Below the pieces are notes generated by a model that worked only from the letters and a program-made list of their open reading frames with translations, was not told the DNA's origin and searched no databases. The position numbers and the translations under genes were made by a program. This document shows positions 1 through 64,000 of a DNA stretch of 64,000 nt, one piece after another. The DNA is from a virus. Location of the stretch: positions 34,617 through 98,616 of IMG/VR virus record IMGVR_UViG_3300036981_000255; one strand, written 5' to 3'. Position 1 is the stretch's first letter; each line of letters opens with the position of its first letter.

Positions 1-421
1 TTAAATTCTAAACCCAGTCTAGCAGTGGTTTCTAACGTACCTCTGAAATTTGCTTCTAAATTCTTACCATATTGACCTGCAATACCTAATTGTAAGTTAA
101 CATCTCGCTGTGTACTATATATTTTATCCCAATAATTGATTGAACCGTAAGGTGAAAATTCTTTTGCGCCAATGTTTTTTCCCATTTCACCCATTGAATC
201 TTCAATATGTTGTAACCCTCTTGAAATTCCATCTTGGATATATCCTTCAAAACCATGTGTGATTGCAACAGCAATCTGTTTCATATCTGGTTTAATATAA
301 TCTATACCTTTAGATATGCCAACTTTCAACATATCACCACCCATACTTAACCCACTTGAAGCAAAATCACCTAATTTCCCTAGAACATAACCACCAACTT
401 GTGTAACAAAATGACCCCACA
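1..421 (-). CDS. Partial CDS: probable tail tape-measure protein, N-terminal part
   Basis: An open frame runs from an ATG at 421 to the window edge (140 codons seen, stop outside). The protein starts MWGHFVTQVGG and is rich in Gly, Ser and amphipathic stretches, with no recognisable catalytic motif. It lies directly downstream of the gp26-like/gp51-like pair. In contractile phages such as P2 and Mu the tape-measure gene follows the tail-assembly chaperones, so the position suggests a tape measure that sets tail length. A TATTTATA promoter-like motif lies 30 bases upstream. The reading frame is solid; the function rests on position only. Confidence 0.5.
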
Positions 422-451
422 TAATAAATTTATTTTTAATTATCTTTCTAC

Positions 452-459
452 TATAAATA
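452..459 (-). promoter_or_regulatory. Putative late promoter (TATTTATA) upstream of the partial tail gene
   Basis: The minus strand reads TATTTATAGTA, 30 bases before the ATG at 421. The same motif precedes many structural genes of this window on their coding strand. It is read here as a late promoter of the gp55-dependent kind; this is inference from recurrence. Confidence 0.45.
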
Positions 460-496
460 CAAAAAACGTGATTATTTTTCAACAATCACGTTTTGA

Positions 497-622
497 TTAA
501 TCTTTTTTATTTTGTTGTAACAATTTTTCTACATAATACCGTTTTTCCCATATTGGCATCTTTAAAACATCACTTCTTGTGAAACCTCCAACTTTTGTTA
601 AGAATAGTCGTTCATCAAGCAT
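497..622 (-). CDS. Small gp51-like / tail-assembly chaperone second frame
   Basis: The 41-residue product from the ATG at 622 reads MLDERLFLTKVGGFTRSDVL and then a conserved-looking MPIWEKRYYVEKLL segment. This 'GGFT..DV..MPI..R.YYVE' pattern resembles the small proteins paired with gp26 in T4-like phages (gp51 type) and the T half of G/GT chaperones. The frame is also open upstream to 709, overlapping the end of the gp26-like gene by 73 bases, so it could instead be made as a frameshifted extension of that gene. The ATG lies 13 bases after the upstream stop without a visible ribosome-binding site. Confidence 0.55.
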   Translation of the reverse strand: MLDERLFLTKVGGFTRSDVLKMPIWEKRYYVEKLLQQNKKD

Positions 623-635
623 GTAATTTGCGTAG

Positions 636-1448
636 TTAGATGGCAGGGTAAAAAAACTCTGCGGTGATAGGTATATCTGCACGAAATCGTCCCCCCGAAG
701 GGGCAGCAACTTCTATATCGAGTTGTATTGTTGGTGTTACTTTGTCCATATAAGCGTGAAGTCTTCGGGCATCCATCATTGGCATAGATTTTAAAAACTT
801 CTCCTTGGCAAACATGTCGTTAATTCCTTCGACATTCACAACTAATCGCATGAGTTTATAAAAATTGAAAAAATTCTCATCAGATTTTCGGATAGACTTT
901 TCGTTGTCAGCAGCCATTTTGATTTCTAACTCATCTTCATGTGTCATTAATTTAAATGTGACTCTTTTTTGACATTTGGGTAAAATGAAATCAAACATAC
1001 CCTTATCATTTGGCTGTTCTTCCATTTCTTGTTGCTCCAAAGCCATCAAATCAATTGCATGTTCAAATGGCTGACGTGTTTTAGGGTCAATCAACATCAC
1101 TTTGTAGAATTGCTCCATAGTGGCTCTCAAAAACACTAGAATCGCAACTCTATCGCCAGTCAATAATTTGGTCAACGGTATTGAACATTCAACTTTCTTT
1201 TCTAACAATGTGTCCAACAATTTGCCACTATTGATAATATTAGGTGAAGTCATAATACCTTCATCTTCTGCTGTTAGATAGTAAACTTTAACGGAATCTA
1301 CCTTTTTTCCATCCACTTCTGGATAAAAAATTCCTTTAGACGGCAAAGGCACAATGTCGAAGGCAGGTTCAAACTCCTTGTAAGGGTTGTGCTGCTGCAT
1401 CATCAATTGGGTTTCCTCGGAGGTCATTTGATTTTGAATTATTTTCAT
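636..1448 (-). CDS. 26: gp26-like baseplate / tail-assembly protein
   Basis: This 270-residue protein fits the T4 baseplate protein gp26 family. Near the N-terminus it has PLPSKGIFYPEVDG followed by VKVYYLTAEDEGIM and a segment listing small-molecule-like loops typical of that family. In many T4-like phages this protein is encoded next to gp51 and upstream of the tape measure, matching the G-type chaperone position in other contractile phages. The 3' end carries a run of seven T (minus strand) just before the stop, at the edge of the overlapping gp51-like frame. Family assignment is by remembered sequence pattern; a chaperone role is inferred from gene order. Confidence 0.7.
   Translation of the reverse strand: MKIIQNQMTSEETQLMMQQHNPYKEFEPAFDIVPLPSKGIFYPEVDGKKVDSVKVYYLTAEDEGIMTSPNIINSGKLLDTLLEKKVECSIPLTKLLTGDRVAILVFLRATMEQFYKVMLIDPKTRQPFEHAIDLMALEQQEMEEQPNDKGMFDFILPKCQKRVTFKLMTHEDELEIKMAADNEKSIRKSDENFFNFYKLMRLVVNVEGINDMFAKEKFLKSMPMMDARRLHAYMDKVTPTIQLDIEVAAPSGGRFRADIPITAEFFYPAI
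650..656 (-). promoter_or_regulatory. Possible slippery heptamer TTTTTTT for programmed frameshift
   Basis: On the minus strand the gp26-like frame reads GAG TTT TTT TAC. A shift of +1 or -2 on this seven-T run enters the frame of the gp51-like ORF. The fused product would skip the stop at 636. Mu uses a -2 and P2 a -1 shift at the matching gene pair; the shift here is hypothesis. Confidence 0.35.
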
Positions 1449-1462
1449 AAGTTATTGTTTTA

Positions 1463-1909
1463 TTATTCGTTAACTATTTGTTTGTGGTCGAGAACTAAAA
1501 CTGTTAAAGTTCTATCATCAGATTTTACAGTAAAACCATAAGATTTTTTGTTTTGATATTCGTTGGCTTGTATATATGTATCACCGACTTCTAAATTTTC
1601 GTAACTTTTGACAAAATCATGTACAAGTTTCAACAATTCACAAGGTTCAAAATTGGCTTCAGCATCTTGTGGATTTTTTCTATCTGTAATGTCGTCAACA
1701 GCCACTTGATAGTGTTTAGTTTTATGGATGCCATCTTCTAGTAATGTCATAACCGCAAATCCTAATTCAAAAGACATTAATTGAATCTCTGGACTTGGAA
1801 AGAAGCCTAATGATTTTTCAGTGGATTCCAAATGATTTTTGATGTTTAACATCAATTGTCTTTGTGCTGATAGTTGCACAGTTGTGCGTTCAAATGTTTG
1901 TTTGTTCAT
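1463..1909 (-). CDS. Unknown phage protein, 148 aa
   Basis: A soluble, mixed-charge protein starting MNKQTFERTTVQLSAQRQ. It has no signal peptide, membrane segment or recognised motif. It is the first gene upstream of the gp26-like gene, 14 bases away, and shares its direction, so it is probably co-transcribed with the tail-assembly genes. The start is the ATG in the context AATAACTTATG shared by several neighbours. Function unknown. Confidence 0.7.
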   Translation of the reverse strand: MNKQTFERTTVQLSAQRQLMLNIKNHLESTEKSLGFFPSPEIQLMSFELGFAVMTLLEDGIHKTKHYQVAVDDITDRKNPQDAEANFEPCELLKLVHDFVKSYENLEVGDTYIQANEYQNKKSYGFTVKSDDRTLTVLVLDHKQIVNE

Positions 1910-1940
1910 AAGTTATTAATTAATATTTTTATTTTTATTT

Positions 1941-2429
1941 TTAATCTGTAATAATGTTTTTACGTTCTTCTACTCTAAGTTGACTATCTTTTCTAGCTTT
2001 CTCCATGTTAGCATCATATTCTGCATCAGTCACATAACCACGATTTGCCAACACATAAGCCATAATTTCAGACATATAAAATTCAAAAAAATCAGATGAC
2101 TTCAAATCTGAAAAATCAATTGAATTTGTTTCAAAATTTACATAATCAGCAGGGTTAAAGTTGGGCTTATTGTCGTATTTTCCTAAAACTTGAAAAAGAA
2201 TGTCGTATTTATTATCTCTAAAAGCCAACGCTTCAATCACATAATAATGTTCTTTTGTTTCTACTAAATTTAAAAATTCTTGACTCGTAAATCCGCCTGT
2301 TTTTAAATTTACACGTTTACCTTTAAAACATGTTAAAATTGGTTCATGGCTATTTCTATAATCTGAAAAGTAAACATTTTCCAATGAAGCCAATGTTTCT
2401 AAAAATCCTTTGTTATTTTGGTTTGTCAT
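1941..2429 (-). CDS. Unknown phage protein, 162 aa, with GGFT motif
   Basis: The middle of this protein contains LKTGGFTSQEFLNLVETKEHYYVIEAL, described here by its key residues GGFT...E..YYVIEAL. It resembles the GGFT..DVL..MPI..R.YYVE block of the gp51-like protein at 497-622, so the two may be distantly related tail-assembly proteins. The C-terminus is acidic then basic. It belongs to the same minus-strand run. No further function can be assigned. Confidence 0.65.
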   Translation of the reverse strand: MTNQNNKGFLETLASLENVYFSDYRNSHEPILTCFKGKRVNLKTGGFTSQEFLNLVETKEHYYVIEALAFRDNKYDILFQVLGKYDNKPNFNPADYVNFETNSIDFSDLKSSDFFEFYMSEIMAYVLANRGYVTDAEYDANMEKARKDSQLRVEERKNIITD

Positions 2430-2434
2430 AAGAT

Positions 2435-2644
2435 TTAATCTTGTGGTTGTAAACTATGCTTTGTAACTTTTTCAACGTTTAATCTAAAACCGATTCTTCC
2501 GTCAACAATGATTCCAAGCATAGTGTCATCATTTTCTGGATTCATCATCATTGGTGTTGCTTTGAATCTATCTGTACTGTTGATAAAATTTTGCAACATT
2601 GTTGTAAACTCTGTTTGAAGTTTGTTAAATTCTGTAATATTCAT
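2435..2644 (-). CDS. Small duplicated protein, copy A (69 aa)
   Basis: Nearly identical to the product of 2899-3108: both share the segments INSTDRFKATPMMMNPE and VDGRIGFRLNVEKVTKHSLQ. The two genes flank a 79-residue gene, so one copy arose by local duplication. The protein has no membrane segment or known motif. The stop lies 5 bases from the start of the next gene. Function unknown. Confidence 0.7.
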   Translation of the reverse strand: MNITEFNKLQTEFTTMLQNFINSTDRFKATPMMMNPENDDTMLGIIVDGRIGFRLNVEKVTKHSLQPQD

Positions 2645-2652
2645 AAGATTGC

Positions 2653-2892
2653 TTATTTTAATCTGTTTTTATAATCTTGAAATGCTGTTTCTATTGTTTC
2701 TCCAATGCCGTAATTTATATTCCCCCATTGACTTTCCATGTAATCATGTGGTTCATATTGAGTTTCTTCATCATCTTCTAAAAAACTTATACAATGTGCA
2801 TTAGAATTTGCATTTATAATAGCCAATTTTTCATATTTCATTGAAACTATTGTCAATGGATATATATCTTCAAGTCTATTGATTGTTACCAT
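2653..2892 (-). CDS. Unknown small protein, 79 aa
   Basis: A small acidic protein lying between the two copies of the 69-residue gene. It contains an EDDEETQYEPHDYMESQWG segment and ends in a basic tail. It has no recognised family. Tight spacing (8 and 6 bases) to both neighbours supports translation as part of one operon. Confidence 0.6.
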   Translation of the reverse strand: MVTINRLEDIYPLTIVSMKYEKLAIINANSNAHCISFLEDDEETQYEPHDYMESQWGNINYGIGETIETAFQDYKNRLK

Positions 2893-2898
2893 AATATG

Positions 2899-3108
2899 TT
2901 AATTTTGTGGTTGTAAACTATGTTTTGTAACTTTTTCAACGTTCAATCTAAAGCCAATTCTTCCGTCAACGATGATTCCTAACATTGTATCATTAGTTTC
3001 TGGATTCATCATCATTGGTGTGGCTTTAAATCTATCTGTACTATTGATAAATTCTTGCAACATTGTTGTGAACTCGTTTTGGAGTTGGTTAAATTCTGTA
3101 ACATTCAT
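2899..3108 (-). CDS. Small duplicated protein, copy B (69 aa)
   Basis: Paralogue of the gene at 2435-2644, differing at only a few residues (for example PETND against PENDD). DNA identity is high across the whole coding region, which indicates a recent tandem duplication or gene conversion. Its start has the same AAATCTTATG context. Function unknown. Confidence 0.7.
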   Translation of the reverse strand: MNVTEFNQLQNEFTTMLQEFINSTDRFKATPMMMNPETNDTMLGIIVDGRIGFRLNVEKVTKHSLQPQN

Positions 3109-3155
3109 AAGATTTCAATTTTTGTCTTTTGATTGTTAATATAATGGTTGTTTTG

Positions 3156-3233
3156 TGGAATTAAAACTCATAAATTCGTTTATGACAAACCTCGCAAACA
3201 GTTTGTGATAAACTCGTAACCTCGTTATGATAA
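3156..3233. repeat. Tandem degenerate palindromes, array 1
   Basis: Three consecutive units of about 22-24 bases each form a short hairpin: CATAAA-ttcg-TTTATG, ACAAAC-loop-GTTTGT and TAAC-ctc-GTTA. The first unit is nearly identical, in inverted orientation, to the unit at 5020-5045. The array lies in the 130-base gap downstream of the gene at 3239. It could be an operator array, terminator-like RNA or REP-like repeats. Confidence 0.6.
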
Positions 3234-3238
3234 ATCTA

Positions 3239-3661
3239 TTAATTGCACAATAAATCAATTTGTTTTTTTAATTTCATATCTTCGTCAACAGTGTTATTTA
3301 TTTGTACTATAAAATTATCAAGTTTTTCTAATTCAAGTGAATCTTTGAACTCTAATTCAAATAAACTTTTATTGGCGTTTAAAATAGATATTAAACTATT
3401 CAGATTATAAATCTTCCCATAATCACAAAATAATCTTCTAATAACAGGAATTAACATTATTTGTGTATCTGAATTAAGTCTTCCACTTTTTGCATGAATC
3501 TTTTTTAAACCATTCTCAAATAAAACACTCAAAATAGCCTTATTTTTATAGTTATCAATTCCTAACAGCCAATTGGCTTTTGATTCACCCATTGACTCAT
3601 ATTTGACTATTAATTGGTCAATTTTTTCTTTTGATAGTTCCATGTTATTGTTTATATTCAC
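3239..3661 (-). CDS. Unknown protein, 140 aa, paralogue of next gene
   Basis: Helical, charged protein with the segment SKANWLLGIDNYKNKAILS, which parallels SNWLSGITDYQTKLQLA in the neighbouring 166-residue protein. The two genes overlap by 17 bases and are probably translationally coupled. They look like diverged duplicates. No known domain is recognised. Confidence 0.65.
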   Translation of the reverse strand: MNINNNMELSKEKIDQLIVKYESMGESKANWLLGIDNYKNKAILSVLFENGLKKIHAKSGRLNSDTQIMLIPVIRRLFCDYGKIYNLNSLISILNANKSLFELEFKDSLELEKLDNFIVQINNTVDEDMKLKKQIDLLCN

Positions 3662-4145
3662 ACATTTTGTCTATTTGTTGCCCATGTTCAAAATCTTCAA
3701 ACATTTGATAATTCAAATAGTCTGATTTTCGCATAAAATCAGTTAAAACAGTTTTGCTAACTTCTTGTAAATCCGTCCATTTAACATGGTCATCAAAACC
3801 AAAAAGCAAAAATTCTTTGTGTAAAACTTGAACAAAAGACTTTGCAGAATAACATCTTTTGAATTTGATTGTAAATCCTTTGGCGAGTGGAAATATTAAA
3901 TATTCAAATAATCTTGAATAATCTTTGTTGAATACCATTTTTTTAGCAATTTCCTCATAAAGACACGCAAGTTGCAATTTAGTTTGATAGTCAGTTATCC
4001 CAGAAAGCCAATTGGATTCTTTGTAGAATGAAATATTACATTCATTTGTTTCAGCCCTGTGAGAAGCGTGTTTTTCGTCAACTTTACTACCAATGTTGGA
4101 ATATCTATTTAGTAAAGCAGAAATCAATTCAGTTGTTAAAGTCAT
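3645..4145 (-). CDS. Unknown protein, 166 aa, paralogue of previous gene
   Basis: Shares the W-L-x-G-I-x-x-Y core and following helix with the gene at 3239-3661, so both come from a duplication. It starts MTLTTELISALLNRYSNIG. No catalytic motif, signal peptide or membrane segment is visible. It is the middle gene of a three-gene minus-strand block bracketed by the two palindrome arrays. Confidence 0.65.
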   Translation of the reverse strand: MTLTTELISALLNRYSNIGSKVDEKHASHRAETNECNISFYKESNWLSGITDYQTKLQLACLYEEIAKKMVFNKDYSRLFEYLIFPLAKGFTIKFKRCYSAKSFVQVLHKEFLLFGFDDHVKWTDLQEVSKTVLTDFMRKSDYLNYQMFEDFEHGQQIDKMCEYKQ

Positions 4146-4176
4146 TTGTTATTAGTTTGTGGCTTCGTCAAGAAGT

Positions 4177-4767
4177 TCAGTCAATTTCTTTGTAACTTTT
4201 TTCACCATCTACAACGTGTGTCCACTTAACAGTTTCAACGTCAGATTTACAAAAATCAATAGATGTTATTTTAGCCTTTAGATTTACAGAAATTAATCGT
4301 CCACCTTTTGGGTTATCACGAATGATTTCAGGATTTTTTAAAAACTTTAAACCGTAACTTTTATCATCCATTTCATTTGGCGCAACATCGGTTGGAACAA
4401 TGTCAAATTTCAAATATCCTTCACTATCGTCAGAAACGTTAGAATTTTCAAACTTTACATCAGATAACTTATAAACATATCTTCCCTCATCAGTTGTAAC
4501 TTCGATTATCAAAAATTTCAAATCGTTTTCACAAACGATAAATTCTAAAGTTCTATAAACAATATCGTTGAAATATTTCTTTTGATATTCAAACTGAATT
4601 TCTATTGGTTTCCAAAAGTTAAGTCTATTGAATGCCAATTCATCATCTTCACATTCAAGGTGAACCTTTGTTTTTGTTTGTAAATCATTTGGAAGTTTGA
4701 TTGCCGATGGCTCAAAATCCATTATATCGGCTAAGGAGATTATTGTTTTCATTTTGTTTGTTTTCAT
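4177..4767 (-). CDS. Unknown protein, 196 aa
   Basis: Beta-rich protein starting MKTNKMKTIISLADIMDF. The ATG at 4767 is preferred over the TTG directly before it; a second ATG at 4752 (MKTIISLADI) is also possible. It has no recognised family. It is the first gene of its minus-strand block, downstream of a strong terminator hairpin, so it probably has its own promoter in the gap 4771-5096. Confidence 0.65.
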   Translation of the reverse strand: MKTNKMKTIISLADIMDFEPSAIKLPNDLQTKTKVHLECEDDELAFNRLNFWKPIEIQFEYQKKYFNDIVYRTLEFIVCENDLKFLIIEVTTDEGRYVYKLSDVKFENSNVSDDSEGYLKFDIVPTDVAPNEMDDKSYGLKFLKNPEIIRDNPKGGRLISVNLKAKITSIDFCKSDVETVKWTHVVDGEKSYKEID

Positions 4768-4811
4768 CAATATAACAACCTTTTAACATTATTAAAGTGA
4801 TGGCAATAGAC

Positions 4812-4874
4812 AAAAAAAAGACATTCAAAGGATATTCAACCGAAAAATCCGTTGAAATTCTTTGAATGTCTTTT
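4812..4874 (-). terminator. Rho-independent terminator, minus strand
   Basis: An inverted repeat of about 24 bases (AAAAGACATTCAAAG... with GTTGAA...CTTTGAATGTCTTTT) is followed on the minus strand by a run of eight T. It would stop minus-strand transcripts coming from the tail genes before they enter the 3239-4767 block. The rest of the gap 4771-5096 holds the palindrome array and a TATTTATA site and no gene that I can support. Confidence 0.8.
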
Positions 4875-4999
4875 GACTTGGGGATGTCTTTAGACTAGAT
4901 AAAAAAACTGATGAAAGGTTAATAAAGTATTGTCATCGTTAATCAGTAACCATACAATATCGTTGAAAATCATATAAAAGTTCCATAAAAAAAACTTTA

Positions 5000-5048
5000 T
5001 CGCAACCGAGTTTACGAAGGTTTATCATAAACGAATTTATGAGGTTTA
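5000..5048. repeat. Tandem degenerate palindromes, array 2 (inverted copy)
   Basis: Read on the minus strand this is CCTCATAAATTCGTTTATGA followed by AAACCTTCGTAAACTCGGTT. The first unit matches the array at 3156-3195 almost base for base, in opposite orientation, including the flanking GGAATTAAA. It lies just upstream of the TnpB gene. Confidence 0.6.
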
Positions 5049-5056
5049 ATTCCAAC

Positions 5057-5064
5057 TATTTATA
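5057..5064 (+). promoter_or_regulatory. TATTTATA motif upstream of tnpB
   Basis: TATTTATAGTTATA lies 32 bases before the tnpB TTG start on the coding strand. It matches the motif found before structural genes. It may be a promoter for tnpB, but an AT-rich chance match is possible. Confidence 0.3.
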
Positions 5065-5096
5065 GTTATATTATAACAAAAACAAAACACTATCAA

Positions 5097-6359
5097 TTGC
5101 TAAGAACATCCCGACATAGTATCAGTAACACAGCAAATCAAGGCAAACTCAATGTTTTGGGGCAATTCGTTAATGATTACAAACATGATGTTCAATTGTT
5201 TGTTAATAAGATTGTCAAAGGTGAATTTCCGTTACAAACACTATATTCTCCAAAGGGTGTTGAAGGTGCAATCTTAAAACACAGTAAATACAAACGTGAC
5301 ATTTACACAAAAGCAAGTCAAATAGTTAGAGGAGAAATAGCAGCAGCCGAGGAACGCAGATACCAAGCCTACAAGAAATTGTACAAGAAACTTATTAAGC
5401 TAAATATTCATACTGCATTCACTAATAAACGATATAGCGAACTGAACCTCAAACACATTTTCAAAACCGATTTTTTCACTATTCCAGAAATCAAAAATAT
5501 CACTATTGATTTGGCAAAAGATTTGGCTGACATTCAAGACGGCAAACACTTTGACAATTTTGTAAGAATCAAACTTCCATATTTCAATGAAAAAGGCACA
5601 CGAGCCTTACAAATCAAGTTACCAGTCAAAAATTACAAACATTCAAACAATTTTATCACTAAAGGTTACACAAGAAAAACGTCAATCCAACTAAAGAAAG
5701 TCAATAACAAATTCTTCATAAACTTCTTGTGGGAAAAAAACGAAATCAAAAAATCAAAACTATCTTTCAAACCCAAAGTAAAAGCCAAATCAAAAACAGA
5801 CGAACGCCCTAAACAAAGCGACATAATTCTATCCAAAACAGATAACTCAATGGGCATTGACTTAGGCTACAAAAAACTAATTGTAACGTCTAAAGGTCAA
5901 ATCTTAGGAACTGATATGATAAACATTTACAAGAAATTGGTGGCTTGTAAAAGTGGAACAGCAAAATATAAACGTTTAAAAAGAGAACGAGATAACAAAA
6001 TAAACTTCTATGTCAATCAAATTGACTTTGATGGTGTTGAAGTTTTGAAAATCGAAGACCTCAAAGACGTAAAAAAAGATTCAAAAGGTAAAAAATCAAA
6101 AAAGATAAATTCACTTCTCTCAAAATGGATTTATCCAAAAATTATAAGTAAAATAACGATGACATGTGAGGACAAAGGTATTTTGTTGGTAAAGGTTTTA
6201 CCAGCATATACATCACAAACATGTTCATCTTGTGGTGAAATACATAGAAAGAGCCGTAAAGGTGAACTTTACAAATGTGTTTCGTGTGGTTTTGAATTGG
6301 ATGCAGACTTAAATGCAGCAATCAATATCAATAACAGAGGGAGCTTGCAGTCCCCTTAA
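5097..6359 (+). CDS. tnpB: TnpB, RNA-guided nuclease of the IS200/IS605 type
   Basis: The 420-residue product has the split RuvC nuclease of TnpB: SMGIDLGYKK (Asp near residue 256), VLKIEDLKD (Glu near 320) and LDADLNAAINI (Asp near 404). A four-Cys zinc finger (SQTCSSCGE ... YKCVSCGFE) lies before the last motif. All catalytic residues are present, so it is predicted active. TnpB enzymes cut DNA beside a short TAM using an omega RNA made from the 3' end of their own gene. The frame is open from 5043; TTG at 5097 gives the family-like start LLRTSRHSI. The spacing between RuvC-I and RuvC-II is short. No TnpA is present, so movement would need a partner. It is on the opposite strand to the surrounding tail genes. 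Confidence 0.88.
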   Translation: MLRTSRHSISNTANQGKLNVLGQFVNDYKHDVQLFVNKIVKGEFPLQTLYSPKGVEGAILKHSKYKRDIYTKASQIVRGEIAAAEERRYQAYKKLYKKLIKLNIHTAFTNKRYSELNLKHIFKTDFFTIPEIKNITIDLAKDLADIQDGKHFDNFVRIKLPYFNEKGTRALQIKLPVKNYKHSNNFITKGYTRKTSIQLKKVNNKFFINFLWEKNEIKKSKLSFKPKVKAKSKTDERPKQSDIILSKTDNSMGIDLGYKKLIVTSKGQILGTDMINIYKKLVACKSGTAKYKRLKRERDNKINFYVNQIDFDGVEVLKIEDLKDVKKDSKGKKSKKINSLLSKWIYPKIISKITMTCEDKGILLVKVLPAYTSQTCSSCGEIHRKSRKGELYKCVSCGFELDADLNAAININNRGSLQSP

Positions 6360-6360
6360 C
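6290..6360 (+). ncRNA. Possible omega (guide) RNA scaffold end of tnpB
   Basis: The end of tnpB carries a small hairpin GGGA-gcttgcag-TCCC at 339-354 of this kilobase, followed by CTTAAC at the stop. In IS605 elements the omega RNA overlaps the tnpB 3' end and the guide begins at the element's right end. Here a guide would begin near 6361 (CAAAAAACTGGATTTG). The boundary is inferred. Confidence 0.3.
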
Positions 6361-6413
6361 CAAAAAACTGGATTTGTGTGAAAATGTGAAATCTTTAGGA
6401 TTCTATGTTTTTA

Positions 6414-6505
6414 TATGGATTTGGTAACTCTTAGGCAGTATTGCAGTTGGATTGAAAATGAAATTTCTCTAACTTTAACATCAGTGTAGTCAAAAGTTCC
6501 CATCT
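6414..6505 (-). pseudogene. Fragment of a tail-tube gene (C-terminal end)
   Basis: The minus strand encodes MGTFDYTDVKVREISFSIQ followed by LQYCLRVTKSI and a stop. This matches the end of the intact tube protein at 6872-7363 (EFSYGDAKVREISFTIQ, then QRCLRLY). Only about the last 28 codons remain, preceded in frame by a stop. It is a relic of a second tube copy, stranded between the intact tnpB and the broken one. Confidence 0.75.
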
Positions 6506-6522
6506 ACCTTAAAAAAAGAAGA

Positions 6523-6871
6523 AGGGCGTTTCATTGTAATTTATACAGAACAAGACTTATCAAGCAAATTATTAAAACAAAATATTGTCAAATTGTCTGG
6601 AACAGACATAACAAACAAAACACGTCATAAAACAAGTGAGAATCGTTCCAAAGAAACAAGGTTACATCGTTTTTGAAGTGGTCTATGAAGTCAAAGAAAT
6701 TCCAAAAAAGAAAGACAATAAACGTTACCTTTCAATAGACTTAGGCATCAACAATCTATCAACGTTATCAAAGCACAAATCATCAACGGTAAACCACTAA
6801 AATCAATAAACCAAATTTCCAATAAACAAGTATCAAAACTGAAATCAATTATCACAACGATAAATAAAAAA
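6523..6871 (+). pseudogene. Degenerate second TnpB (frameshifted, truncated)
   Basis: Three plus-strand frames in succession give parts of an IS605 TnpB: EEGRFIVIYTEQDLSSKLL, then VRIVPKKQGYIVFEVVYEV and KRYLSIDLGINNLSTL (the RuvC-I Asp), then QIINGKPLKSINQISNKQ. At least two frameshifts separate them, and RuvC-II, zinc finger and RuvC-III are missing. It is unlike the intact TnpB upstream, so it came from a different element. It ends at the stop codon of the tail-tube gene. The whole gap 6360-6871 therefore contains the tube fragment and this relic. Confidence 0.8.
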
Positions 6872-7363
6872 CTAGTAAAGTCTTAGGCAACGTTGTGGTT
6901 GTATAGTAAATGAAATTTCACGGACTTTTGCATCACCATAACTAAATTCACCAAAATCTAATTCACCTGTTACAATGGCATTTTCAATCAACCATTTAGA
7001 TACTGCTACACCAGTTGGGTCTAATAGTTCAAGTTCAAGATTTTTTGCGCATCCTATATTGTATCCCATACGACCTGTGGCAGATTCAGCGTGAAGACGT
7101 ACCCACTCCATCAATGCTTCACCTTGAGAGGGTGCAACAAAATCTCTAACTTTTATTGCCATTTCTTTCCACTCATACGAGCCATTCACGTATGTTTTAG
7201 TATTTAAAAAAGCAATATCAATTTTTTGCAAGGACATTTTCGGTGAACCGCAAGATATTAATGACCATGTTTGAATACCAACATCTGATGGAAAACGTAA
7301 AATCCAACGATTTGTTAGCATAATTTCATATTGCAAAGGACTTTTTAATAGTAAATCCGCCAT
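6872..7363 (-). CDS. 19: Tail tube protein (gp19-like)
   Basis: The 163-residue product has the length of T4 gp19 and shares its pattern: a start region with NRWILRFPSDVG, a central VRDFVAPSQGEALMEWV, a strand with ELELLDPTGVAVSKWLI and the C-terminal FSYGDAKVREISFTIQP. It would polymerise to form the inner tail tube. A paralogue lies at 27415-27936, and a C-terminal relic at 6414-6505. It sits downstream of the sheath gene as in other contractile phages. Confidence 0.82.
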   Translation of the reverse strand: MADLLLKSPLQYEIMLTNRWILRFPSDVGIQTWSLISCGSPKMSLQKIDIAFLNTKTYVNGSYEWKEMAIKVRDFVAPSQGEALMEWVRLHAESATGRMGYNIGCAKNLELELLDPTGVAVSKWLIENAIVTGELDFGEFSYGDAKVREISFTIQPQRCLRLY

Positions 7364-7494
7364 GATAATCAGTAAGTTATATATTTTATTTGTTCTTTGT
7401 TGTTGCTCAATTTTGGCAACCTCTTTTTTATTCCAAAGATAAACTTTATGAATCTTTATATTAAATATCAGTCAAATGATTTTTTTTATAATCA

Positions 7495-7680
7495 TCAGAC
7501 AGGATTACAAACAACCGCACAAGTGAATGTCAATGCTTGAACATTTGGGCATTGTTGTGCTTGTTTTGCAGTAATCTGTGTATTCGTCATTATATCAAAA
7601 TAAACCACAGACGTTGTAACAGTTCCATCTGGATTCATCATATTGATTGTCATTTTTCTAATGTTATCGCAATTAATCAT
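7495..7680 (-). CDS. Unknown small protein, 61 aa
   Basis: Small Cys-containing protein starting MINCDNIRKMTINMMNPDG, with DIMTNTQITAKQAQQCPNV in the middle. It begins 7 bases after the preceding gene ends, with a TATCTTATG start context. It lies between the 507-residue protein and the tube gene, so a minor virion role is possible. The 130-base gap after it (7364-7494) shows no clear feature. Confidence 0.55.
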   Translation of the reverse strand: MINCDNIRKMTINMMNPDGTVTTSVVYFDIMTNTQITAKQAQQCPNVQALTFTCAVVCNPV

Positions 7681-7687
7681 AAGATAT

Positions 7688-9211
7688 TTATTTTCTTTTT
7701 CTTTTTCTTTTGTTCTTGTTTGCTTTGAGCGCTTCTTGCTCTCTCAACTTTTTCATCGTTAATTTGATGAAAATTTCAACATTACCTTTTACGTGGTTTA
7801 CAACTGATTCATCTGTGAAAATTTTCTCTAACACATTGGACATTGATTTGAATGCTTCGTCTTTAAGATAAAGTCCTCGTGAGTTCTTGACAACATATTT
7901 TAAAATCGGTAAAGTCACAATTTCAGCAACTCTTGAAACACTTCTTCCATCAATAATGTTTTCAATATCTTGGTAATCCATACCAAAAACAGCCGTTTTG
8001 ACTTCACGTTTGATTTCAGTTCGTAAATTTGGAAGATTGTCAAGAATACCATCCAATATTTTCCACTTATTCCGTTCAATTGAACCCTTCAAATGCCTAC
8101 CTTTAAACTCGTCATATTTATCACTAAAATACCCTTCAGACATTTGATTATTCATCAGTTTTTTCACACCTAAAACATCACCAACATCAAGCAACGTTAT
8201 CAACATCTTATGAATATTTTGTTTATCAATAGTGTTCAATTTTTCCATTGAATCAACAAACATTTTACTGATTTGATTACCGATATTAGAATCTAAATTT
8301 AAACTATCAAAAAACTTGTCCAAGTTTTCTTCACCATCATCAATAATTTTTACCAACTCTTTAATTTCAGGCGCAATAAAATCTTTGGCAGTTACTTCAT
8401 TCAATAGTTTATCATAAATATCATAAGATTCATTTTTATTCGCTTGACTTTGCAAAAAACTGATGATTTCACGATATTTAGGGACAAATGATTTTTTAAC
8501 CCAATTGGAATATGTTTCTTTGTATTGTTTGAACTGTCCAATAGACTTTTCATCATTCATTTGACTTTCAACATTGTCGAAAACATTTAAAATGTTGTCA
8601 TTTGATTTTCTACTAACTCCACTTGATTGTGGTTGGGCAGTTTTTGCATTTGGCAACACACTAGAAATCAAATCTTGGTATTCTTTTGAATTTGAAAGGT
8701 CTTGTAATTTACCTTTTAAAACTTTCTCAAGATTTGTCTGCAACATCTCACGAACTTTACCATTTCTCACAACTTCTCCAAGGGCTTCAAACACATGTCT
8801 ATCGAGTTCACTATTACCAGTGGATACTTTGGACATTAATGGTGTATATTGACGGATTTTACCGCCTATGGATGCTTCACCGAATGTCTTATCAACAAAG
8901 TAAGAAAGCATTGGAATCCCTATAAGTCTAAAGACGTTTTGATAGTCCGTAGAGTTTGGATTTTTTTGATAATCAGTCAACGTTTTTAAAATATCAACGT
9001 TTGATTTCCCTGCTTCAATTAACTTTTTGTACAAATATTTTGCAAATTCGCCTTCAAATGTTTGTGAAAGAATAGATGCAATTTTTTTGTTATTGATACT
9101 TTGTTCTGACGAGCCGAAATTACGAATCTTGTTCAATACAGATTTGGGGTCAATTTCATTCAATTGACCCCTCTGTTCAAGTTTTATTTGTTCAAGTATG
9201 TAATCTCGCAC
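7688..9211 (-). CDS. Unknown 507-aa protein of the tail cluster
   Basis: Almost wholly helical, charged protein. It starts at a GTG (an in-frame stop lies just upstream) and ends in a highly basic tail KANKNKRKRKRK. It has no signal peptide or catalytic motif. It sits between sheath and tube genes, 13 bases downstream of the sheath stop, so it is probably a structural or assembly protein made late. The basic tail could bind DNA or a negatively charged virion surface; this is speculation. Confidence 0.65.
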   Translation of the reverse strand: MRDYILEQIKLEQRGQLNEIDPKSVLNKIRNFGSSEQSINNKKIASILSQTFEGEFAKYLYKKLIEAGKSNVDILKTLTDYQKNPNSTDYQNVFRLIGIPMLSYFVDKTFGEASIGGKIRQYTPLMSKVSTGNSELDRHVFEALGEVVRNGKVREMLQTNLEKVLKGKLQDLSNSKEYQDLISSVLPNAKTAQPQSSGVSRKSNDNILNVFDNVESQMNDEKSIGQFKQYKETYSNWVKKSFVPKYREIISFLQSQANKNESYDIYDKLLNEVTAKDFIAPEIKELVKIIDDGEENLDKFFDSLNLDSNIGNQISKMFVDSMEKLNTIDKQNIHKMLITLLDVGDVLGVKKLMNNQMSEGYFSDKYDEFKGRHLKGSIERNKWKILDGILDNLPNLRTEIKREVKTAVFGMDYQDIENIIDGRSVSRVAEIVTLPILKYVVKNSRGLYLKDEAFKSMSNVLEKIFTDESVVNHVKGNVEIFIKLTMKKLREQEALKANKNKRKRKRK

Positions 9212-9224
9212 TTTTCGTTATTTG

Positions 9225-12200
9225 TTAAATATTTGTAAAATCAACCCCTACTGGTGAAAGCACAAATTCAATGTTGATGTACTCTAAAGTTCTAATAGGT
9301 TGAATCGCAATTTTACAATTCATGGCATTACTATTGAAACTATCGGCTGAACGGTCAATTTGAATTTGATAATCAAAAATACCACGTTCATCACGGATGT
9401 TCGCCAAAATCGGATTCACAAGATTTTCAAATTGTCTTCTGACTTCTTCATCGTTTTGTTCAAACAATAATGTTAAAGACACATCTTCAATTAAACGTCT
9501 CATGTACAAGATTAAACGTCTAACGTTGATACGGTCAAGAGCAGATTCTGCAATTTGTAGATTTTTATTACCCCAAATATACACTGGGCTAGTTCCGTTT
9601 GCTTGTTTGAGTGTGATAAGTGAATTGATACGTCCTTCAAATAAAGCATCACGCTCATCGAATGTCAATTTCTTTCTCGCTTGTCTAAATTCAGTTTCAC
9701 CTATTTTTGTACCAGCAGCAGCGCCCCAAGGTTTTCTCAATTTATCATTCAAAGCAAAAATACGCATCGCTTCAGCAGTGGGTGGCAACCACAAATAAAC
9801 ATTGTTCACTTCATCAAACATTTGACCCCAAGGAAAATACGTTGCTGTATAACTTGAGTCAAACAAACCATCAATTACACCAGCAGCATCTTTTGCTTTT
9901 AAAGTTTGTCCACCTGAATCTTGGTCAAGAGTAGTTGTAACGTAGAATGTATCACAACGCTCGTTTTCAACCATATCAATAGTTTCTTCGATAAGGTCAG
10001 TGTTTTCAGTTGTGTTCAAATTAGGTGTTGCCAACAAGTTCATACGAATTTCATCTCTATTCGCTAGAACTCTGATACCTTCCAAATATGCGTAAAAGTC
10101 AGAATTGATAACAGTTTGACCGTTATTGATATTTTCAGAAGAATATACACCAAAATTTCCACTGACTAAACCTTTTTGTCCAAGGCTTCCTTTTACAGAA
10201 TATTGGTCTGTGTTTGTACGTCTTTTTCTATGAATATCCCAACCGTCAAAGCCACCATAAACCATCATTGTGAATTTTCTTGCGAAAACTTGTTCGTAAT
10301 CAGTACCAACCATGTCAGATTCGTTTTGGAACGCAAATTCACCTCTGTCAAACTCTACAGCTCCAAAGCCTTCAACTGTTACCCCTGTGGCATTAACGTC
10401 CATGTGGAATCCATGTGTTGAACCTGTCCAAAATGGCAAATCTGGGTCAGATGGAACACCTTTATAAGTGAAAAAGTCAGCGTCAAAACCTAATGTGTCT
10501 GTAAATCCAAGGTAAACTTGACGTATTCTGTCAAAATCTTCGTACTTAGTTTTATAAACAATTTGCGGAGCTAAAGCACACTCGTAATCACGAACAGGAT
10601 AGCCTTCAAAACCTGCTGGGAATGATTCATCTTGACATTGAACACCCATTTCAATCATAATGTGCTTACTTTGCAACACATGGTCTCCATCGACTGTACC
10701 AATACGTCTTGCGATATAGTTGGTATCATTGGCTCTCAACGTAACGTTTGTGAAACTTTCCAAAACCACAGGACGTTTATCTGTATCACCATAAGAACGA
10801 ACTTGAACATCAAAAGATTTTTTGTCAGGTCTTATGTTTGTAATAGACACTTTAACATCAGTGTTTGCAGCATCACCATCAGAAAATGTATGGAAACGGA
10901 ACAAACGGAACACTCTGTTACCACGAAGCTCGGATACAACCCAAGGTGTCATAGCAGGTTGATATGGCTCTTTGTAATCGTCCAAATCTTGTGTATAACA
11001 AACAGTCGGCTTGATACAATAAATCAAACCATTTTCGTACAAATAATTGAATGTTGTACCAAAAAATTCCTCCAAATATAACTGTGTTGCAGGTGGGCAA
11101 CAAGGAATAAATTGTGTAAATACACGTAGAATGAAATTCTTTTTGGTTTTGTCCAATGATACGTTGTATTCAAAAGCAACACCATTTCTGTTTGTTCCTT
11201 TGATTAAGAAATCGTCCAATGGTTTTATAATGCCACCATCCAATGATTCAATAGTGACAACATTTCCTTCAACCGCAAAATTTAGAATTTCATCTCCGTC
11301 ATAAGTTGCAAATGAACGAATCAAAGCAACAATAGTGTTATCGTATTGAGCATAAGGTGTTCCTGACAATTCAATAACAGTTCCACTAAACTCGTGTGTC
11401 ACTAAACCCGATGGAATTTGGGAAACCACTTGTTGTGTTGTGCCAGAAACCACCGAAGTTGTGATGATAGTTGTACCAGTTGTGATAGTGAAATTGACAC
11501 CTTGAATGGTTTCACAGTCATAAACTGCTGCGTTTCCTGCCAAGTCGCAAATTTTATATTCACCGCCACTGAAAACGTCACCGTTAGGGAAGAAAATCGA
11601 ACCATTTTCAATCACTATAGAACCGTCAACATTATGTGTAATTGTTCCACCGACTAAAGTTACAATTCCAGATTCTACAATGGTAAGTTCATTTGTATCA
11701 ACGTTTTGAACAACCATTGGGTTAGTAACTGTAATAACAAATGTACTATCAGTAGTAACTGTACCACCACTATAAAGCACAAGACAATTTTGAACTTCAC
11801 TTGGGACATCAATTGTAACACCAACAGCAGTTTCACCTGTGATACAAATATAAGTTTCTTCTGATGTCAGCAATTGCATGGTAAATCTTGCGCCTGTGAA
11901 GGTTGAACAATCGCCCATCAATGTATTCCCCAAAGAAACTGATTGACCAGTCGCCAAATCTGCTCCACCGAAAACAGTAGTTGCAATTTCACCTGCATCA
12001 TACAAATCTTGCAAAACGGTGTTGCTGAAAGTTACGTTAGAAACTGCGCCATTTGCATACTTGATAGTAGCAGTGAAAGCAGAAGTTGAAGTTGTTGTGA
12101 TAGTTGCAGGGTCAAGTGATGCGCCAAAAGAAATACCCCAAGAATCACCAGCATCATATCCTGTGAATCCTAAAATTCTACTGACGAATAGTTGGTCTGA

Positions 12201-12458
12201 TTCTTTCAAATATTGTTTTGCAATATACGACCCTTCGTAAATCGGTTGTTGACCTTCTGCATATTTACAAGCATCCAAATCTCCAAAGCATTGTTTGAAA
12301 AGGGAATAAGTATTAATTGCGATAGGTGTAAATGCACGTCCTTTGGGAAACTCACCAGCTATACCCAACGATGTTATACCAAAGTTTTGAGTGGTGAAAG
12401 TTAAGTCAGTTTCAGTAAAATTTATAGACGGACTAAGATTTGGTCTTTGAGTTGCCAT
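9225..12458 (-). CDS. 18: Tail sheath protein (gp18-like), extra long
   Basis: The N-terminus (SPSINFTETDLTFTTQNFG, then GIAGEFPKGRAFTPI and LFKQCFGD) and the C-terminus (IWGNKNLQIAESALDRINVR, RRLILYMRRLIEDVSLTLL, then RDERGIFDYQIQID) match contractile tail sheath proteins. The sheath surrounds the tube and contracts on infection. At 1077 residues it is much longer than T4 gp18 (659). The extra length is mainly a Thr/Val/Gly-rich beta region at about residues 120-460, likely surface-exposed decoration domains. A TATTTATA promoter-like motif precedes the ATG by 18 bases. Confidence 0.88.
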   Translation of the reverse strand: MATQRPNLSPSINFTETDLTFTTQNFGITSLGIAGEFPKGRAFTPIAINTYSLFKQCFGDLDACKYAEGQQPIYEGSYIAKQYLKESDQLFVSRILGFTGYDAGDSWGISFGASLDPATITTTSTSAFTATIKYANGAVSNVTFSNTVLQDLYDAGEIATTVFGGADLATGQSVSLGNTLMGDCSTFTGARFTMQLLTSEETYICITGETAVGVTIDVPSEVQNCLVLYSGGTVTTDSTFVITVTNPMVVQNVDTNELTIVESGIVTLVGGTITHNVDGSIVIENGSIFFPNGDVFSGGEYKICDLAGNAAVYDCETIQGVNFTITTGTTIITTSVVSGTTQQVVSQIPSGLVTHEFSGTVIELSGTPYAQYDNTIVALIRSFATYDGDEILNFAVEGNVVTIESLDGGIIKPLDDFLIKGTNRNGVAFEYNVSLDKTKKNFILRVFTQFIPCCPPATQLYLEEFFGTTFNYLYENGLIYCIKPTVCYTQDLDDYKEPYQPAMTPWVVSELRGNRVFRLFRFHTFSDGDAANTDVKVSITNIRPDKKSFDVQVRSYGDTDKRPVVLESFTNVTLRANDTNYIARRIGTVDGDHVLQSKHIMIEMGVQCQDESFPAGFEGYPVRDYECALAPQIVYKTKYEDFDRIRQVYLGFTDTLGFDADFFTYKGVPSDPDLPFWTGSTHGFHMDVNATGVTVEGFGAVEFDRGEFAFQNESDMVGTDYEQVFARKFTMMVYGGFDGWDIHRKRRTNTDQYSVKGSLGQKGLVSGNFGVYSSENINNGQTVINSDFYAYLEGIRVLANRDEIRMNLLATPNLNTTENTDLIEETIDMVENERCDTFYVTTTLDQDSGGQTLKAKDAAGVIDGLFDSSYTATYFPWGQMFDEVNNVYLWLPPTAEAMRIFALNDKLRKPWGAAAGTKIGETEFRQARKKLTFDERDALFEGRINSLITLKQANGTSPVYIWGNKNLQIAESALDRINVRRLILYMRRLIEDVSLTLLFEQNDEEVRRQFENLVNPILANIRDERGIFDYQIQIDRSADSFNSNAMNCKIAIQPIRTLEYINIEFVLSPVGVDFTNI

Positions 12459-12476
12459 TCAATGTAAGTTTTTTAT

Positions 12477-12484
12477 TATAAATA
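12477..12484 (-). promoter_or_regulatory. Putative late promoter of the sheath gene
   Basis: The minus strand reads CAAATATTTATAATAAAAAA ending 18 bases before the sheath ATG. This is one of the best copies of the TATTTATAATA motif. Confidence 0.6.
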
Positions 12485-12508
12485 TTTGACTTTTTTCAAA
12501 TGTTTGAC

Positions 12509-12838
12509 CTATATTACTACATCGCAACTATTGACAATCTTTATTGTTGGAGAAAAATCACAATCTCCATTGACATAAACTGTTTTCAAACGGAAGTAAT
12601 TGATTTCATTTTTTGTCAAGCAAGAATATTGCTGCTTTGGCATATCTATCAATGCTTTGTCAAAAGATATAAAATCAAATCCGTTTGGGCTATATTGAAT
12701 TTCAATGGATTTGATATTTTCATTAGTATTATGCTGAACGTTTAAATAGATAACGCAATTGTCTGAATATCCTTCAATAGTTTGAGCGTTGACGGCAAAA
12801 GACATTAAGGAAAGCCAAATGGCTAAAATGAGTTTCAT
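12509..12838 (-). CDS. Secreted FN3-like protein, 109 aa
   Basis: A clear signal peptide opens the protein (MKLILAIWLSLMSFAVNA, cleavage likely before QT). The rest looks like one fibronectin-III-like beta domain: IEIQYSPNGFDFISFD, NYFRLKTVYVNGDCDFSP and TIKIVNSCDVVI. Such small FN3-like modules are common on Bacteroidota surface proteins. A signal peptide is unusual inside a tail-gene cluster; the protein may act in the host periplasm or on its surface, for example in superinfection exclusion. It could have been taken from the host. Confidence 0.65.
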   Translation of the reverse strand: MKLILAIWLSLMSFAVNAQTIEGYSDNCVIYLNVQHNTNENIKSIEIQYSPNGFDFISFDKALIDMPKQQYSCLTKNEINYFRLKTVYVNGDCDFSPTIKIVNSCDVVI

Positions 12839-12866
12839 TTGAATTTTTAGATTTATATATGTAAAT

Positions 12867-12874
12867 TATAAATA
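12867..12874 (-). promoter_or_regulatory. TATTTATA motif upstream of the secreted protein gene
   Basis: The minus strand reads ATATATTTATAATTT 28 bases before the ATG at 12838. It is consistent with the late-promoter motif, though further from the start than most. Confidence 0.4.
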
Positions 12875-12894
12875 TATGTGTATTCTATAAAAAA

Positions 12895-13902
12895 TTACAA
12901 TTTACGTCCACAAACCTTAATATTGACCACATTGTTGCCAATGTTGTGTGCCACAATCAATTCATCAGACCTTCTCACAACAAAAGGCAATTGAACTATA
13001 GAACCATTGACAAAATAATCGTAATCATTTGACGGATTTTGATTGTCATAATATAATTCTAAATCCATTGGAATTTTTATTGTTTTACTTTTGCCAGTTT
13101 TTTTTGTGAATTTGAAATTGAAACATAGGTCACAATCTGCATTTTCAGTTGTAATAACACACTCGTTGGGGTTGGGTTTACCTGTTTCAATAGCTAACGT
13201 TATTTTGTCAACAGAAGATAATTTTTTATAATCTTCTTCACGAAGCAAATACCCTTTGAGTGTCATGGTATAAGTCTTGTGATAGTAACGTCTTTTGTCA
13301 ATATTTGAAGTTTCTGATGAATCGTCCATTGATTCCAAATAAAGTGGCATATAATGTCCATTGACTTGAATATAATATTGAGCTTCTTTGAAATTGTGCA
13401 AAACAAGTTCGTCCATTCTATTCAATTCTTCAATAAATCGACAAAAGATATGAATTTTATATCCAACGTCAATATTGACTGGCTGTGGAATTTGATAATA
13501 TTCTACTGATGTTTTGCCATTCTTTAGAATGGGTCTTCGCCATAGATTGAAGGTGGGTGTGCTTGGAACGTTGTAGTTTCCTCCTAAATTCGTACCCTTC
13601 TTAGTAGATTCCCGAACAAGCGCAATGAATGGCAGTTTCACAGTGTTTGTATTATCTGTGTTTTGCCAAAGGCTCATGTGTTCTGCATATCTTTCAATTG
13701 AAAAAATGGAAATCGTTGGAATTTTAACACCATTTGAAACAATTTCAAAGCCATTTTCAAAAGCCAATTTTACACATCTATCCATATCGTCTAAATGGAT
13801 ACCCTTTGGAAAAAAGGTATCTCCTTTGACAATATTTTTGACAAGTTGTGTTGCTTGTTCTTTACCTTGTAGAATTTGTTTGACTTTTATTGTTTTTTTC
13901 AT
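12895..13902 (-). CDS. Structural protein next to portal, possible neck/tail-completion protein
   Basis: The 335-residue protein has the segments LWRRPILKNGKTSVEYYQIP, VNIDVGYKIHIFCRFIEEL and INGHYMPLYLES-like NGHYMPLYLESMDDSSET followed by RRYYHKTYTMTLKGYLL. I remember this pattern from phage proteins encoded beside portals, but not a proven function. Its place between portal and sheath suggests a connector, tail-terminator or sheath-stabiliser. It is in line with the portal gene, 17 bases after its stop. Confidence 0.55.
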   Translation of the reverse strand: MKKTIKVKQILQGKEQATQLVKNIVKGDTFFPKGIHLDDMDRCVKLAFENGFEIVSNGVKIPTISIFSIERYAEHMSLWQNTDNTNTVKLPFIALVRESTKKGTNLGGNYNVPSTPTFNLWRRPILKNGKTSVEYYQIPQPVNIDVGYKIHIFCRFIEELNRMDELVLHNFKEAQYYIQVNGHYMPLYLESMDDSSETSNIDKRRYYHKTYTMTLKGYLLREEDYKKLSSVDKITLAIETGKPNPNECVITTENADCDLCFNFKFTKKTGKSKTIKIPMDLELYYDNQNPSNDYDYFVNGSIVQLPFVVRRSDELIVAHNIGNNVVNIKVCGRKL

Positions 13903-13919
13903 TAACGATTAATAAAAAG

Positions 13920-15866
13920 TTACATTTTTTCGATAAATTTTTTCATTTTTTCTATGGCATTTTCAAATAAAACGTCCTTAGATTTTTCACTTTTACCGTT
14001 TGTTTTGATGTTGTCAAAATTTTCAATCAAAAGTGGTTTTTTCTTATTGTGTGATTCAACCTTTTCAGTTGGTTGTTCGGTTGTTTCTGCTGCGCCCTCT
14101 TCTGCCCCTGTATCTGCTCCGCCTTCGCCTTCAGTTCCACCTTCCACGTCTAAACCAAGGTCTGCATCGTCAAATTCACCACCAATATCGCTGCCACCCA
14201 AATCACCACCGCCTAGTCCACCGCCACCGCCTAGTCCACCGCCACCACCTCCTCCGCCACCACCGCCCAAGTCATCTCCACCACCACCACCATCTGTCCC
14301 TTCTGTGGATGGTTTGGATATACCCATAGATTCATCACCGTAAAGGCTGATGATGTTATCAAATAAAGTGGTTTTGCTGACAACTTCTGGTGCTTTTTCA
14401 ATTTCTGCCCCTGCTGCTCTTTCCAAATATTGTTGTTCAAAATCAAGCTTGATTTCGTTGTTAGTTTGTCCAAGAATTTCTTTTTTAGCTTTTGTAACAG
14501 ACATTGCAGATAAACCGAAACCATTTGCATCTGAAACAGCATTTCTAAAGATATTGATTTGTTTGTCAAGCAAATCCATACGCATTATTTCAGATTGGAT
14601 AGACGGATTGTTCAAAGATAGTTCAAAATTTGACATTTCGTCTTCCAATCCAAGCAATAATAAATGAACTAAAGCAATTTTATTCAACTCCATGATAACA
14701 GATTGTTGAATTCTATTGATTTTTCGTGCAAATCTTATGTCTTGCATGGACAAATTCTTACCTTCACCTGCTGCGTCTTCAAATTGTAAAAATGGTTTTG
14801 GAATACCTAATGCAGCAAATAATTGATTCAAATCGTATTCAATATCGGCAATATCAGCAATATTTGATGCGCCTTGGATGGTTTCAATTCTTGTACCTTC
14901 ATCTTTATCACGAATAGGAATGAAATAATCTTGGTCATATCCCATGACATTAAATTTCAAATCTTCTTGACCAGTATAAGGGTCAACTTGTTTTGTTCGT
15001 TTAAACCTGTCAGTAATTTTGTCCATGAACGCTTCAACATCTGCTGGGTCAATATTACCAACATTGATGTAATAGGCTCTACGGTCAATCGCTCGAAGTA
15101 AACGGAGAGTTCTCATGGCATCTTCCACAAGCAAAAGATTTTTCCAAATTCTTCTGGCTTTTTCTAAAACCGAAACACCATAAGGAAGTCTTCTGTCATC
15201 TACTAAAAGTCTAAAGTGAGCAATTTGATAATATTTAAACTCAACTATGTCTAATGATTTCCAACGAAAAACCGTTTCATTTTCATCATAATTAAGGTAA
15301 CTTTGCATTGGATTTACGCCATCAACTTCTAATCTTTCAACTTCAATTGTTGGCAATTGTCTTGCGCCAGTGATTCCATTATCACCATCCATTGACAAAT
15401 AAACAAAATTATCACCTGTTTTCACCATATTTCTAGTCCACATGAAAAGATTGGTGTGAATATTCAAACGATTGAAAAACAAGTCTTCCAAGGCTTCTTG
15501 AACACGTTTACTTTCGGAATATATGTTGAGAACTTTACCCTTTACGTTTGTTGTTGTTGATTCTTCTGCTAAAATGTCTAAAGCTTGCCCAATAATTGGA
15601 TAATGTTCCATCAAATCATAATCAAGATAAGATGGATAACGTTGAGTTTCATAAACCAATGACTTATTATGAATATGTCTTGAGACTTTTTTCCATTGAG
15701 CTTGAAAGAACTTCTCTTGTTGTTTTTCAAGTTTTTTGGTTTCATATTCAGCTCTATTGGTTGTCCTTAGAATTTCTTTCGGTTGACTTGAATCATATCT
15801 CCCAATAGCTTTATCAGTTTTGAAATAATTTGTAAGGCTATTGAATTTTGTGAATATTGTTGACAT
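13920..15866 (-). CDS. 20: Portal vertex protein (gp20-like)
   Basis: The 648-residue protein matches T4-type portals: MEHYPIIGQALDILAEEST, MWTRNMVKTGDNFVYL, RRLPYGVSVLEKARRIWKN, LRLLRAIDRRAYYINVGN and GEGKNLSMQDIRFARKINR. Twelve copies would form the ring through which DNA enters and leaves the head. T4 gp20 has 524 residues; the excess is a C-terminal low-complexity tail with long glycine runs (about residues 520-580), then an acidic Gly/Glu stretch and a basic end. The proline-rich reading on the other strand is a shadow of this tail. Confidence 0.93.
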   Translation of the reverse strand: MSTIFTKFNSLTNYFKTDKAIGRYDSSQPKEILRTTNRAEYETKKLEKQQEKFFQAQWKKVSRHIHNKSLVYETQRYPSYLDYDLMEHYPIIGQALDILAEESTTTNVKGKVLNIYSESKRVQEALEDLFFNRLNIHTNLFMWTRNMVKTGDNFVYLSMDGDNGITGARQLPTIEVERLEVDGVNPMQSYLNYDENETVFRWKSLDIVEFKYYQIAHFRLLVDDRRLPYGVSVLEKARRIWKNLLLVEDAMRTLRLLRAIDRRAYYINVGNIDPADVEAFMDKITDRFKRTKQVDPYTGQEDLKFNVMGYDQDYFIPIRDKDEGTRIETIQGASNIADIADIEYDLNQLFAALGIPKPFLQFEDAAGEGKNLSMQDIRFARKINRIQQSVIMELNKIALVHLLLLGLEDEMSNFELSLNNPSIQSEIMRMDLLDKQINIFRNAVSDANGFGLSAMSVTKAKKEILGQTNNEIKLDFEQQYLERAAGAEIEKAPEVVSKTTLFDNIISLYGDESMGISKPSTEGTDGGGGGDDLGGGGGGGGGGGLGGGGGLGGGDLGGSDIGGEFDDADLGLDVEGGTEGEGGADTGAEEGAAETTEQPTEKVESHNKKKPLLIENFDNIKTNGKSEKSKDVLFENAIEKMKKFIEKM

Positions 15867-15872
15867 TTATTA

Positions 15873-17660
15873 TTATGGTTTACAGACGAATGTATCTCTA
15901 TGTCTATTGTATTTTTGTTTTTCGATATTCCAATTGCATTGTATCTCACTGAAACAAAGTGGTCTATCGTGTAATCTAAAGGCTGCGATTCCCCCAATGA
16001 AAGAGCCAGCAAAATTTTCTTCTAGTGTGCCACATTTTCCTTGGTGTGGTAATACTTCGTAGCATCTGATTTTGCATACGCCTAAAGAACCACCATTAGA
16101 ATATAATAAATTGTTTATGACACTTAAAGAGCCATTGATTTCAATTTTTAAAGTCGTCCGATTATTAAATTGAGACCCAAAGACGTTTATTTTCCCTAAT
16201 CTACGTGGAATGTGCATTTCAAGCCACATTTGTATCAATTCTGGTTCTGCAACTGATAATGGTGGACTTATAAAAGTTTCTCCATCTACAACTATTCCAC
16301 CGAATTGGCAAGGGCTTACTAGACTTGTCACGTAATCACAAACAGTGTATCCGCTTGCATCAAAATATAAAGCATCACCACTTGGAATTACTTCTAACAA
16401 ACCTTGTGTTCCACCACCAATACTGATATTGTATGGGACTGCCAATTGTTTATCTCGATGTTCGTCTAATGGATATGGTTGGAAGTCTGGAAAGTCGTCT
16501 ATTTTGAGCTTTAAAAAGCCATCTACAAAAATACACAAAGTTCCAAGTCTGCCCTTTATAATGCAATCGCTTTTGACATAAGGTTCAAATCTATATACAA
16601 TATAATGCCATTTGCCATTTTCTATAATGTCTTGTGCAGAATAGAACTCTTCAATTATCGGTGTTCCAGAATATTGAATTGTTCCATCTGTCATTGTCAT
16701 ACATTCTCCCGAAGTGGTCAAAATTCGTACTCCAATAGCTCCTTCGTCATCAATTCTAAAAGCCATTGCATTGTTTAAAAGTCCATTGCAACAATCATCA
16801 ATTGTGGCAGTAGGATTTGGCTGCGGTTGACACAACATTTTGCGATTATAGTATAAAAAAGGGTTGATAGACGGCTGAAAGTCGTTCACTTCAAGTTCTG
16901 GACTTAAAGGTATTCCTGTACAGGTTGTCATTCCTGAAAGTGGACTGAATAGACAAAACTTATTTTCGGCTCTTAACCCCCAATAATAGAAAATATTGTC
17001 ATTCTCTGGATATACTTCATTCAATTGAGGTTTGGTAGGACAGGTGTCGCCACTTAAAACATCCAATGACCATATTTCAGTTACCTCGGTCTGACCTGTT
17101 CCATTTGGCTCATAATAAACGCTTTCTCCTGTGATTGTAACTGTAAAGCCCGATGGACATTCATCACGTTTCAACCAAAACTCTTTAGTCCAACCAATTG
17201 GATAATAATTCGGTAAAACTTCAAAGTCGTATTCGTGCAATTTATAAAAACCTTGAAAAAAACCACCGCAAAAATGAACATGCTCTGGAATTGTTGAAGT
17301 TGCAAGGACATGATTCATTTCATAACAAAAAGTGTCACCAGATACTCGCTTAATACAAAACGCTGTGCTTCCAGAAGGATTGTATGTTTCACCTGTAAAA
17401 TTATCAACAAATCTGTTATCAACGCCTGTTAGACCAATATCGCATAAATCAGCGTTAAAACTTACAGCATCCTCCCATTGGATATTACTACACATTCCAC
17501 TGATATTAGTAAAATCAAAAGATGTTATAACATCGCCTGACACTAAAATATCACAATTGTAACATTGTACATTGTCCATTGATAGTTGTAAATCCCAATA
17601 ATTTGACTTATTTAACTTCAAATCGAAGATGTTATTGTAATTCTTACGAATATTGCTCAT
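15873..17660 (-). CDS. Large Cys-rich structural protein with LamG-like domain
   Basis: A 595-residue beta-rich protein with many cysteines. About residues 350-440 look like a concanavalin/LamG-type jelly roll: NGKWHYIVYRFEP, LGTLCIFVDGFLKLKID, then YNISIGGGTQGL. Such domains bind carbohydrate or decorate fibres. It lies 6 bases upstream of the portal gene and has its own late-promoter motif, so it is a probable virion protein, perhaps a head or tail fibre used in adsorption. It contains no catalytic motif I recognise. Confidence 0.6.
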   Translation of the reverse strand: MSNIRKNYNNIFDLKLNKSNYWDLQLSMDNVQCYNCDILVSGDVITSFDFTNISGMCSNIQWEDAVSFNADLCDIGLTGVDNRFVDNFTGETYNPSGSTAFCIKRVSGDTFCYEMNHVLATSTIPEHVHFCGGFFQGFYKLHEYDFEVLPNYYPIGWTKEFWLKRDECPSGFTVTITGESVYYEPNGTGQTEVTEIWSLDVLSGDTCPTKPQLNEVYPENDNIFYYWGLRAENKFCLFSPLSGMTTCTGIPLSPELEVNDFQPSINPFLYYNRKMLCQPQPNPTATIDDCCNGLLNNAMAFRIDDEGAIGVRILTTSGECMTMTDGTIQYSGTPIIEEFYSAQDIIENGKWHYIVYRFEPYVKSDCIIKGRLGTLCIFVDGFLKLKIDDFPDFQPYPLDEHRDKQLAVPYNISIGGGTQGLLEVIPSGDALYFDASGYTVCDYVTSLVSPCQFGGIVVDGETFISPPLSVAEPELIQMWLEMHIPRRLGKINVFGSQFNNRTTLKIEINGSLSVINNLLYSNGGSLGVCKIRCYEVLPHQGKCGTLEENFAGSFIGGIAAFRLHDRPLCFSEIQCNWNIEKQKYNRHRDTFVCKP

Positions 17661-17679
17661 TAATCGGTTTTCATTTTTC

Positions 17680-17687
17680 TATAAATA
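17680..17687 (-). promoter_or_regulatory. Putative late promoter, minus strand
   Basis: The minus strand reads ACTATTTATAGAAAA 19 bases before the ATG at 17660. It stands back to back with the plus-strand copy at 17724. Confidence 0.5.
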
Positions 17688-17723
17688 GTTTTCATTATTC
17701 TAAATATTACTTGTGTTGGCAAA

Positions 17724-17731
17724 TATTTATA
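17724..17731 (+). promoter_or_regulatory. Putative late promoter, plus strand, of the tagged-protein operon
   Basis: AAATATTTATAATC lies 16 bases before the ATG at 17748 on the coding strand. That the motif flips with the gene direction supports a promoter role. Confidence 0.6.
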
Positions 17732-17747
17732 ATCAAAACAATCAGTA

Positions 17748-18284
17748 ATGAAAAACCGTAAAATATATCTAAGTGAATCACAAATCAAAGGCTTAAAATC
17801 AATAGGATTGCAAGAAATAATTGATGCAGATGGCTCTCTAATAAGTGGCGATGAAATTTCTAACGAAAAAACCATTAAAACCAACACTATAAAACCCGAT
17901 GGACGACCACAAACATCTGATGATTTTGCTAAAGAAACAGGTAAGCAATCTGACATGTATTTGAATCGTTATGGTTTTTCAATTACAGAAGGTGAAGATG
18001 CGTTGACAGAAGCAGACGACTTTGTATCTAATAATGCAAAACCGAGTGGATTCATGGATAAAAATTCAAAAATCCCTGAAACTACTGAATTATCAAAAAG
18101 TTATAAAAAACCCGATATTCAAAGCTCTTTGAATGATTTGATACGCAAAATAACTCAAAATTCAATTGAAAAGGAATTGCAACAAGATATTAACGCAATT
18201 GTATTGAAAGGGTTGCTATCATCTGTTAATTTTAGTAATATGAAACCACAACACAAAAAAGAAATCCAAAATATGTTAAAATAA
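17748..18284 (+). CDS. Tagged head/internal protein, 178 aa
   Basis: The N-terminus MKNRKIYLSESQIKGLKSIG followed by LQE carries the tag shared by many proteins here ([K]-I-x-L-[NST]-E-x-Q-x). T4 packages internal proteins into the head by N-terminal capsid-targeting sequences cut after L/I-x-E by the prohead protease; GLQE, SITE and ALTE here would be such sites. The rest is hydrophilic and low in structure, ending in helices. Its stop overlaps the next ATG (TAATG), so the two are coupled. I infer a head-core or injected protein; no enzyme motif is present. Confidence 0.65.
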   Translation: MKNRKIYLSESQIKGLKSIGLQEIIDADGSLISGDEISNEKTIKTNTIKPDGRPQTSDDFAKETGKQSDMYLNRYGFSITEGEDALTEADDFVSNNAKPSGFMDKNSKIPETTELSKSYKKPDIQSSLNDLIRKITQNSIEKELQQDINAIVLKGLLSSVNFSNMKPQHKKEIQNMLK

Positions 18285-19291
18285 TGGCAAATAGCGATTT
18301 GGTTGGAAAAATGTGGAAAATTCCAAGTCCATATTTATCAAAATTAAGAGAAAAATTGAACAATCATCAAGGTGATAAACACGTTGAAGGGTACACTCGA
18401 CTTCAAAATCTTTTGCAAAGTGGTAAAATATCTTACGAGAATTTGAAGAATGTGAAACACATTCTGGACAAGAATATAAAAAATGAAACTATCTACGAAT
18501 TAAATGGCGGTAAAGATTTTCACCGATGGATTAACGACCAACTATCAGTTGCAAGAAATAGTATTGAAAGCGGAAAGAAAATTCAGAAAGATGTTGGAAA
18601 TCAGAACGCATACAAGAAACCTCACGAAAAAGATTCAACAAACAAAGGGAAAGTTCGTACAGCAAGACTCGACAAATCTACAAGTTCAAAAGACATTTAT
18701 AACAATAATGTGAACTATGAATCTGTTCAAAGGTCATCTATTAAAATTGTAATATCTGAAAGTCAATATCGTCAACTTTTCCAAGAATCAAATGATATTC
18801 CAATTAGCCCATCAGTTATTAACGAAATATTGAAAGGTTATATTCAAGCTGCGCTATGGCTTGAAAAGGAAAGATTGGAGGAAGATTTTAATTCTATCAT
18901 GGGTTATGACGATGAAGATGACTATGACTATGAAGAATCCGAAGAGACTAATGAACTTCAAAAGTTGATTAAAATGTCAGCAGATATCAATAAAAAATCT
19001 TTTGATAGTTTTATGGCACAGGATATGGATTCAAATTCAAAAATTCAAGCCTATTTGGACATTAAAGATTTTATAAAATCTGCTGGAATGGATGCAATCA
19101 ACGAAGTTTTAGAAACAGACGGAGCAAATGACTTAGGAATGGATATTTGGCTCACAAGAAATCGTCATGGTGCAGGTTTTTTTGACCGAACTTACGACCA
19201 TGAATCGGAATTAATGGATGCAGCTCATAAATTAGGCGAAGTTGACCTATATATTGGGGACGATTTGTTATTATATTTTAGCAATATTTAG
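18284..19291 (+). CDS. Head-type protein fused to an internally tagged cargo, 335 aa
   Basis: Residues 1-150 look like a conserved phage head-associated domain (LQNLLQSGKISYENLKNVKH, YELNGGKDFHRWINDQL). At about residues 151-168 comes IKIVISESQYRQLFQE, the tag that elsewhere is N-terminal. Cutting there would free a C-terminal cargo. The cargo has an acidic stretch (DDEDDYDYEESEE) and ends with WLTRNRHGAGFFDRTYD and LYIGDDLLLYFS, a pattern I know from many uncharacterised phage proteins. An internal tag suggests a polyprotein processed in the prohead. Tag similarity is seen; processing is inferred. Confidence 0.65.
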   Translation: MANSDLVGKMWKIPSPYLSKLREKLNNHQGDKHVEGYTRLQNLLQSGKISYENLKNVKHILDKNIKNETIYELNGGKDFHRWINDQLSVARNSIESGKKIQKDVGNQNAYKKPHEKDSTNKGKVRTARLDKSTSSKDIYNNNVNYESVQRSSIKIVISESQYRQLFQESNDIPISPSVINEILKGYIQAALWLEKERLEEDFNSIMGYDDEDDYDYEESEETNELQKLIKMSADINKKSFDSFMAQDMDSNSKIQAYLDIKDFIKSAGMDAINEVLETDGANDLGMDIWLTRNRHGAGFFDRTYDHESELMDAAHKLGEVDLYIGDDLLLYFSNI

Positions 19292-19294
19292 AAA

Positions 19295-19897
19295 ATGAAA
19301 ATAATATTAACCGAAAATCAATATAATTCACTATTCAACGAAATCTATTTTTCCACTTTCAGTGAAAACCAACAAACGCCAGTAAACTGTGATTGCTGTC
19401 AATATTTTGATTTTGAATCTTTGATGCAATATGGTGGCTTCGAGCATCCCATTTATTATCTTATCAATAAACGTGAGACTAATGACCTTCAATTCATGTC
19501 TCCTGATGATTATATAAAATCCATTGCCAAAGCATCAAACCTTTCGACTTCTGAAATAGTAAATTCAAATGTTGTTTTTCAACAAAAAATAGATAAATAT
19601 GCCGAGTTGATGCGAAACGGCACTAAGTTCCCTATCGGTTTTTATACAATTGGTAAATCTTATCAAGAAGGTCGTCATCGAACCTTGGCAGCAAAACAAA
19701 TTGGTTGTTTATCAATACCTATGGTAAGGATTGTAAAAAATATTTCAACAAAAGATGTTGAGAAAGTCGTAAGAGGTTTGATTGGAAAGTCAAGAGAAGT
19801 GGTCAATCAAATGTATGTCGATAAGGGCTTTAAAGGGATTACAGATTTGGATTGGCGAGAATTAAACAATTATCAAAAATATTACTTAAATCAATAA
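19295..19897 (+). CDS. Tagged ParB/Srx-like protein, 200 aa
   Basis: The N-terminus MKIILTENQYNSLFNE is the shared tag. Near residues 125-145 lies SYQEGRHRTLAAKQIGCLSI, the signature of the ParB/sulfiredoxin fold (G-R-H-R) seen in phage ParB-like nucleases or CTP-binding proteins. The gene follows the previous one after 3 bases. I infer a capsid-packaged, DNA- or nucleotide-acting protein injected with the genome. The catalytic activity cannot be told from sequence alone. Confidence 0.68.
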   Translation: MKIILTENQYNSLFNEIYFSTFSENQQTPVNCDCCQYFDFESLMQYGGFEHPIYYLINKRETNDLQFMSPDDYIKSIAKASNLSTSEIVNSNVVFQQKIDKYAELMRNGTKFPIGFYTIGKSYQEGRHRTLAAKQIGCLSIPMVRIVKNISTKDVEKVVRGLIGKSREVVNQMYVDKGFKGITDLDWRELNNYQKYYLNQ

Positions 19898-19899
19898 AA

Positions 19900-20373
19900 A
19901 TGAAAATATTTCTGAACGAAAGTCAATATAAAGTGTTATTTGAAAATTCTGCAACTAAAACAAAACTCAAAGGTTTAAAACCTATGGGAGTTTATATGAA
20001 AGCAGCATTTGATTCTGGGTATGATGAAGAATCAATGGCAAAAATGCAAATCAATAGATTTTTGAGCCGTCTAACAAATTTGCCAGAAGTTGTAACGTTA
20101 TATCGAGTTGTTTTTGTTGATGATGAATCAAAGATTGACCATGTAAACATTGGTGAACATTATGGTGTCAATGAGCGAAACCTTTTAGCAAGCCATTACA
20201 GACAATCACACGTTGGAGGTGGAAAACCATTCTTGTTAACAGTCAAAGCAGATAGAAATCTTGTGAATTTCCATGAAACTCTTTTGAATAATATCATCTA
20301 TCCACATGAAAACGAGATTACTTTGAAGAACAATGGACGTGGTGCAAATATTGTGAAAATTAAACCGTTGTAA
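19900..20373 (+). CDS. Tagged ADP-ribosyltransferase-like protein, 157 aa
   Basis: The start MKIFLNESQYKVLFE, at an ATG 2 bases after the previous stop, is the tag; the longer upstream reading (from 19852) would bury the tag and is rejected. Downstream are VVTLYRVVFVDD (an Arg as in ART motif 1) and YPHENEITLKN, an E-x-E pair as in arginine-type ADP-ribosyltransferases. The Ser-Thr-Ser motif is not clear. T4 Alt is a packaged and injected ADP-ribosyltransferase with a cleaved N-terminus, which makes the combination meaningful. ART assignment is probable, not proven. Confidence 0.62.
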   Translation: MKIFLNESQYKVLFENSATKTKLKGLKPMGVYMKAAFDSGYDEESMAKMQINRFLSRLTNLPEVVTLYRVVFVDDESKIDHVNIGEHYGVNERNLLASHYRQSHVGGGKPFLLTVKADRNLVNFHETLLNNIIYPHENEITLKNNGRGANIVKIKPL

Positions 20374-20374
20374 A

Positions 20375-21601
20375 TCAACCAATTCTAATATTTAAGTCTA
20401 ACAAAGATTCCATATTAAAATTCAAAAGTTTTTTCACCATATCATCTTGTGATGTTGGAAGTCCGTGGTATGGATGAACATGGTTTGCAATGACGTTCTT
20501 TAGAAGATTCAAAAAATCCACAAGATTATCACCATAAACCATTGGATGTGCAGTAGAGTTGATTTCTAATTGCGTTGCATCATCAATTTGCTTCTCTGGG
20601 TCTGTTAAGTTATAGTTTTTTGCGCTTTTATGTGACAGAAGATTTAATTTTTCTGCCACAAGATTCATCACAGAACCTGCGAATTGGTCATATTCATTGG
20701 CTTTTTTATCTTCTACTTGTTGTTTGACAATCTTTTGATTGTTAGGGAAAATCGTTGGCTCACTTGCAAGTTCTTGCTCGGATGTGTTCAAATTCCATTT
20801 AACGTATGTGCGTTGAAAGTCTTTAATTTTTCTCTTAGTTGCACTAATCAATTCCTCACGACTTGCATAACCTTGATTGAAATTTTCTTCAATAAAATTG
20901 TCAGATAGGCGAATGACTTTAATCATCAGACGATTTTGACTGTCACTTGTGATGTTAATGTTATGGGTCGCAGGAATATTTTCAACCTTTGTGATTGTTT
21001 TGAAAGTCTTTTGATTGGATGCGTTTTCAATTCCATAACGCATTTGAATAAAAACAGGGTCTTTACGATTGAATGAGGTTGGTTTATCCTTTTCATGCTT
21101 ACCTGCTCGAATCAAAACCTCACTATCTTTGAAAATTAAGTCTGTATTTTTACGTCCCTGCAACCCAATTTGGTCTTTGGTGAGATATGTACCTTTAGCA
21201 GTTGGAATTTCTGAAATTGGCGTTCCACGTTCTACCCAACCATCAGACTCGTTAGATGTTGCTGTGTAATAGAATGGGTCAAAGTCAAGATTTTCAATTT
21301 GAGAAATGGTGATAGCAAGATAATAACGCTTCTCTTGATTTGTTGTTTTATCAGCATTATAGATTCTATCTAAGACAACGGCAACTCTTTCCCCAACTTT
21401 AGGAACAAAATGCAAAAATGGGCTTGTTAATGGATAACAAGGTGGCAAATCAGCATTCTCTACCCTTTTGTCAAAGTCTGGAATCCGAACTTTGATTTGT
21501 CTTGTCTCATAAGGGTCTGTAATGTCAACAACTTCACCGAAATATATAATCCTTTCTGAAAGTTGAACATCATTAGGTGAAAAGGAATCTGGTCTGCCCA
21601 T
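20375..21601 (-). CDS. Baseplate hub/spike protein with gp5-like OB fold
   Basis: Residues 15-130 look like the OB-fold domain of gp5/gpV spike proteins (GEVVDITDPYETRQIKVRIP, FLHFVPKVGERVAVVLDR). It continues with a beta segment DQIGLQGRKNTDLIFKDSEV typical of spike shafts, and a C-terminus with NHVHPYHGLPTS, where His residues could bind a metal. No lysozyme domain is present, unlike T4 gp5. It is 408 residues long and convergent with the tagged operon, the stops being 1 base apart. Confidence 0.62.
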   Translation of the reverse strand: MGRPDSFSPNDVQLSERIIYFGEVVDITDPYETRQIKVRIPDFDKRVENADLPPCYPLTSPFLHFVPKVGERVAVVLDRIYNADKTTNQEKRYYLAITISQIENLDFDPFYYTATSNESDGWVERGTPISEIPTAKGTYLTKDQIGLQGRKNTDLIFKDSEVLIRAGKHEKDKPTSFNRKDPVFIQMRYGIENASNQKTFKTITKVENIPATHNINITSDSQNRLMIKVIRLSDNFIEENFNQGYASREELISATKRKIKDFQRTYVKWNLNTSEQELASEPTIFPNNQKIVKQQVEDKKANEYDQFAGSVMNLVAEKLNLLSHKSAKNYNLTDPEKQIDDATQLEINSTAHPMVYGDNLVDFLNLLKNVIANHVHPYHGLPTSQDDMVKKLLNFNMESLLDLNIRIG

Positions 21602-21614
21602 TGTTGTAAATACT

Positions 21615-21830
21615 TTAGTAATAATATCTTAAATCTATCTTCAAACCGTCCAATCTATGAATAAATTCACTTGTCAACAACCGTTCTTTAAAAAAGACTG
21701 TATTTTTAGTGCCATCCTTAAATTTAACAGATGGCACTCTGTTGTCAAATTCTTTTGAAACTTTTTCTATTTCGGCTTCAACTGTTTCGATAGAGATAAA
21801 ACCGAATTTAAGCATTATTTTTTTAAACAT
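21615..21830 (-). CDS. Unknown small protein, 71 aa
   Basis: Starts MFKKIMLKFGFISIETVEAE and ends DGLKIDLRYYY. It has one amphipathic N-terminal helix and no clear motif. It lies 13 bases upstream of the baseplate gene on the same strand and is part of a chain of small genes running to 23141. Function unknown. Confidence 0.5.
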   Translation of the reverse strand: MFKKIMLKFGFISIETVEAEIEKVSKEFDNRVPSVKFKDGTKNTVFFKERLLTSEFIHRLDGLKIDLRYYY

Positions 21831-21850
21831 GACTTATGTTTTTATTTTAG

Positions 21851-22015
21851 CTATTTACTATACTTCCATTTAAGGTATTCTTCACGTGTTTCAAAGCCAT
21901 TATCTTTAGCTTCTTGAACCAGTAATCTGTCTAAGAAATCTCTACATATTAAACTAGCCCTTGGTCTAATCCCAATCGGAAATTGTGGTGTTGGCGGTGT
22001 CACATTTTGTTCCAT
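21851..22015 (-). CDS. Unknown small protein, 54 aa
   Basis: An ATG at 22015 opens a frame reading MEQNVTPPTPQFPIGIRPRA and ending EEYLKWKYSK before a TAG. It fills the gap between two accepted small genes exactly, leaving 5 bases on one side. The proline-rich start and FLDRLL helix look like real protein. Function unknown. Confidence 0.5.
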   Translation of the reverse strand: MEQNVTPPTPQFPIGIRPRASLICRDFLDRLLVQEAKDNGFETREEYLKWKYSK

Positions 22016-22020
22016 AATAA

Positions 22021-22236
22021 TTAATTCAAGTTAGGTTTCAAAATAGCATCAATAGACTTCAAAACGTCTTTTGACCTTTCAACGTTTTCGTTTGATGCGA
22101 AGCCATTATCTACAAATTTTTGTAGATAATTGAGCAGCATTTGTTGTTGGATTTTCCATTCTTCTAATTCTCCGACATTTAGTAGTTGGATTGTCTCATT
22201 TATCTCGTTTGAGATTTCCTCTTCTTCGCTAATCAT
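22021..22236 (-). CDS. Unknown small helical protein, 71 aa
   Basis: Acidic N-terminus (MISEEEEISNEINETIQLL) then helical. Its start overlaps the stop of the upstream gene by 4 bases (ATGA type), a coupled pair. It contains no known motif. Confidence 0.6.
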   Translation of the reverse strand: MISEEEEISNEINETIQLLNVGELEEWKIQQQMLLNYLQKFVDNGFASNENVERSKDVLKSIDAILKPNLN

Positions 22237-22517
22237 AATTGTTTGTTTATTTCATTATATAAAGCTGCTTTTTCTTTGACTTTCGAAATTTCTTCTATTT
22301 CAAACTCATCTGACCCTCCAAATAATGGGTATTTTGTATATAAAATCTTCCCTACTCCGTCTACTACGAATTGGATACTCCCAAGACACATCCCAACAGT
22401 GAAACTCTTAACAGTTTTAAATACGTCATAGATTTTCCCTTGTTTATCATAAGCAATTAAATCTTCACATTTTTCAATGTCTTGTAATTGACCGTTGATT
22501 TCTACTTGTTTTTTCAC
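22233..22517 (-). CDS. Unknown protein, 94 aa
   Basis: Short beta/alpha protein (MKKQVEINGQLQDIEKCEDL ... GMCLGSIQFVVDGVGKILY). It overlaps the next gene by 4 bases. A 50-base element also present at 26925 lies directly upstream and may be its leader or promoter. Confidence 0.6.
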   Translation of the reverse strand: MKKQVEINGQLQDIEKCEDLIAYDKQGKIYDVFKTVKSFTVGMCLGSIQFVVDGVGKILYTKYPLFGGSDEFEIEEISKVKEKAALYNEINKQL

Positions 22518-22528
22518 TTTATTAAAAT

Positions 22529-22600
22529 TTAATGATTAAAAAATAAACCTTTCATAAGATTCTAAAACTAGAACCAAAAGATTTTCAATAAAGTTCCTTT
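22529..22600 (-). repeat. Repeated leader element, copy 1
   Basis: On the minus strand the gap contains AAAGGAACTT, TTGAAAATCT, TGGTT and TAGAATCTTATGAAA in order. The same series occurs at 26925-26995. Both lie just upstream of a gene and contain an ATG in the AATCTTATG context, opening a very short frame (MKGLFFNH here). It could be a promoter or leader-peptide control region. Confidence 0.5.
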
Positions 22601-23141
22601 AGATAAAATCTTTTTCATCGACATAAGAATAATCTATTGATGTTTTTAATTGTGGTAAGCCAACATTTAATGCTGATACAACTCTATGATGACCATCTGT
22701 AACAACCCAAGCATATCTTCCTAAATCATCTTCTGTTATTTTTTCACCACTCAAAAAATATTTAAACCTTTCAATGTCACCTTCATCAATAATGATAGGG
22801 TAGCCTTTTATTGGTGGGAAGTCATGCTCCATCATTTTTAATCTCATTTCATCAGAATATTTTTCTATTTTATCAGATGAAATGGGATTGGCAAAAGCAG
22901 ATATTACATAATCTGGTGAAATCCATCCTCTGTTTTTTAAAGGTTCGTCAAATGTTGGCTCATCAGTTTTTTTCACTAAACTTTTATGTATCCAAGAACC
23001 TTTAGGAAAATTATTATTTTTAAAAAAATATTGGGTATCCGTTTTATCTAAAATCTTACCGTAATTGGTATTATCTCCAATATTTGCGTTTTCGTTCAAA
23101 TATTCTCTTATAGTGGTCGCTACAAACTTTCTTAGTCCCAT
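22599..23141 (-). CDS. ParB-like protein with head-type leader, 180 aa
   Basis: Starts MGLRKFVATTIREYLNE, an amphipathic helix ending in L-x-E, like leaders of T4 head-packaged proteins. The C-terminal part has AWVVTDGHHRVVSALNVGL, the ParB/Srx-type D-G-H-H-R signature. A strong late-promoter motif lies 15 bases upstream. It is inferred to be a packaged, DNA-related effector, like the ParB-like protein at 19295, but with a different leader. Confidence 0.62.
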   Translation of the reverse strand: MGLRKFVATTIREYLNENANIGDNTNYGKILDKTDTQYFFKNNNFPKGSWIHKSLVKKTDEPTFDEPLKNRGWISPDYVISAFANPISSDKIEKYSDEMRLKMMEHDFPPIKGYPIIIDEGDIERFKYFLSGEKITEDDLGRYAWVVTDGHHRVVSALNVGLPQLKTSIDYSYVDEKDFI

Positions 23142-23156
23142 ATTTATTCAATTTAT

Positions 23157-23164
23157 TATAAATA
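23157..23164 (-). promoter_or_regulatory. Putative late promoter upstream of the ParB-like gene
   Basis: The minus strand reads TTCAATATTTATAATAAATT, 15 bases before the ATG at 23141; it is close to the sheath promoter copy. Confidence 0.6.
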
Positions 23165-23169
23165 TTGAA

Positions 23170-23559
23170 CTAACTAATAACACCAGTTCCAGTAGCAAAA
23201 TTAATGGTTGCGCCTTGCACTACAACAGAACCGACAGGACACACCCCTGTGGCTGTTAGCGGAATACCTGCTGGAATTACAATTGTTAATCTAGCGTCTT
23301 CAAGGATAGCTCTGACGATTTCTTCAATACGAATGCGTTCCATTTTTTCTGTAACGCTTTCAGAGCCATCTGGTAAGTTGCCAATAGGCGCACCAGCTTC
23401 TTGTTGCCTTGTGATAATTTTTTTAGCAATGCTTCTTGCAGACAATCCAACACGACTAAAGCCACCACTTAAAATCAAAGGTGGTGGCACAGGAAGGGCT
23501 GACGATGTGTTTGTTGCGATTACCGCTTGTACGATTTGTACTATTTCTTCGGTTGTCAT
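23170..23559 (-). CDS. Unknown, possibly structural, 129 aa
   Basis: Starts MTTEEIVQIVQAVIATNTSS, with a proline stretch (LPVPPPLIL), a helical middle and a hydrophobic beta C-terminus (VVVQGATINFATGTGVIS). The end resembles small virion decoration proteins in style, with no sure family. It overlaps the upstream gene by 4 bases. Confidence 0.55.
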   Translation of the reverse strand: MTTEEIVQIVQAVIATNTSSALPVPPPLILSGGFSRVGLSARSIAKKIITRQQEAGAPIGNLPDGSESVTEKMERIRIEEIVRAILEDARLTIVIPAGIPLTATGVCPVGSVVVQGATINFATGTGVIS

Positions 23560-23906
23560 TGTTTAAATTCGTTTAAAACAGTTTCAATTTTACTTAGATT
23601 TTCGCCAGAAATTGAAGAAGTTTCATCATCACCATTTTCAGATAATACCCTAATCATGCAAAATTTTGCAAAATTTAACTTGTCTTGAGAATTTGATTTT
23701 AAATATGATGATAATTCTTTAAATCTATTGATTAATTCACTGAAAATCATGTCTGTATCTTTGACATTAGCTGGAACTCGCATTGTAAAACTTTGACCGC
23801 CTGTATCGCATAATCGTTTTAATTCTTCCAAAGCCAATTCTATGAGTTCGTTGTTTGTCATATTGACTCGTGCTTCGTCAAAAATTTCTGTTAATGTTTT
23901 TTGCAT
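23556..23906 (-). CDS. Unknown helical protein, 116 aa
   Basis: Helical, acidic protein (MQKTLTEIFDEARVNMTNNE ... INRFKELSSYLKSNSQDK). It is coupled to the gene downstream by a 4-base overlap. No known motif. Confidence 0.6.
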   Translation of the reverse strand: MQKTLTEIFDEARVNMTNNELIELALEELKRLCDTGGQSFTMRVPANVKDTDMIFSELINRFKELSSYLKSNSQDKLNFAKFCMIRVLSENGDDETSSISGENLSKIETVLNEFKQ

Positions 23907-23914
23907 GTTTGTTA

Positions 23915-24052
23915 TTATCTACTAAATTTTTTAGAATTATCTTTCGGATACAATACTTTCATCAATTTCTTCCACTCTTTGTCGGAAATATCTTTTGATG
24001 TTAAACTTGTATCATCAGAATTTGTCAAGTTTTTGTTTTCGTTGTCGGTCAT
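23915..24052 (-). CDS. Unknown small protein, 45 aa
   Basis: ATG at 24052 gives MTDNENKNLTNSDDTSLTSK, then KEWKKLMKVLYPKDNSKKFSR and a stop. It fits between neighbours with gaps of 8 and 5 bases, like the other genes of this chain. Function unknown. Confidence 0.5.
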   Translation of the reverse strand: MTDNENKNLTNSDDTSLTSKDISDKEWKKLMKVLYPKDNSKKFSR

Positions 24053-24057
24053 TATTA

Positions 24058-24462
24058 TTAAATCAGTTTATTTTTTTCCCAATATTTTTTTATTTCTGGT
24101 GATTGCTTTATTGGTGAAGGTTTAATTTTTTCGCCAATAGCATCTTCAATAAATTTATATAAATATGTTGCTAACCCTAATCTTCGATACTCTGGTTGTA
24201 TTCGGATATTATCTAAATACACACCATCAAAATTAGAATCATAATCATTTAACGATGCCGACCCAACTTCACCAACACCATCAACTTCGATGACGAATTT
24301 TTTACTATGGTTAAGTTTCAAAAAATTATAAATCACACCATTAATATTTAACCTTTTCCATATTGAAATCATGTCTAAATCATCTTTATTTAAAGGCATA
24401 GATTCAAAACCTTCACTTATAGTGACATGTAATATTCCGTTTATAAATTTTCTTATGTTCAT
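24058..24462 (-). CDS. GNAT acetyltransferase-like protein, 134 aa
   Basis: Residues 75-110 read GVYLDNIRIQPEYRRLGLAT then YLYKFIEDAIG, the GNAT acetyl-CoA binding pattern (R-x-x-G-[LI]-[AG]). The start MNIRKFINGILHVTISEGFE resembles the head-type leaders here, with I-S-E as a possible prohead protease site. A packaged acetyltransferase that modifies a host protein is possible. The acyl-acceptor is unknown. Confidence 0.65.
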   Translation of the reverse strand: MNIRKFINGILHVTISEGFESMPLNKDDLDMISIWKRLNINGVIYNFLKLNHSKKFVIEVDGVGEVGSASLNDYDSNFDGVYLDNIRIQPEYRRLGLATYLYKFIEDAIGEKIKPSPIKQSPEIKKYWEKNKLI

Positions 24463-24464
24463 AG

Positions 24465-25859
24465 TTACAATTTAGCAATCAAGTCTCGAATATTTGCAGG
24501 AACTCCAACCAATGACAAAATCTGTAACTGTTGATTTTTCACCATCTCCAATGACCTTCCAACTTGGTCTTCCAATATTAGTTGAGTTACATATTTGATA
24601 ACCAACTTCAAAAGAAATTCGACCAACAAAGGAAGCAGGGCATCTCTGATGATTTCAATAATAAATTGCGTATTTTGTTGCAAGAAATCATCAAATCCGA
24701 TAAATCCTATGGTGTTGGAAACTATTTTGAAATACGTGACGAACAAAAACATAATTTTTGGTGCAAACACAATATTCGCCAAGGCTTGCAGGATTCCTTT
24801 GAATAATTGCTCGAAGAAGTCTAAATTGCCATATTTTTGATTGGCTGGGTCAAGATTTTGTGTGGCTTGCGCAGATAACACCGAGAAACGATTGTCCAAA
24901 GTTGTTTTGATTTCTACCAAACTCGAAGTTGCCTGTAAAGCAACGTGAGTGTCATACAAATCGTCAAAATTAACAAAACTTGAGATATAATTACAATCCT
25001 TTAGAACTCTTCGTCCATTAGACCTTTCATCAATCCTTTGATTTATATAGTCCAAATCATCAGCCGTAAATGTGAAGTAACTATCGTCAATAATAGTGTC
25101 TGGAAGGTCAACTACTTTGTTCACAAGCGTTTGCAATTGAACTTCTGCTTGAATAGTCTGTGGACTTTTATTCAAAAATGCTGCTATCGTTCCAAAAATA
25201 GTGTCAAAAATATTATTGATTAATGTTGGCAACGTGAAAAGTACAATGCTGTCCACAAACGTATTGATAAAAGAGTTAACTGTTTTTCCAGTCCACGAAC
25301 TATCAATTTTGACGTTGAAAACGTTTGATTTTAATACACCATCAACGATTCCCTGTTGTTGAAAAGTTACAACCAAAAGACTTTTCCAAGTTCCATTGTT
25401 TCCTTGTAAAATCCCATGAAGAAATTTGTTCAAGTCTTGGTCGATATTGCCGTATATCATTTGACCTGCAACGGACGTTGGATTTACTTTCAGTATTTCA
25501 AAGAAATCTATTTGACTGACTGCAACGTTAAATCCAACACCAGAGCCGTCAATCAAAGAAGCAGGAATCAAGGCATCAATGCTACACGAAAACTTACTTT
25601 TCATGATTCGCTTCAACACTTTTTTGATATTTGCTTCGATTGTTGCAGTGTTATAAGTCAAAAAACGAATTAACTCTTCTTTGATTTGCTCAAATCCAAC
25701 GACTGTTTTCAATAAATCCAAAAGAAAATCTGTGGCATTCGCCTTATTGTTCAAAGAAGGAAACGAAGAACCAAAATCCAATTCTGGAAAGCCGTTGTTC
25801 AAGCTTTTTAAAGCCGAAACTTGATTTAATAAACTGCTTTTTTGGTCGAATAATGACAT
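24465..25859 (-). CDS. Probable virion protein, 464 aa
   Basis: Starts MSLFDQKSSLLNQVSALKSL and contains several hydrophobic, membrane-like helices in the middle and end (for example FAPKIMFLFVTYFKIVSNTI and ALLPLLVEFLLKLVIKYV). It stands between a baseplate-type region and an LRR gene. I do not recognise the family. Hydrophobic helices may insert in the host membrane or be buried in a baseplate; which one is unknown. Confidence 0.6.
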   Translation of the reverse strand: MSLFDQKSSLLNQVSALKSLNNGFPELDFGSSFPSLNNKANATDFLLDLLKTVVGFEQIKEELIRFLTYNTATIEANIKKVLKRIMKSKFSCSIDALIPASLIDGSGVGFNVAVSQIDFFEILKVNPTSVAGQMIYGNIDQDLNKFLHGILQGNNGTWKSLLVVTFQQQGIVDGVLKSNVFNVKIDSSWTGKTVNSFINTFVDSIVLFTLPTLINNIFDTIFGTIAAFLNKSPQTIQAEVQLQTLVNKVVDLPDTIIDDSYFTFTADDLDYINQRIDERSNGRRVLKDCNYISSFVNFDDLYDTHVALQATSSLVEIKTTLDNRFSVLSAQATQNLDPANQKYGNLDFFEQLFKGILQALANIVFAPKIMFLFVTYFKIVSNTIGFIGFDDFLQQNTQFIIEIIRDALLPLLVEFLLKLVIKYVTQLILEDQVGRSLEMVKNQQLQILSLVGVPANIRDLIAKL

Positions 25860-25916
25860 TGGTTATTATTTATTTACTACCTGTTGCAAGTTTTGTGTTT
25901 TTAGTGAATAAAATTA

Positions 25917-26903
25917 TTATACCCATAAGATTCGTGTATGGGTGTCTTTTGAAATTTTTTCTTCTGTTAATTTTCCATTTTTTGAAATAGTTATTGTTTG
26001 AAGTTGCATATTATCAGAACACTCTAAATGTGTTAATTCAAGGTTGTTTGATAAATCAAGGTTTTCTAAAGAATTTTTACAACATACTAAAAACCTAAGT
26101 TTCAAATTTTTCGTTAAATCTAAAGATTTTAATTTATTTTCATTACAACATAACACTTCGAGTTCAAGGTTATTCAAAGTGTTTAACTTTTTTAAAGAAT
26201 TATAATTAACGCTTAGTTTGATTAGGTTTGTATTTTCACTTAAATCAATATCTGTTAAGAAATTGGAATTAACATCTAATGAATATAAAATTTTATTTTT
26301 CGACACATCAAGAGATTCTAATTGATTGTTAGTGCAACACAATATTTCCAAGTTAACATTATTAGAAACATTGATTTCTTCTAATAAATTATTAGAACAA
26401 GATAACCACGTTAAGTTTAAACTCCCCTCCACATTGATTCTTTTTAATCTGTTATGTGAACAGAATATTTTTTTAAGATTAACTAACAAATGGAAATTTT
26501 CTGGAAAAGACTTTAAGTATTTATATGAAAAATCCAATTCTTTGATACTGGTAATCCAATCAACTTGTTCTTGTAAATCCCAAGATTTTATGTTAATTCC
26601 AATTGTATCAAATAATTCGATAATGTCTTGGTAATCTGATTGTTTTTTATCTGTTTTTTCCGAAATTAACTTTTTTATAAATGAGGGTTGAGTTAAGTTG
26701 GAATTTTTTGAAACATAAATTATTTCGTAATCTTTTTCTGAAATAAAAGTGGACATTCCAATATTTTCACAAACAGTAAATTTACCATCTTCCATAAAAC
26801 CTTGATATGGTAAATTTTCAAAGAAAACCTTCCCTTTTTTAAAGTTGTTGGAAAAATTGACTACATTGTTTAATAAAATTATTCCTTTTACTAATTTATT
26901 CAT
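25917..26903 (-). CDS. Cys-type leucine-rich-repeat protein, 328 aa
   Basis: About residues 120-310 are tandem 20-23-residue repeats of the style LTWLSCSNNLLEEINVSNN, LEILCCTNNQLESLDVSKN. This L-x-x-L-x-C-x-x-N-x-L-x-x-L-D-V-S form is common in Bacteroidota. The N-terminus has no signal peptide. LRR folds bind proteins, so a host-protein interaction is likely. The leader element at 26925 lies upstream. The gene may have come from the host. Confidence 0.8.
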   Translation of the reverse strand: MNKLVKGIILLNNVVNFSNNFKKGKVFFENLPYQGFMEDGKFTVCENIGMSTFISEKDYEIIYVSKNSNLTQPSFIKKLISEKTDKKQSDYQDIIELFDTIGINIKSWDLQEQVDWITSIKELDFSYKYLKSFPENFHLLVNLKKIFCSHNRLKRINVEGSLNLTWLSCSNNLLEEINVSNNVNLEILCCTNNQLESLDVSKNKILYSLDVNSNFLTDIDLSENTNLIKLSVNYNSLKKLNTLNNLELEVLCCNENKLKSLDLTKNLKLRFLVCCKNSLENLDLSNNLELTHLECSDNMQLQTITISKNGKLTEEKISKDTHTRILWV

Positions 26904-26924
26904 TATTTTAGTTGTTTTTTATTG

Positions 26925-26995
26925 TTAAAAATTAAACATTTCATAAGATTCTACAACTTTAAACCATTAGATTTCAAATTAAGTTCCTTTGAACA
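26925..26995 (-). repeat. Repeated leader element, copy 2
   Basis: Matches the element at 22529-22600 in the same order of blocks (CAAAGGAACTT, TTTGAAATCTA, TGGTTTAAAG, GTAGAATCTTATGAAA). It lies between the gene at 27012 and the LRR gene start at 26903, and again contains a short ATG frame. Confidence 0.5.
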
Positions 26996-27011
26996 CGTAT
27001 AATACAGCAAA

Positions 27012-27410
27012 CTATTTTTTAGGTGTCAATTGTGATAAATCATAAACGTTTTCTTTCTTACGATTGTCAGCCATCAAACGAATTTCATTAATGTCCAATG
27101 ATGATAGACCAATCTTTGAATCATCTGTATCATCGTTGTCAGCAACTACTTGTGATTTTGACGTTATCAATTTGGCTTGAATCTGAAGAAGTTTTGTTTT
27201 TTTGTCCAAAATATCATTTAAAAGTCGCATGGAATCGTTTTCCAATTTCCCAAGGTTACATAATTCATCAATGTCTGTTGGCGCAAACAATTTGCCACGT
27301 TTGTCCATTGTGTCTGTAATGATTTTTTTCTGTTCATCACAGTCAATAAAAACCTCTTGCATTGCTTCTAACAATGATTCAGTGTTGTCTTCGAGTTTTC
27401 GTTTTGCCAT
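27012..27410 (-). CDS. Helical protein, 132 aa, possible small terminase-like
   Basis: The ATG at 27410 (MAKRKLEDNTESLLEAMQEV) is chosen because longer upstream readings run into the neighbour. The protein is helical (LNDILDKKTKLLQIQAKLI) with an acidic turn and a basic end. Length and helices would suit a T4 gp16-type small terminase subunit, but I see no decisive motif. It lies 4 bases after the tube paralogue. Confidence 0.5.
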   Translation of the reverse strand: MAKRKLEDNTESLLEAMQEVFIDCDEQKKIITDTMDKRGKLFAPTDIDELCNLGKLENDSMRLLNDILDKKTKLLQIQAKLITSKSQVVADNDDTDDSKIGLSSLDINEIRLMADNRKKENVYDLSQLTPKK

Positions 27411-27414
27411 TTTT

Positions 27415-27936
27415 TTATTTAATTGGAATAAAATAGTCTTTTTGAAACGGGATTTCAGTTGAATTTTGAATAGTTGGAATAACAACCACATTACTTGGTG
27501 AAATTGTAATGAAAGGTTCTAGTATTTCGTCTGCGCCATAATTGAAAAGACCAAAATTTATCTTTTTTATTTTGCTACTTTCAACCAAAAACTTTTGAAC
27601 CACCACGCCAGTTGGGTCACATAAATCAATTTCAATAACAAACGATTGGTCACCATATTGTTGAACAAATTTATCTAAAATTGTGATTGTTGGTGGAGCA
27701 ATAAATGCTCTAAAGTGAATTGTAATATCAGCCCAGTTATTATCGTTATATTCAATTGGTGATAATTTAGAAACCGACCATGGAGGTAAATCAACATCTG
27801 CTGGAAATCTCACAATAAATCTATTGGCTTGCATTGGTTCGTAAAGATGAAATAAACCTGCGCTGTGCTTTTCCTTATAACTTTTACTAAAAAAACCTTT
27901 GATTTTCTGGAATATCTTTTGTACCATTGTTTGCAT
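27415..27936 (-). CDS. Second tail-tube-like protein, 173 aa
   Basis: Shares NRFIVRFPADVDLPPWSVSK and then IDLCDPTGVVVQKFLVESSK with the tube at 6872-7363 (NRWILRFPSDVG, ELLDPTGVAVSKWLI). It may cap the tube, terminate it, or build its baseplate end, as gp54-like tube paralogues do in T4. Two ATGs are near the start: 27936 and 27927. The promoter-like motif ends only 4 bases before 27936, so transcripts would begin too late, and 27927 (MVQKIFQKIKGFF) is the likelier start. Confidence 0.72.
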   Translation of the reverse strand: MQTMVQKIFQKIKGFFSKSYKEKHSAGLFHLYEPMQANRFIVRFPADVDLPPWSVSKLSPIEYNDNNWADITIHFRAFIAPPTITILDKFVQQYGDQSFVIEIDLCDPTGVVVQKFLVESSKIKKINFGLFNYGADEILEPFITISPSNVVVIPTIQNSTEIPFQKDYFIPIK

Positions 27937-27940
27937 TTGT

Positions 27941-27948
27941 TATAAATA
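27941..27948 (-). promoter_or_regulatory. Putative late promoter of the second tube gene
   Basis: The minus strand reads CAAATATTTATAACAAATG. Its distance argues for the ATG at 27927 as start. Confidence 0.5.
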
Positions 27949-27979
27949 TTTGTTCCAATTGTTTTTGTTTGTGTAAAAA

Positions 27980-28720
27980 TCACAAATCATTTTTATAATC
28001 TTGATTGATTTTTTCACGTTTTCTATTGAAATACAATGCTTTGAACTTCTTTAGATTTTCTCGAATGTCTTTAGTATTTAAACCTGTGACACATCTTAGG
28101 CATTCCAAGACTTGGTTTTTGTTGTAATTTTTTCCACCGTCATCAAAGACAGATTCCCAATTTTCCATCAGTTCTATGATTGCATAACCGAGAAGTTCTT
28201 CTGAATCGCTCAAATATCCTGTGTCATCGTTTGTTGCCAAAGTTTCTTTGATAATGTCAATGTACTGGTAGAAGAAATCTCTCATGGCATTCGTTTCAGT
28301 TTCAATAGTGTATGAATATTTTTCATCTTCTATCAAAACGTCCACTTTACTTTCGTAAGATGTTTGCCTTATTTTTCTTTGGACTTCTTTTTGTCTTCTG
28401 CCGATTAAATCATTTTTGATGATTGTACCATAATAAGAATATGCCTTTGCGCCATTCGATGGGTCAAACAAATCTATTTTGGTGTGCAAGAAACTTAACG
28501 TTTCAAACATCAAATCGTCAAACGTTATTTCTTCACTCCACAATTTGTATCTGTTAATAATACTTTCAACCATTTTGAATAGTGGTTGCGCAAGATATTT
28601 TTCATAAATTTCATTGCGTACCACATCATCGTCACTGTTGAGGTATTGAATAACAGCTTCTTCTTGCGGAGTGTCAAAATATCGTACTTGGGTTCGAGGT
28701 CTCCCTCTTGGTTTTTTCAT
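27980..28720 (-). CDS. 55: Late transcription sigma factor, gp55-like
   Basis: The 246-residue protein has a sigma70 region-2-like core at about residues 50-115: VESIINRYKLWSEEITFDDL, FDPSNGAKAYSYYGTIIKND. That GAKAYSYYGTIIKN block is typical of gp55-type factors of T4-like phages. In T4, gp55 directs RNA polymerase to late promoters whose -10 is TATAAATA. The window contains a recurring TATTTATA motif before structural genes, so this protein is its likely reader. T4 gp55 is 185 residues, so this one is longer. Confidence 0.78.
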   Translation of the reverse strand: MKKPRGRPRTQVRYFDTPQEEAVIQYLNSDDDVVRNEIYEKYLAQPLFKMVESIINRYKLWSEEITFDDLMFETLSFLHTKIDLFDPSNGAKAYSYYGTIIKNDLIGRRQKEVQRKIRQTSYESKVDVLIEDEKYSYTIETETNAMRDFFYQYIDIIKETLATNDDTGYLSDSEELLGYAIIELMENWESVFDDGGKNYNKNQVLECLRCVTGLNTKDIRENLKKFKALYFNRKREKINQDYKNDL

Positions 28721-28758
28721 TTTTTATTGGTTAGTAAATAGTTTGTTTTTGCCAATCG

Positions 28759-29001
28759 TCATTTAGTAAATTTAACTTTACCATCACTAATTGATTGTAG
28801 CATTTTTTGCCCATAATCTTTTAATAATTGTTCACGTGAAATTGACCAACCTATTGGTGGCATCGAATAATCTTCAAAATATGTGAATCTAATCATTCCT
28901 GTCATGTTATCACCACCATTTCGTTTTTCACCATTTGGCAATTCACATTCAAAAACACCATTTCCAAGATGTGTTGCGATATATTCTAATTGATTTTCCA
29001 T
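28759..29001 (-). CDS. Unknown protein, 80 aa
   Basis: Small protein (MENQLEYIATHLGNGVFECE ... SMPPIGWSISREQLLKDYGQ). It has no known motif. It stands alone between the sigma-factor gene and the glycosyltransferase block. Confidence 0.55.
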   Translation of the reverse strand: MENQLEYIATHLGNGVFECELPNGEKRNGGDNMTGMIRFTYFEDYSMPPIGWSISREQLLKDYGQKMLQSISDGKVKFTK

Positions 29002-29025
29002 TGTTATATTTTATTTATTAAAAAA

Positions 29026-29823
29026 TTACGCAAAAGCAATTTCACGGTCATAGTCAAAATGGTACTCTTTTTTGGCTGCGTCATACCAGAACTTTGTTTC
29101 TGTGATAGGCATATCTTTTGTTTGTGAAAAAATTGAACCTTCACGTCCATTGATGTGTTCGTAGATGAATTTTGGAATAACGTAGAAAGTTTTACCAACA
29201 TTCAACATTCTTAGCAAAAACTCATAATCATGGAATTTCACCATAGACTTTTTGAATCCACCGACTTGCAAAAATGCAGACTTTCTGATTGTTGCGCCAG
29301 TTAAACTATACATGTGGAAATTGTGTGTTTTGGCATTTTTAAGGTCGAAATGACCAAATTTTTCCATGTGACCTAAAGACCAAACGACTTCATTTGAAAA
29401 TCCAAGGAAGTTTCCCTTATCATCTTTTTCAAATACAATCCCAAGATATACATCGTAGTCGTATGCTGTAATATGTTGGTTCACATTCAACATGAAATTG
29501 TCAAACAAAACGTCATCGTATTGCAAAATGGTGAAATATTCAGTTTCTACGTTTTGTACAGCATAATTGATTTGACTTTGATAGTCGGTTTCACCATGAT
29601 TGTATAAAAGATGTAAGTTAAAAGATTTATCAATGGTCTCTACCATTTCTTTGTATAAATTTGGCGAAGTAGGTGTAGCCGAACTTGAAACGACTAGCAT
29701 GATGTTGAAAAACTTGTCCTTTTGACTATTCAAAGAAGCAATAGCTCTTTTGGTAAAATCCATTGAAGTTTCAGTTATCTCATGGATTGGAATAATAACT
29801 GTTGTATTTTTTGTATTTGACAT
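29026..29823 (-). CDS. Glycosyltransferase family 2-like, 265 aa
   Basis: GT-A fold: TTVIIPIHEITETSMDFTKR at the start, then TILQYDDVLFDNF (the metal-binding DD) near residue 97 and FHDYEFLLRML near 210. It transfers sugar from a nucleotide sugar to an unknown acceptor. The gene overlaps the next glycosyltransferase start by one base (coupled), forming the edge of a glycosylation island. Confidence 0.78.
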   Translation of the reverse strand: MSNTKNTTVIIPIHEITETSMDFTKRAIASLNSQKDKFFNIMLVVSSSATPTSPNLYKEMVETIDKSFNLHLLYNHGETDYQSQINYAVQNVETEYFTILQYDDVLFDNFMLNVNQHITAYDYDVYLGIVFEKDDKGNFLGFSNEVVWSLGHMEKFGHFDLKNAKTHNFHMYSLTGATIRKSAFLQVGGFKKSMVKFHDYEFLLRMLNVGKTFYVIPKFIYEHINGREGSIFSQTKDMPITETKFWYDAAKKEYHFDYDREIAFA

Positions 29824-31007
29824 TATTTTACTTTTTGTAGTTTAGTTGTTGGTTTGTTTTGAGCGATTGCATTTGGATTAACTTGAGCAGTCTCAACTAC
29901 TGGTTGCAGCGCTTGCTTGGCGAAGATTTCTTTAATTTTCTCAATTCTGTTTGCAATGATAGATTCAATCGCTGTAACGAGTTGCGTAGATGTATTTTCT
30001 CTCGTGTATTTTGCAACAGTTTCTTCCATTGCACTATAAATCACTGGGTCAAGAGAATCGCTTAACCATAAGTCCAAATATCCTTTGATGTAAGATGGCA
30101 TGTCATTGTCAGATAAAACCCAAATGCCATTATTTTTAGTTTTGTATTGACCCCCTGTTGCAGTTCCCATCCATTCGGGCATAATGTTAGGAATTTTACC
30201 CAAAACTGGAACGCCACATTTCATTGATTCGAGTGGAAAAGTGCCAAAGGAAGAAATATCATCCACCCAAATTGACAAACAACAATCTTTCATACTTGAA
30301 GCGAAATCTTTACGCTCTACATTGTTAACAATTTTATTTTGAATCCAAGCATACTGTGGATATTGGCGGTAGAACATCTGCATAATATCAGTAGCTGTTG
30401 CATTATCACGTGAGAACACCATGATAAATGGTTTGGCAGGTTTATCAGACTTTTCAAAAATCGGTTGAATGTAAGGATTTACCACATGAACATTCAAATT
30501 TTTCAAATTCTTATCAATAAATTCCTTTTGACTTTCAGTTGTTGTAATGACATTTTTGATGCCATAGTTTGCCCAATGATTCCCCATGTTAAGTGTACGG
30601 AATATCAATTTGTACATTTGAGATAAAACTATAAATTCACAGGGCATTTTCAAATTGTTCTGATTCAAATCGTTGAAAAACGGTTGAACATAAACCTCTG
30701 GCAAAATTATAAAATCAATTGGGCTGATAGCGCCAACTTTAGCCGTACTGATGTGTGGCAAATTGGTGTAATTGCTCCCAAGCCATTTTGGCATATTGTA
30801 TTCGGCTTCTGTAAAAATGTAGGCTTCGTAACCTTTCTCTTTCAAAATTGAAACCAAGTCATATACATGACCAATTGCGCCACTTGGATGACCTTTTGTA
30901 TCAGGTGTATAAAAATACAATTTTGACTTTTTGTTTTGAAGCCCTTCGACAAGAAGTTGCTCTTTCTCTTTGTTGGTTAGTTGCTTTGATTGTGTTGGAT
31001 TTTCCAT
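29823..31007 (-). CDS. GT-B glycosyltransferase-like, 394 aa
   Basis: Has the two-domain GT-B pattern: an N-terminal half with SGAIGHVYDLVSILKEKGYE and a C-terminal half with SFGTFPLESMKCGVPVLGKI, the E-x-x-x-x-G-x-P nucleotide-sugar site of GT4 enzymes. Sugar and acceptor are unknown. The C-terminal 60 residues are extended and basic. Confidence 0.72.
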   Translation of the reverse strand: MENPTQSKQLTNKEKEQLLVEGLQNKKSKLYFYTPDTKGHPSGAIGHVYDLVSILKEKGYEAYIFTEAEYNMPKWLGSNYTNLPHISTAKVGAISPIDFIILPEVYVQPFFNDLNQNNLKMPCEFIVLSQMYKLIFRTLNMGNHWANYGIKNVITTTESQKEFIDKNLKNLNVHVVNPYIQPIFEKSDKPAKPFIMVFSRDNATATDIMQMFYRQYPQYAWIQNKIVNNVERKDFASSMKDCCLSIWVDDISSFGTFPLESMKCGVPVLGKIPNIMPEWMGTATGGQYKTKNNGIWVLSDNDMPSYIKGYLDLWLSDSLDPVIYSAMEETVAKYTRENTSTQLVTAIESIIANRIEKIKEIFAKQALQPVVETAQVNPNAIAQNKPTTKLQKVK

Positions 31008-31016
31008 TATTTATGT

Positions 31017-31322
31017 TTATTGGTTGCTTATTTGTGTTTGTCCTTCTGTTTCATCACAACAGCCGACAGAAGCTGTTTGTTGTTTTAGTTTACAGTCTTC
31101 GTTTGTTTTGCAATCGCAATTATTACAATTGTTTTTTACTAGGATTTTGTTCTTCAACAACGTTGTTAACATTAATTCTTCTTGTTCACTGCCCAATTCG
31201 TTGTTTAGTGTAAATACCACAGCATCTAACATTTTATGAATTATAGAATTTGTATAATGTGATTCTGTTTTTGCAAATGCTTCAATTCGAGTTAAATCTA
31301 TTTGATAATCTTTTAAGTTCAT
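31017..31322 (-). CDS. Small protein with Cys cluster, 101 aa
   Basis: The last third contains NNCNNCDCKTNEDCK and later VGCCDE, six or more cysteines that could bind metal. The first part is helical. Lies between glycosyltransferase and HAD-like genes. No family recognised. Confidence 0.55.
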   Translation of the reverse strand: MNLKDYQIDLTRIEAFAKTESHYTNSIIHKMLDAVVFTLNNELGSEQEELMLTTLLKNKILVKNNCNNCDCKTNEDCKLKQQTASVGCCDETEGQTQISNQ

Positions 31323-31359
31323 ATTGTTTTATTTATTTTTTTTAGGTTTATACCATCTA

Positions 31360-32208
31360 CTATGCTTCCGCTACCTCTTTAGATTTTTCAAGCCAAAAAC
31401 TTCTGATTTCCTTTAAATTGTCAAAGGACATGTTAGCCCTGTTTTCTAACTTATCGGTAAGATGTTCAACTTTGTTATATTCACTATTGATTTTGAAGCA
31501 AAGTTTGTTTTTTGGCTTTGTTTTTATAATATATGGATTTGCAGTTATAATTAAATCGTATAATTCCCATACTTGCGAGTAGTCGTATAAAAACTTGGTA
31601 TTATTGCAGCGAAAGTTGTTTTGGGCAAGGAAAAGGTGTGTTGCAGGGATAGAACTGCTGCGTTCTTGGCTGACAATTGTAACAGAATGACCCATTTCAA
31701 CCATCATTTGATACAACACATTCAAATCATGGACAGCGTTAGGGTAACTAGGATTGGTTTTGCCGAACAATTGAAATGCAAAATCTTCATAAACAAATTC
31801 TTTGTAATCAGCTTTGTCAATGAATGTGCAAACTTTAGACATTCCTTCAATGTCATCCGATTCAGGTAAGTTCAACAAAGTTCTATCGTCTTCAACTTCC
31901 AATGGCTTCATCACAAAATCATCTGGATTTGTAACGTCTATTGGTGTGTCAGTTAAATCCATTTGTTGCACGAATACCGACTTCATTTCTTGAATTTCGT
32001 TGACTGGTGTGCCGTTGAACAATTGTGGCTCTAAAGATTCAAGATTTTCTGCACTATTTTCTGTTTGGTCGTCAAATTCAAGTTCTAAGTCTTCGTCTAA
32101 GGGTGTTTCCACGAATTTCTCAAGACTTTCAAGGTATTCTTTGTGAACTTCAATGAAATTACCTTTGAAATCTCGAACTACTTCGTTGAGTGTTATTCCA
32201 ATTCTCAT
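31360..32208 (-). CDS. HAD-like protein with degenerate active site, 282 aa
   Basis: The ends look like a nucleotidase-type HAD fold: MRIGITLNEVVRDFKGNF at the N-terminus, and later LYQMMVEMGHSVTIVSQERS and PKNKLCFKINSEYN. In active HAD enzymes the first motif is D-x-D-x-T/V; here it is T-L-N-E-V, so it is probably not catalytic. A long acidic insert lies between. It sits among sugar-transfer genes and may act as a scaffold or binding protein. Weak assignment. Confidence 0.45.
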   Translation of the reverse strand: MRIGITLNEVVRDFKGNFIEVHKEYLESLEKFVETPLDEDLELEFDDQTENSAENLESLEPQLFNGTPVNEIQEMKSVFVQQMDLTDTPIDVTNPDDFVMKPLEVEDDRTLLNLPESDDIEGMSKVCTFIDKADYKEFVYEDFAFQLFGKTNPSYPNAVHDLNVLYQMMVEMGHSVTIVSQERSSSIPATHLFLAQNNFRCNNTKFLYDYSQVWELYDLIITANPYIIKTKPKNKLCFKINSEYNKVEHLTDKLENRANMSFDNLKEIRSFWLEKSKEVAEA

Positions 32209-32252
32209 TTAATTAATGTTTTTAAGACTAATATAAATGGATTTTTAGTGAA

Positions 32253-33248
32253 TTAAAATCTATAAACTTCTTTCAAAATAGTACAAATTAGTTCAGCAGA
32301 TTTTCCGTTGCCATAAGGACAAGGTTCATTAATTTCATAATCGTTAATAACTTGTTCAAATATCATTGACAAATCATTAGGCGTTGGACATAAAATCAAA
32401 TGGTTACTTTTTTCCATTCTTTCAGATTCAACTCTGCAAACGATAACCTTCTTTTGAAGAAACGTTGCTTCTTCTTGGATGCCACCAGAATCAGTGATAA
32501 CTGTTTTACAATCTTTCAAAATATTGATTAAATCTTCATGCGCTAATGGTTCTACAACTTTAACATTTGTCAATAAATTTTTATGCTTTAAAACATTAGG
32601 ATTCGGATGAATCGGAAGGATAAATTCAATTTGTGAATATTTATTTGCCAATTGATTTATTTCATTAAACCATTGGTCTATTTTATTATGATTTTCTCTC
32701 CGATGAAGTGTACACAATACTTTGTCAGTATAACTTGGAACTACGTCAATCAAATGGTCTAAAACAGTGTTTCCAACAACATAAGTTTTTCCGCCACATC
32801 TTTCCATTTCAATGTTATCGGCATTACTTTGTGTGGGACATAAATGCACAGCCGTAAGACGTGAAACCATTTGTCTATATGCTTCTTCAGGATACGGATT
32901 TTCTAAATCATAAGTTCTTAAACCTGCTTCAAGATGAATGATTGGAACTTTCAAATTGTAATATTTCAAAGCAATAGCACAGACAGAAGCAGTGTCACCT
33001 TGAACTAAAACAGCAGAAGGCTTTAAATCTTCTAATTCAGAAGACACTATAATTGAAGCAAATATGTTGTTCAAACGTTCAATGGGTCTATTCGGGATTA
33101 TCAATTGATAATCAAAAAAACCATCAGTGATAGATTCATGTTGTCCTGTGAACAGAATTTTAAAATCTATTGAATTTGTCTTGAATATATTGATTAAAGG
33201 TTTTATTTTAATCCATTCAGGTCGTGTGCCGTATGTGAGTAATATCAT
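32253..33248 (-). CDS. wecB: UDP-N-acetylglucosamine 2-epimerase
   Basis: The 331-residue protein has the whole family signature: YGTRPEWIKIKPLI, FTGQHES, QGDTASVCAIAL, IIHLEAGLRTYDLENPYPEE, CTLHRRENH, ILPIHPNPNV and VITDSGGIQEEATFL. The enzyme makes UDP-N-acetylmannosamine for surface-sugar synthesis. It probably supplies the glycosyltransferases of this cluster. It is slightly shorter than bacterial WecB (about 376), but the catalytic residues are there. Confidence 0.92.
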   Translation of the reverse strand: MILLTYGTRPEWIKIKPLINIFKTNSIDFKILFTGQHESITDGFFDYQLIIPNRPIERLNNIFASIIVSSELEDLKPSAVLVQGDTASVCAIALKYYNLKVPIIHLEAGLRTYDLENPYPEEAYRQMVSRLTAVHLCPTQSNADNIEMERCGGKTYVVGNTVLDHLIDVVPSYTDKVLCTLHRRENHNKIDQWFNEINQLANKYSQIEFILPIHPNPNVLKHKNLLTNVKVVEPLAHEDLINILKDCKTVITDSGGIQEEATFLQKKVIVCRVESERMEKSNHLILCPTPNDLSMIFEQVINDYEINEPCPYGNGKSAELICTILKEVYRF

Positions 33249-33251
33249 TTG

Positions 33252-33830
33252 TTATTTCTTAATGGTTAAATATCCACATTTTAAATGCGAATATCTAAGA
33301 TTTTTATATTTTGATGTTGAACCATTTAACGGTGTCGCAACTTGTGTTATCTTTCTATTTAAAAATAATTCTACAGCATTTAAATCTAATCCTCTCGAAT
33401 CATTCAAATCAAATGTTATTATCAATTTTCCACCAGATTTAAGTTGTTTAATTTGATTTTTTAATATTTCAACGTGTGGCACATTCTTTATTTCTTCTAA
33501 AGTTGAAACATTTATTATGCAATCAAATTTACCATGAAAAACTGGATTATCTTTTGTTATATCATATACAAAAGTGTTAGGTAATTCAGATTTTTGTATA
33601 TCTGAATTCAAAACATTAATATATTCTTTTTCTAATATATTCTTAAATGTAATATGTACACCCATATACCCCCAACAAGAGTTATGTATTAGAATATCAT
33701 TGTTTTCAAATTTAGAAAGTTCCTGCAAAACAAAATGATATTCATAAGGACGTGACCAACTATACTCATCTATAAATCTAACGTCAACGTCATCATTACA
33801 ATCAAAATAACTGAAATTCTCAATTATCAT
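33252..33830 (-). CDS. SAM-dependent methyltransferase-like, 192 aa
   Basis: Class I methyltransferase style: FDCIINVSTLEEIKNVPH, LKNQIKQLKSGGKLIITFDL. The G-x-G of motif I is poorly conserved (HNSCWGYMGVHI). It follows the epimerase gene by 3 bases and probably modifies a sugar or nucleotide sugar, or is a binding protein. Low certainty about activity. Confidence 0.55.
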   Translation of the reverse strand: MIIENFSYFDCNDDVDVRFIDEYSWSRPYEYHFVLQELSKFENNDILIHNSCWGYMGVHITFKNILEKEYINVLNSDIQKSELPNTFVYDITKDNPVFHGKFDCIINVSTLEEIKNVPHVEILKNQIKQLKSGGKLIITFDLNDSRGLDLNAVELFLNRKITQVATPLNGSTSKYKNLRYSHLKCGYLTIKK

Positions 33831-33837
33831 AGCAATA

Positions 33838-34503
33838 TTAATTATTTATATTTTTAATTTCATATAATCCACAATTTATCCCATTAAACCAAATATCCTC
33901 TGAATTATTATATAAAATTATTTCTTTATGAACACAATCTACTTCAAATATATCTTTTAATCTTTTTTCAAAATCATAATGGGATAAATCATCAATAAAA
34001 ACATAAGAGCCATTTACTAATTTATTAACAAGATGTAAAAATGCAATAGACCTCCCATTACCATGACTTCCATCTAAAAGTACAAAGTCTATTTCAAATG
34101 GTACGTCATTTTCATTTAACTTATAAAAAGTATTTTTTTGCCTAGATGTTGCAGGTGTAGTTTTAGTTTTGAATTTATTTGAATCATAAGATTTATTAAT
34201 AAACATTTGATTAAAATCTACATCACTGCATTCTTCCAAATCTTTTATTAATAAAGATAAATTTTCATGTTTTATTTTAGCAGCATAATTTATATCACTA
34301 TCAAAAGAAACAATGTTAAATTTTTTACCCATTTTTTCTAACAAATCTATCAAAAATATAGTAGATACACCAGAACCAAATTCAACAATTGATACAAATT
34401 CTTTATCTTTGAATTTATGTTCAAACAAAGATGTTATCAATTCTAAAGATTTTTTAGATAATCCCCAGCCACCATTTTTATATTTTTCGTAATTCATAAT
34501 CAT
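33838..34503 (-). CDS. Class I methyltransferase-like, 221 aa
   Basis: Motif I is clear: VSIVEFGSGVSTIFLIDLL. DFVLLDGSHGNGRSIAFLHL follows, and YVFIDDLSHYDFEKRL, the style of the Methyltransf_24 group found in polysaccharide clusters. It would methylate a sugar or small acceptor with SAM. Codon composition is even more AT-rich than neighbours. Confidence 0.65.
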   Translation of the reverse strand: MIMNYEKYKNGGWGLSKKSLELITSLFEHKFKDKEFVSIVEFGSGVSTIFLIDLLEKMGKKFNIVSFDSDINYAAKIKHENLSLLIKDLEECSDVDFNQMFINKSYDSNKFKTKTTPATSRQKNTFYKLNENDVPFEIDFVLLDGSHGNGRSIAFLHLVNKLVNGSYVFIDDLSHYDFEKRLKDIFEVDCVHKEIILYNNSEDIWFNGINCGLYEIKNINN

Positions 34504-34508
34504 TTTTT

Positions 34509-35240
34509 TTACCAGATACAGGTTTTTGTTAATGTATTGCCATTTTTTAAATATTTTCGAGTTGCGCCCAAGCCAAGCATCACATCTAAAGTTGAACCAA
34601 TATCCAAAAATGTATTTTTAGTATTTAATTTATGACATTCTAAAATAGCAAGATTTGAAAATGTTCCAGCAGCAAATAAAAAAATACAATCTTTAACATT
34701 TTTTGCAATTTCTTTTATTTCTTCTATTTTATGATAGTCTTGAATCCATGCGTTTGCTCCAATTTTCACATGATTTATAGGATTGAAAGGAATTTTGCTT
34801 AAATCTGATTTTTCATGTGAAATAAGTACAATTTTTTCATTTTTTAACATTGGTAATAATACATGGCAAAACTTTTGATAGTTAGAATTAACAAAGATAT
34901 TTGCCCAAGTTAATCTATTTGCAGGTTGTTTAGATTGTTTCACTATTCTATTAAAACTATCAATTCCAACACAGCAACTACATGGTAACCCTACAAAATA
35001 TGAATCATTTTGATATTCTAAAGATTCAAGCATTTTTTTTTGAAAAAAAACATGGCTACTGTCAGTTGGGTCATATTTATGTTCTCCATTAAATTTCAGT
35101 GAAATATCAATAGGTTCACCATCAATTATTTTTAATTCTCCATCACCGAATCTTGTTAATGAAAAATTTTCGTGATTTTTTATTTTATTAATAAAAATAT
35201 CTAAATCACCGTTAAAAGTTTTATTTACCATCTCTTGCAA
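34509..35240 (-). CDS. GT-D type glycosyltransferase-like, 243 aa
   Basis: Starts with FSLTRFGDGELKIIDGEP, the F-G-D-G-E-x-x-x-x-x-G signature of the GT-D fold (formerly DUF1792), and later has IVLISHEKSD and FLFAAGTFSNLAILEC. GT-D enzymes add glucose to serine-rich adhesin glycans in streptococci; here the acceptor is unknown. It overlaps the next gene by 20 bases. Confidence 0.7.
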   Translation of the reverse strand: MQEMVNKTFNGDLDIFINKIKNHENFSLTRFGDGELKIIDGEPIDISLKFNGEHKYDPTDSSHVFFQKKMLESLEYQNDSYFVGLPCSCCVGIDSFNRIVKQSKQPANRLTWANIFVNSNYQKFCHVLLPMLKNEKIVLISHEKSDLSKIPFNPINHVKIGANAWIQDYHKIEEIKEIAKNVKDCIFLFAAGTFSNLAILECHKLNTKNTFLDIGSTLDVMLGLGATRKYLKNGNTLTKTCIW

Positions 35241-35955
35241 GTTTCCAGCCTTTTTTTATATAAATATTACACAAACTATTTCTAATCTCATAATGGTTAG
35301 AAGTGTGTAAATGTGTGGCGTTTACATCATTTCCCCACTTTACTGCAAATTCAGTATTATTACCCCAAACTTCTTTATTAGTTGGTGGATGTGGTGGCAC
35401 GAATGTATTTATGTTTCCATACTTTTGACATAGATATGAAAATTGAATATCTTCTCCATTATCCCAAGATTGTGGTTCTTCCATCCACATATATTTTAAC
35501 CACTCTTTCTTAAAAAACCAAGCATGACCAACTAAATCAACTCTAACTGGCTCAACATTATTGTTAGCTGTCCAACCGAATTTTTGATTTGGTGAATAAT
35601 TGTTATTAATCAATTTAACACCTGATGCGCCAAGAATCCCATTTACTTTTTCAATTGTACTTAAACAATTTGAAAACCATTTTTTTTGTGGTAAACAATC
35701 ATCATCAAAAATTGCAATATATTTAGTTTTTGCTAAAAGACCTAATGCAAATCTGCCGTGAAATTTAAAATTATGTGAACAATTAATAACTTTAATTGTT
35801 GGGTCAGTGATAACTAGTTTAGGTTTAGTACCCATGTTATACCATATCCAAATTTCTTCTGGTGGATTTGTCTGTTCTTTCAAACACTTAATTTGCATTA
35901 ATAATGTTTCAGGTCTATTATAAGCCGTTAGAATTGCAGTGATACCGTTAGTCAT
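35221..35955 (-). CDS. Glycosyltransferase family 2-like, 244 aa
   Basis: GT-A fold with ITAILTAYNRPETLLMQIKC at the start and YIAIFDDDCLPQKKWFSN near residue 85 (the D-D-D metal site). The acceptor site WDNGEDIQFSY follows. It overlaps its neighbours on both sides, which indicates coupled translation within the glycosylation operon. Confidence 0.8.
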   Translation of the reverse strand: MTNGITAILTAYNRPETLLMQIKCLKEQTNPPEEIWIWYNMGTKPKLVITDPTIKVINCSHNFKFHGRFALGLLAKTKYIAIFDDDCLPQKKWFSNCLSTIEKVNGILGASGVKLINNNYSPNQKFGWTANNNVEPVRVDLVGHAWFFKKEWLKYMWMEEPQSWDNGEDIQFSYLCQKYGNINTFVPPHPPTNKEVWGNNTEFAVKWGNDVNATHLHTSNHYEIRNSLCNIYIKKGWKLARDGK

Positions 35956-37616
35956 TTTTCAAAATTTTTAGTGATAATTTTATGTTTTTTTCTAATAGTT
36001 GGATTCATAATTGAAACATCACCTAAATGATTTACAAGTGATTTTTTAGGAATATAAACATGGTAACCCAAATTATTTATCAAATGTGACATTTGTCGCC
36101 AAACACCCGAAGATAGGTCTTGATTATTTGCCCACCTAGTCATTGAAATTTCATCAAGTTTAAATTTAATCGTATTTAAAAAATTTACAGGATATATTGC
36201 GCCACCATCAACCCAATGTTTTAAACCCCACCTAACTAAATTGGAGCTTGCATCTGTTTGAGCTTTGATTACAAAATTACCTTTATTTGAATCAATAATT
36301 TGTTGAATTTTTTTAAAAAAATCAGAGGTTAATTCAAAATCGTCATCCAATTGAATAAACCATTTAAATTGGTATTGTTTGACAATTGCCAATAAATTGT
36401 TTATTGTTTGCCAATATTTATGTTTTCCATTATTTTTAACATTTCTAATTAACGTTAAATCTGGACAAATTTCAGACAATTTTAAATATTCAGATACTTG
36501 TGGTGAAAAATCATCAATTACAATAATTTTTACAGAATATTGTTTTTTCTGTAAATTTAAAATAGATACTAAACTACTCACATCTTTAACTCTTGAATAT
36601 GATGGAATACCAACTATAAAATCGTAAGATGTACCCACATCATTATTACTATAAACTATACCAAACTCTTTAGACTGAATATATTGGTATGGTTTATTGT
36701 CAACAGCCTTAATGGGTTCAAACTTCTTCTGAAATGCCGTCAATATCTTTTGATTTTCACCAACACCGTTAGAATCTCTTGCAACTACTGGCGCAACATT
36801 CACAGAACCAGAACCAATAGACATATCATTCCTCAAACCAAGTCCTGCGCCACCGAGCATAATCAAAGGACGTTTTATATATCTTTTGTCTTTTGTTTTG
36901 TCCCAAACTTTTGATATGAAGCGATAATCGCCACATTTCCAGCCATCCCATTTGATTGTTTTGGCGATTCCACTATGAACAAGGATGCAAGGACTACCGA
37001 TTCTGCCGAGTCGTGGTTTGGCGTTCATTTCAGTTAGTGGTGGAAGAAGATTGCCAGTAGGATATTTCATTTGAAAAATCAAAAGGTCTGTGTTGCTTTT
37101 GATTTCATTGACCATAGACTGAATTGCATTGTTATCTATCAAGTAGTCATCATCATCAAGGATTAAAACCCAACCTTCGTTTATTTTTTCAATTAGAGTG
37201 TTGAAGTAAAGATTGTAAATGAAACGTTTGCCAGTATTGGGATTGGGAATATCTGGCATTTTTTCAACTTTTTCTTTGTCGATAAAAATATAGTCAGAGA
37301 AGCCGTCCAGTTCAACGTAAGATTTATCAGCCAAAGAATCTATTGACACAATATGTCTTATGTTTTGATAGATTTGTCCTTTGATTGAATCTCGACATCT
37401 TTTGAAACTATTAGGTCTGTTGCTTGTGCGAGTGATAATGTTTATCAAAGGCTCTTTTTCAGTTATTAAAATTGGACTTTGTACTAAATTCGTTTGATTT
37501 TGAATAACGACAGTCCTCTTTGCAACAACTGTTTTAGTTGGCATTTTAGGCGCAATCCTTTCGACTGATATACTTCTATTGTTTTGGCGTTCTGCTAATT
37601 TTTTGATGTGTTTCAT
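35952..37616 (-). CDS. Tandem double glycosyltransferase family 2, 554 aa
   Basis: Two GT-A units in one protein. Unit 1: INIITRTSNRPNSFKRCRDS with LILDDDDYLID (about residues 60-260). Unit 2: DFIVGIPSYSRVKDVSSLVS with KWFIQLDDDFELTSDF (about 330-545). Both keep their metal-binding aspartates, so it may add two sugars in turn. The N-terminal 50 residues are basic. The overlap with the next gene is 4 bases. Confidence 0.8.
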   Translation of the reverse strand: MKHIKKLAERQNNRSISVERIAPKMPTKTVVAKRTVVIQNQTNLVQSPILITEKEPLINIITRTSNRPNSFKRCRDSIKGQIYQNIRHIVSIDSLADKSYVELDGFSDYIFIDKEKVEKMPDIPNPNTGKRFIYNLYFNTLIEKINEGWVLILDDDDYLIDNNAIQSMVNEIKSNTDLLIFQMKYPTGNLLPPLTEMNAKPRLGRIGSPCILVHSGIAKTIKWDGWKCGDYRFISKVWDKTKDKRYIKRPLIMLGGAGLGLRNDMSIGSGSVNVAPVVARDSNGVGENQKILTAFQKKFEPIKAVDNKPYQYIQSKEFGIVYSNNDVGTSYDFIVGIPSYSRVKDVSSLVSILNLQKKQYSVKIIVIDDFSPQVSEYLKLSEICPDLTLIRNVKNNGKHKYWQTINNLLAIVKQYQFKWFIQLDDDFELTSDFFKKIQQIIDSNKGNFVIKAQTDASSNLVRWGLKHWVDGGAIYPVNFLNTIKFKLDEISMTRWANNQDLSSGVWRQMSHLINNLGYHVYIPKKSLVNHLGDVSIMNPTIRKKHKIITKNFEK

Positions 37617-37626
37617 TTATTCGATT

Positions 37627-38046
37627 TTAATTGGAAATAGGTTCATTAAAAATAATGTTCCAACCATCTAAATTTTCCCAATCACCATTTAAAGTTAAAA
37701 CCTGTAAATCTTTCGATAATACAGGTTCAAATGAGATATATTCCACCCCTTTATTATTCCGTATTCTTGGAGATAGTGTAAAATTATTATTTTTTTTAAT
37801 TCTTAAAATAACGCTATTGTGTACTCCACCTTTAGAATTTGCGTAATATTTAGCATAATCTAAACTGTTTGTAAAAGAAATAGATGGCATTTTTTCACCA
37901 GTATTATTGGTTTTCATATATCCATCACGTTGAATACCTAATGTTGCGCCCTTGCTTGTTCCATGATAAAGATATACATCTTCAGACTCTTCAATAAACA
38001 TCTTTTGATATTGTTGTTCAGACAATAGGATTTTTTTCTTTTTCAT
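37627..38046 (-). CDS. Tagged ADP-ribosyltransferase-like protein, 139 aa
   Basis: MKKKKILLSEQQYQKMFIEE is the shared tag. After it comes VYLYHGTSKGATLGIQRDGY (the His of an H-x-E type ART/Tpt1 fold), MPSISFTNSLDYAKYYANS and GVEYISFEPVLSKDLQVL with the last Glu. Size and order fit a small ART domain. It lies between two glycosyltransferase genes, suggesting it was dropped into that cluster. I infer capsid packaging and injection. Confidence 0.62.
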   Translation of the reverse strand: MKKKKILLSEQQYQKMFIEESEDVYLYHGTSKGATLGIQRDGYMKTNNTGEKMPSISFTNSLDYAKYYANSKGGVHNSVILRIKKNNNFTLSPRIRNNKGVEYISFEPVLSKDLQVLTLNGDWENLDGWNIIFNEPISN

Positions 38047-39570
38047 TTATCCAATGTGGGTAATATATTTTCGCAAATGGGCAATATTTTTTTGAATATA
38101 GGGAACTAAAATGTTTAAAAAGTCACTTTGCTCATTTGCTTTCTTTTCTTCATTTTTAATTCGAGTTACTGATTCATAATGATAACAAACAGCTTGACCA
38201 ATATAAATATTCTTTAATCCGTGAGAAATACAATTGAAATTCAACAACACATCTTCAAAGCATTCAGTTACATTTTCATTGAATGCTCCCAAAAATTCAA
38301 AAGTCTCTTTTCCAATCATTAGAAATGCGCCTGTATTCCCAAGGGTGTCATATTGTTTGTCATAAGACGCTTTATAATAACTTCTTATGCCTATATGTGA
38401 AAGTCCTATGTGGTTTTGTTTGTTGTGAAAAAGTGCAATGCCACCATGTTGAATGGTGTTGTCTGCATAATGTAAACGACAACCAATTGTTCCAACGTGT
38501 TTTTCGTGTTTGTTGTAAGTTTGAATCATTAGAGAGATGGCATCATTTATCATAACCAAATCGTCATTAGCAAATAACAAAACTTCTGTGTCTGTATCAA
38601 TATAATCGAAGACCATTGAGTTATTGATTTTGGCGAAGTGATAGTATGGAAATCTGACGATGTTGATTTTATCATTGTGGATTCCATTAACAGATTTGCA
38701 CAAATCTTTGACTTGCTCAAATTTGTCTTCGGATGAACCAGTATCAGCTATGTAAATTTTGTAATTGGTGTATTTTGTTTTGAGAAGGGATTGGACACAA
38801 GTATCTAAATAGTCAAAATTGTCTTTTGTTGGAATTATAATAGCCAATTTAGGCTCTTTTGTGAGTTTGATTGGCGAATGGTCAGCAATAACGTTAGGAA
38901 CGATTTTTAAAGGCAAATATTGACCATAAAGGTTTTCAAACAATGCTTTATTTGTGTGCCATTGTTCATTTGGCATTCCAATTGAATCATGTTTCACGAT
39001 TATATCGGTTATTGTTCCGACCTTAACACCTTGCAGGTGGTTATTTACACATATTGGGAGGTCATAAAAGTGAAAACCTACAAATCGCTCGTCAAAGTTA
39101 GATTCGATACGTTTTTTGTGTAGCGCTATAAATAAGCCATCTATGACTAAAGAAGAAAGAATTTGATTTGAAAATCTTTGGCAATATTGAGACTCATGCC
39201 ATCTGTCAGTCTTTTGATTGTTGTGGTACACTGGGTGAAATACACGTCCAAGCATCTTATTAGAATCTGCCCACCATTTTCCGCTTGCGAGGTCTGTTGT
39301 GCCAGCAAGACCTAAAATTCCATAATCAGATTTTTCAAAATAGTCAACTATTTTTTTATCCCAACCCTTTTCAAGATAAACGTCATCATGAACACAAACC
39401 AAAATGTCATATTTTGATTGTTCTATTGCTTGATTATAGGCTTTTGCCAATGAAGTTGAACCATCATTGACAAATTCGATAACTTCAATGTCTTTGAGGA
39501 CACAACTCTTTTGAAGTCGTTTGCTGATGGATTTATTTGAAAATCTTGTGGAATAGAAGATAGAAATCAT
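38047..39570 (-). CDS. Two-domain glycosyltransferase, 507 aa
   Basis: N-terminal unit: MISIFYSTRFSNKSISKRLQ, then CVHDDVYLEKGWDKKIVDYF. C-terminal GT2 unit: LAIIIPTKDNFDYLDTCVQS, with LLFANDDLVMIND. The frame also runs 32 codons further upstream (to 39666), but the start at 39570 is chosen because a second copy of the start (MISIFYSTR) at 39866 begins at exactly this Met. It probably completes the glycan made by the island. Confidence 0.75.
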   Translation of the reverse strand: MISIFYSTRFSNKSISKRLQKSCVLKDIEVIEFVNDGSTSLAKAYNQAIEQSKYDILVCVHDDVYLEKGWDKKIVDYFEKSDYGILGLAGTTDLASGKWWADSNKMLGRVFHPVYHNNQKTDRWHESQYCQRFSNQILSSLVIDGLFIALHKKRIESNFDERFVGFHFYDLPICVNNHLQGVKVGTITDIIVKHDSIGMPNEQWHTNKALFENLYGQYLPLKIVPNVIADHSPIKLTKEPKLAIIIPTKDNFDYLDTCVQSLLKTKYTNYKIYIADTGSSEDKFEQVKDLCKSVNGIHNDKINIVRFPYYHFAKINNSMVFDYIDTDTEVLLFANDDLVMINDAISLMIQTYNKHEKHVGTIGCRLHYADNTIQHGGIALFHNKQNHIGLSHIGIRSYYKASYDKQYDTLGNTGAFLMIGKETFEFLGAFNENVTECFEDVLLNFNCISHGLKNIYIGQAVCYHYESVTRIKNEEKKANEQSDFLNILVPYIQKNIAHLRKYITHIG

Positions 39571-39663
39571 ATAACTATATTTTTTTTCAGTTTCAATATA
39601 TTTAATAATAGGAATATTTGCAATCAATATCAAAAACAAGATATATCTTTTGCAAATATTAAA

Positions 39664-39837
39664 CAAAAAACAGTCTGTTTATGGAACAGAATCGGACTCT
39701 AAACAAAAACAGGGTAAGGCGTTGCTAAAGTCTTCAGAAAAAGAGCAAAGAAAAATGCTTCGATTTGTCGCAAGCAAGTCTACGACCTCTGATGCTCATC
39801 TACATCAGCAATGGTGTGGGTGAGCAGTTCACTTGAA
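39664..39837 (+). mobile_element. Remnant of the 3' end of an IS605/TnpB element
   Basis: A frame without a start reads SVYGTESDSKQKQGKALLKS, then EQRKMLRFVASKSTTSDAHL and ends HQQWCG-stop. The DNA ends in GGGTGAGCAGTTCAC, after a hairpin CTGATG-ctcatcta-CATCAG. This is the layout of TnpB 3' ends, where the omega RNA overlaps the coding end and the element stops at a TTCAC-like right end. It is richer in GC than its surroundings. The body of TnpB is lost. The identification is by pattern memory. Confidence 0.45.
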
Positions 39838-39866
39838 TGTCTAGTGGAATAAAAGATTGAAATCAT
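39838..39866 (-). pseudogene. Fragment of a glycosyltransferase gene start
   Basis: Right after the presumed element end the minus strand encodes MISIFYSTRHS, matching MISIFYSTRFS at the start of the gene ending at 39570. It is a diverged second copy of the first codons. It sits where the guide of a TnpB omega RNA would be taken from. The rest of the gap 39571-40003 shows a hairpin at 39916 and no gene. Confidence 0.6.
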
Positions 39867-39915
39867 CTGTTTTTTACATTAATCTAATGATGATTTGTTC
39901 TTTTTAAAATGAAAA

Positions 39916-39963
39916 TGTCGCCAAATTCAACGATAAATAAGAATATCGTTAAAAGTGGCGATA
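39916..39963. terminator. Nested perfect hairpin, possible terminator or RNA
   Basis: Outer arms TCGCCA/TGGCGA and inner arms AACGATA/TATCGTT enclose the loop AATAAGAA, separated by short unpaired parts. It lies after the end of the gene at 40004 (minus strand). The T-run after it is weak, so it may be a processed RNA end instead of a simple terminator. Confidence 0.5.
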
Positions 39964-40003
39964 TGGGTTTGATAGGGTATAATTCAACTGCAATCAACAC
40001 ATA

Positions 40004-40450
40004 TTATACCTCATCGGGTTCAATTATCTGTGCGCAACCAGCAGACGATTGCATCTTCTTTTGAAATCTTCTTACAGTTTCTTGGCGTTGTTCGATAAAA
40101 TCCCAACTAGATTGGACAAGTTCGATAATTTCTTCACATTTTTTATGTTGTCTATGTGTGAACATCAATTTTAAAAGTTTTTCATCATTATTATCATATT
40201 CAATATTTAACTTGTTTTGATTAATTACTTCTAATTCAGCTAAACATAACTTACGACAATCCGTTAAAACTTGAGACACAACTTTCTGCTCATCAGATTT
40301 CAAACTTTCAATAGACTTTTTAATTTCAATTGCATCAGAGAAAATGTCTATGGATTTTTCGATTGTTCTTTCGATTCGTTTTAGAATGTTAATCACAATT
40401 GTTTGGTCAACATTTTCGAGTAATTCCTCTATGTTATTGTTTGTTTGCAT
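40004..40450 (-). CDS. Unknown helical protein, 148 aa
   Basis: Long helices with coiled-coil-like heptads (NILKRIERTIEKSIDIFSDA). No enzyme motif. Overlaps the upstream gene by 17 bases in a tight chain with the three genes following to 41525. Confidence 0.6.
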   Translation of the reverse strand: MQTNNNIEELLENVDQTIVINILKRIERTIEKSIDIFSDAIEIKKSIESLKSDEQKVVSQVLTDCRKLCLAELEVINQNKLNIEYDNNDEKLLKLMFTHRQHKKCEEIIELVQSSWDFIEQRQETVRRFQKKMQSSAGCAQIIEPDEV

Positions 40451-40643
40451 GTTCAGTTTGAATTAAATTGATGAAATGTTGTCCAAAGACTTTCACAAAC
40501 TCTTCAAATGACATTGCAGCTAATTTCTTTTGATTTTCAAGTTTAGTCACACGTCTTTCGGTTTCGGCAATTTGTCTGGTGACTAATATCATTTGCCGTT
40601 GATATTGCAAATGAAGTTGTTCTATGATTTCTGTTTCAGTCAT
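40434..40643 (-). CDS. Unknown coiled-coil protein, 69 aa
   Basis: MTETEIIEQLHLQYQRQMIL then ETERRVTKLENQKKLAAM suggests one coiled coil. It overlaps both neighbours (8 and 17 bases). Function unknown. Confidence 0.55.
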   Translation of the reverse strand: MTETEIIEQLHLQYQRQMILVTRQIAETERRVTKLENQKKLAAMSFEEFVKVFGQHFINLIQTEHANKQ

Positions 40644-40932
40644 TTGTTTGTTGTTTGATTTTAAAAATTGGAATAAACTCTTTTGATTTTAATTTACTAT
40701 TGATTGTCAATGGTAGTCCATTGAATGCGCCACCAATATTGATGAATTTTCCACCTAAATCACAAAAATCATAAGCCGAAATTTCCAACATCAACAAATC
40801 TGATTCTTCAATGTTTAAAAAATCTAAAAATTGTAACAAAGTTGAAGTTTTTTCACATCTTTCGTCAATGTTTTCTAACATTTTTTGAAATTGTTCAAAT
40901 TTATTTTCAACGTGTTGATTGATGTTTGTCAT
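40636..40932 (-). CDS. Unknown protein, 98 aa
   Basis: Helical first half, then LGGKFINIGGAFNGLPLTIN and a basic end. It overlaps the terminase-like gene by 4 bases and may work with it. No known motif. Confidence 0.55.
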   Translation of the reverse strand: MTNINQHVENKFEQFQKMLENIDERCEKTSTLLQFLDFLNIEESDLLMLEISAYDFCDLGGKFINIGGAFNGLPLTINSKLKSKEFIPIFKIKQQTND

Positions 40933-41525
40933 AACGGTTTAAATTCACCTAATAAAATTCGTTGATAATTAATAGCATTTGTGTCTTCGTTGACCAACGA
41001 CCAATTGTCTTTTGAATATTCTGAATAGATTGTTACTTTTTCAACGTCTTCAAGATTGTGGAAAATGCTCTGCGGTAAATCATAAGTATTGAAAATCAAT
41101 TGTTTTGAGCTATCAAATAGATGAATTACATGTTCGTACAAATAGTCTGAAAAATCATCTTTGTCAACGATTATGAGGTCATATTGTTCGTCCAATGTTT
41201 CCAAAGGAATTTCATTATAATTCAGAACATAAACACCAGAAGACTTTTTAGATTTAGTGTACAAAAAATTTCCTTCTTGTACCAATTGACATTGAAAGTA
41301 AGTGTATGCTTTCTGTATTTTAAAAAGCATGTCAATTTGCGACTTTCTACAATCGGTTAAAACCACTATTGAAAAGTCATTATTGAAAAACATCTTAAAT
41401 GCTATCCAATTTGCCATCATTGTCGAAAACCCAACACCCTTCGGGCTTCCAACAATTGTGAATTTGTTGTCGATGATGTGGTCGTAGAGGTCTAAGATGG
41501 ATATATTTACTATTTGTTCGTCCAT
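40929..41525 (-). CDS. Terminase-like ATPase domain, degenerate, 198 aa
   Basis: The segment FTIVGSPKGVGFSTMMANWI lies where terminase large subunits have Walker A, but the usual lysine is not in the canonical place. It is followed by IVVLTDCRKSQIDMLFKIQK and YDLIIVDKDDFSDYL, a Walker B-like stretch. No nuclease half is present. It is a stand-alone, possibly inactive, ATPase-fold relative of TerL. The 45-residue gene at 41962 looks like the missing N-terminal end, so the two may be a split, reduced copy. The working terminase must lie outside the window. Confidence 0.5.
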   Translation of the reverse strand: MDEQIVNISILDLYDHIIDNKFTIVGSPKGVGFSTMMANWIAFKMFFNNDFSIVVLTDCRKSQIDMLFKIQKAYTYFQCQLVQEGNFLYTKSKKSSGVYVLNYNEIPLETLDEQYDLIIVDKDDFSDYLYEHVIHLFDSSKQLIFNTYDLPQSIFHNLEDVEKVTIYSEYSKDNWSLVNEDTNAINYQRILLGEFKPL

Positions 41526-41529
41526 TTTT

Positions 41530-41820
41530 TTATGTGTTTAATGAATTAACATAGTTTTTTGCAAATTCGTTCAATTGTTCTTGATTAAATGATGAACTTT
41601 GTTTATTGCCATTCAATGCAGTGTCTAATTGGTCACAAACTCGTTTTTCATAACCCTTTTTAAAGGCTGTTTCTAATCTATCTTGGTTTGATTCGAGATA
41701 ACCTATAACATAATCTATAATAGTTCCTACAGTCGTTGGATTTTCCATTGGAATGTCATCTGAACCTCTGCGCCATTCATTATGTTTTTTCAAAATGTCT
41801 ATTGATTCGTTGAGATTCAT
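41530..41820 (-). CDS. Unknown phage protein, 96 aa (HNEWRRG type)
   Basis: Start at 41820 (MNLNESIDILKKHNEWRRGS), chosen over the longer reading to 41871 because KKHNEWRRGSDDIPMENPTT is the usual beginning of a small protein widespread in phages, of unknown function. Its ATG overlaps the stop of the small membrane peptide gene upstream (ATGA). Confidence 0.65.
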   Translation of the reverse strand: MNLNESIDILKKHNEWRRGSDDIPMENPTTVGTIIDYVIGYLESNQDRLETAFKKGYEKRVCDQLDTALNGNKQSSSFNQEQLNEFAKNYVNSLNT

Positions 41821-41903
41821 ATAAATGATTTTGATATTAGGATTGAAAATAAGGCTACTACAAAGAACCAAAATTTTATTTCTTGTTTAGTGTGTTGTGT
41901 CAT
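41817..41903 (-). CDS. Tiny membrane peptide, 28 aa
   Basis: ATG at 41903 gives MTQHTKQEIKFWFFVVALFS then ILISKSFI, one hydrophobic segment. Its stop overlaps the next gene's ATG by the 4-base ATGA, the mark of coupling. It is too short for certainty. Confidence 0.4.
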   Translation of the reverse strand: MTQHTKQEIKFWFFVVALFSILISKSFI

Positions 41904-41961
41904 GTTTTATATAAGATAGTTTAGAGCCATTTCTTGTTTTGATTAATTTCAAATCGTAACC

Positions 41962-42099
41962 TTAATTTTGCAATTTTTCAAATTCTGAAATTTGTGCCAA
42001 TTGGTTTGAGTTGAATGGTTTTAATGAACCATCTGTATTTTTAATTTGAACAAATGTTTGTGCAAAATGTGTTATGTTTTTATAGTTTGGATGTGACAT
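41962..42099 (-). CDS. Small protein resembling a TerL N-terminus, 45 aa
   Basis: ATG at 42099 gives MSHPNYKNITHFAQTFVQIK, then TDGSLKPFNSNQLAQISEFE. The HFAQTFVQIK...F...Q pattern is how many large terminases begin, before Walker A. It is a separate ORF, 436 bases upstream of the ATPase-like gene at 40929-41525. Together they look like a split terminase relic. Confidence 0.45.
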   Translation of the reverse strand: MSHPNYKNITHFAQTFVQIKNTDGSLKPFNSNQLAQISEFEKLQN

Positions 42100-42105
42100 G
42101 ATTAT

Positions 42106-42588
42106 TTATTTGATAATGTTAAATTTTGTCAACGTTTCAATTTCCGATTTTGTTATTGTTCCAAGCAATTCATAAGACTTGTATGACAAAGAATTTCTAT
42201 CGACTTCTACCACGTCTTCTGATGTTAATTCAGTTTCATTTTCAATGTTTGATAACTCTGAAATAATGTACGAATGTGTTTGAATTATTTCATTGAAGAA
42301 ATCAGAACTGCCAGTTACGTGATTTTCGGTTATTTTAAAAAGATTTTTTAAAGGCTTCGGTTCAAATAAAAATTCTGGAAATATTGTGGGGTCTAAATTT
42401 TTTAATCTTTCATCTATTTCTTTAGATTTGATTCTTTCTCTTTCTCGTAATTCCTTGTAGACAGCCCAATATACTTGTTTGTCTAATTCTCTGTCAACGA
42501 TTGTTGATAAAGCCCAATCATCAGTTTTCGTTAAATTGACAAGATTTTCAACTTTGTTCGCAAGTTCTGATATTATTTCCTTTGTCAT
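42106..42588 (-). CDS. Unknown protein, 160 aa
   Basis: Starts MTKEIISELANKVENLVNLT; mostly helical and acidic. The centre has LDPTIFPEFLFEPKPL. It has no known domain. Placed 6 bases from its upstream neighbour in the same chain. Confidence 0.6.
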   Translation of the reverse strand: MTKEIISELANKVENLVNLTKTDDWALSTIVDRELDKQVYWAVYKELRERERIKSKEIDERLKNLDPTIFPEFLFEPKPLKNLFKITENHVTGSSDFFNEIIQTHSYIISELSNIENETELTSEDVVEVDRNSLSYKSYELLGTITKSEIETLTKFNIIK

Positions 42589-42594
42589 AATTTC

Positions 42595-43197
42595 TTATTT
42601 TACAATTTTATAAATTGTGTATTCGGCTGTTCCATTTTTTCCAATTTGAATTAGTATGCAATAATTTTCATCCACATCCACGACAAAATTTTCATTTGTT
42701 TGATTCAAAAAATCCAAATGGTTTTCAAATGCTACTTTAGCCTTTTCCTCGATGTCTTTAGACATCACCACAATCTCTTGTGATACAATGTCAGAATCCA
42801 AAACGTAAATTTCTAAATGTGGACTTTCAACATATTCTTTCAACGGATAAATTCTGTCATTTGCCTTGAATGCAGCCACTTTTTGACCATTTGAAAGTTC
42901 AATGTTTACATGATTGTCAATGTCACAAGCAGACCAAAATTTCAACCATTGAGGTCTGTCGATTCGTTTATGTCCAAAGGCTTTATGTTTGCCATCTGAC
43001 CAACGTAAAACATCCTTTTCGTTGTCTGAAAGGTCTTTGGCTATCATACGTTTTTGACTATCAGTCCAGCGATTGTAGTAAGATTTTATCAATTGATGTG
43101 GCAGAGTTGAAGATGCGATTGTTTGGCGATTCATTGCATAACGAATTGCCATCCAGCATGTGTCCCACTCGATTTCTGTAAGTCTGTTGGTTTTCAT
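42595..43197 (-). CDS. Unknown phage protein, 200 aa
   Basis: The N-terminal part, AIRYAMNRQTIASSTLPHQL and then RWTDSQKRMIAKDLSDN, recalls a family of phage proteins of unknown role, some predicted to bind nucleic acid. The C-terminal half is a beta-rich domain. It follows dUTPase by 17 bases, so a role in DNA metabolism is possible. Confidence 0.6.
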   Translation of the reverse strand: MKTNRLTEIEWDTCWMAIRYAMNRQTIASSTLPHQLIKSYYNRWTDSQKRMIAKDLSDNEKDVLRWSDGKHKAFGHKRIDRPQWLKFWSACDIDNHVNIELSNGQKVAAFKANDRIYPLKEYVESPHLEIYVLDSDIVSQEIVVMSKDIEEKAKVAFENHLDFLNQTNENFVVDVDENYCILIQIGKNGTAEYTIYKIVK

Positions 43198-43214
43198 ATT
43201 TATTTTATTAAAAT

Positions 43215-43940
43215 TTACAAAAAGCCAGTTGAACCATATCCATCCTTGCGATTTGTGTCGGAAAATTCGTCAAGATGTTTTCGTTTCCAATGTGCTTTGT
43301 CAACTTTCGACAACACCAATTGTCCAATGCGTTCTTTTGGTTCAATTATTGCATCTTCATTTGATAAATTGACCACAATTGCGCCTATCTCTTTACGATA
43401 ATCATCATCAATTGTACCAAGACAATTTAAGAGTGTTAGACCTCTTTTCAACGCAAGACCACTTCGTGGGCGCAACTGAAATTCATAACCTTCTGGCAAT
43501 TCAACAAAAAGACCTGTTGGTATCAACCTCCGTTCCAACGATTTCAACGTGATTGGTTCATTGATATTAGCGTACACGTCCATTCCAGATGCACCATCGG
43601 TTTGATATCGTGGCGTTAGACTTTCATCATCTCCTGTGATGTGAAGACCAATTTCAACAGATTTTGATATTTTGCATTGACTGCCATATTCAATGGCATT
43701 GTAAGTTAGGAACGATTCTTTTGATTTTTTAATCAAATCTTCGGCTTCTTGTTTTAATTGGTCAAGTGTTTTTCCACTTTCAAGCCAATGGGCTTCTATT
43801 TGTTCATCATTTTGAATTACATTTCCATCAGCATCTGTTTTTGTTTTAACAGTTTTAGTTGTGCCATTGAATTTAAAATCTTGACTTTCAATATTTTCAG
43901 TCAAAGTCTGGTGGTTTATTTGCTCCTTGTTGTTTTGCAT
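43215..43940 (-). CDS. dut: dUTP pyrophosphatase with N-terminal extension
   Basis: Residues 90-241 hold the five dUTPase motifs: DGASGMDVYAN, RPRSGLALKRGL, GTIDDDYRKEIGAIVVN, RIGQLVLSKV and DGYGSTGFL. The trimeric enzyme hydrolyses dUTP to dUMP, keeping uracil out of phage DNA. About 85 extra residues at the front are charged and of unknown role. The start overlaps a small upstream gene by 44 bases. Confidence 0.92.
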   Translation of the reverse strand: MQNNKEQINHQTLTENIESQDFKFNGTTKTVKTKTDADGNVIQNDEQIEAHWLESGKTLDQLKQEAEDLIKKSKESFLTYNAIEYGSQCKISKSVEIGLHITGDDESLTPRYQTDGASGMDVYANINEPITLKSLERRLIPTGLFVELPEGYEFQLRPRSGLALKRGLTLLNCLGTIDDDYRKEIGAIVVNLSNEDAIIEPKERIGQLVLSKVDKAHWKRKHLDEFSDTNRKDGYGSTGFL

Positions 43941-44058
43941 TTTTAATTTGTGTGTCTTTTTTAAGTTTTTTAATTATTGGTTTTAAAAGTTTATTCTTGT
44001 AGAATTTTAAAAATAATTTATCTTCATCATCTTCGGCATCAAATTCTTCGTTCAACAT
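43897..44058 (-). CDS. Small basic protein, 53 aa
   Basis: ATG at 44058 gives MLNEEFDAEDDEDKLFLKFY then a lysine-rich end KPIIKKLKKDTQIKN. Its 3' end overlaps the dUTPase start by 44 bases, and its ATG abuts the next gene's stop. Function unknown. Confidence 0.5.
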   Translation of the reverse strand: MLNEEFDAEDDEDKLFLKFYKNKLLKPIIKKLKKDTQIKNAKQQGANKPPDFD

Positions 44059-44252
44059 TATATCAAATAGTCAAGGTCGTCATCCATTCTGAATAAAATT
44101 TCTTCTGCTAATTCACTTTCAGAAAAACCACTATTGTTCCAACTTTTTGAAGTTGGGTTATAATGGTTGTCTTGAATAGATGTTTTGTAAAAGTCGAGTA
44201 AATCGCCATTTGATATGGATTTTATGTCTTTTGAGTTGTTTTGATTGGTCAT
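44058..44252 (-). CDS. Unknown small protein, 64 aa
   Basis: MTNQNNSKDIKSISNGDLLD, then FSESELAEEILFRMDDDLDY. Small and acidic, without known motif. It touches both neighbours in the chain 43215-45037. Confidence 0.5.
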   Translation of the reverse strand: MTNQNNSKDIKSISNGDLLDFYKTSIQDNHYNPTSKSWNNSGFSESELAEEILFRMDDDLDYLI

Positions 44253-44255
44253 ATT

Positions 44256-44513
44256 TTACATTGTTTGTTTAGTAAAAATTTCGTTAATGTTTAAGCCGTA
44301 ATATTCACAAATGTCAGTCATTGAAAATACAAAATAACCATTTTTCATTTGACATTCAACCCCTTCATCATCGAAAATACATTTTGACAATAATTCATAA
44401 AAAGTTTGAACTTTGTCAAAATCAAGACAAATATATACATCGGATTTGTCGTGATTCCAATGATATTCAATAAAATGTCCTTGGATAAAGTTTTGAAACT
44501 TTGCGGTTGTCAT
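44256..44513 (-). CDS. Unknown protein, 85 aa
   Basis: MTTAKFQNFIQGHFIEYHWN then a beta/alpha fold with FDKVQTFYELLSKCIFDDEG. It follows the next gene by 10 bases. No known family. Confidence 0.55.
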   Translation of the reverse strand: MTTAKFQNFIQGHFIEYHWNHDKSDVYICLDFDKVQTFYELLSKCIFDDEGVECQMKNGYFVFSMTDICEYYGLNINEIFTKQTM

Positions 44514-44523
44514 TTATTTTTAG

Positions 44524-44751
44524 TTAACAAAAACCTAAATTAAGAAATTCTTCTTTGTCGCCAAATTGTTCACCAGCCCTTCCATCGTTGCCGAAATAGG
44601 CAGAATCAGTTATCGAAATATCTTCTTCGTAAAGTCCATATTGATGGTCTTTCCCAGCATTTGTAATTACTAAAGGTATGTTTGAATCATACTGTTGAAG
44701 AATAGTGATTAAATCTCCGACAGTTAGTGCTTTTTGTTCATTGTTATTCAT
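44524..44751 (-). CDS. Unknown protein, 75 aa
   Basis: The start at 44751 (MNNNEQKALTVGDLITILQQ) is preferred; the longer reading to 44805 would run 62 bases into the gene upstream. LTVGDLITILQQYDSNIPLV is a common opening of small phage and bacterial proteins of unknown function. The short version overlaps the upstream gene by 8 bases. Confidence 0.6.
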   Translation of the reverse strand: MNNNEQKALTVGDLITILQQYDSNIPLVITNAGKDHQYGLYEEDISITDSAYFGNDGRAGEQFGDKEEFLNLGFC

Positions 44752-45037
44752 TTTCTTTTTGTTTACAATTTTCAATAAATGAATCCATAGTCTTTTGAAT
44801 TTCATTCAATTTCATTAGATATTCTTCTTGTTCATCTTCAGTAACAATATTTGGATTCAAAAGTTCCAATTTTGCTTCTTTTCTTTCAGTTGTTGGAATA
44901 ATAAACGTTACATATTCATCAGACGATATTGTTCTGTTGATGTGGTCGTGTATGTCTCCTAACTGATTCAATGTATTTGAACTGTTTTCAACAATTGGTA
45001 TGTAAATGACCAGTACAGGTCGGATTTTAGTTACCAT
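44744..45037 (-). CDS. Unknown protein, 97 aa
   Basis: Starts MVTKIRPVLVIYIPIVENSS; an alpha/beta first half then a helical end. It overlaps the glycosyltransferase stop by 11 bases. Function unknown. Confidence 0.55.
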   Translation of the reverse strand: MVTKIRPVLVIYIPIVENSSNTLNQLGDIHDHINRTISSDEYVTFIIPTTERKEAKLELLNPNIVTEDEQEEYLMKLNEIQKTMDSFIENCKQKENE

Positions 45038-46193
45038 TAGTCATAAGATTTCTATATATTTGTCGTCTGATTTTACACACATTATGAAGATTATATTTGT
45101 CTTTTACTGTTTCGTATAAAGCAAGACCAACATCTTCACGTAAAGATGGACTTTCAATTAGTTTTTTGGCATATTGAAACCATTCTTTGTGCTGTCTTTT
45201 CTCATTAACAACGAAGGAATTCAATAAGTTCCGACAATCTAAATTATATGGAGAAATATCACTAACAATTATCGGTTTTTTGTGAAATCCTGCTTCGATA
45301 ACCTTCAATTGACTTTTCATTCGATTGAATTGATTATTCACCAATGGCGCAAGGGATATATCTATGTGATTATAACAATGGGCATAATCATAAAAATCCT
45401 TTGTCCAAATTCTTCGGTATGGTTTGTCTTCAACACCTTCAAACTCTTCTTCTTTCGGATGGAGCAAATAATGTTTGTACTCTTCATCAACTGAATAACC
45501 ATTTGTGAAAACGTATTCACACTCCATCCATACTTTAGGGTATTTAACTTTCTCAATTTTACCAGTTTCAATGTTTTTTGTATTGTTATTGAAACCACAC
45601 ATAACCATTTGATTTTTGGTGGAAATCCCTTGAAGTTTGTTGAAAAGTCCATTGGTCATCTTCAAATCCTCTAGGTGACTCGCTCCTCCAACCCAACCTA
45701 TACGCACACGTTCACTCTCAATAGGCTTTGGTTGGAACTGTGATTCATCAGGATTTACAGCGTTTGGAATGACTTTCACATTTTTGTTGAATTTCAAAAT
45801 TTCTCTGCCAAGTTCCACTGTTGTTGTAGTTATAAGGTCGGCAATTAAAAGTCTTTGGGTAAGTTTTTTGTAATTGTCTTCCATTTTCTTATACATTCCA
45901 TGAGACATTGGTAAACGCCAGTAGTCATCTAAATCAACGATGAGTTTCATGCCATCTTTTTTCAAATCTTCAAATATTTTGAAAGCATTGTCGTTAATCA
46001 ACATTGAACCTTGTAAAAAAATCATATCGTAATTCGATACAAATGATTTATCGTGAATCGCAGGATTTGTAATAATATCAATATGAAATTCATCTCGATA
46101 GTTTTTTTGTAAAATCATGTGAGGGTCACGGAAACGAAATTTTCCTACACCAGCGTTTTCAATGTCTATGACTAATAATCTAATTTTGCTCAT
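45027..46193 (-). CDS. GT4-like glycosyltransferase, 388 aa
   Basis: GT-B type enzyme: LIVDLDDYWRLPMSHGMYKK and VRIGWVGGASHLEDLKMTNG, then a C-terminal LKVIEAGFHKKPIIVSDISP with the E-x-x-x-x-x-x-P nucleotide-sugar site. Similar 'DLDDYW' proteins are common in large phages. It stands apart from the main glycosylation island. Confidence 0.75.
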   Translation of the reverse strand: MSKIRLLVIDIENAGVGKFRFRDPHMILQKNYRDEFHIDIITNPAIHDKSFVSNYDMIFLQGSMLINDNAFKIFEDLKKDGMKLIVDLDDYWRLPMSHGMYKKMEDNYKKLTQRLLIADLITTTTVELGREILKFNKNVKVIPNAVNPDESQFQPKPIESERVRIGWVGGASHLEDLKMTNGLFNKLQGISTKNQMVMCGFNNNTKNIETGKIEKVKYPKVWMECEYVFTNGYSVDEEYKHYLLHPKEEEFEGVEDKPYRRIWTKDFYDYAHCYNHIDISLAPLVNNQFNRMKSQLKVIEAGFHKKPIIVSDISPYNLDCRNLLNSFVVNEKRQHKEWFQYAKKLIESPSLREDVGLALYETVKDKYNLHNVCKIRRQIYRNLMTNGN

Positions 46194-46308
46194 TTGTACT
46201 TATAGTTAAAATTTTTTCTTGTAATATAATGTTTGTTTTTTATTTTTAAAGGCTTTGACTTATATTGGTCGAAGTAAACTTATTACTTGACAAAAATTGA
46301 AAAAAAAA

Positions 46309-46899
46309 ATGAAAATAACTGAAAGTAGATTAATTCAATGTGGTTTTGAATTTGTTTCGCAAAAGCTCAATTTTGACTTATTAGAGAAGCTTGAAAATAA
46401 GATTCCGCATAGTCGGTACTACCACTTTGTGTTGAATGGCTATTATCAAATAGAATGTGAAAAATATGAAAAAGAGTTTGATGCAGTCATCACTGAAGTG
46501 GTCAAAATCTACAAAATCAAAGGGCGTTTCGGCAAACATCAATGGATTTTATGTTATAATTCTTATGAGTTTTATGAAATTTGTACTTTAGAAGAATTGT
46601 TATCAATCTGCAACAACATTTACCACAACAAACAATTGGGCTTTGTGTATGTGATAAAATCCGACTTCGGTTATAAGATTGGGCAATCAAATAATTTGAC
46701 CAACCGAAACAGACAATTTGAAGTTAAATTACCTTTCGATTGGTCTTTTTATAAGATATACACGCTTGAAAAATTCAAGGAAATGGAAAAAATGTCTCAC
46801 GAATTGATGGCAGACAAGCGAATTAATGGTGAATGGTTCAATCTTGACGACAAAGATTTTGTTTTATTTGACTTGTTGTACAAACAACTAATCTTATAA
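46309..46899 (+). CDS. GIY-YIG / T5orf172-like protein, 196 aa
   Basis: Residues 105-170 read LGFVYVIKSDFGYKIGQSNN, then FEVKLPFDWSFYKIYTLEKF and MADKRINGEWFNLDDKDF. This is the T5orf172/MUG113 pattern, a GIY-YIG nuclease relative. The start at 46309 is chosen over TTG at 46297. It is a lone plus-strand gene between minus-strand genes, the usual situation of a mobile nuclease. Its stop overlaps the convergent gene by 6 bases. Cutting activity is not certain. Confidence 0.7.
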   Translation: MKITESRLIQCGFEFVSQKLNFDLLEKLENKIPHSRYYHFVLNGYYQIECEKYEKEFDAVITEVVKIYKIKGRFGKHQWILCYNSYEFYEICTLEELLSICNNIYHNKQLGFVYVIKSDFGYKIGQSNNLTNRNRQFEVKLPFDWSFYKIYTLEKFKEMEKMSHELMADKRINGEWFNLDDKDFVLFDLLYKQLIL

Positions 46900-47172
46900 G
46901 TCAAAAGCCCAACATGAGCCATCTTCTGTAACCCAAGTTGCAGATGTGTCAGTTATCCAACCTTCGCAAGATTCTTCAAAAACAGTACAACAAGAGCCTT
47001 TAAATGTATCTTCTGACCCATAATCCAATTGAAGTCTAACAGTCTTTGGATTTATCTGAAGACCTGTGGAAATGTCTATAAACACATTTTGACGTTGAGT
47101 TGCTCCATTGACTGGGACTACGTTAAAAAAGTATTCAAGAATTGTTCCATTGTTGTAGGTTCTGCTCTGCAT
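46894..47172 (-). CDS. Unknown protein, 92 aa
   Basis: MQSRTYNNGTILEYFFNVVP then VFIDISTGLQINPKTVRLQL and a Cys/Trp-rich end (KGSCCTVFEESCEGWITD). The Cys-rich beta style is like other structural proteins here. No known family. Confidence 0.55.
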   Translation of the reverse strand: MQSRTYNNGTILEYFFNVVPVNGATQRQNVFIDISTGLQINPKTVRLQLDYGSEDTFKGSCCTVFEESCEGWITDTSATWVTEDGSCWAFDL

Positions 47173-47209
47173 TTTGTATAAGGTTGGATATGTTTTTGTT
47201 CGCTAAAGG

Positions 47210-47533
47210 TTATTTTTTAACAACACGCATTGTACCTTTTAAATGTGTGCCACCGACAAGAATTTGTACTGTGTCACCTTCACCTTCTGTGATAATCGTT
47301 GCATGTTCTAGCAAGGTGTTCAACTCTTCTTGGACGATTTCACGAATGTTCGATTGCATTTCTTCTAATCTATCTAAAACTTCGTACAATAAATCATGAG
47401 TTGTTGAATTATATCCTTTGTTGTCTCCGCTAGTCCTTGGAGATTTTTTTTCGTTTTCGTTAACCATTTTCTGGTTAATTTTGTTGCCAAAATTGTTCAA
47501 AAAGTTGCCAACTTTAATATCTGGTTTTTCCAT
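47210..47533 (-). CDS. Unknown protein, 107 aa
   Basis: Basic start, helical centre (LLYEVLDRLEEMQSNIREIV) and a C-terminal beta part ILVGGTHLKGTMRVVKK. No family found. It follows the upstream gene by one base. Confidence 0.55.
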   Translation of the reverse strand: MEKPDIKVGNFLNNFGNKINQKMVNENEKKSPRTSGDNKGYNSTTHDLLYEVLDRLEEMQSNIREIVQEELNTLLEHATIITEGEGDTVQILVGGTHLKGTMRVVKK

Positions 47534-47534
47534 G

Positions 47535-47951
47535 TTATTCTTCGTTAGTGTTATTATTTTCGGCTTGCATCATTGTGATAATGTTCGCAACACCAGTGAT
47601 AATTCTGTCTATGTTTTTTTCTAATGCTGAATCTACAGCATGTTCGATTAAGTTTTGTAAATAATCTTCATTCACTAAACCTCTTACTCTTTTGTTGTTT
47701 TGTTTGTCATACTGACCACTTCTTGAACTTGAAGTACCATGCTGTGCAGCCGACATACGTTTATTAGTTTTATCAATGTCAAGTTTTTGAAAAAGCGCAT
47801 TAATATCTACTGGTTGCTCGTCTGCTTCTTCATTAATATTTTCAATTGATTCTTGTTCACTTAATTCCGCTATCAACTTTGTCGTATCAATATTGTCAAC
47901 GTCTTTACCTTTTACAACAAAAAGTTCTTGTAATTTATCTTTCTTAGCCAT
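47535..47951 (-). CDS. Unknown protein, 138 aa
   Basis: Charged and largely unstructured protein with a helical C-terminus (YLQNLIEHAVDSALEKNIDR). It could be a scaffold or assembly factor of the neighbouring structural genes. No motif. Confidence 0.55.
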   Translation of the reverse strand: MAKKDKLQELFVVKGKDVDNIDTTKLIAELSEQESIENINEEADEQPVDINALFQKLDIDKTNKRMSAAQHGTSSSRSGQYDKQNNKRVRGLVNEDYLQNLIEHAVDSALEKNIDRIITGVANIITMMQAENNNTNEE

Positions 47952-48015
47952 TCGATTTTAGTTTTGACTAGAATATAAAGAACTTTTTTGTAATCTAAAC
48001 TACATTACAAATAAA

Positions 48016-48378
48016 TTAGTCAAATTGAGCAATATTATCAACACGAGTCATTGACCTGTCACCACCTCTGTTGAATTGTGGTCTTGGTCTGTCGAATGTG
48101 CGAACTTGTTCAATGTCTGTAATTTTATCAACTCGAAATAATTTCCAAGCAGGGATAACAGTGTCAGTTTCTCCTTTGATTTGAAAAACTCTAATGATTT
48201 TATTACCAGCCGTGCTTTCTCCGAGCGCATAGATTTCACCCCAACGCCAACCTTTCTTTTGAGTTTTATCTCCTTCGTAGTAGAACTTAATAACCCAATG
48301 ATTTTCAATTGAGTCAATAAGAACATCATATCCAATGGATTCAAACAAAAGTCTTTTGTATGTTGATAAAAGGCTCAT
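48016..48378 (-). CDS. WYL-like protein with head-type leader, 120 aa
   Basis: The start MSLLSTYKRLLFESIGYDVL includes L-F-E, a possible prohead protease site. After it comes NHWVIKFYYEGDKTQKKGWR, GEIYALGESTAGNKIIRVFQ and PAWKLFRVDKI, which is like a WYL ligand-binding domain. I infer a packaged protein. The gene is 5 bases from its upstream neighbour. Confidence 0.6.
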   Translation of the reverse strand: MSLLSTYKRLLFESIGYDVLIDSIENHWVIKFYYEGDKTQKKGWRWGEIYALGESTAGNKIIRVFQIKGETDTVIPAWKLFRVDKITDIEQVRTFDRPRPQFNRGGDRSMTRVDNIAQFD

Positions 48379-48383
48379 AAATA

Positions 48384-49064
48384 TTATTTGTAGTATTCGT
48401 CATAAACATCCCAAGTCATTCCATAATCAATCATCACTATTGAATAATTACCATCCCTCTTCACTAAACCATAAGAATCAATTTGAGTTAAGTCGCCAAT
48501 TGGCACATTATATTTTTGAATATACGCAACCAGCATTTTAAACATTTGACTGTTATAAACAGTAGATATTACTTCTTTAGATATTTTTGAAAAATCATTT
48601 GAAAGTTCGTTTGGATAACTTGTAGAAGACTTCAATTTTTTATAATAATAATCTGCAAGTACAATATTAAAAACATCAAATTCAAGCCCAACAATTTTTT
48701 CCCAAACATAATATTCTAGCTTTCTAGCCAATTCCATCTCATTCCATAGGTTGTTTGGGTGTCTATCATATATTTTTGCAAATAAATCATTAAAATCACC
48801 ATCTTGACTTGCCACATATTCAACTTTATTTTGAGCAATTCCTCTTGAATTACTTGCAACTTTTAAACATTTTTCATCGTCAATCTTAAAAACTTCTCTT
48901 GCTGAACCGCCACCAATATGTTTTAAATGGTCATTTGCATAGTTTAACCTTTCATCAAAATCATTCAATGATTTAAAATGTTCCATATCAAAAGCTTCTG
49001 GATAGGCTTCATCCAAAATAAATTCTCTTATGATTTTCCTTAATATGCTCACTTGTAATCCCAT
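48384..49064 (-). CDS. Protein-kinase-like protein with head-type leader, 226 aa
   Basis: After the leader MGLQVSILRKIIREFILDEA come HIGGGSAREVFKIDDEKCLK (glycine loop and likely Lys) and, near the end, YSIVMIDYGMTWDVYDEYY (a D-Y-G in place of D-F-G). The order fits a kinase fold; the H-R-D loop is not clear (QIDSYGLVKRDGN). With its leader it may be packaged in the head and act on host proteins. T7 and T4 phages also use early kinase or ADP-ribosyl modifiers. Confidence 0.55.
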   Translation of the reverse strand: MGLQVSILRKIIREFILDEAYPEAFDMEHFKSLNDFDERLNYANDHLKHIGGGSAREVFKIDDEKCLKVASNSRGIAQNKVEYVASQDGDFNDLFAKIYDRHPNNLWNEMELARKLEYYVWEKIVGLEFDVFNIVLADYYYKKLKSSTSYPNELSNDFSKISKEVISTVYNSQMFKMLVAYIQKYNVPIGDLTQIDSYGLVKRDGNYSIVMIDYGMTWDVYDEYYK

Positions 49065-49375
49065 TAATTAATGAAACAATCATAAGGTTTATCCTTAGTG
49101 TATTTGTTCTTCAACAGCGCATTTGTTCTAGCAGAAATGTCAGCAGAACCACCGCCATTGGAACTATCCATATATTGACCAGTACCTTTACCTTTTGCGT
49201 TTTGACGGTCATCAACACCACCTTTGCTTTGATTAGCATTTGGATGACGACTATCATAAGATTTACCAGTTTCATTTTGGTAAATGTTTTCAGTCAAAAG
49301 TTTTTTTCTAGCTTCATTGGCAATCTCTTCAAGTCTATTGCAACTTTTTGGATTGACGTTATTGTTATCGTTCAT
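49064..49375 (-). CDS. Small virion-type protein, 103 aa
   Basis: MNDNNNVNPKSCNRLEEIAN, then EARKKLLTENIYQNETGKSY. L-T-E is another possible protease site. It then is Gly/Asn/Ser rich. A good late-promoter motif lies 14 bases upstream. It overlaps the kinase-like gene start by one base. It is a probable head protein. Confidence 0.6.
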   Translation of the reverse strand: MNDNNNVNPKSCNRLEEIANEARKKLLTENIYQNETGKSYDSRHPNANQSKGGVDDRQNAKGKGTGQYMDSSNGGGSADISARTNALLKNKYTKDKPYDCFIN

Positions 49376-49389
49376 AATTCTTATTTTAT

Positions 49390-49397
49390 TATAAATA
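49390..49397 (-). promoter_or_regulatory. Putative late promoter upstream of small virion-type gene
   Basis: The minus strand reads GTCAAATATTTATAATAAAA, almost the same as the sheath promoter site, 14 bases before the ATG at 49375. Confidence 0.6.
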
Positions 49398-49449
49398 TTT
49401 GACTTTTACTTTTGTTACGGAAAGTCTTCTTTTTTCTGTAGAAATATAC

Positions 49450-49541
49450 CACTTGTAGAGACCTATAAAACTATACTTAGTGGGTTAATTCTTCTATATA
49501 AAAAGGAATAAAAAAGTATAGTTGAAAAACCGCTACAAGTG
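49450..49541. ncRNA. Nested perfect inverted repeats, possible structured RNA or site
   Basis: Outer arms CACTTGTAG (450-458) and CTACAAGTG (533-541), and inner arms ACTATACTT (470-478) and AAGTATAGT (514-522), match perfectly. The loop is AT-rich. The element fills the 250-base gap 49376-49629, which has no gene. It could be a small RNA, an origin or a recombination site. Function unknown. Confidence 0.5.
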
Positions 49542-49629
49542 AGTTGCCACCTGTCATATAATTGTAATTTGTAATGCGATAAAAGAAAACTCTTTTGTTG
49601 TTTTGTTTTTTAACCGAATTTTAGTAACT

Positions 49630-49851
49630 TTATAGTTTGTTAATAAACTTTGTAAACAGGACATAACATCCAAAGTAAACCAAAAAAATGGCTAATGATA
49701 ATATTGCATGGGTCAAATGGTTTGTTATCAAAAAACTGGATAAAATAATGGAAATAATGGAAGGTGTTCCAATAACTAAAACTGAAACAATTCCAGATAA
49801 AATCACATTATTTCGTGACCAATCTCTAAATTTAACAAGTAAGTTTTTCAT
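49630..49851 (-). CDS. Small membrane protein, 73 aa
   Basis: Two hydrophobic segments: ILSGIVSVLVIGTPSIISII and AILSLAIFLVYFGCYVLFTK, after a basic N-terminus (MKNLLVKFRDWSRNN). It lies one base after the next gene's stop. It could be a holin or antiholin, or an inner-membrane immunity protein; no endolysin is near to support the first. Confidence 0.6.
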   Translation of the reverse strand: MKNLLVKFRDWSRNNVILSGIVSVLVIGTPSIISIILSSFLITNHLTHAILSLAIFLVYFGCYVLFTKFINKL

Positions 49852-49852
49852 A

Positions 49853-50209
49853 TTATATAATGTTTATGTACAATTTTTCGTGAATTGGCGCTATTAATTT
49901 ACCGCAACCATCAAGAAAATTTATTTCAATTATCCCTTCGTAACGTCCTTTATGGAGTGTATCTTTTTGTCGCCATTTGTAAATCATTTTGTATTCTGGA
50001 AAACAATTTTGACACTTTGGAGCGCAATCTTGGACTATCATTGGTTGACAAATTACACGTTTACTGCACGACTTAACGTCTTGCATGGAAAACTTGATTT
50101 CAGCATTTTGGATTTTGTCGTAAAAATCTAAATGTGAATTAAAGCCGTCTTGAATTAGTTCAAGTTCCAGCATTGGTAATGTACTTGATTGCTTTATGAA
50201 AAATTCCAT
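49853..50209 (-). CDS. Beta-rich structural protein, 118 aa
   Basis: MEFFIKQSSTLPMLELELIQ, EIKFSMQDVKSCSKRV and later YEGIIEINFLDGCGKLIAPI make a beta-sandwich-like pattern seen in small phage fibre or decoration proteins. It is coupled to the gene upstream (2 bases). Cys pairs are present (CAPKCQNC). Confidence 0.55.
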   Translation of the reverse strand: MEFFIKQSSTLPMLELELIQDGFNSHLDFYDKIQNAEIKFSMQDVKSCSKRVICQPMIVQDCAPKCQNCFPEYKMIYKWRQKDTLHKGRYEGIIEINFLDGCGKLIAPIHEKLYINII

Positions 50210-50211
50210 TT

Positions 50212-50652
50212 CTATAAATTAGGTATATATTGAATCATTAAATATCCATCAAAAGTAAACAAATCATTTGTTGTAATTTCTTGAAGTTCATCGGGGTCAC
50301 TACCTACTAATATTTGTAGTTGCGGATTACAGTTAAATAACCCATAAGTAGGAGAATAAACATCAACATATAAGTAATATTGCACATTCAAATTATGAAT
50401 AAAACCTGTTCCACCACCTGCTAAACCTGTAAAATCAATTTTTGCACTATAAACTTGTCTTGGAATTCCATTAAATTCAATAAAATAGTTAGGGATTGGA
50501 ACTCCTGTTGCATTTACAACATATTTTAAACCATCCCAAACATTTTGAACAGTGTATTTTTCGTTTATTCCACCTTCTTGCGAATATATTTCCTCGCTAC
50601 CAGTCAAAGGTAAATCAGCATTAGGAAATTCATTAGGTTTTACATTAGCCAT
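50212..50652 (-). CDS. Fibre-like structural protein, 146 aa
   Basis: The N-terminus FPNADLPLTGSEEIYSQEGG, then NEKYTVQNVWDGL, resembles the first part of phage fibre proteins (PLTGxE...Q.G...K.T). The remainder is beta-rich. A late-promoter motif lies 10 bases upstream. It probably is a virion fibre piece. Confidence 0.58.
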   Translation of the reverse strand: MANVKPNEFPNADLPLTGSEEIYSQEGGINEKYTVQNVWDGLKYVVNATGVPIPNYFIEFNGIPRQVYSAKIDFTGLAGGGTGFIHNLNVQYYLYVDVYSPTYGLFNCNPQLQILVGSDPDELQEITTNDLFTFDGYLMIQYIPNL

Positions 50653-50662
50653 AATTTTTTAT

Positions 50663-50670
50663 TATAAATA
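50663..50670 (-). promoter_or_regulatory. Putative late promoter of the fibre-like gene
   Basis: The minus strand reads TTTCATATTTATAATAAAAA, 10 bases before the ATG at 50652. Confidence 0.55.
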
Positions 50671-50692
50671 TGAAAGAAGTTGTTCTAAATTT

Positions 50693-51511
50693 TTAAATTT
50701 CAATATTCAACAAATTCCAAGCTCTCGCCAATCTTGTCAAACCAATTCCAGCGCCAAAACGTGGAAAGAAATCTAAAGACATGAAATCTTCAAGTTCTTT
50801 TTCGACTCTTTCTTTACCGAACAATTCAAATAATTTGTTTGAATATGCGCCATCCGTAATATTGTAGAATAGATTTTTCATTTCTTCTTTATCACAAGAC
50901 CTTTCAGCAGAACCAATGGTTTCTTGACCATACAAAATAACATCAGCTTTATTGAAAATTCCATTGCCTTTGTGTTTCATATTCCAAAAAGGTGATGTAC
51001 GAATTGGAAATTCTTTCAAAAATACGCAAGTTCCTTTTTCTTTCCACAGGCGACTTTCATGTTCATCTTCAATTGTTTCAATGTTTCCATATTCTGCGCA
51101 AACCTCGTCATAAATCGTGTGAACTGGTTTGTCAAATCCAAGGTATTCTAACAATTCGACTTCTAATGCCACAAGGTCTTCAAAAGTGCCTTTAGATTCA
51201 AATTCAAACATTGGAAATATTTTCTCGTGTCTGCCTTCGATTGGTGTTTGTTCGTTACGATAAGAAGTTGAAATACAGAAAACTCCATCCCACGTAGGAT
51301 TTTTCAAGAGTTCGTACTCTAACCACATTTGACCTGTTTGTGGTAAAGCCCAAGTCAAACCATTATATTCAAATGTTGCAACTGAATGTGGATTCTCACA
51401 AGCTGCAAGAATTGATAATCTGCTTTGTGTCGGAACTTCAATGTAATTTTTGGCGAGAAAGAAAGTTCTCAATTTTTGAACTAATTCGTGGTAAGCTTTT
51501 GTTTGTTTCAT
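50693..51511 (-). CDS. AsnRS/AspRS-like class II synthetase core, 272 aa
   Basis: Motif 2: FCISTSYRNEQTPIEGRHEK and PMFEFES (about residues 80-105). Motif 3: FPRFGAGIGLTRLARAW (about 250-266). The ATP site arginines and the catalytic core of class IIb synthetases are kept, but the N-terminal anticodon-binding domain is missing. Such cores either make asparagine (the archaeal AsnRS-like asparagine synthetase) or modify other molecules. It probably does not charge tRNA by itself. Its role in a phage may be metabolic or a modification of a peptide. Confidence 0.78.
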   Translation of the reverse strand: MKQTKAYHELVQKLRTFFLAKNYIEVPTQSRLSILAACENPHSVATFEYNGLTWALPQTGQMWLEYELLKNPTWDGVFCISTSYRNEQTPIEGRHEKIFPMFEFESKGTFEDLVALEVELLEYLGFDKPVHTIYDEVCAEYGNIETIEDEHESRLWKEKGTCVFLKEFPIRTSPFWNMKHKGNGIFNKADVILYGQETIGSAERSCDKEEMKNLFYNITDGAYSNKLFELFGKERVEKELEDFMSLDFFPRFGAGIGLTRLARAWNLLNIEI

Positions 51512-51521
51512 GTTGTTTTAA

Positions 51522-52304
51522 TTATTTGATTTGTGTAATGTTTTTATTTATATTTATTTCATATATTTTACTAATCTTGTTTAAGGGGATTGACTTAGCT
51601 GTTTTAGCATAACCATCGTTTTTATCAACCCAAAATCCATCGCCATCTACAACTTTCACTTCAATTATGTAATTTGGTTTATTTTCAGTTGGTTTATGTT
51701 TATCTGTTGCGAAAGAAGTTGCATAAGATATTGCAGAATTCGGTGTTTTACTATAAACTGTTAAGCCTTGTTCAACTTCATAACCAATATTCATTTCTTG
51801 ATTTGATTTGATGAATCTGTTAGATTCAATAAATTTCATTTCGGCTGAATTAACACCTCTCCATACAGTGTGTAATAATTCTGGAACTTCATAAAATATG
51901 TAATGTTTGAACCTGTTAGTATTAAATTCCGACTCGTCTGAATATAAAAAGGGATATATGGATTCAGGATATAACTCTTCAATTGTTTCATCTAAATTAC
52001 TCCCGACTACTTTTGAACGAACAATGTTTTTGTCAATATTTCCAACTTCTTCTTGAACGTGTTTTATTTCATTTGACTGAACAATCAATTGGATTTTTTT
52101 GCGAATTTCCTTCTTCTTTTCAATCAGATTTTTTGCTTCATCGGAATTTAGATTTGGACTATCTTGTTCAGTTCTGTTTTTTAATAGATAATCCTTCATC
52201 AATTGATTGACATTTTTAAGTTCTAAATTTAATTTGTCTAACTCAAGATTTTCGTTCTCAAACAGTAAATAGTATTGACCTTCATTCAAGATTATTTTTT
52301 TCAT
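51522..52304 (-). CDS. Tagged ADP-ribosyltransferase-like protein, 260 aa
   Basis: MKKIILNEGQYYLLFE at the start is a near-ideal tag. A helical region follows. The last 120 residues read LLHTVWRGVNSAEMKFIESN, TVYSKTPNSAISYATSFA and NYIIEVKVVDGDGFWVDK, the R-G / S-x-x-x-A / E order of phage ART-like domains. It is in tandem with a second tagged ART-like gene. Injection into the host, as with T4 Alt, is inferred. Confidence 0.58.
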   Translation of the reverse strand: MKKIILNEGQYYLLFENENLELDKLNLELKNVNQLMKDYLLKNRTEQDSPNLNSDEAKNLIEKKKEIRKKIQLIVQSNEIKHVQEEVGNIDKNIVRSKVVGSNLDETIEELYPESIYPFLYSDESEFNTNRFKHYIFYEVPELLHTVWRGVNSAEMKFIESNRFIKSNQEMNIGYEVEQGLTVYSKTPNSAISYATSFATDKHKPTENKPNYIIEVKVVDGDGFWVDKNDGYAKTAKSIPLNKISKIYEININKNITQIK

Positions 52305-52330
52305 TTATCTTAGCAATCCAATTGCTTTAT

Positions 52331-52879
52331 TTAAATTTTTTTATTTGGGTTAATTCTAAATACTGAATTAGGTTGATTATGCCCTTCATCCACCCAAATA
52401 GCGTTTAAGCCTAAATTTTCAGCTATTTTAATTGCCATATCGAAATTCACATCTTCTCTGCCATACCCTCTTGGAAGTGGTTCGTGTCTATATATTTTAT
52501 CAGTATCCACTTTAATTTTAGTCAATTCACTTTCCATTCCAGTTCTTGTAAATTCTAAAGCAAACTCTTTTGAAGGGGAATAAAAATTATTACCTTCATT
52601 GTAACCATGTCCACGATATAAGGTTATTATATTTTCAATATTTTTATCTTCATACTGATAAAATATCCAATCTAAGATAGGAACTGTTGTATATTTAACC
52701 GTCACTCCATCGACTTTAATTGATTTAACATTAGACATTTCTTTAATGTTATCAGTTTTTTTAAAGATATGATTTTGAAACTCTTTCTTCTTTTTTAAAG
52801 TTGAAATAATTTTTTCATCCATATCCGATGCCTGTTCAAATAAATTATCAAATTGTTGTTCGTTGATTAATATTCGCAT
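52331..52879 (-). CDS. Tagged ADP-ribosyltransferase-like protein, 182 aa
   Basis: MRILINEQQFDNLFEQASDM bears the tag (L-F-E site). Then IITLYRGHGYNEGNNFYSPS (Arg motif and a Y-S-P-S Ser motif), followed by EFALEFTRTG, PLPRGYGREDVNFD and NAIWVDEGHNQPNSVFRIN. The order R ... S-x-S ... E suits a small ADP-ribosyltransferase. It starts where the upstream gene stops (shared base), so coupling is likely. Confidence 0.58.
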   Translation of the reverse strand: MRILINEQQFDNLFEQASDMDEKIISTLKKKKEFQNHIFKKTDNIKEMSNVKSIKVDGVTVKYTTVPILDWIFYQYEDKNIENIITLYRGHGYNEGNNFYSPSKEFALEFTRTGMESELTKIKVDTDKIYRHEPLPRGYGREDVNFDMAIKIAENLGLNAIWVDEGHNQPNSVFRINPNKKI

Positions 52880-53391
52880 TATTCAAAATCTAGCTCAAAT
52901 TGTTTGTTGGATTGGACACACGTTATTGTATTCCAAAACGCTTTATAACCAAAAAAAAGTTTATCAGATTCTATTTTTTTAGCGTCATTTGACACTTCAA
53001 AATAAATCAACTTTGTTTCATCTAATCTAATGGCAATAATGTCACCATAAGATATTTGTACATCTAATTTTTTCAAATCATCAATTAAAAAGTGAACTTT
53101 CAAATTACCATACTCTTCGTATCTTACCATACCTTTATCAGCAATATACGTTTCATTAGTAGATGATTCTAATTTGAATAAGGCTGGAATTTCTACAGCT
53201 TCATCGTTGTAAATCTCTTGGTCAAAACCTTCATTGTAAACAGCATTAACTTGAGACTTTTCTTTAATAATTTTGATGAAATAAACCTTTGAATCAATGG
53301 AAGCCATGTGTTCACGAGCCATGCCTAAATAGTATTGGTATTCTTCTTCCGAGAAAAATTTTTGATTTCTATTGACTGGCGATAAATCCAT
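52879..53391 (-). CDS. Neck protein gp14-like candidate, 170 aa
   Basis: KVHFLIDDLKKLDVQISYGD then IIAIRLDETKLIYFEVSNDA is like the section of T4-type neck proteins that states a 'GD' turn and 'YFEV'. The first half NAVYNEGFDQEIYNDEAVEI also suits. It is near the gp13-like gene (55624), its usual partner. The assignment is by pattern and context. Confidence 0.5.
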   Translation of the reverse strand: MDLSPVNRNQKFFSEEEYQYYLGMAREHMASIDSKVYFIKIIKEKSQVNAVYNEGFDQEIYNDEAVEIPALFKLESSTNETYIADKGMVRYEEYGNLKVHFLIDDLKKLDVQISYGDIIAIRLDETKLIYFEVSNDAKKIESDKLFFGYKAFWNTITCVQSNKQFELDFE

Positions 53392-53434
53392 TTGATTTTG
53401 TAGTTTTTTTTCGTTATATTAAAGCAACATTTTC

Positions 53435-53442
53435 TATAAATA
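53435..53442 (-). promoter_or_regulatory. TATTTATA / TATAAATA site between divergent genes
   Basis: The minus strand reads ACTATTTATAGAAAA, the same as at 17680; the plus strand reads TATAAATA, 17 bases before the helicase ATG. It could serve the minus gene at 53391 (44 bases away) or the plus helicase gene. Confidence 0.4.
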
Positions 53443-53459
53443 GTACAAAAAATTTCAAA

Positions 53460-55565
53460 ATGCAACAAGAACTGCCTAGTTTCGACACCAAACAATTTGC
53501 CACTTATGATGGTGAAAACCCATTTATTCTCCAATTGATTGAAAGATTTTCAAATGATATAAATTTTAATCTAACGATGTTTGAAAATGAATATCTTGTG
53601 AATAATTTCAAATATAGTGGTTATGGATTTCCAAGGATGCAAATCAATGTTGGTTCTGCCACTGAAAAGCGGATTCAAAAAGAATTTGCTTTAGATAGAG
53701 CAGTTCCTCATGTTTACGTTGATACATTAATTGGCGAAACGGAAGAATGGTATCACACGAGTTGTCGAACACAAAAAGGATTAGTTTATTTTTGGCTGTT
53801 TAAAGTCGAAATTGGCAACCTTTATGAACTTGTGTACACTCATAACAGTCAAATTGATTTTGAAGCCTTGAATGCCCAATTTAACGGTAAAAATCTTATG
53901 ACTCATCAAGAAAGAGCCGTTGATTTTTTGGCATATCATAAGAGATGTTTTTTATTGGATACTGCTGGCAATGGGAAAACTTATTCGTCCATTGCTGCTG
54001 CTATTGCAACCGATTGTCAAAAGATTCTTATTGTATGTCTAAGCGGTTTGAAAAAGAATTGGTCTTTGGAATTGAAAGAATGGTCTGAAACAGCTAAAGT
54101 GATAAGCGGAGAAAATAATTGGTCTGATACACCTTCAAGATTCACAATCATTAATTTCGACATTTTAGCCAACTACCATCAAAAAGGCAAAGGCAAAACA
54201 AGTCTTTTATTAGCAGAAAAATTCGATTGCATTATCGTTGACGAAATACAAAAAATTCGTAAAACAACTTCACAACGAAGTAAAGTGATAGCGGATTTGT
54301 GCGCTTCACAATCAGTTAAATACGTCTGGGGACTTTCAGGGACACCAATTGCAAAAAATGAAGAATTTTTAAACCTTTGTATGAATCTAAACATCAGTAT
54401 CAGCGATTTAATTTACACTCCGAAACATTATCACTATTTGGAATATTCAGTCAAAAATGCCGATTTTATTGAAAGATACTGTTATGGGTTAAGACCAAAA
54501 GGTAATCGTACTTTTTGGGTTAAAGGTAAAAAGGTTGATGGAATAATGCAACATAATAGTAACACCCACGAATTACATCAAAGAACCAAACATTTACAAT
54601 TAAGAAGGCGTACAGAAAATTCAGTCGAAGGATTTCCAGATAAAACAAGAGACAAACTTTGGACTACTTTCACATCAAAAGAACAACAAGAATATAATGA
54701 ACTTTTTGACAATTACTTACAAGTTAAAGGTTTGAATGATGAAGTTGACAAATTGTTTGCATTGAAAATGAAAGAGTTGAAAACAATATTTACAGAAAAT
54801 CAAAAATTCTACGACTTTGAAAAGTATGTCTTTAGATGTGTAAATGACCTCAATAAAATAAAAGACCAAACGACTAGATTTAATGATTCACATGAAAATA
54901 TTGTAAAATCTTATGCCGATAATACGTTGGCAAAGATTGAAAAGATTATAGCCAATTACCGAGAACATATAATTAAATGTGAAAAGTTAGAAAAGGAAGA
55001 AAAAATTGACCAAATAACTAAATTTGAAGTAAAAATACCAAAAGACATTGAGAAAAATCGAGTGTTGATTGAAACAATACTCCTACGTCAATATCTAGCA
55101 ATCAAGAAAGTACCCCACACTGTCAAATTTGTTAAAGATGAAATTGAAGACGGAAACAATGTGATAATTTTTACACATTTCATTGAAGAATTTAATCTTT
55201 TGGCTGCTAATTTTAAATCAAATGGTGTTATGGTTCGTGGTGGGTCAACAGAAAAAAAACAAGCAGCAGTTGACGAATTTATGACGAACCCTAAGAAGAA
55301 TGTTATCATTGGAAATATAACAACACTTGGCACAGGGTTTAATATCACAAAAGCAGATGTTGTTATGTTCAATAGTCCTAATTGGGATGGTAGTGAACAT
55401 GAGCAAGCAGAAAAAAGAGCGTGGCGCATCGGACGTAAAGAATTAGTCAAATGTTATTATCATTTGTTCGATGGTTCAATTGAAGAACGTGTTTTTGACA
55501 TTTCTGAAAATAAAAAGACCAATTCTGAAATTTTCTTAGGCGATGAGAAGTCTACCCCTATTTGA
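53460..55565 (+). CDS. SNF2/UvsW-like DNA helicase, 701 aa
   Basis: Superfamily 2 helicase: LMTHQERAVDFLAYH (Q motif), FLLDTAGNGKTYSS (Walker A near residue 170), CIIVDEIQKIRKTTSQRSKV (DEIQ, motif II, near 260), VWGLSGTPIAKNEEFLN (motif III), and a C-terminal half with VVMFNSPNWDGSEHEQAEKR and RIGRKELVKCYYH (motif VI). The T4 analogue UvsW remodels forks and late recombination intermediates. It is on the plus strand, divergent from the gene at 53391. Confidence 0.82.
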   Translation: MQQELPSFDTKQFATYDGENPFILQLIERFSNDINFNLTMFENEYLVNNFKYSGYGFPRMQINVGSATEKRIQKEFALDRAVPHVYVDTLIGETEEWYHTSCRTQKGLVYFWLFKVEIGNLYELVYTHNSQIDFEALNAQFNGKNLMTHQERAVDFLAYHKRCFLLDTAGNGKTYSSIAAAIATDCQKILIVCLSGLKKNWSLELKEWSETAKVISGENNWSDTPSRFTIINFDILANYHQKGKGKTSLLLAEKFDCIIVDEIQKIRKTTSQRSKVIADLCASQSVKYVWGLSGTPIAKNEEFLNLCMNLNISISDLIYTPKHYHYLEYSVKNADFIERYCYGLRPKGNRTFWVKGKKVDGIMQHNSNTHELHQRTKHLQLRRRTENSVEGFPDKTRDKLWTTFTSKEQQEYNELFDNYLQVKGLNDEVDKLFALKMKELKTIFTENQKFYDFEKYVFRCVNDLNKIKDQTTRFNDSHENIVKSYADNTLAKIEKIIANYREHIIKCEKLEKEEKIDQITKFEVKIPKDIEKNRVLIETILLRQYLAIKKVPHTVKFVKDEIEDGNNVIIFTHFIEEFNLLAANFKSNGVMVRGGSTEKKQAAVDEFMTNPKKNVIIGNITTLGTGFNITKADVVMFNSPNWDGSEHEQAEKRAWRIGRKELVKCYYHLFDGSIEERVFDISENKKTNSEIFLGDEKSTPI

Positions 55566-55603
55566 TATTTGTTTATCTATTTGGCACAATGCAAACATTG
55601 TGC

Positions 55604-55611
55604 TATTTATA
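55604..55611 (+). promoter_or_regulatory. Putative late promoter, plus strand, of the neck gene
   Basis: The coding strand reads GTGCTATTTATATAGAAAAC, 12 bases before the ATG at 55624. Confidence 0.55.
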
Positions 55612-55623
55612 TAGAAAACATTT

Positions 55624-56778
55624 ATGGCAACAACAAATAATCCTTCAGACTGCATCAACAACGAAGAAAAACAGTGTCTTATACAAGATGTTGGAAACCT
55701 TTTAACTGCTGGCATTACCAAACTTGAAATAAGTAGTGCAGCTTGGTGTACGTTTTTAAAATTTGCAGTCGAAGAATATGTAACGCAAATTCAAATGTGG
55801 TTGATTGATAATCAATGGTCATCACTGAATGGCAAAGACGTTACAAAAAATGACATTTGTTTTGCATTAACTCAAAGGTCTATTGACGCTGAACTTCAAT
55901 TTTCTTATGCTTATAGCAAACAAGTGGGTTTGCAATCTCGTGGCAATTATGAATTAAAGAAAGATTACATCATCATTGAAGAAGGTACACAAGTTTATGA
56001 GATTCCAAGAGGTCGAGAAATAAATTCAGTCTTATGGCTCACACCTTCTGATATTGACCATGCGACTTTTTCAAGTCTTGGTTATGGTACAAACCTAAAT
56101 GGAACTGGTGTTGGTGGGTATTCTGGCTTCGGTTATGGTGGAGGTTTAGGTGCAATCAATGGCGCATATTATATAGCTCCTGCTTATGATATTGTTTTAA
56201 GGGCTGCGGATTTTGGATTGAAGAACCGAATTTTAAAATCAGATTTGACTTATAAAATAACAGCAGGGGCAAATGGCACAAGACTTCTTCACTTGTTTTC
56301 TATTCCAAATCATGGGAATGAAATAGGAATTCGTAAGAATTTGTATAAGTGTAAGGTCTGGTATCATTATTACGACACCGAAGATTTGACAGCAGAAGAC
56401 AAAAATAAATGTCTTGAGACTTGTAAAGACATTATAAAATTTCCATCAGACGTTCCACTTCCAAAGACTGATTTTTGTGATTTGAATGAGCCTAGTAAAG
56501 TTTGGGTTCGTAAATTTCTGACGGCTTATGCTAAAGAAGCTCTTGGAAGAGCAAGAGGTAAGTTTAAAGGTGAATTACCATTTCCAGACTCAAATGCAAA
56601 CATGGATTACGAATCACTTTTAGCGGAAGGGAAAGAAGAAAAGGAAAATCTTATTGAAGAACTTAAAACTTGGCTTGAAGGAATGCGAAGTGATAAACAA
56701 TTAGAAAGAAGAGCAGGTGAAGCTGAAAATCTAAATACGATTTTAAGTAAAGTACCTAGTGGTTTTTGGGTAAAATAG
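55624..56778 (+). CDS. 13: Neck protein gp13-like, 384 aa
   Basis: Residues 110-140 read YIIIEEGTQVYEIPRGREIN. Then a Gly-rich loop (GYSGFGYGGGLGAINGAYYI) and DLTYKITAGANGTRLLHLFS follow. The C-terminal third has KEALGRARGKFKGELPFPDS and DYESLLAEGKEEKENLIEEL, the end typical of gp13 neck proteins (T4: a complex with gp14 that closes the head). It is about 25% longer than T4 gp13 (309). A promoter motif precedes it. Confidence 0.72.
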   Translation: MATTNNPSDCINNEEKQCLIQDVGNLLTAGITKLEISSAAWCTFLKFAVEEYVTQIQMWLIDNQWSSLNGKDVTKNDICFALTQRSIDAELQFSYAYSKQVGLQSRGNYELKKDYIIIEEGTQVYEIPRGREINSVLWLTPSDIDHATFSSLGYGTNLNGTGVGGYSGFGYGGGLGAINGAYYIAPAYDIVLRAADFGLKNRILKSDLTYKITAGANGTRLLHLFSIPNHGNEIGIRKNLYKCKVWYHYYDTEDLTAEDKNKCLETCKDIIKFPSDVPLPKTDFCDLNEPSKVWVRKFLTAYAKEALGRARGKFKGELPFPDSNANMDYESLLAEGKEEKENLIEELKTWLEGMRSDKQLERRAGEAENLNTILSKVPSGFWVK

Positions 56779-56784
56779 AGCAAC

Positions 56785-57405
56785 ATGAAAAGAAGAATAT
56801 TAATTAACGAAAATCAATACAATTTTTTATTTGAATCTGATGATTTTGAATTAAAAATCAATACACTTATTAATAGTGGACAATTAGAAAATATAGAACT
56901 TGCGTTTCAACTTATTGAGGGGATGAATTTAGATAAAGAAAAATTCTTTAGCCATTTTCAAGAAACTTTCGATTTTCTTAAACATCATGATAAGATTTCT
57001 GCAAATCCTCTGGATGAAATGACACCTCAAAGTCTTTATGAAATTTTAAATTTAGAAAATTTAGGGTTTCTACAAGACAAATTAATTGAAGGCGTACCTG
57101 AATTATGGTTGCCAAATTTATTCACTCTATACATCGAATTATCCGACCCAAAAACATTACCAAAATTTAGTCATACACCCAAATTAAATACACTTATATT
57201 AAGCAATAACGAACTGGACACAATACCTTTTTGGGATATTCAATCCTTGAAATTTTTATCCGTAGCTAACAATAATTTGTCCGATGTTTCAGTGTTTAAA
57301 AAATTAACAAATTTAACTGAATTAGATGTGTCAAAAAACTATTTTAAACATTCTCAAGCAATAGAGTTACAACAAATGTTACCCAATACTATAATCAGAT
57401 TCTAA
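56785..57405 (+). CDS. Tagged leucine-rich-repeat protein, 206 aa
   Basis: MKRRILINENQYNFLFESDD is the tag. A region like the Bacteroidota LRR opening (LINSGQLENIELAFQLIEGM) follows. Repeats are short: LNTLILSNNELDTIPFWD, LKFLSVANNNLSDVSVFK and LTELDVSKN. A protein-binding effector, packed in the head and injected, is a likely reading. It is 6 bases after the neck gene. Confidence 0.68.
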   Translation: MKRRILINENQYNFLFESDDFELKINTLINSGQLENIELAFQLIEGMNLDKEKFFSHFQETFDFLKHHDKISANPLDEMTPQSLYEILNLENLGFLQDKLIEGVPELWLPNLFTLYIELSDPKTLPKFSHTPKLNTLILSNNELDTIPFWDIQSLKFLSVANNNLSDVSVFKKLTNLTELDVSKNYFKHSQAIELQQMLPNTIIRF

Positions 57406-58221
57406 ATGAAAAAACAAATTATATTAAACGAAAATCAATATAGAGTTTTATTTGAATCTGATGATTTTTCACTTCAATTAAAGAACTTGAAAAAATTACT
57501 TGAATCAGGTCAAGAAGAAAATATTGAACTTGCATTTCAACTTGGTGAAGGAATGGAATCTTATGTGCCAAATTTTAATATGGGCAGATATATATTGAGT
57601 AATTATGGAACTCTTATTAAAATGATTTTAGGTTATATGCCAAAAGGTAATGTAGGAACTTGGCACAATGAAGAAATTTACACTTACGTTGTAAAATCTT
57701 TTATTATGTTATTTAGCTCAAAAGAATTAAAATTGTTTAGAAAAGGTTTAACAAAATTTCCAGACGATATATCAAAATTACAACATATTGAATTATTAGA
57801 TTTAAGTGACAATCAATTGACATTCTTGCCAGAATCAATTGGATTATTAAAAAATTTAAGTCGTTTAAATTTAAGTGATAATAAAATATCTGAACTACCA
57901 AGCTCAATGAAAAATATGAGCAATTTGAGAGCAATTTCTTTATCCAATAATGAAATGTACCAGTTACCAAAAAATCTATTGGAATTTACACAGTTGGAAT
58001 TTTTGGATATATCATATAATAATTTTTTACACCTACCACAAGATATTGACAAATTGGCTAATTTAGAAATACTTTTTGCCAATGATAATAAACTGTCAAC
58101 AATTCCACACTCTTTATCTAATATCAAATCTTGGACACTTCTAGATTTTAAGTATAATCACATACTACCATCCGAACAACGTGAATTGCAACAATTATTT
58201 AAAGTTAAAATTGATTTTTAA
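57406..58221 (+). CDS. Tagged leucine-rich-repeat protein, 271 aa
   Basis: MKKQIILNENQYRVLFESDD is the tag, and the first 50 residues resemble those of the gene directly upstream, so the pair is a tandem duplication followed by divergence. Repeats at about residues 120-255: IELLDLSDNQLTFLPESIG, LSRLNLSDNKISELPSSM, LRAISLSNNEMYQLPKNL. The two genes abut without a gap. Same role as the neighbour is inferred. Confidence 0.7.
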   Translation: MKKQIILNENQYRVLFESDDFSLQLKNLKKLLESGQEENIELAFQLGEGMESYVPNFNMGRYILSNYGTLIKMILGYMPKGNVGTWHNEEIYTYVVKSFIMLFSSKELKLFRKGLTKFPDDISKLQHIELLDLSDNQLTFLPESIGLLKNLSRLNLSDNKISELPSSMKNMSNLRAISLSNNEMYQLPKNLLEFTQLEFLDISYNNFLHLPQDIDKLANLEILFANDNKLSTIPHSLSNIKSWTLLDFKYNHILPSEQRELQQLFKVKIDF

Positions 58222-58224
58222 AAT

Positions 58225-58276
58225 CAAACAAAAGACACTAATTAAAATCTAGCGTCTTTTGTTTGGTTTTTTTTTA
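58225..58276. terminator. Bidirectional rho-independent terminator
   Basis: Perfect 12-base arms CAAACAAAAGAC and GTCTTTTGTTTG are followed by a run of T on the plus strand, between convergent genes. It ends the plus-strand helicase/neck/LRR block. Confidence 0.88.
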
Positions 58277-58684
58277 ATCATGTAACGTTTCCCAAAATTC
58301 ATTGTAACTAGATTTTTGAGTTGTTACTAACTCTGGATTGTGAGAATTAAACATATTCTTAATATTAATTCCTGCAATCATTGTATTTGAGCCAAAACCC
58401 ATAGCTACAATTTCTGCCCAGTCTTTGTCAAATTCTTCTTGACTCATGTTATCTAGCAATGCTTTTAACTGTTGAGCCATTTCAGATTTTGGTTCTTTGT
58501 TTTCGTTTTCCATTTTAGGCACTCCACATGCTTTACCATATACATGTGATTGAAAGTCAATAAATCTAGCGTAATTTTCCAAGTCAGTTAACGAATCATC
58601 ACATTGGAAATTAAGCAATTCTTTATCAACTTTCGCAAAAAATAGTTTTCTAGCGATTCTTTCTTGTTCGTTTTCAGTTTCCAT
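58274..58684 (-). CDS. Unknown protein, 136 aa
   Basis: Charged protein (METENEQERIARKLFFAKVD ... MSQEEFDKDWAEIVAMGFGS). It follows the DNA polymerase stop by 15 bases. No known family; the place beside the polymerase suggests a DNA-replication-related or early protein. Confidence 0.6.
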   Translation of the reverse strand: METENEQERIARKLFFAKVDKELLNFQCDDSLTDLENYARFIDFQSHVYGKACGVPKMENENKEPKSEMAQQLKALLDNMSQEEFDKDWAEIVAMGFGSNTMIAGINIKNMFNSHNPELVTTQKSSYNEFWETLHD

Positions 58685-58699
58685 TTTTAAATGTTTGTT

Positions 58700-61600
58700 T
58701 TATTGTTCACAAAATGATGTTTTTTCATTTGTTAAAAATTTGTAAGGTGGATTATCATAGTCAATAATGATTTTATCTTTCAAAAAATCAGCCAATTGAC
58801 TTCCAGTCATTTCAATTGAATTTAACCTAATGTCTTTTGAGATTTCATTCTTTTCGTTAACCCAATAAGTGCCATTATAGTCAATTCGCTCGTAGTCAAT
58901 ACTATTATTGGGGGACAAACCTTTGATAGACCATAATTCCATCTCATCGTCAGTAACCATCATTACTTCATCCAAATCAATTTGTTGTTCTTCTTTTCCG
59001 TCTAATGGAAAGTCGGACACCATTTCAAGTTGTTGTTTTGTGAACCAAATCCTTTCGTCTGCTTGGCGGTCTTTAGCTTCACCTGTTTTACGTTTAGTGT
59101 TTGGCGAAGGAATCTTCTTACGAATTTCAGGGTGAAACACAATCCAAATAGGCGCAAGCGCTTTGTTGAATTTTTCAACATACTTTGCAGGATTATAAGG
59201 AACTTTCGCATCCAATTCTTCTGGTAAAACCAATCTTGAAGTCAATCGTTGATTGCATAAAAGCACCTCAACTATATGTGCATCATCTTTTGTTTTGTAA
59301 GATTTGAAGGTGTATTTGAACTTAATATCTTCAGCCTTTCCAATCAAATCCAATTGATTTTCTTTTGAGACAATTGAATATCTTTTTGTCGCAAATGGGT
59401 CAGTATTTTCAACCTTAACATCGTTGAATGTGAACGAGCCATATTCTTCAAAATAATCGGCAGCATCAGATTCTTCACCATCCGTCAACATCACTTGATA
59501 TTCATCACCATATCCTTTGTACTCAAGAATAAGATTTTCAAGTTTCACAGGATTTTTAACCAATTTCTTTAAATCTTTGATAAAAGAGTCACATTTGATT
59601 TTTGAAGATAAACTGAAATAACCTATAACGTTTCTATCCGTCTTTTTGTCGGCAGTTTCTTTTTTTCCATCTCCAATATTGATGTAATAAATCCAATCGC
59701 CTTTTCCCACATTTAAATCAGCTTGAATGGCTAATTCCATGTGCGCTTGACGAACACCTTTACCTTCTTTCATGTTTTGAATGTAATCCTTCAACTCTTT
59801 GGTCAACCTTGCCTTACTTGCAATTTCTTTAGCAACGATTTCTTGGTTGTGGATTTTTTTCAAATATTCATAATAAGCATTTGTAAACCCGATGGCATCA
59901 CCAAGCAAAATTGTTTTAAGGTTCTTGTCGAAAAAGCGTTGAATGTATTCACTTTGTCTTTTGGAAGTTAGAGTACCACCCACGTAAGATATTTTATAAT
60001 CTCCTTTACTTTCTTTTAAATACACAAAATTTCCCTTTGAAAAATTGATACAACTAACTGCGTACTCGTCAATATCCACACCCATTTTACCTCTCATAAA
60101 TATGTCATTGTACTCTGCCACGTATGCTTCAACGCCAGTATATTCCTTATCCTTTGTAACAAGCCAATTATCACCTTTGCCAATGTATTTGTAATCATCT
60201 GCATTTTTAGGGATGACAAAATTTGCTCCATCTGTATGGAAATAGATAATTTTGAAACCTCTTGGTTTGAAATAATGAATCAAATGACGCATGTGTTGAC
60301 GACCTGAACACGTGATGTGCCATGCGCTATCAATGTGGCAGAAAGGTGAAACATTTGGTGCGCCCAACATTCCATAGAAAGAGTTGATAAGAATTTTTAA
60401 CGGCAATTGTTTTTTGTCATAATATTGCTCATTTGCATAATCTTTGTTCTTTTTAGCAACGTTCTTTTTATTTTTGTAATCAAGCCTTGTGTATAAACCA
60501 AATTTCACCAACATTTTGTAAATGCCAGTAATGTCAATGTCTGGGATTTCACAATGTTGTAAAAATTCGGACGGATACAAAGAAGAATAGTCAATCTTAA
60601 CGATGTTCTGATGAAATCCTGCTGAAACCATCCCAAGAAGTCCACCTGTAAAATCTCGTGGTTCTTCATAATTTGGAATAGCGATACAATTCAAATACGT
60701 CCATGTAGAAAGTAATAGTTTCCACACAGTTGCGCCACCCATTGTTGCAATTTTCTCATAAGAAGTTGGCAACCATTTGCAAATCTCAAAAGTCGCTTGA
60801 GAATACAATTTATCCAAAAGATATGGCTCTTCAATATCGTCAATCAAATATCGTTCAATGATATAGTTGCCTGTAACAGTTTCATATTTGTTCCATTCTT
60901 TGATAATTTCCTTTGAAAAATCTTTGTCCTTGTGGTCTTTTGCGATTTCACTGCCATCAACTTTCTCAAAGCCTTCTCGAACTAACAATTGATGAATCAA
61001 ACGAATATCGTCAAAATTCACACGAATTTCCTTCAATTTTGTTTGCAAGTATTCACAAATCTTTGGACATTTTGCTTTTAAATCTGATGTAAATCCAGTG
61101 TAAGGGCTGACAATGCCATCGTATTTGATAGCAAGTTGATAAAATGCTAAAAAATTGTCATCAATCTCTTGCTTTGCAAAGTTATATCGTTTATCGTCTT
61201 CAAAATTGTTTTTTATCTCAAATGAATTTTCACAATCCGCAATGATTGGTTTTGTCCCATCTGCATTTTCATGGTAGAGAAACAATAGATTTTTATTCTT
61301 GTAGAACTTGATATTATCACCATTCTCACGAATTAGTGATTTATCAAAAGACATTTTGCTGAAATCTAACGATTTCTTTGAAACAAAAAATTCACCTGAC
61401 TCTCGATTGTAATAGTAAGGTCTTTTGTCTTTGTTGATATAACCAATCAAGTCTCCTTTAACATAAACACGACCCTTCTTTGCAAGATTTGCATGAATGA
61501 TATTGTCCTTTAATTTGAAATTGGGAATAGTTTTATCTTGTGCAGCAGCTCTTTTCACAGCAAACATCACATCACAAATATTTCGACCATACATTTTTGT

Positions 61601-63262
61601 TTGTGTATAATCTTCTGTTGCTCCACCAACTTTTACTTTTGCACCTTCATTTTTTCCATACATGAAATATGGATAAACTTCACCACATTTTTCATAATAT
61701 GGACTTAACAAGTCACGAATATAGTCCAACGTAGTCTTCGTACTATCCTTAACACCATCTTTATTTTTGACAAAGCATCCTAAGAGTTCAAGTCTTTTTT
61801 CAATGAACGGAAAATCAAATCCTTCGCCATTATAAGTCAAAAGAAGGTCTGGGTCAAGTTCGCCAATGATTCGATAAGTCTCTTCAATGATAAATTGTTC
61901 TTCGGTTGGATTATCAGCATTTAAAACTTTTTCAAAACCTCTATTATCCTTGATACCGATTTGAAAAACACAACCCAATTCAGGTTTTAAAGCAGCAATT
62001 TTTATATGCTCGTTGCCAACTTGTGCTTGGGTTTCAATATCGAATGTTAATATATGTAGGTCATCGTAATTTTCAATTCCCTTGTACAATCTACGACCAG
62101 TTTGAATCATATATTGTTCATTAGGATTTACAAAAAACAATTGACTTTCCATTTTTTTGAACACGTCAATCCTATTGACGTTCAACCATTTCAAAAGGTC
62201 TTTTTGTTCGTCAGTGTTGTCATAAGTTTGGCATTCAATAATACTGCCAATGATTTTTTTCTCATCCAATTGAATGTTGAACCAGTTTTGATGGTCATCA
62301 TTCTCTTTTATAAAATCCAAGAACTTATCAATCGAAGTATCAATCTCTTTGTTGATATAAGTTCTATTGATTTTGAACGAAATGTTAGAATTTTTCTTCT
62401 GATACCATTTGATAATTTTTGTCCAATCTACACTATCTTTGGTAAATACGTCAAATTCTTTATGCCACTTATGTAATTTGAAAAAAAGTTCAATTCGGTC
62501 ATCTTCGTCAATGATACTATTGAACCAATTTTTAAGTTTTACTTCATCAATATACACAGTTCCCTTCGGAGACAGACCACCTTCTTTGAAGAAATCCAAT
62601 AGATTTTTGAAAGACCCTTTGATTTTTTTTGGTTTACCATAAGCATCAATTTGGAAATATGGATTGTCACTTAGTTCTGGTTTTTCAGACTGGTCATCCA
62701 AAGTGAATTTATATTTGAAACCTTCTGCCATGCGTTTGACAGTGGAAGATTCAAATTTAGTTATTTGTTCTTCAACATTGATACCATATATGCGTTGTTT
62801 CTTATTGACCAAATCTTTCCATTCGTCATAAGATTCAATTTTATATCTGACGATGTATTTTTTCACATCTTCTTTATACCTTTCTTCTAAAATGCGATTA
62901 TCAATGCCATCAAAAGTTATTTGGCGGTTGTTTGGTAAAATAGCAATTTCGTTTGAAACAGCAGTTTCATCAAGTTCAACAATATTATGTGTAAAAAATG
63001 TGGCTGTTGTGGGTTTTTTAGACCAAACAAAAGGTTTTAATCCGTTTTTGTGTGTGAATCTGGGTGTGTCACCTTGAAAATCCTTGGCAAAGAAAATATC
63101 AACATTATTGTGATTTCTGGAAACTTCAATTGCACGAATACCTAACATCTCTTTTCCAAAAATATCTTTTTCATAACTGCCATTCAAAAAATCAACAACA
63201 TTCTTGTCATCAAATTCTGGCTTATTTCTGTCTTGCTTGGTTTTTAATATGTTATATCGCAC
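58700..63262 (-). CDS. 43: Family B DNA polymerase, long form, 1520 aa
   Basis: Exonuclease motifs: HILTFDIETQAQVG (near residue 406), LLTYNGEGFDFPFIEKRLEL (near 480) and RYLIDDIEEPYLL (near 807). Polymerase motifs: VKIDYSSLYPSEFLQ (A, near 892), LKILINSFYGMLGAP (B, near 961) and KIIYFHTDGANFVIP (C, near 1010). Motif C has H-T-D in place of D-T-D, keeping only the second, usually essential, Asp. T4 gp43 has 898 residues; the excess lies before the exonuclease domain and in insertions. It replicates the phage genome. Confidence 0.9.
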   Translation of the reverse strand: MRYNILKTKQDRNKPEFDDKNVVDFLNGSYEKDIFGKEMLGIRAIEVSRNHNNVDIFFAKDFQGDTPRFTHKNGLKPFVWSKKPTTATFFTHNIVELDETAVSNEIAILPNNRQITFDGIDNRILEERYKEDVKKYIVRYKIESYDEWKDLVNKKQRIYGINVEEQITKFESSTVKRMAEGFKYKFTLDDQSEKPELSDNPYFQIDAYGKPKKIKGSFKNLLDFFKEGGLSPKGTVYIDEVKLKNWFNSIIDEDDRIELFFKLHKWHKEFDVFTKDSVDWTKIIKWYQKKNSNISFKINRTYINKEIDTSIDKFLDFIKENDDHQNWFNIQLDEKKIIGSIIECQTYDNTDEQKDLLKWLNVNRIDVFKKMESQLFFVNPNEQYMIQTGRRLYKGIENYDDLHILTFDIETQAQVGNEHIKIAALKPELGCVFQIGIKDNRGFEKVLNADNPTEEQFIIEETYRIIGELDPDLLLTYNGEGFDFPFIEKRLELLGCFVKNKDGVKDSTKTTLDYIRDLLSPYYEKCGEVYPYFMYGKNEGAKVKVGGATEDYTQTKMYGRNICDVMFAVKRAAAQDKTIPNFKLKDNIIHANLAKKGRVYVKGDLIGYINKDKRPYYYNRESGEFFVSKKSLDFSKMSFDKSLIRENGDNIKFYKNKNLLFLYHENADGTKPIIADCENSFEIKNNFEDDKRYNFAKQEIDDNFLAFYQLAIKYDGIVSPYTGFTSDLKAKCPKICEYLQTKLKEIRVNFDDIRLIHQLLVREGFEKVDGSEIAKDHKDKDFSKEIIKEWNKYETVTGNYIIERYLIDDIEEPYLLDKLYSQATFEICKWLPTSYEKIATMGGATVWKLLLSTWTYLNCIAIPNYEEPRDFTGGLLGMVSAGFHQNIVKIDYSSLYPSEFLQHCEIPDIDITGIYKMLVKFGLYTRLDYKNKKNVAKKNKDYANEQYYDKKQLPLKILINSFYGMLGAPNVSPFCHIDSAWHITCSGRQHMRHLIHYFKPRGFKIIYFHTDGANFVIPKNADDYKYIGKGDNWLVTKDKEYTGVEAYVAEYNDIFMRGKMGVDIDEYAVSCINFSKGNFVYLKESKGDYKISYVGGTLTSKRQSEYIQRFFDKNLKTILLGDAIGFTNAYYEYLKKIHNQEIVAKEIASKARLTKELKDYIQNMKEGKGVRQAHMELAIQADLNVGKGDWIYYINIGDGKKETADKKTDRNVIGYFSLSSKIKCDSFIKDLKKLVKNPVKLENLILEYKGYGDEYQVMLTDGEESDAADYFEEYGSFTFNDVKVENTDPFATKRYSIVSKENQLDLIGKAEDIKFKYTFKSYKTKDDAHIVEVLLCNQRLTSRLVLPEELDAKVPYNPAKYVEKFNKALAPIWIVFHPEIRKKIPSPNTKRKTGEAKDRQADERIWFTKQQLEMVSDFPLDGKEEQQIDLDEVMMVTDDEMELWSIKGLSPNNSIDYERIDYNGTYWVNEKNEISKDIRLNSIEMTGSQLADFLKDKIIIDYDNPPYKFLTNEKTSFCEQ

Positions 63263-63292
63263 TTTGTTAACTTATTTTGATTGATTATAAAA

Positions 63293-63529
63293 TTAGACAG
63301 GAGAGCCATCAGCCAACCATTTGTTAAAAGTTTCAATTTGTTCACTCGTTGCCTTTTCAGCAGCTTCACACAGAATGCGTAGATTTTCAGCTTCAGCTTC
63401 CGTCCATATAACATCTTCACGATAACCCATTTCAGTTAGTAAATCCATGAAAATCATTTGATTTAAAACAGTCAAACGAGTTTCCAAAGGACATTCTTTG
63501 ATTAAATTTTCGTAGATTTTACTTGCCAT
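63293..63529 (-). CDS. Unknown protein, 78 aa
   Basis: The start at 63529 (MASKIYENLIKECPLETRLT) is preferred to the upstream reading from 63556 because it gives 11 bases of overlap at most with the broken gene upstream. The protein is helical and acidic (TEAEAENLRILCEAAEKATS). Function unknown. Confidence 0.6.
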   Translation of the reverse strand: MASKIYENLIKECPLETRLTVLNQMIFMDLLTEMGYREDVIWTEAEAENLRILCEAAEKATSEQIETFNKWLADGSPV

Positions 63530-63721
63530 TATTGTTATATTGGTTATTTTTTGCAAGCCACTTATTTTTTAAATGAGAAGTTGCATCACAATATCTTAGA
63601 TAAAGTTCTTGCACATCATCGTCAGTTTCATTTTTCACCCAATCTCTAAAAATTGTCATTTGTTCATCAAAAAAAAAATTATAATTTCATCAGACGTGTA
63701 TTGTTTTTCGTTATTGTGCAT
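63519..63721 (-). pseudogene. Small gene split by a homopolymer frameshift
   Basis: ATG at 63721 opens MHNNEKQYTSDEIIIFF, then stops soon after a run of ten T (minus strand; A run at 63669-63678). In another frame the coding goes on: DEQMTIFRDWVKNETDDDV, then LYLRYCDATSHLKNKWL to a stop at 63519. One more T, or two fewer, would make one 67-residue protein. It may be a true mutation, a sequencing error or polymerase slippage. Confidence 0.5.
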
Positions 63722-63724
63722 CTT

Positions 63725-64000
63725 TTATGTTATTGCTTTGTTAATAATTGTTTGAACTTGTTCCTTTGAAAGGAGAGGATTTTTATTTTCAAGTTGACTT
63801 TGCTTTTTCAAATTTACAACTAAACGTTTAACAATTCTACTATGATAGATATGAATTTTATCTTTAATAGTATTAATATCATTTCGAGTTTGAAAATCAA
63901 CCTTGTCAATTGACTCAATACCAGTCAAAAGACTTTGCAAATCATCTATTGATTCTTTTAAATTGTCAATTGCTATTTCTTTACGAGTTTCGTATTTTTC
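63725..64000 (-). CDS. Partial CDS: helical protein (C-terminal part)
   Basis: The frame is open from the window edge to a stop at 63725, about 91 residues seen. It is a long amphipathic helix (NLKESIDDLQSLLTGIESID, then KDKIHIYHSRIVKRLVVNLK) consistent with coiled coil. The start lies outside the window; the TTG at 63940 is not needed. Function unknown. Confidence 0.55.
   Translation of the reverse strand, partial: EKYETRKEIAIDNLKESIDDLQSLLTGIESIDKVDFQTRNDINTIKDKIHIYHSRIVKRLVVNLKKQSQLENKNPLLSKEQVQTIINKAIT

What the first reader, a model, noticed from the sequence alone, without database searches (positions are those of the whole stretch)
5097..7363. Active-looking TnpB beside a dead TnpB and a relic of the tail-tube gene
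An intact TnpB is followed by a C-terminal fragment of a tube gene, then a broken TnpB of another family, then the intact tube gene whose stop codon meets the relic. The duplicated gene end around the foreign DNA recalls how homing endonucleases bring a replacement gene end with them. TnpB with an RNA guide could act as an RNA-guided homing or exclusion nuclease against rival phages.
Basis: partly seen in the sequence, partly recalled or inferred. Interest (0 to 1): 0.65.

Follow-up and report, generated by a model that had tools for sequence, protein, structure and literature searches.

The report
RNA-guided nuclease in phage tail-tube gene
A phage genome carries an intact RNA-guided DNA-cutting gene (TnpB) that landed just before the stop codon of an old tail-tube gene, so its built-in guide reads the end of that gene; it probably works like a homing endonuclease that cuts the same spot in rival phages lacking it.

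Summary
TnpB A (5097-6359) is intact and sits in a 1,501-bp element (4929-6429). Its ends could be fixed because a second copy (69% aa, dN/dS 0.15) lies in the same 98.6-kb phage record. Joining A's flanks recreates the 3' end of a tail-tube gene (..QYCLR^LY*), so A inserted inside an old tube gene. The 'relic' is that gene's other flank and would be A's guide (AGT | CTTAGGCAGTATTGCAGTTG). The resident tube gene keeps AGT but has 5 mismatches in 20, so it should be spared. TnpB B (6494-6871) is a dead fragment of another TnpB type, ending exactly at the tube stop codon. A belongs to an IS607-type clade found here almost only in phage sequence, mostly without transposase, often in several copies with different guides. 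All seven mapped elements follow AGT. In a huge phage a sister element interrupts a gene five codons before its stop and carries a 12-bp copy of the gene end that restores it. Best reading: an RNA-guided homing or exclusion element. Not shown: guide RNA, cleavage, or an uninserted relative. Whether B brought the new tube end is open.

The parts
4919..4928 (-). Last 10 nt of the old tube gene (TTAATAAAGT, minus strand reads ..LY stop); its last three bases AGT are the predicted TAM
   Evidence: Joining 4928 to 6430 restores ..CLRLY stop, as in the intact tube gene (sequence)
4929..6429 (+). Element A, 1,501 bp, no transposase gene
   Evidence: Ends set by comparison with copy 2 at record position 1227-2662 and by the restored reading frames
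5097..6359 (+). tnpB A, 420 aa, catalytic residues D255, E320, D404 and zinc finger present
   Evidence: PF07282, alignment, best fold matches Cas12f and TnpB structures, dN/dS 0.15 against copy 2
6337..6429 (+). Predicted 3' part of the guide RNA: short hairpin over the end of the tnpB frame (6337-6357) and long terminal hairpin (6367-6425), ending 4 nt before the element end
   Evidence: Same layout in copy 2, L013, L015; folding z-scores -2.2 to -4.4; covariation term not favourable on the alignment
6430..6449 (+). Predicted 20-nt guide region CTTAGGCAGTATTGCAGTTG, directly after the right end
   Evidence: Position relative to the conserved right end; no other perfect match in the record
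6430..6492 (-). Relic: last 20-22 codons of the old tube gene
   Evidence: Score 73 against max 39 of 1,000 shuffles
6494..6871 (+). TnpB B, internal fragment of an IS605-type TnpB, frameshifted, both ends missing
   Evidence: PF01385, Lak-A1 TnpB 46-59%, tblastn relatives
6872..7363 (-). Intact resident tail tube gene
   Evidence: phrog_4542 E 1.5e-13; homologues
6879..6901 (+). Site in the resident tube gene matching A's target: AGT kept, 5 of 20 guide positions mismatched (9, 10, 11, 15, 16)

Best explanation
A is a transposase-less, phage-carried IS607-type TnpB element that acts as an RNA-guided homing or exclusion nuclease. Shown by sequence: an intact nuclease gene under purifying selection; two copies at different sites with defined ends; insertion behind AGT inside the 3' end of a tube gene; tube-gene sequence directly after the right end, where TnpB guides begin; and a resident tube gene diverged at that site. 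Inferred: the right end is transcribed and processed into a guide RNA; TnpB A cuts AGT-CTTAGGCAGTATTGCAG.. in co-infecting phages that still have the uninterrupted old tube allele; repair from the A-bearing genome copies A in, or the rival's tube region is lost. Copies first reached new sites by transposition with an IS607 TnpA supplied in trans or since lost. Insertion at a gene end lets the element sit in an essential gene at little cost: A's right end would have given the old tube ..CLR-VTKSI in place of ..CLR-LY. Later the tube gene was replaced or duplicated by a diverged allele joined to the remains of TnpB B.
For: Intact RuvC and zinc finger, Cas12f/TnpB fold matches; dN/dS 0.15 between the two copies and 0.13-0.29 among other phage copies; flanks of A join to a tube gene end and flanks of copy 2 join to an open frame; seven of seven mapped elements follow AGT and end in ACT; six copies of a subgroup share the exact right end and then diverge; predicted guide RNA hairpins; the resident tube gene is the only AGT-adjacent site in the record within six mismatches of the guide, and it carries five; clade found in nine of nine phage records but 0 of 395 and 1 of 198 genomes in two bacterial phyla; sister elements in gene ends. 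The drive mechanism is shown for IS200/605 TnpB on plasmids (PMC11870625).
Against: No guide RNA, cleavage or homing event has been observed. The two copies in one genome show transposition, not homing. No phage with the uninterrupted old tube allele was found. Divergence of the resident tube gene at the target would also arise without any nuclease. Purifying selection fits retention of the transposon as well as homing.
Confidence: 0.5

Rival explanations
1. A is an ordinary transposon passenger: TnpB keeps the element in place after TnpA-driven excision, as proposed for bacterial IS elements, and the phage is only a vehicle. The tube-gene guide is an accident of where it landed.
For: Two sister elements keep a complete IS607 TnpA; the two copies of A in one genome show transposition; copy 2 sits inside a small gene with no obvious benefit.
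Against: A and copy 2 both lack TnpA, yet the nuclease gene stays under purifying selection at dS about 1.45, which excision repair alone would not explain unless TnpA acts in trans.
Confidence: 0.35
2. Hybrid-gene origin of the tube duplication: element B once inserted near the end of the tube gene and brought a new gene end with it, leaving the old end as the relic, as in fungal mitochondrial mobile ORFs. B then decayed, and A sits in the old end.
For: Order new gene end, nuclease remnant, old gene end is the same as in Allomyces atp6 and Glomus genes (PMC3630166); B ends exactly at the resident stop codon; a sister of A in L011 does sit beside a restored gene end.
Against: B is broken at both ends, so its own borders and target are lost; whether the resident tube end is foreign cannot be tested without relatives.
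Confidence: 0.3
3. The relic is what is left of a second, tandem or imported tube copy, and B and A are unconnected later insertions into that dispensable copy.
For: The phage has a further tube-like gene at 27415-27936; relic and resident tube differ by 24% in DNA.
Against: The left flank of A keeps the old stop codon followed by a terminator-like hairpin (sequence), which looks like the natural end of the tube gene at this place.
Confidence: 0.35
4. TnpB A has been turned into an RNA-guided repressor of the tube gene rather than a nuclease.
For: AGT and the first 8 guide nt match the resident tube gene end, so partial binding there is conceivable.
Against: Catalytic residues are kept, unlike the nuclease-dead repressors known as TldR (own knowledge); guides simply follow the flanks, as in mobile elements.
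Confidence: 0.05

Closest known systems
IS607-family TnpB (for example ISFba1 TnpB with its reRNA, TAM AGGAG or GAGGG; PMC11061315)
   Same: TnpB with RuvC and zinc finger; sister elements carry an IS607 TnpA; right-end RNA and guide from the flank; no target duplication in most copies
   Different: A and copy 2 have no TnpA; flank motif AGT; no Rfam RNA family matches the window; NCBIfam IS607_TnpB model far below its cut-off (34 against 350 bits)
TnpB gene drive of IS200/605 elements in plasmids (PMC11870625)
   Same: Proposed action: the guide records the insertion site and cuts uninserted copies
   Different: Phage instead of plasmid, IS607-type instead of IS200/605, transposase missing, not tested experimentally here
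Free-standing phage homing endonucleases (T4 Seg and Mob, PMC2988022) and the intron endonuclease of PhiPA3 used against PhiKZ (PMC11620839)
   Same: Nuclease gene sits at the site it would cut in rival phages; structural or essential genes as targets; expected result is homing or exclusion
   Different: Recognition by guide RNA, which resets itself at every new insertion site, instead of by protein
Mobile ORFs with replacement gene ends in fungal mitochondria (Allomyces atp6, Glomus atp6/atp9/cox2/nad3; PMC3630166)
   Same: Order new gene end, nuclease remnant, old gene end around B; restored gene end next to a TnpB in L011
   Different: B is dead; A is not between the two gene ends; no proof that the resident tube end is foreign

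Membership tests
TnpB RNA-guided nuclease | RuvC D, E, D and zinc-finger cysteines | tested here: met
   D255, E320, D404, CxxC..CxxC; PF07282 above cut-off
TnpB RNA-guided nuclease | General guided_TnpB model NF040570 above its cut-off | tested here: inconclusive
   A 90.4 bits against 100; sisters L013 119 and L016 113 pass
TnpB RNA-guided nuclease | Structured right-end RNA with guide taken from the flank | tested here: inconclusive
   Shared hairpin layout and exact right ends; covariation weak; no RNA data
TnpB RNA-guided nuclease | Conserved motif 5' of the element (TAM) | tested here: met
   AGT in 7 of 7 mapped elements; ends partly chosen by similarity
TnpB RNA-guided nuclease | RNA-guided DNA cleavage | not testable with these tools
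   needs a bench assay
IS607 transposon | Serine-recombinase TnpA in the element | tested here: not met
   absent from A and copy 2; present beside same-clade TnpB in L013 and L219 (NF033518)
IS607 transposon | No target-site duplication | tested here: met
   flanks of A and copy 2 join to open frames without repeats; L011 is an exception with a 12-bp repeat
Homing endonuclease gene | Inserted at its own recognition site | tested here: met
   predicted guide equals the right flank and the predicted TAM is the left flank
Homing endonuclease gene | Uninserted alleles exist in relatives | tested here: inconclusive
   none found; this phage has no near relatives in the collections
Mobile ORF with replacement gene end | Nuclease between a foreign in-frame gene end and the native old end | tested here: inconclusive
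   layout present around B but B is dead and the foreign origin is untested
TldR (nuclease-dead TnpB repressor) | Lost RuvC residues | tested here: not met
   D255, E320, D404 all present

The most novel reading that the evidence does not exclude
Phages host a lineage of mostly transposase-less TnpB elements that spread by RNA-guided homing into the 3' ends of essential genes, some carrying a copy of the displaced gene end that rescues the gene: a natural RNA-guided drive with rescue, with one self-set target per copy and several copies per phage.
Probability: 0.25. Interest if true: 0.85.

Novelty: new variant of a known kind. Interest (0 to 1): 0.55.

Why it matters
Phage TnpB genes are usually noted as stray transposase parts. 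If they act as homing nucleases, rivalry between phages in one cell includes an RNA-guided weapon that resets its target wherever it lands, and the open question of why TnpB persists without a transposase becomes testable with named targets. The gene-end rescue suggested by L011 would be a natural counterpart of engineered rescue drives.

Tried and rejected
Uninserted or closely related tube genes: no match by blastn in INPHARED, by tube peptide patterns, by a 4-sequence tube profile (best of the 80 kept loci 37%) or by a degenerate KVREISF[ST]IQ DNA pattern in IMG/VR. Relatives of the gene broken by copy 2: none. Exact TAM plus 16 nt of the guide in IMG/VR: nine contigs, all one unrelated gene family (..NPPAILPKTD.., another reading frame), 23 of 25 guide nt matching; treated as one chance event and not as the target, though the extended match is better than expected. 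Rfam: no match in the window. Idea that A itself carried the replacement tube end: rejected, A holds no tube sequence beyond its flanks. Idea that all family members sit at gene ends: rejected, copy 2 is inside a small gene, and L014 and L015 show no interrupted gene.

Full report
Setting. The window is the last 64 kb of a 98,616-bp IMG/VR virus record, a myovirus-type phage with tail sheath, tail tube, portal and a family B DNA polymerase. Its tail genes are distantly like those of Flavobacterium phage immuto, Microcystis phage Mel-JY01 and a 484-kb uncultured phage.

What is there. TnpB A is complete and keeps the RuvC residues and zinc finger. A second copy of the same element, 69% identical in protein, lies at 1227-2662 of the record. 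Comparing the two fixes the ends: A spans 4929-6429. Joining A's flanks gives TTAATAAAGT|CTTAGGCAGTATTGC, which on the minus strand reads ..C L R L Y stop, the end of a tube gene (the intact copy also ends CLRLY stop). Joining the flanks of copy 2 restores an open frame ..CDEDHA^DYVYTSYC... So both copies inserted inside genes, behind AGT, without target duplication. The relic is therefore the right flank of A, the remainder of an old tube gene. Its match to the tube is far beyond chance (score 73 against a maximum of 39 in 1,000 shuffles).

Next comes TnpB B, an internal piece of an IS605-type TnpB (46-59% to a Lak-phage TnpB) with reading-frame changes in two places, ending at 6871 directly against the stop codon of the intact tube gene.

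The family. Relatives were found in IMG/VR phage contigs, in the 462-kb uncultured phage LR756500 and in a Nitratidesulfovibrio phage. Records often hold several copies: four in one, two in four others including this one. Six copies of one subgroup end at exactly the same right-end sequence and then diverge. Seven elements with mapped ends follow AGT and end in ACT. Two sisters have a complete IS607 TnpA next to tnpB, so the clade is IS607-type; A and most others lack it. A profile search at E <= 1e-60 found the clade in 0 of 395 genomes of one bacterial phylum and 1 of 198 of another, and a related copy in that one MAG lies on a contig with phage-type DNA polymerase and UvsX genes. The same query scores 1e-120 or better in all nine phage records. 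Selection between A and copy 2 is purifying (dN/dS 0.15 at dS 1.45; a rough Nei-Gojobori estimate at near-saturated silent sites).

Guide RNA. Just before the right end, A, copy 2, L013 and L015 fold into a hairpin ending 4 nt from the end, after a short hairpin over the end of the tnpB frame. This is the layout expected of a TnpB guide RNA, but the covariation term is not favourable and no Rfam family matches. The first 20 nt after the right end are the predicted guide. In the whole record the only AGT-adjacent site within six mismatches is the intact tube gene, with five, three of them at positions 9-11. That is enough to expect protection from cutting (inference from known TnpB guide needs), and it is also what any diverged allele would show.

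Gene ends. Three of the seven mapped elements interrupt a gene within its last seven codons: A (tube..CLR^LY stop), L012 (thyX ..HLAMLNS^LPHEVAL stop, whose old stop overlaps the next start as TAATG) and L011/L019 (..LLKRE^YIASK stop). In L011 the element's left end repeats 12 bp of the displaced end, so the resident gene now ends ..YIASI; homologues without TnpB end a few residues after the same RRE or KRE motif. This repeat may be a rescue copy or an unusual target duplication; one case cannot decide. Copy 2 lies inside a small gene and others show no interrupted gene, so gene ends are not the rule.

How it most likely works. Shown: intact nuclease, defined ends, insertion in the tube gene, guide position, diverged resident target. 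Inferred: RNA made, target cut in rival phages, repair from the A-bearing genome. The mechanism is the one demonstrated for IS200/605 TnpB in plasmids (PMC11870625), moved to phages, where protein-guided homing nucleases already do the same (PMC2988022, PMC11620839). The two copies in one genome prove past transposition, not homing.

The duplicated tube end. It encloses B, not A. Either B once brought a new tube end, as in fungal mitochondrial mobile ORFs (PMC3630166), or a tube copy from another phage or a paralogue was joined there; the phage has another tube-like gene at 27415-27936. Without relatives this stays open.

Literature. Searches for TnpB with phage, homing, jumbo phage and coinfection in the held library found no paper that treats phage TnpB as a homing nuclease. 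The library omits most subscription papers, so this is weak evidence of novelty.

Noticed in passing
L003 6212-9373 (record position 6212-9373), minus strand: Ribonucleotide reductase large subunit interrupted by an intein with a LAGLIDADG domain (PF14528 E 3e-10, PF14890): another homing element in the same phage.
   Followed up: partly
window 46297-46899 +: Protein with T5orf172/MUG113 domains, a GIY-YIG-like fold often found in phage mobile nuclease genes.
   Followed up: partly
L011 2940-4206 (LR756500) and L019: TnpB directly behind a gene whose last 12 bp are repeated on both sides of the element (ACATCGCATCAA), restoring the gene end.
   Followed up: yes
L012 2242-4221 (Nitratidesulfovibrio phage SRB7757): TnpB inserted in thyX seven codons before its apparent old stop; thyX now ends at AGT TGA.
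   Followed up: partly
L104-L112, for example L105 3254-3272 +: AGT plus the first 17 nt of A's guide, and 23 of 25 in all, match one unrelated gene family in nine phage contigs; possibly chance, possibly a second target.
   Followed up: partly
L014 5852-5998, L015 and L016/L017 directly upstream of tnpB: Small DNA-binding-like reading frames (RHH-like or MerR-like by eye) stand where TnpA would be; they may regulate TnpB or be TnpA remnants.
   Followed up: no
window 18284-20373, 37627-38046, 51522-52879, 56785-58221: Many different proteins share an N-terminal motif like MKIILNENQYNxLFE on unrelated bodies, some with leucine-rich repeats; no Pfam match in those tried.
   Followed up: no
window 27415-27936 minus: Second tube-like protein (phrog_4542 E 1.5e-4), 39% to the main tube protein over the matched part.
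   Followed up: partly
window 2435-2644 and 2899-3108 minus: Two nearly identical 69-aa proteins separated by one small gene, a recent duplication.
   Followed up: no

Follow-up and report, generated by a model that had tools for sequence, protein, structure and literature searches.

A shared N-terminal leader on unrelated proteins of a T4-like phage: a probable capsid-targeting propeptide

In phage T4, a capsid-targeting sequence (CTS) of 10 residues is sufficient for targeting, and the protease gp21 cleaves after L/I-X-E, with both ends of Alt being processed (PMC9026906). Alt and the internal proteins (IPs) are subsequently injected (PMC9026906, PMC12373910). The corresponding cleavage motif of phiKZ is S/A-X-E (PMC9026906), whereas in P1 the N-terminal residues of DarB send this anti-restriction protein into the capsid (PMC9024508). 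The polyvalent proteins of phages are likewise predicted to be both packaged and injected (PMC5512222).

Here we analyzed a window of 64,000 nucleotides, corresponding to bases 34617-98616 of a linear virus record of 98,616 bases (G000), in which a set of proteins carries nearly the same short stretch, referred to here as the tag. Like the CTS of IPI-IPIII and Alt, which is processed by gp21, the tag is a short N-terminal leader common to unrelated proteins and ending in L/I-x-E; it differs from the CTS in its sequence, MKIII[TN]ExQYxxLxE. As judged by natural swaps, the leader is modular in the way of the T4 CTS, and the leaders that replace each other are presumably equivalent in function. 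The T4 IP leader could not be aligned by eye to the tag core and resembled it in general form alone, while T4 Alt, a packaged ADP-ribosyltransferase, starts with MELITE, resembling the tag core. There are further parallels with T4, since phages of this kind encode gp21 (Peptidase_S77), a gp20 portal and a gp23 whose propeptide terminates in L/I-x-E, and since some of the cargo may, to judge by a weak match, be ADP-ribosyltransferase-like (ART-like), in the manner of Alt. In contrast to T4, with its Alt and three IPs, about 45 putative cargo genes are present in one relative of 292 kb, several leader families exist side by side, and the predicted cargo is mostly uncharacterized.

The resemblance to phiKZ, 201phi2-1 and SPN3US lies in the many head proteins of those phages that a gp21-like protease cleaves behind a Glu, but we found no common targeting leader described for them. 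The Dar proteins of P1 differ from the tag system in that they have neither a consensus leader in common nor a separate scaffold system. Polyvalent proteins share similar cargo domains (ART-PolyVal, ParB-like, GNAT) with the tag system; however, they combine many domains in one chain, whereas the tag system has small cargo domains with an address leader. In open-access full text we could find no paper on the motif, in agreement with the original prediction that it is undescribed, and none describing a multi-leader expansion.

Tagged genes of the window and their cargo

All nine proteins for which the tag had been predicted indeed carried it, and in eight of them it was N-terminal as claimed, the copy in the gene at 18284 being internal. 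Some details of the prediction required amendment: the tag of the gene at 17748 (KIYLSESQIKGLKSIGLQE) does not strictly fit the motif pattern first proposed, having Y in the [ILVF] slot and lacking the final F, and for the minus-strand genes 37627, 51522 and 52331 the number given marks the 3' end. When all six frames of the 98,616 bases were searched with an 18-column profile built from the nine tags, exactly those nine open reading frames (ORFs) scored between 25 and 34 bits, with the next ORF at 4.5 bits and the reversed sequence peaking at 4.9. Since this test is circular, we rebuilt the profile from 141 tags taken from other genomes only. This external profile recovered eight of the nine tags at 13.8 to 23.3 bits, compared with 5.7 bits for the next match in the record and 4.9 in the reversed sequence; it missed the 17748 tag, a weak variant. 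No tag copy could be detected by profile search of six frames in the 34.6 kb of the record outside the window.

The weak variant, MKNRKIYLSESQIKGLKSIGLQE/ (the slash marks the putative mature end), was recognized with the nine-tag profile at 17748..17816 on the plus strand (gene 17748-18284) and ends in L-Q-E. The remaining tags were located with the external profile. The internal one, KIVISESQYRQLFQE (18743..18787, plus strand; 18.9 bits), lies at residue ∼154 of the 335 encoded by gene 18284-19291, with no Met nearby. Also on the plus strand are MKIILTENQYNSLFNE (19295..19342; gene 19295-19897) and MKIFLNESQYKVLFE/ (19900..19944; gene 19900-20373), as well as MKRRILINENQYNFLFE/ (56785..56835; gene 56785-57405) and MKKQIILNENQYRVLFE/ (57406..57456; gene 57406-58221), the latter two preceding leucine-rich repeats (LRR) identified with Pfam. 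On the minus strand we found MKKKKILLSEQQYQKMFIE (37990..38046; gene 37627-38046), MKKIILNEGQYYLLFE/ (52257..52304; gene 51522-52304) and MRILINEQQFDNLFE/ (52835..52879; gene 52331-52879). In two of the nine window tags (19295 and 18284), the second site is F-x-E and not [LI]-x-E. By form only, candidate leaders were further picked out on three minus-strand genes, namely MGLRKFVATTIREYLNE/, of another leader type, on a candidate gene at 22599..23141, MNIRKFINGILHVTISE/ on a GNAT acetyltransferase at 24058..24462, and MGLQVSILRKIIREFILDE/ at 48384..49064.

The cargo differs behind each tag, as predicted, but its proposed identities fared unevenly. The LRR assignment was confirmed for both 56785 (Pfam E-value of 8e-9) and 57406 (9e-19). 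For ART, a sub-threshold match of 37627 to ART-PolyVal was obtained (E-value of 0.017), whereas library searches returned no supporting match for the ART proposed for 19900 and 52331, and no family match for the ParB proposed for 19295. In 51522, 28% of the protein (mature region, 147-218) matched a phage "large polyvalent protein" (3e-5), which links it to ART indirectly. The putative effector identity of several cargos, "ART" and "ParB," is thus weakly supported. Relatives of 19295, 51522 and 52331 were sought in viral contigs and none were found, and AlphaFold models computed without an alignment, homologues being lacking, were too poor for use (pLDDT of 35 for 37627 and 45 for 51522). Part of the mature region of 19900 has a relative behind another leader in contig L189 (39% over 114 amino acids), and among the LRR relatives of 57406 in contig L063 some are tagged and some are not.

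Sheath and tube of G000 are of the T4 type. Its tail sheath (9225..12458, minus strand; PHROG 23, E-value of 5e-37) and its T4 gp20-like portal (13920..15866, minus strand; PHROG 213, E-value of 4e-50) are both untagged. The portal and its counterpart in Flavobacterium phage immuto share 39% identity, with 58% of the length covered, and the portal thus assigns the phage to the distant T4-like phages. Neither Peptidase_S77/gp21 (PF03420) nor gp23 was found in the 98.6 kb of G000; the prohead protease gene sought elsewhere in the genome was thus absent from this record and present, as Peptidase_S77, in relatives. G000 is a linear record that falls short of its relatives in length and so probably represents a fragment, and because gp21 and gp23 are missing from this incomplete record, a protease of its own would have to be deduced from those relatives.

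Specificity of the tag, leader ends and head machinery

A degenerate DNA pattern of the tag gave 52 matches in 48 stretches when 2.9 million viral contigs were searched, and all 52 were in frame, 1 to 3 codons after an ATG, on many unrelated proteins. With a looser DNA pattern, at least 120 stretches were obtained. Bacterial and archaeal genomes amounting to 257 Gb contained 51 matches to the original pattern, but nearly all of these matches represented one recurring short Alphaproteobacterial stretch in a frame of ∼23 codons, and none of the 51 was an N-terminal tag. An equal occurrence of tags in non-phage proteins, which had been named as evidence against a phage targeting signal, was therefore not observed. 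Consistently, a start-anchored protein core gave 163 matches in 1.5 Mb, compared with 0 in the reversed sequence. Comparison of tag peptides with isolates by tblastn yielded no matches, although the query was probably too short for absence to be implied.

Tags that had not been selected for the presence of [LI]xE nevertheless showed it within 12 residues after the core in 22 of 30 unrelated proteins; the corresponding figures were 8 of 87 for downstream windows (p = 5e-11) and 270 of 1215 for proteins lacking the tag (p = 7e-9). A second sample gave a similar picture, with [LI]xE at the leader end in 33 of 42 unrelated proteins and in 16 of 166 downstream windows, and with Glu at position +6 in 18 of the 42 (background, 8%). 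Roughly one tag in every four or five has no [LI]xE nearby.

Homologous proteins were also found behind different leaders. Leader MKIIISESQYKILNE/ in L041 and leader MTNRTIIKQILNQFLTE/ in L032 both precede QLGNFGDIRN in proteins that are ∼90% identical, and the DNA of the two contigs is alike from the Glu codon on and unrelated upstream of it. A KCWSGY protein (83%) is preceded by the tag in contig L044, but by MGKIIKLTEGDLIKLIKRVLEEGEITE in G003; relatives of its domain in cyanophages P-SSM2 and S-SCSM1 were searched for the leader, which was not found there. The domain ..ETEGIDxFL.. follows four different leaders (L228, L202, G005 and G008), and a DHH-like protein similarly has several different leaders in front of it. 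In the swap alignments, each of the two leaders has its [LI]-x-E at the junction or within a few residues of it. This puts the start of the mature protein behind the second Glu and is suggestive of a common function of the leaders. The mature end is thus most likely defined by this second Glu (LFE/, LNE/, LTE/) rather than by the invariant first one. Although the first Glu is the most conserved residue, we rejected it as the only point of cleavage, since swap junctions and variable linkers begin after the second; it is possibly an extra site.

The tag further coincided with head genes of the T4 type. In the first sample, Peptidase_S77 and gp23 occurred together in five tag-bearing records, and both were also present in G001 and G024, two relatives by their portal, of which G001 is itself tagged. 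In the second sample, which was picked by the tag alone, Peptidase_S77 was found in 9 of 9 gp23-bearing records. All six tag records of at least 250 kb had both genes, and neither was found in any of 14 control genomes. The HK97-type protease Peptidase_S78 was found in none of the 19 records tested. In the same phages, the gp23 propeptide ends in LINE/A, LLNE/S, ILNE/Q, LILE/Q, IVSE/A or LLDE/A, and these ends align to the column of the T4 site FLTE/A. Many shorter tag contigs and one of 214 kb have neither gp21 nor gp23; several of the contigs in question are long and may or may not be fragments.

Probable capsid targeting and competing explanations

In our view, the tag probably functions as a propeptide for capsid targeting like that of T4, as originally proposed. 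Its N-terminal position, its confinement to phages, its association with gp21 and gp23, the L/I-x-E end and the leader swaps all fit and thus support this reading; several of the cargos are putative effectors. In such a system, a leader of ∼15 residues, M-K-I-I-[IL]-[TNS]-E-x-Q-[YF]-x-x-[LI]-x-E, would bind the prohead core (scaffold) during head assembly, and the core would carry the bound cargo into the prohead. A gp21-type S77 protease would then cut after the final Glu (L/I-x-E/), with the inner [LI]-[NST]-E as a possible additional site, so that mature cargo would be freed inside the head and, by analogy with T4, delivered with the DNA, presumably to act against host functions. Through recombination of leaders, genes could gain or lose cargo status, the leader families being interchangeable.

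Some genes of the same genomes carry ordinary-looking secretion signals, indicating more than one sorting signal, and the leader might accordingly direct proteins to a membrane, a replication compartment or the tail or baseplate, with L/I-x-E serving some other protease or not being cleaved at all. We regard this as unlikely, since the leaders have no secretion-type hydrophobic stretch, annotated portal, sheath and tube proteins are untagged, the association with gp21 and gp23 is perfect among gp23-bearing records, and the gp23 propeptide shares the [LI]-x-E end. Still less probable, it appears, is a conserved motif for helix start or protein interaction that functions in the infected cell, for instance by docking to a phage protein, with the cargo never being packaged. 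Such a motif could explain the internal copy at 18743 and the similarity of [NST]-E-x-Q to a helix N-capping box, apparently followed by an amphipathic turn, but it predicts neither that homology in the swaps begins after L/I-x-E nor that the tag is interchanged with unrelated leader families.

Similarity at the DNA or RNA level, reflecting a translation-start element or a 5'-end recombination hot spot and a peptide without a role, would agree with the clustering of leader genes in the 292-kb relative G006, with a TATTTAT motif upstream of many leaders and with a certain preference for ATA as the Ile codon. Apart from this ATA excess, however, the synonymous codons of the tag show roughly the variation of the genome at large, whereas its Glu, Gln and hydrophobic residues are conserved, which argues for selection on the peptide, and leaders that are unlike in sequence but alike in their L/I-x-E end replace each other. 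On the strength of the codon variation we rejected a signal of this kind, to which we attach very little probability. The ratio of synonymous to non-synonymous codons, 102:89 in the leader and 261:312 in the mature part, is partly circular, because tags were picked by their residues, and was not used. Over-reading of short, low-complexity N-termini could finally be suspected, since the motif is short and the genomes are AT-rich; yet the lack of any reversed-sequence match, the clean score gap and the lack of any N-terminal match in the 257 Gb of cellular genomes refute a chance origin, which we hardly find credible.

Leader families and the extent of the system

At least five leader families could be distinguished, the tag being one of them. 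Flavobacterium phage vB_FspM_immuto (NC_055915; host, Flavobacterium sp. LMO8), a cultured phage that encodes gp21 and gp23, likewise has repeated leaders of its own: MENFDLKKFLVENKLTxNSKxL..E is found on gp003, gp076 and gp092, with a similar leader on gp077, and MKKQILSEQF[RK]RMQxLAGIITE is found on gp083 and gp230. In G006, comparison of N-terminal 30-mers yielded 267 similar pairs, compared with 21 and 13 for internal windows. Among its 336 genes, 46 matched one of six leader patterns, and these leader genes were clustered, forming 20 adjacent pairs against a mean of 6.2 after shuffling. When 74 leader proteins from G006 and G005 were aligned with MAFFT, the consensus was MKxxIxTE...ILxE, with one Glu conserved in at least 90%. 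In Pfam and PHROG searches, few of the same 74 proteins could be matched (as lysozyme-like, LysM, pterin dehydratase or kinase-like), the others having no known domain.

The number of leader families, together with the ∼45 leader genes in a single relative, points to a greatly enlarged version of capsid targeting as it is known from T4. We somewhat favor the broader view that large T4-like phages, probably of Bacteroidota, operate a "postal" system in which several L/I-x-E leader families address dozens of head-loaded, injected proteins and in which new cargo is recruited by leader recombination. The separate families may differ in the core protein or position that they address. If the leader has the proposed role, the sequence by itself would predict which of the hundreds of unknown genes of large environmental phages enter the cell with the DNA at the start of infection. 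The content of phage heads and the early anti-defense cargo would thereby become directly testable, and the natural leader pairs would serve the study of how proteins are loaded into phage heads.

A directional motif ahead of leader and head genes

A directional TATTTAT motif, lying no more than 40 bases upstream of the start codon, was observed ahead of both leader genes and head genes in the 292-kb relative G006 (stretches L073-L087) and in the records G005, G003, G008 and G001. In G006, TATTTAT was found within 40 bases of the start upstream of 84 genes, versus 24 with its reverse complement. The motif was also more common upstream of leader genes (55/116 versus 163/636; p = 6e-6). The T4 late promoter consensus is TATAAATA, the core of which is the reverse complement of TATTTAT. 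TATTTAT is possibly the late promoter of this phage clade.

Head genes and C-terminal tag-like stretches in relatives

In G001, the nearest relative, an intein with a LAGLIDADG-like domain sits within the gene for the prohead protease (L072:1318-3174; G001:38390-40246), its insertion point adjoining the DHP motif. The 269-kb record G037, the source of L227, carries two copies each of gp21 and gp23, ∼200 kb apart; the record either has two clusters of head genes or is a chimeric assembly.

Tag-like stretches were additionally seen at the C-terminal ends of two open reading frames, KKIIVTEEQFRFIQKNKI in G001:2515-3030 and NIIITEAQLEKLLEKLKK in G006:108571-108720. In T4, Alt is processed at the C-terminus as well as at the N-terminus (PMC9026906).

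Leaders in other phages and a DHH-like protein

The cultured Flavobacterium phage immuto (NC_055915; L012-L015), the best object available for virion proteomics, has its own repeated leaders, of the types MENFDLKKFLVENKLTxNSKxL..E and MKKQILSEQF[RK]RMQxLAGIITE. An adjoining gene pair in the 484-kb uncultured phage LR756508.1 (L165:2423-2937) encodes the N-termini MRLKESQLRNVIRQEIQNALTE and MKVSADTLRKIIKEETRDLLNE, so that leaders of such form extend to other huge phages.

One leader-bearing protein of G006 (L074:91-1671) weakly matched the Pfam DHH phosphoesterase family (E = 0.001), and this weakly matching DHH-like protein occurs in the stretches L074, L194, L201, L044, L023, L028, L187, L254 and L185. 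Several different leaders precede it, varying between phages. If it is an injected phosphodiesterase, the DHH-like protein would be of interest with regard to nucleotide-signal defences.
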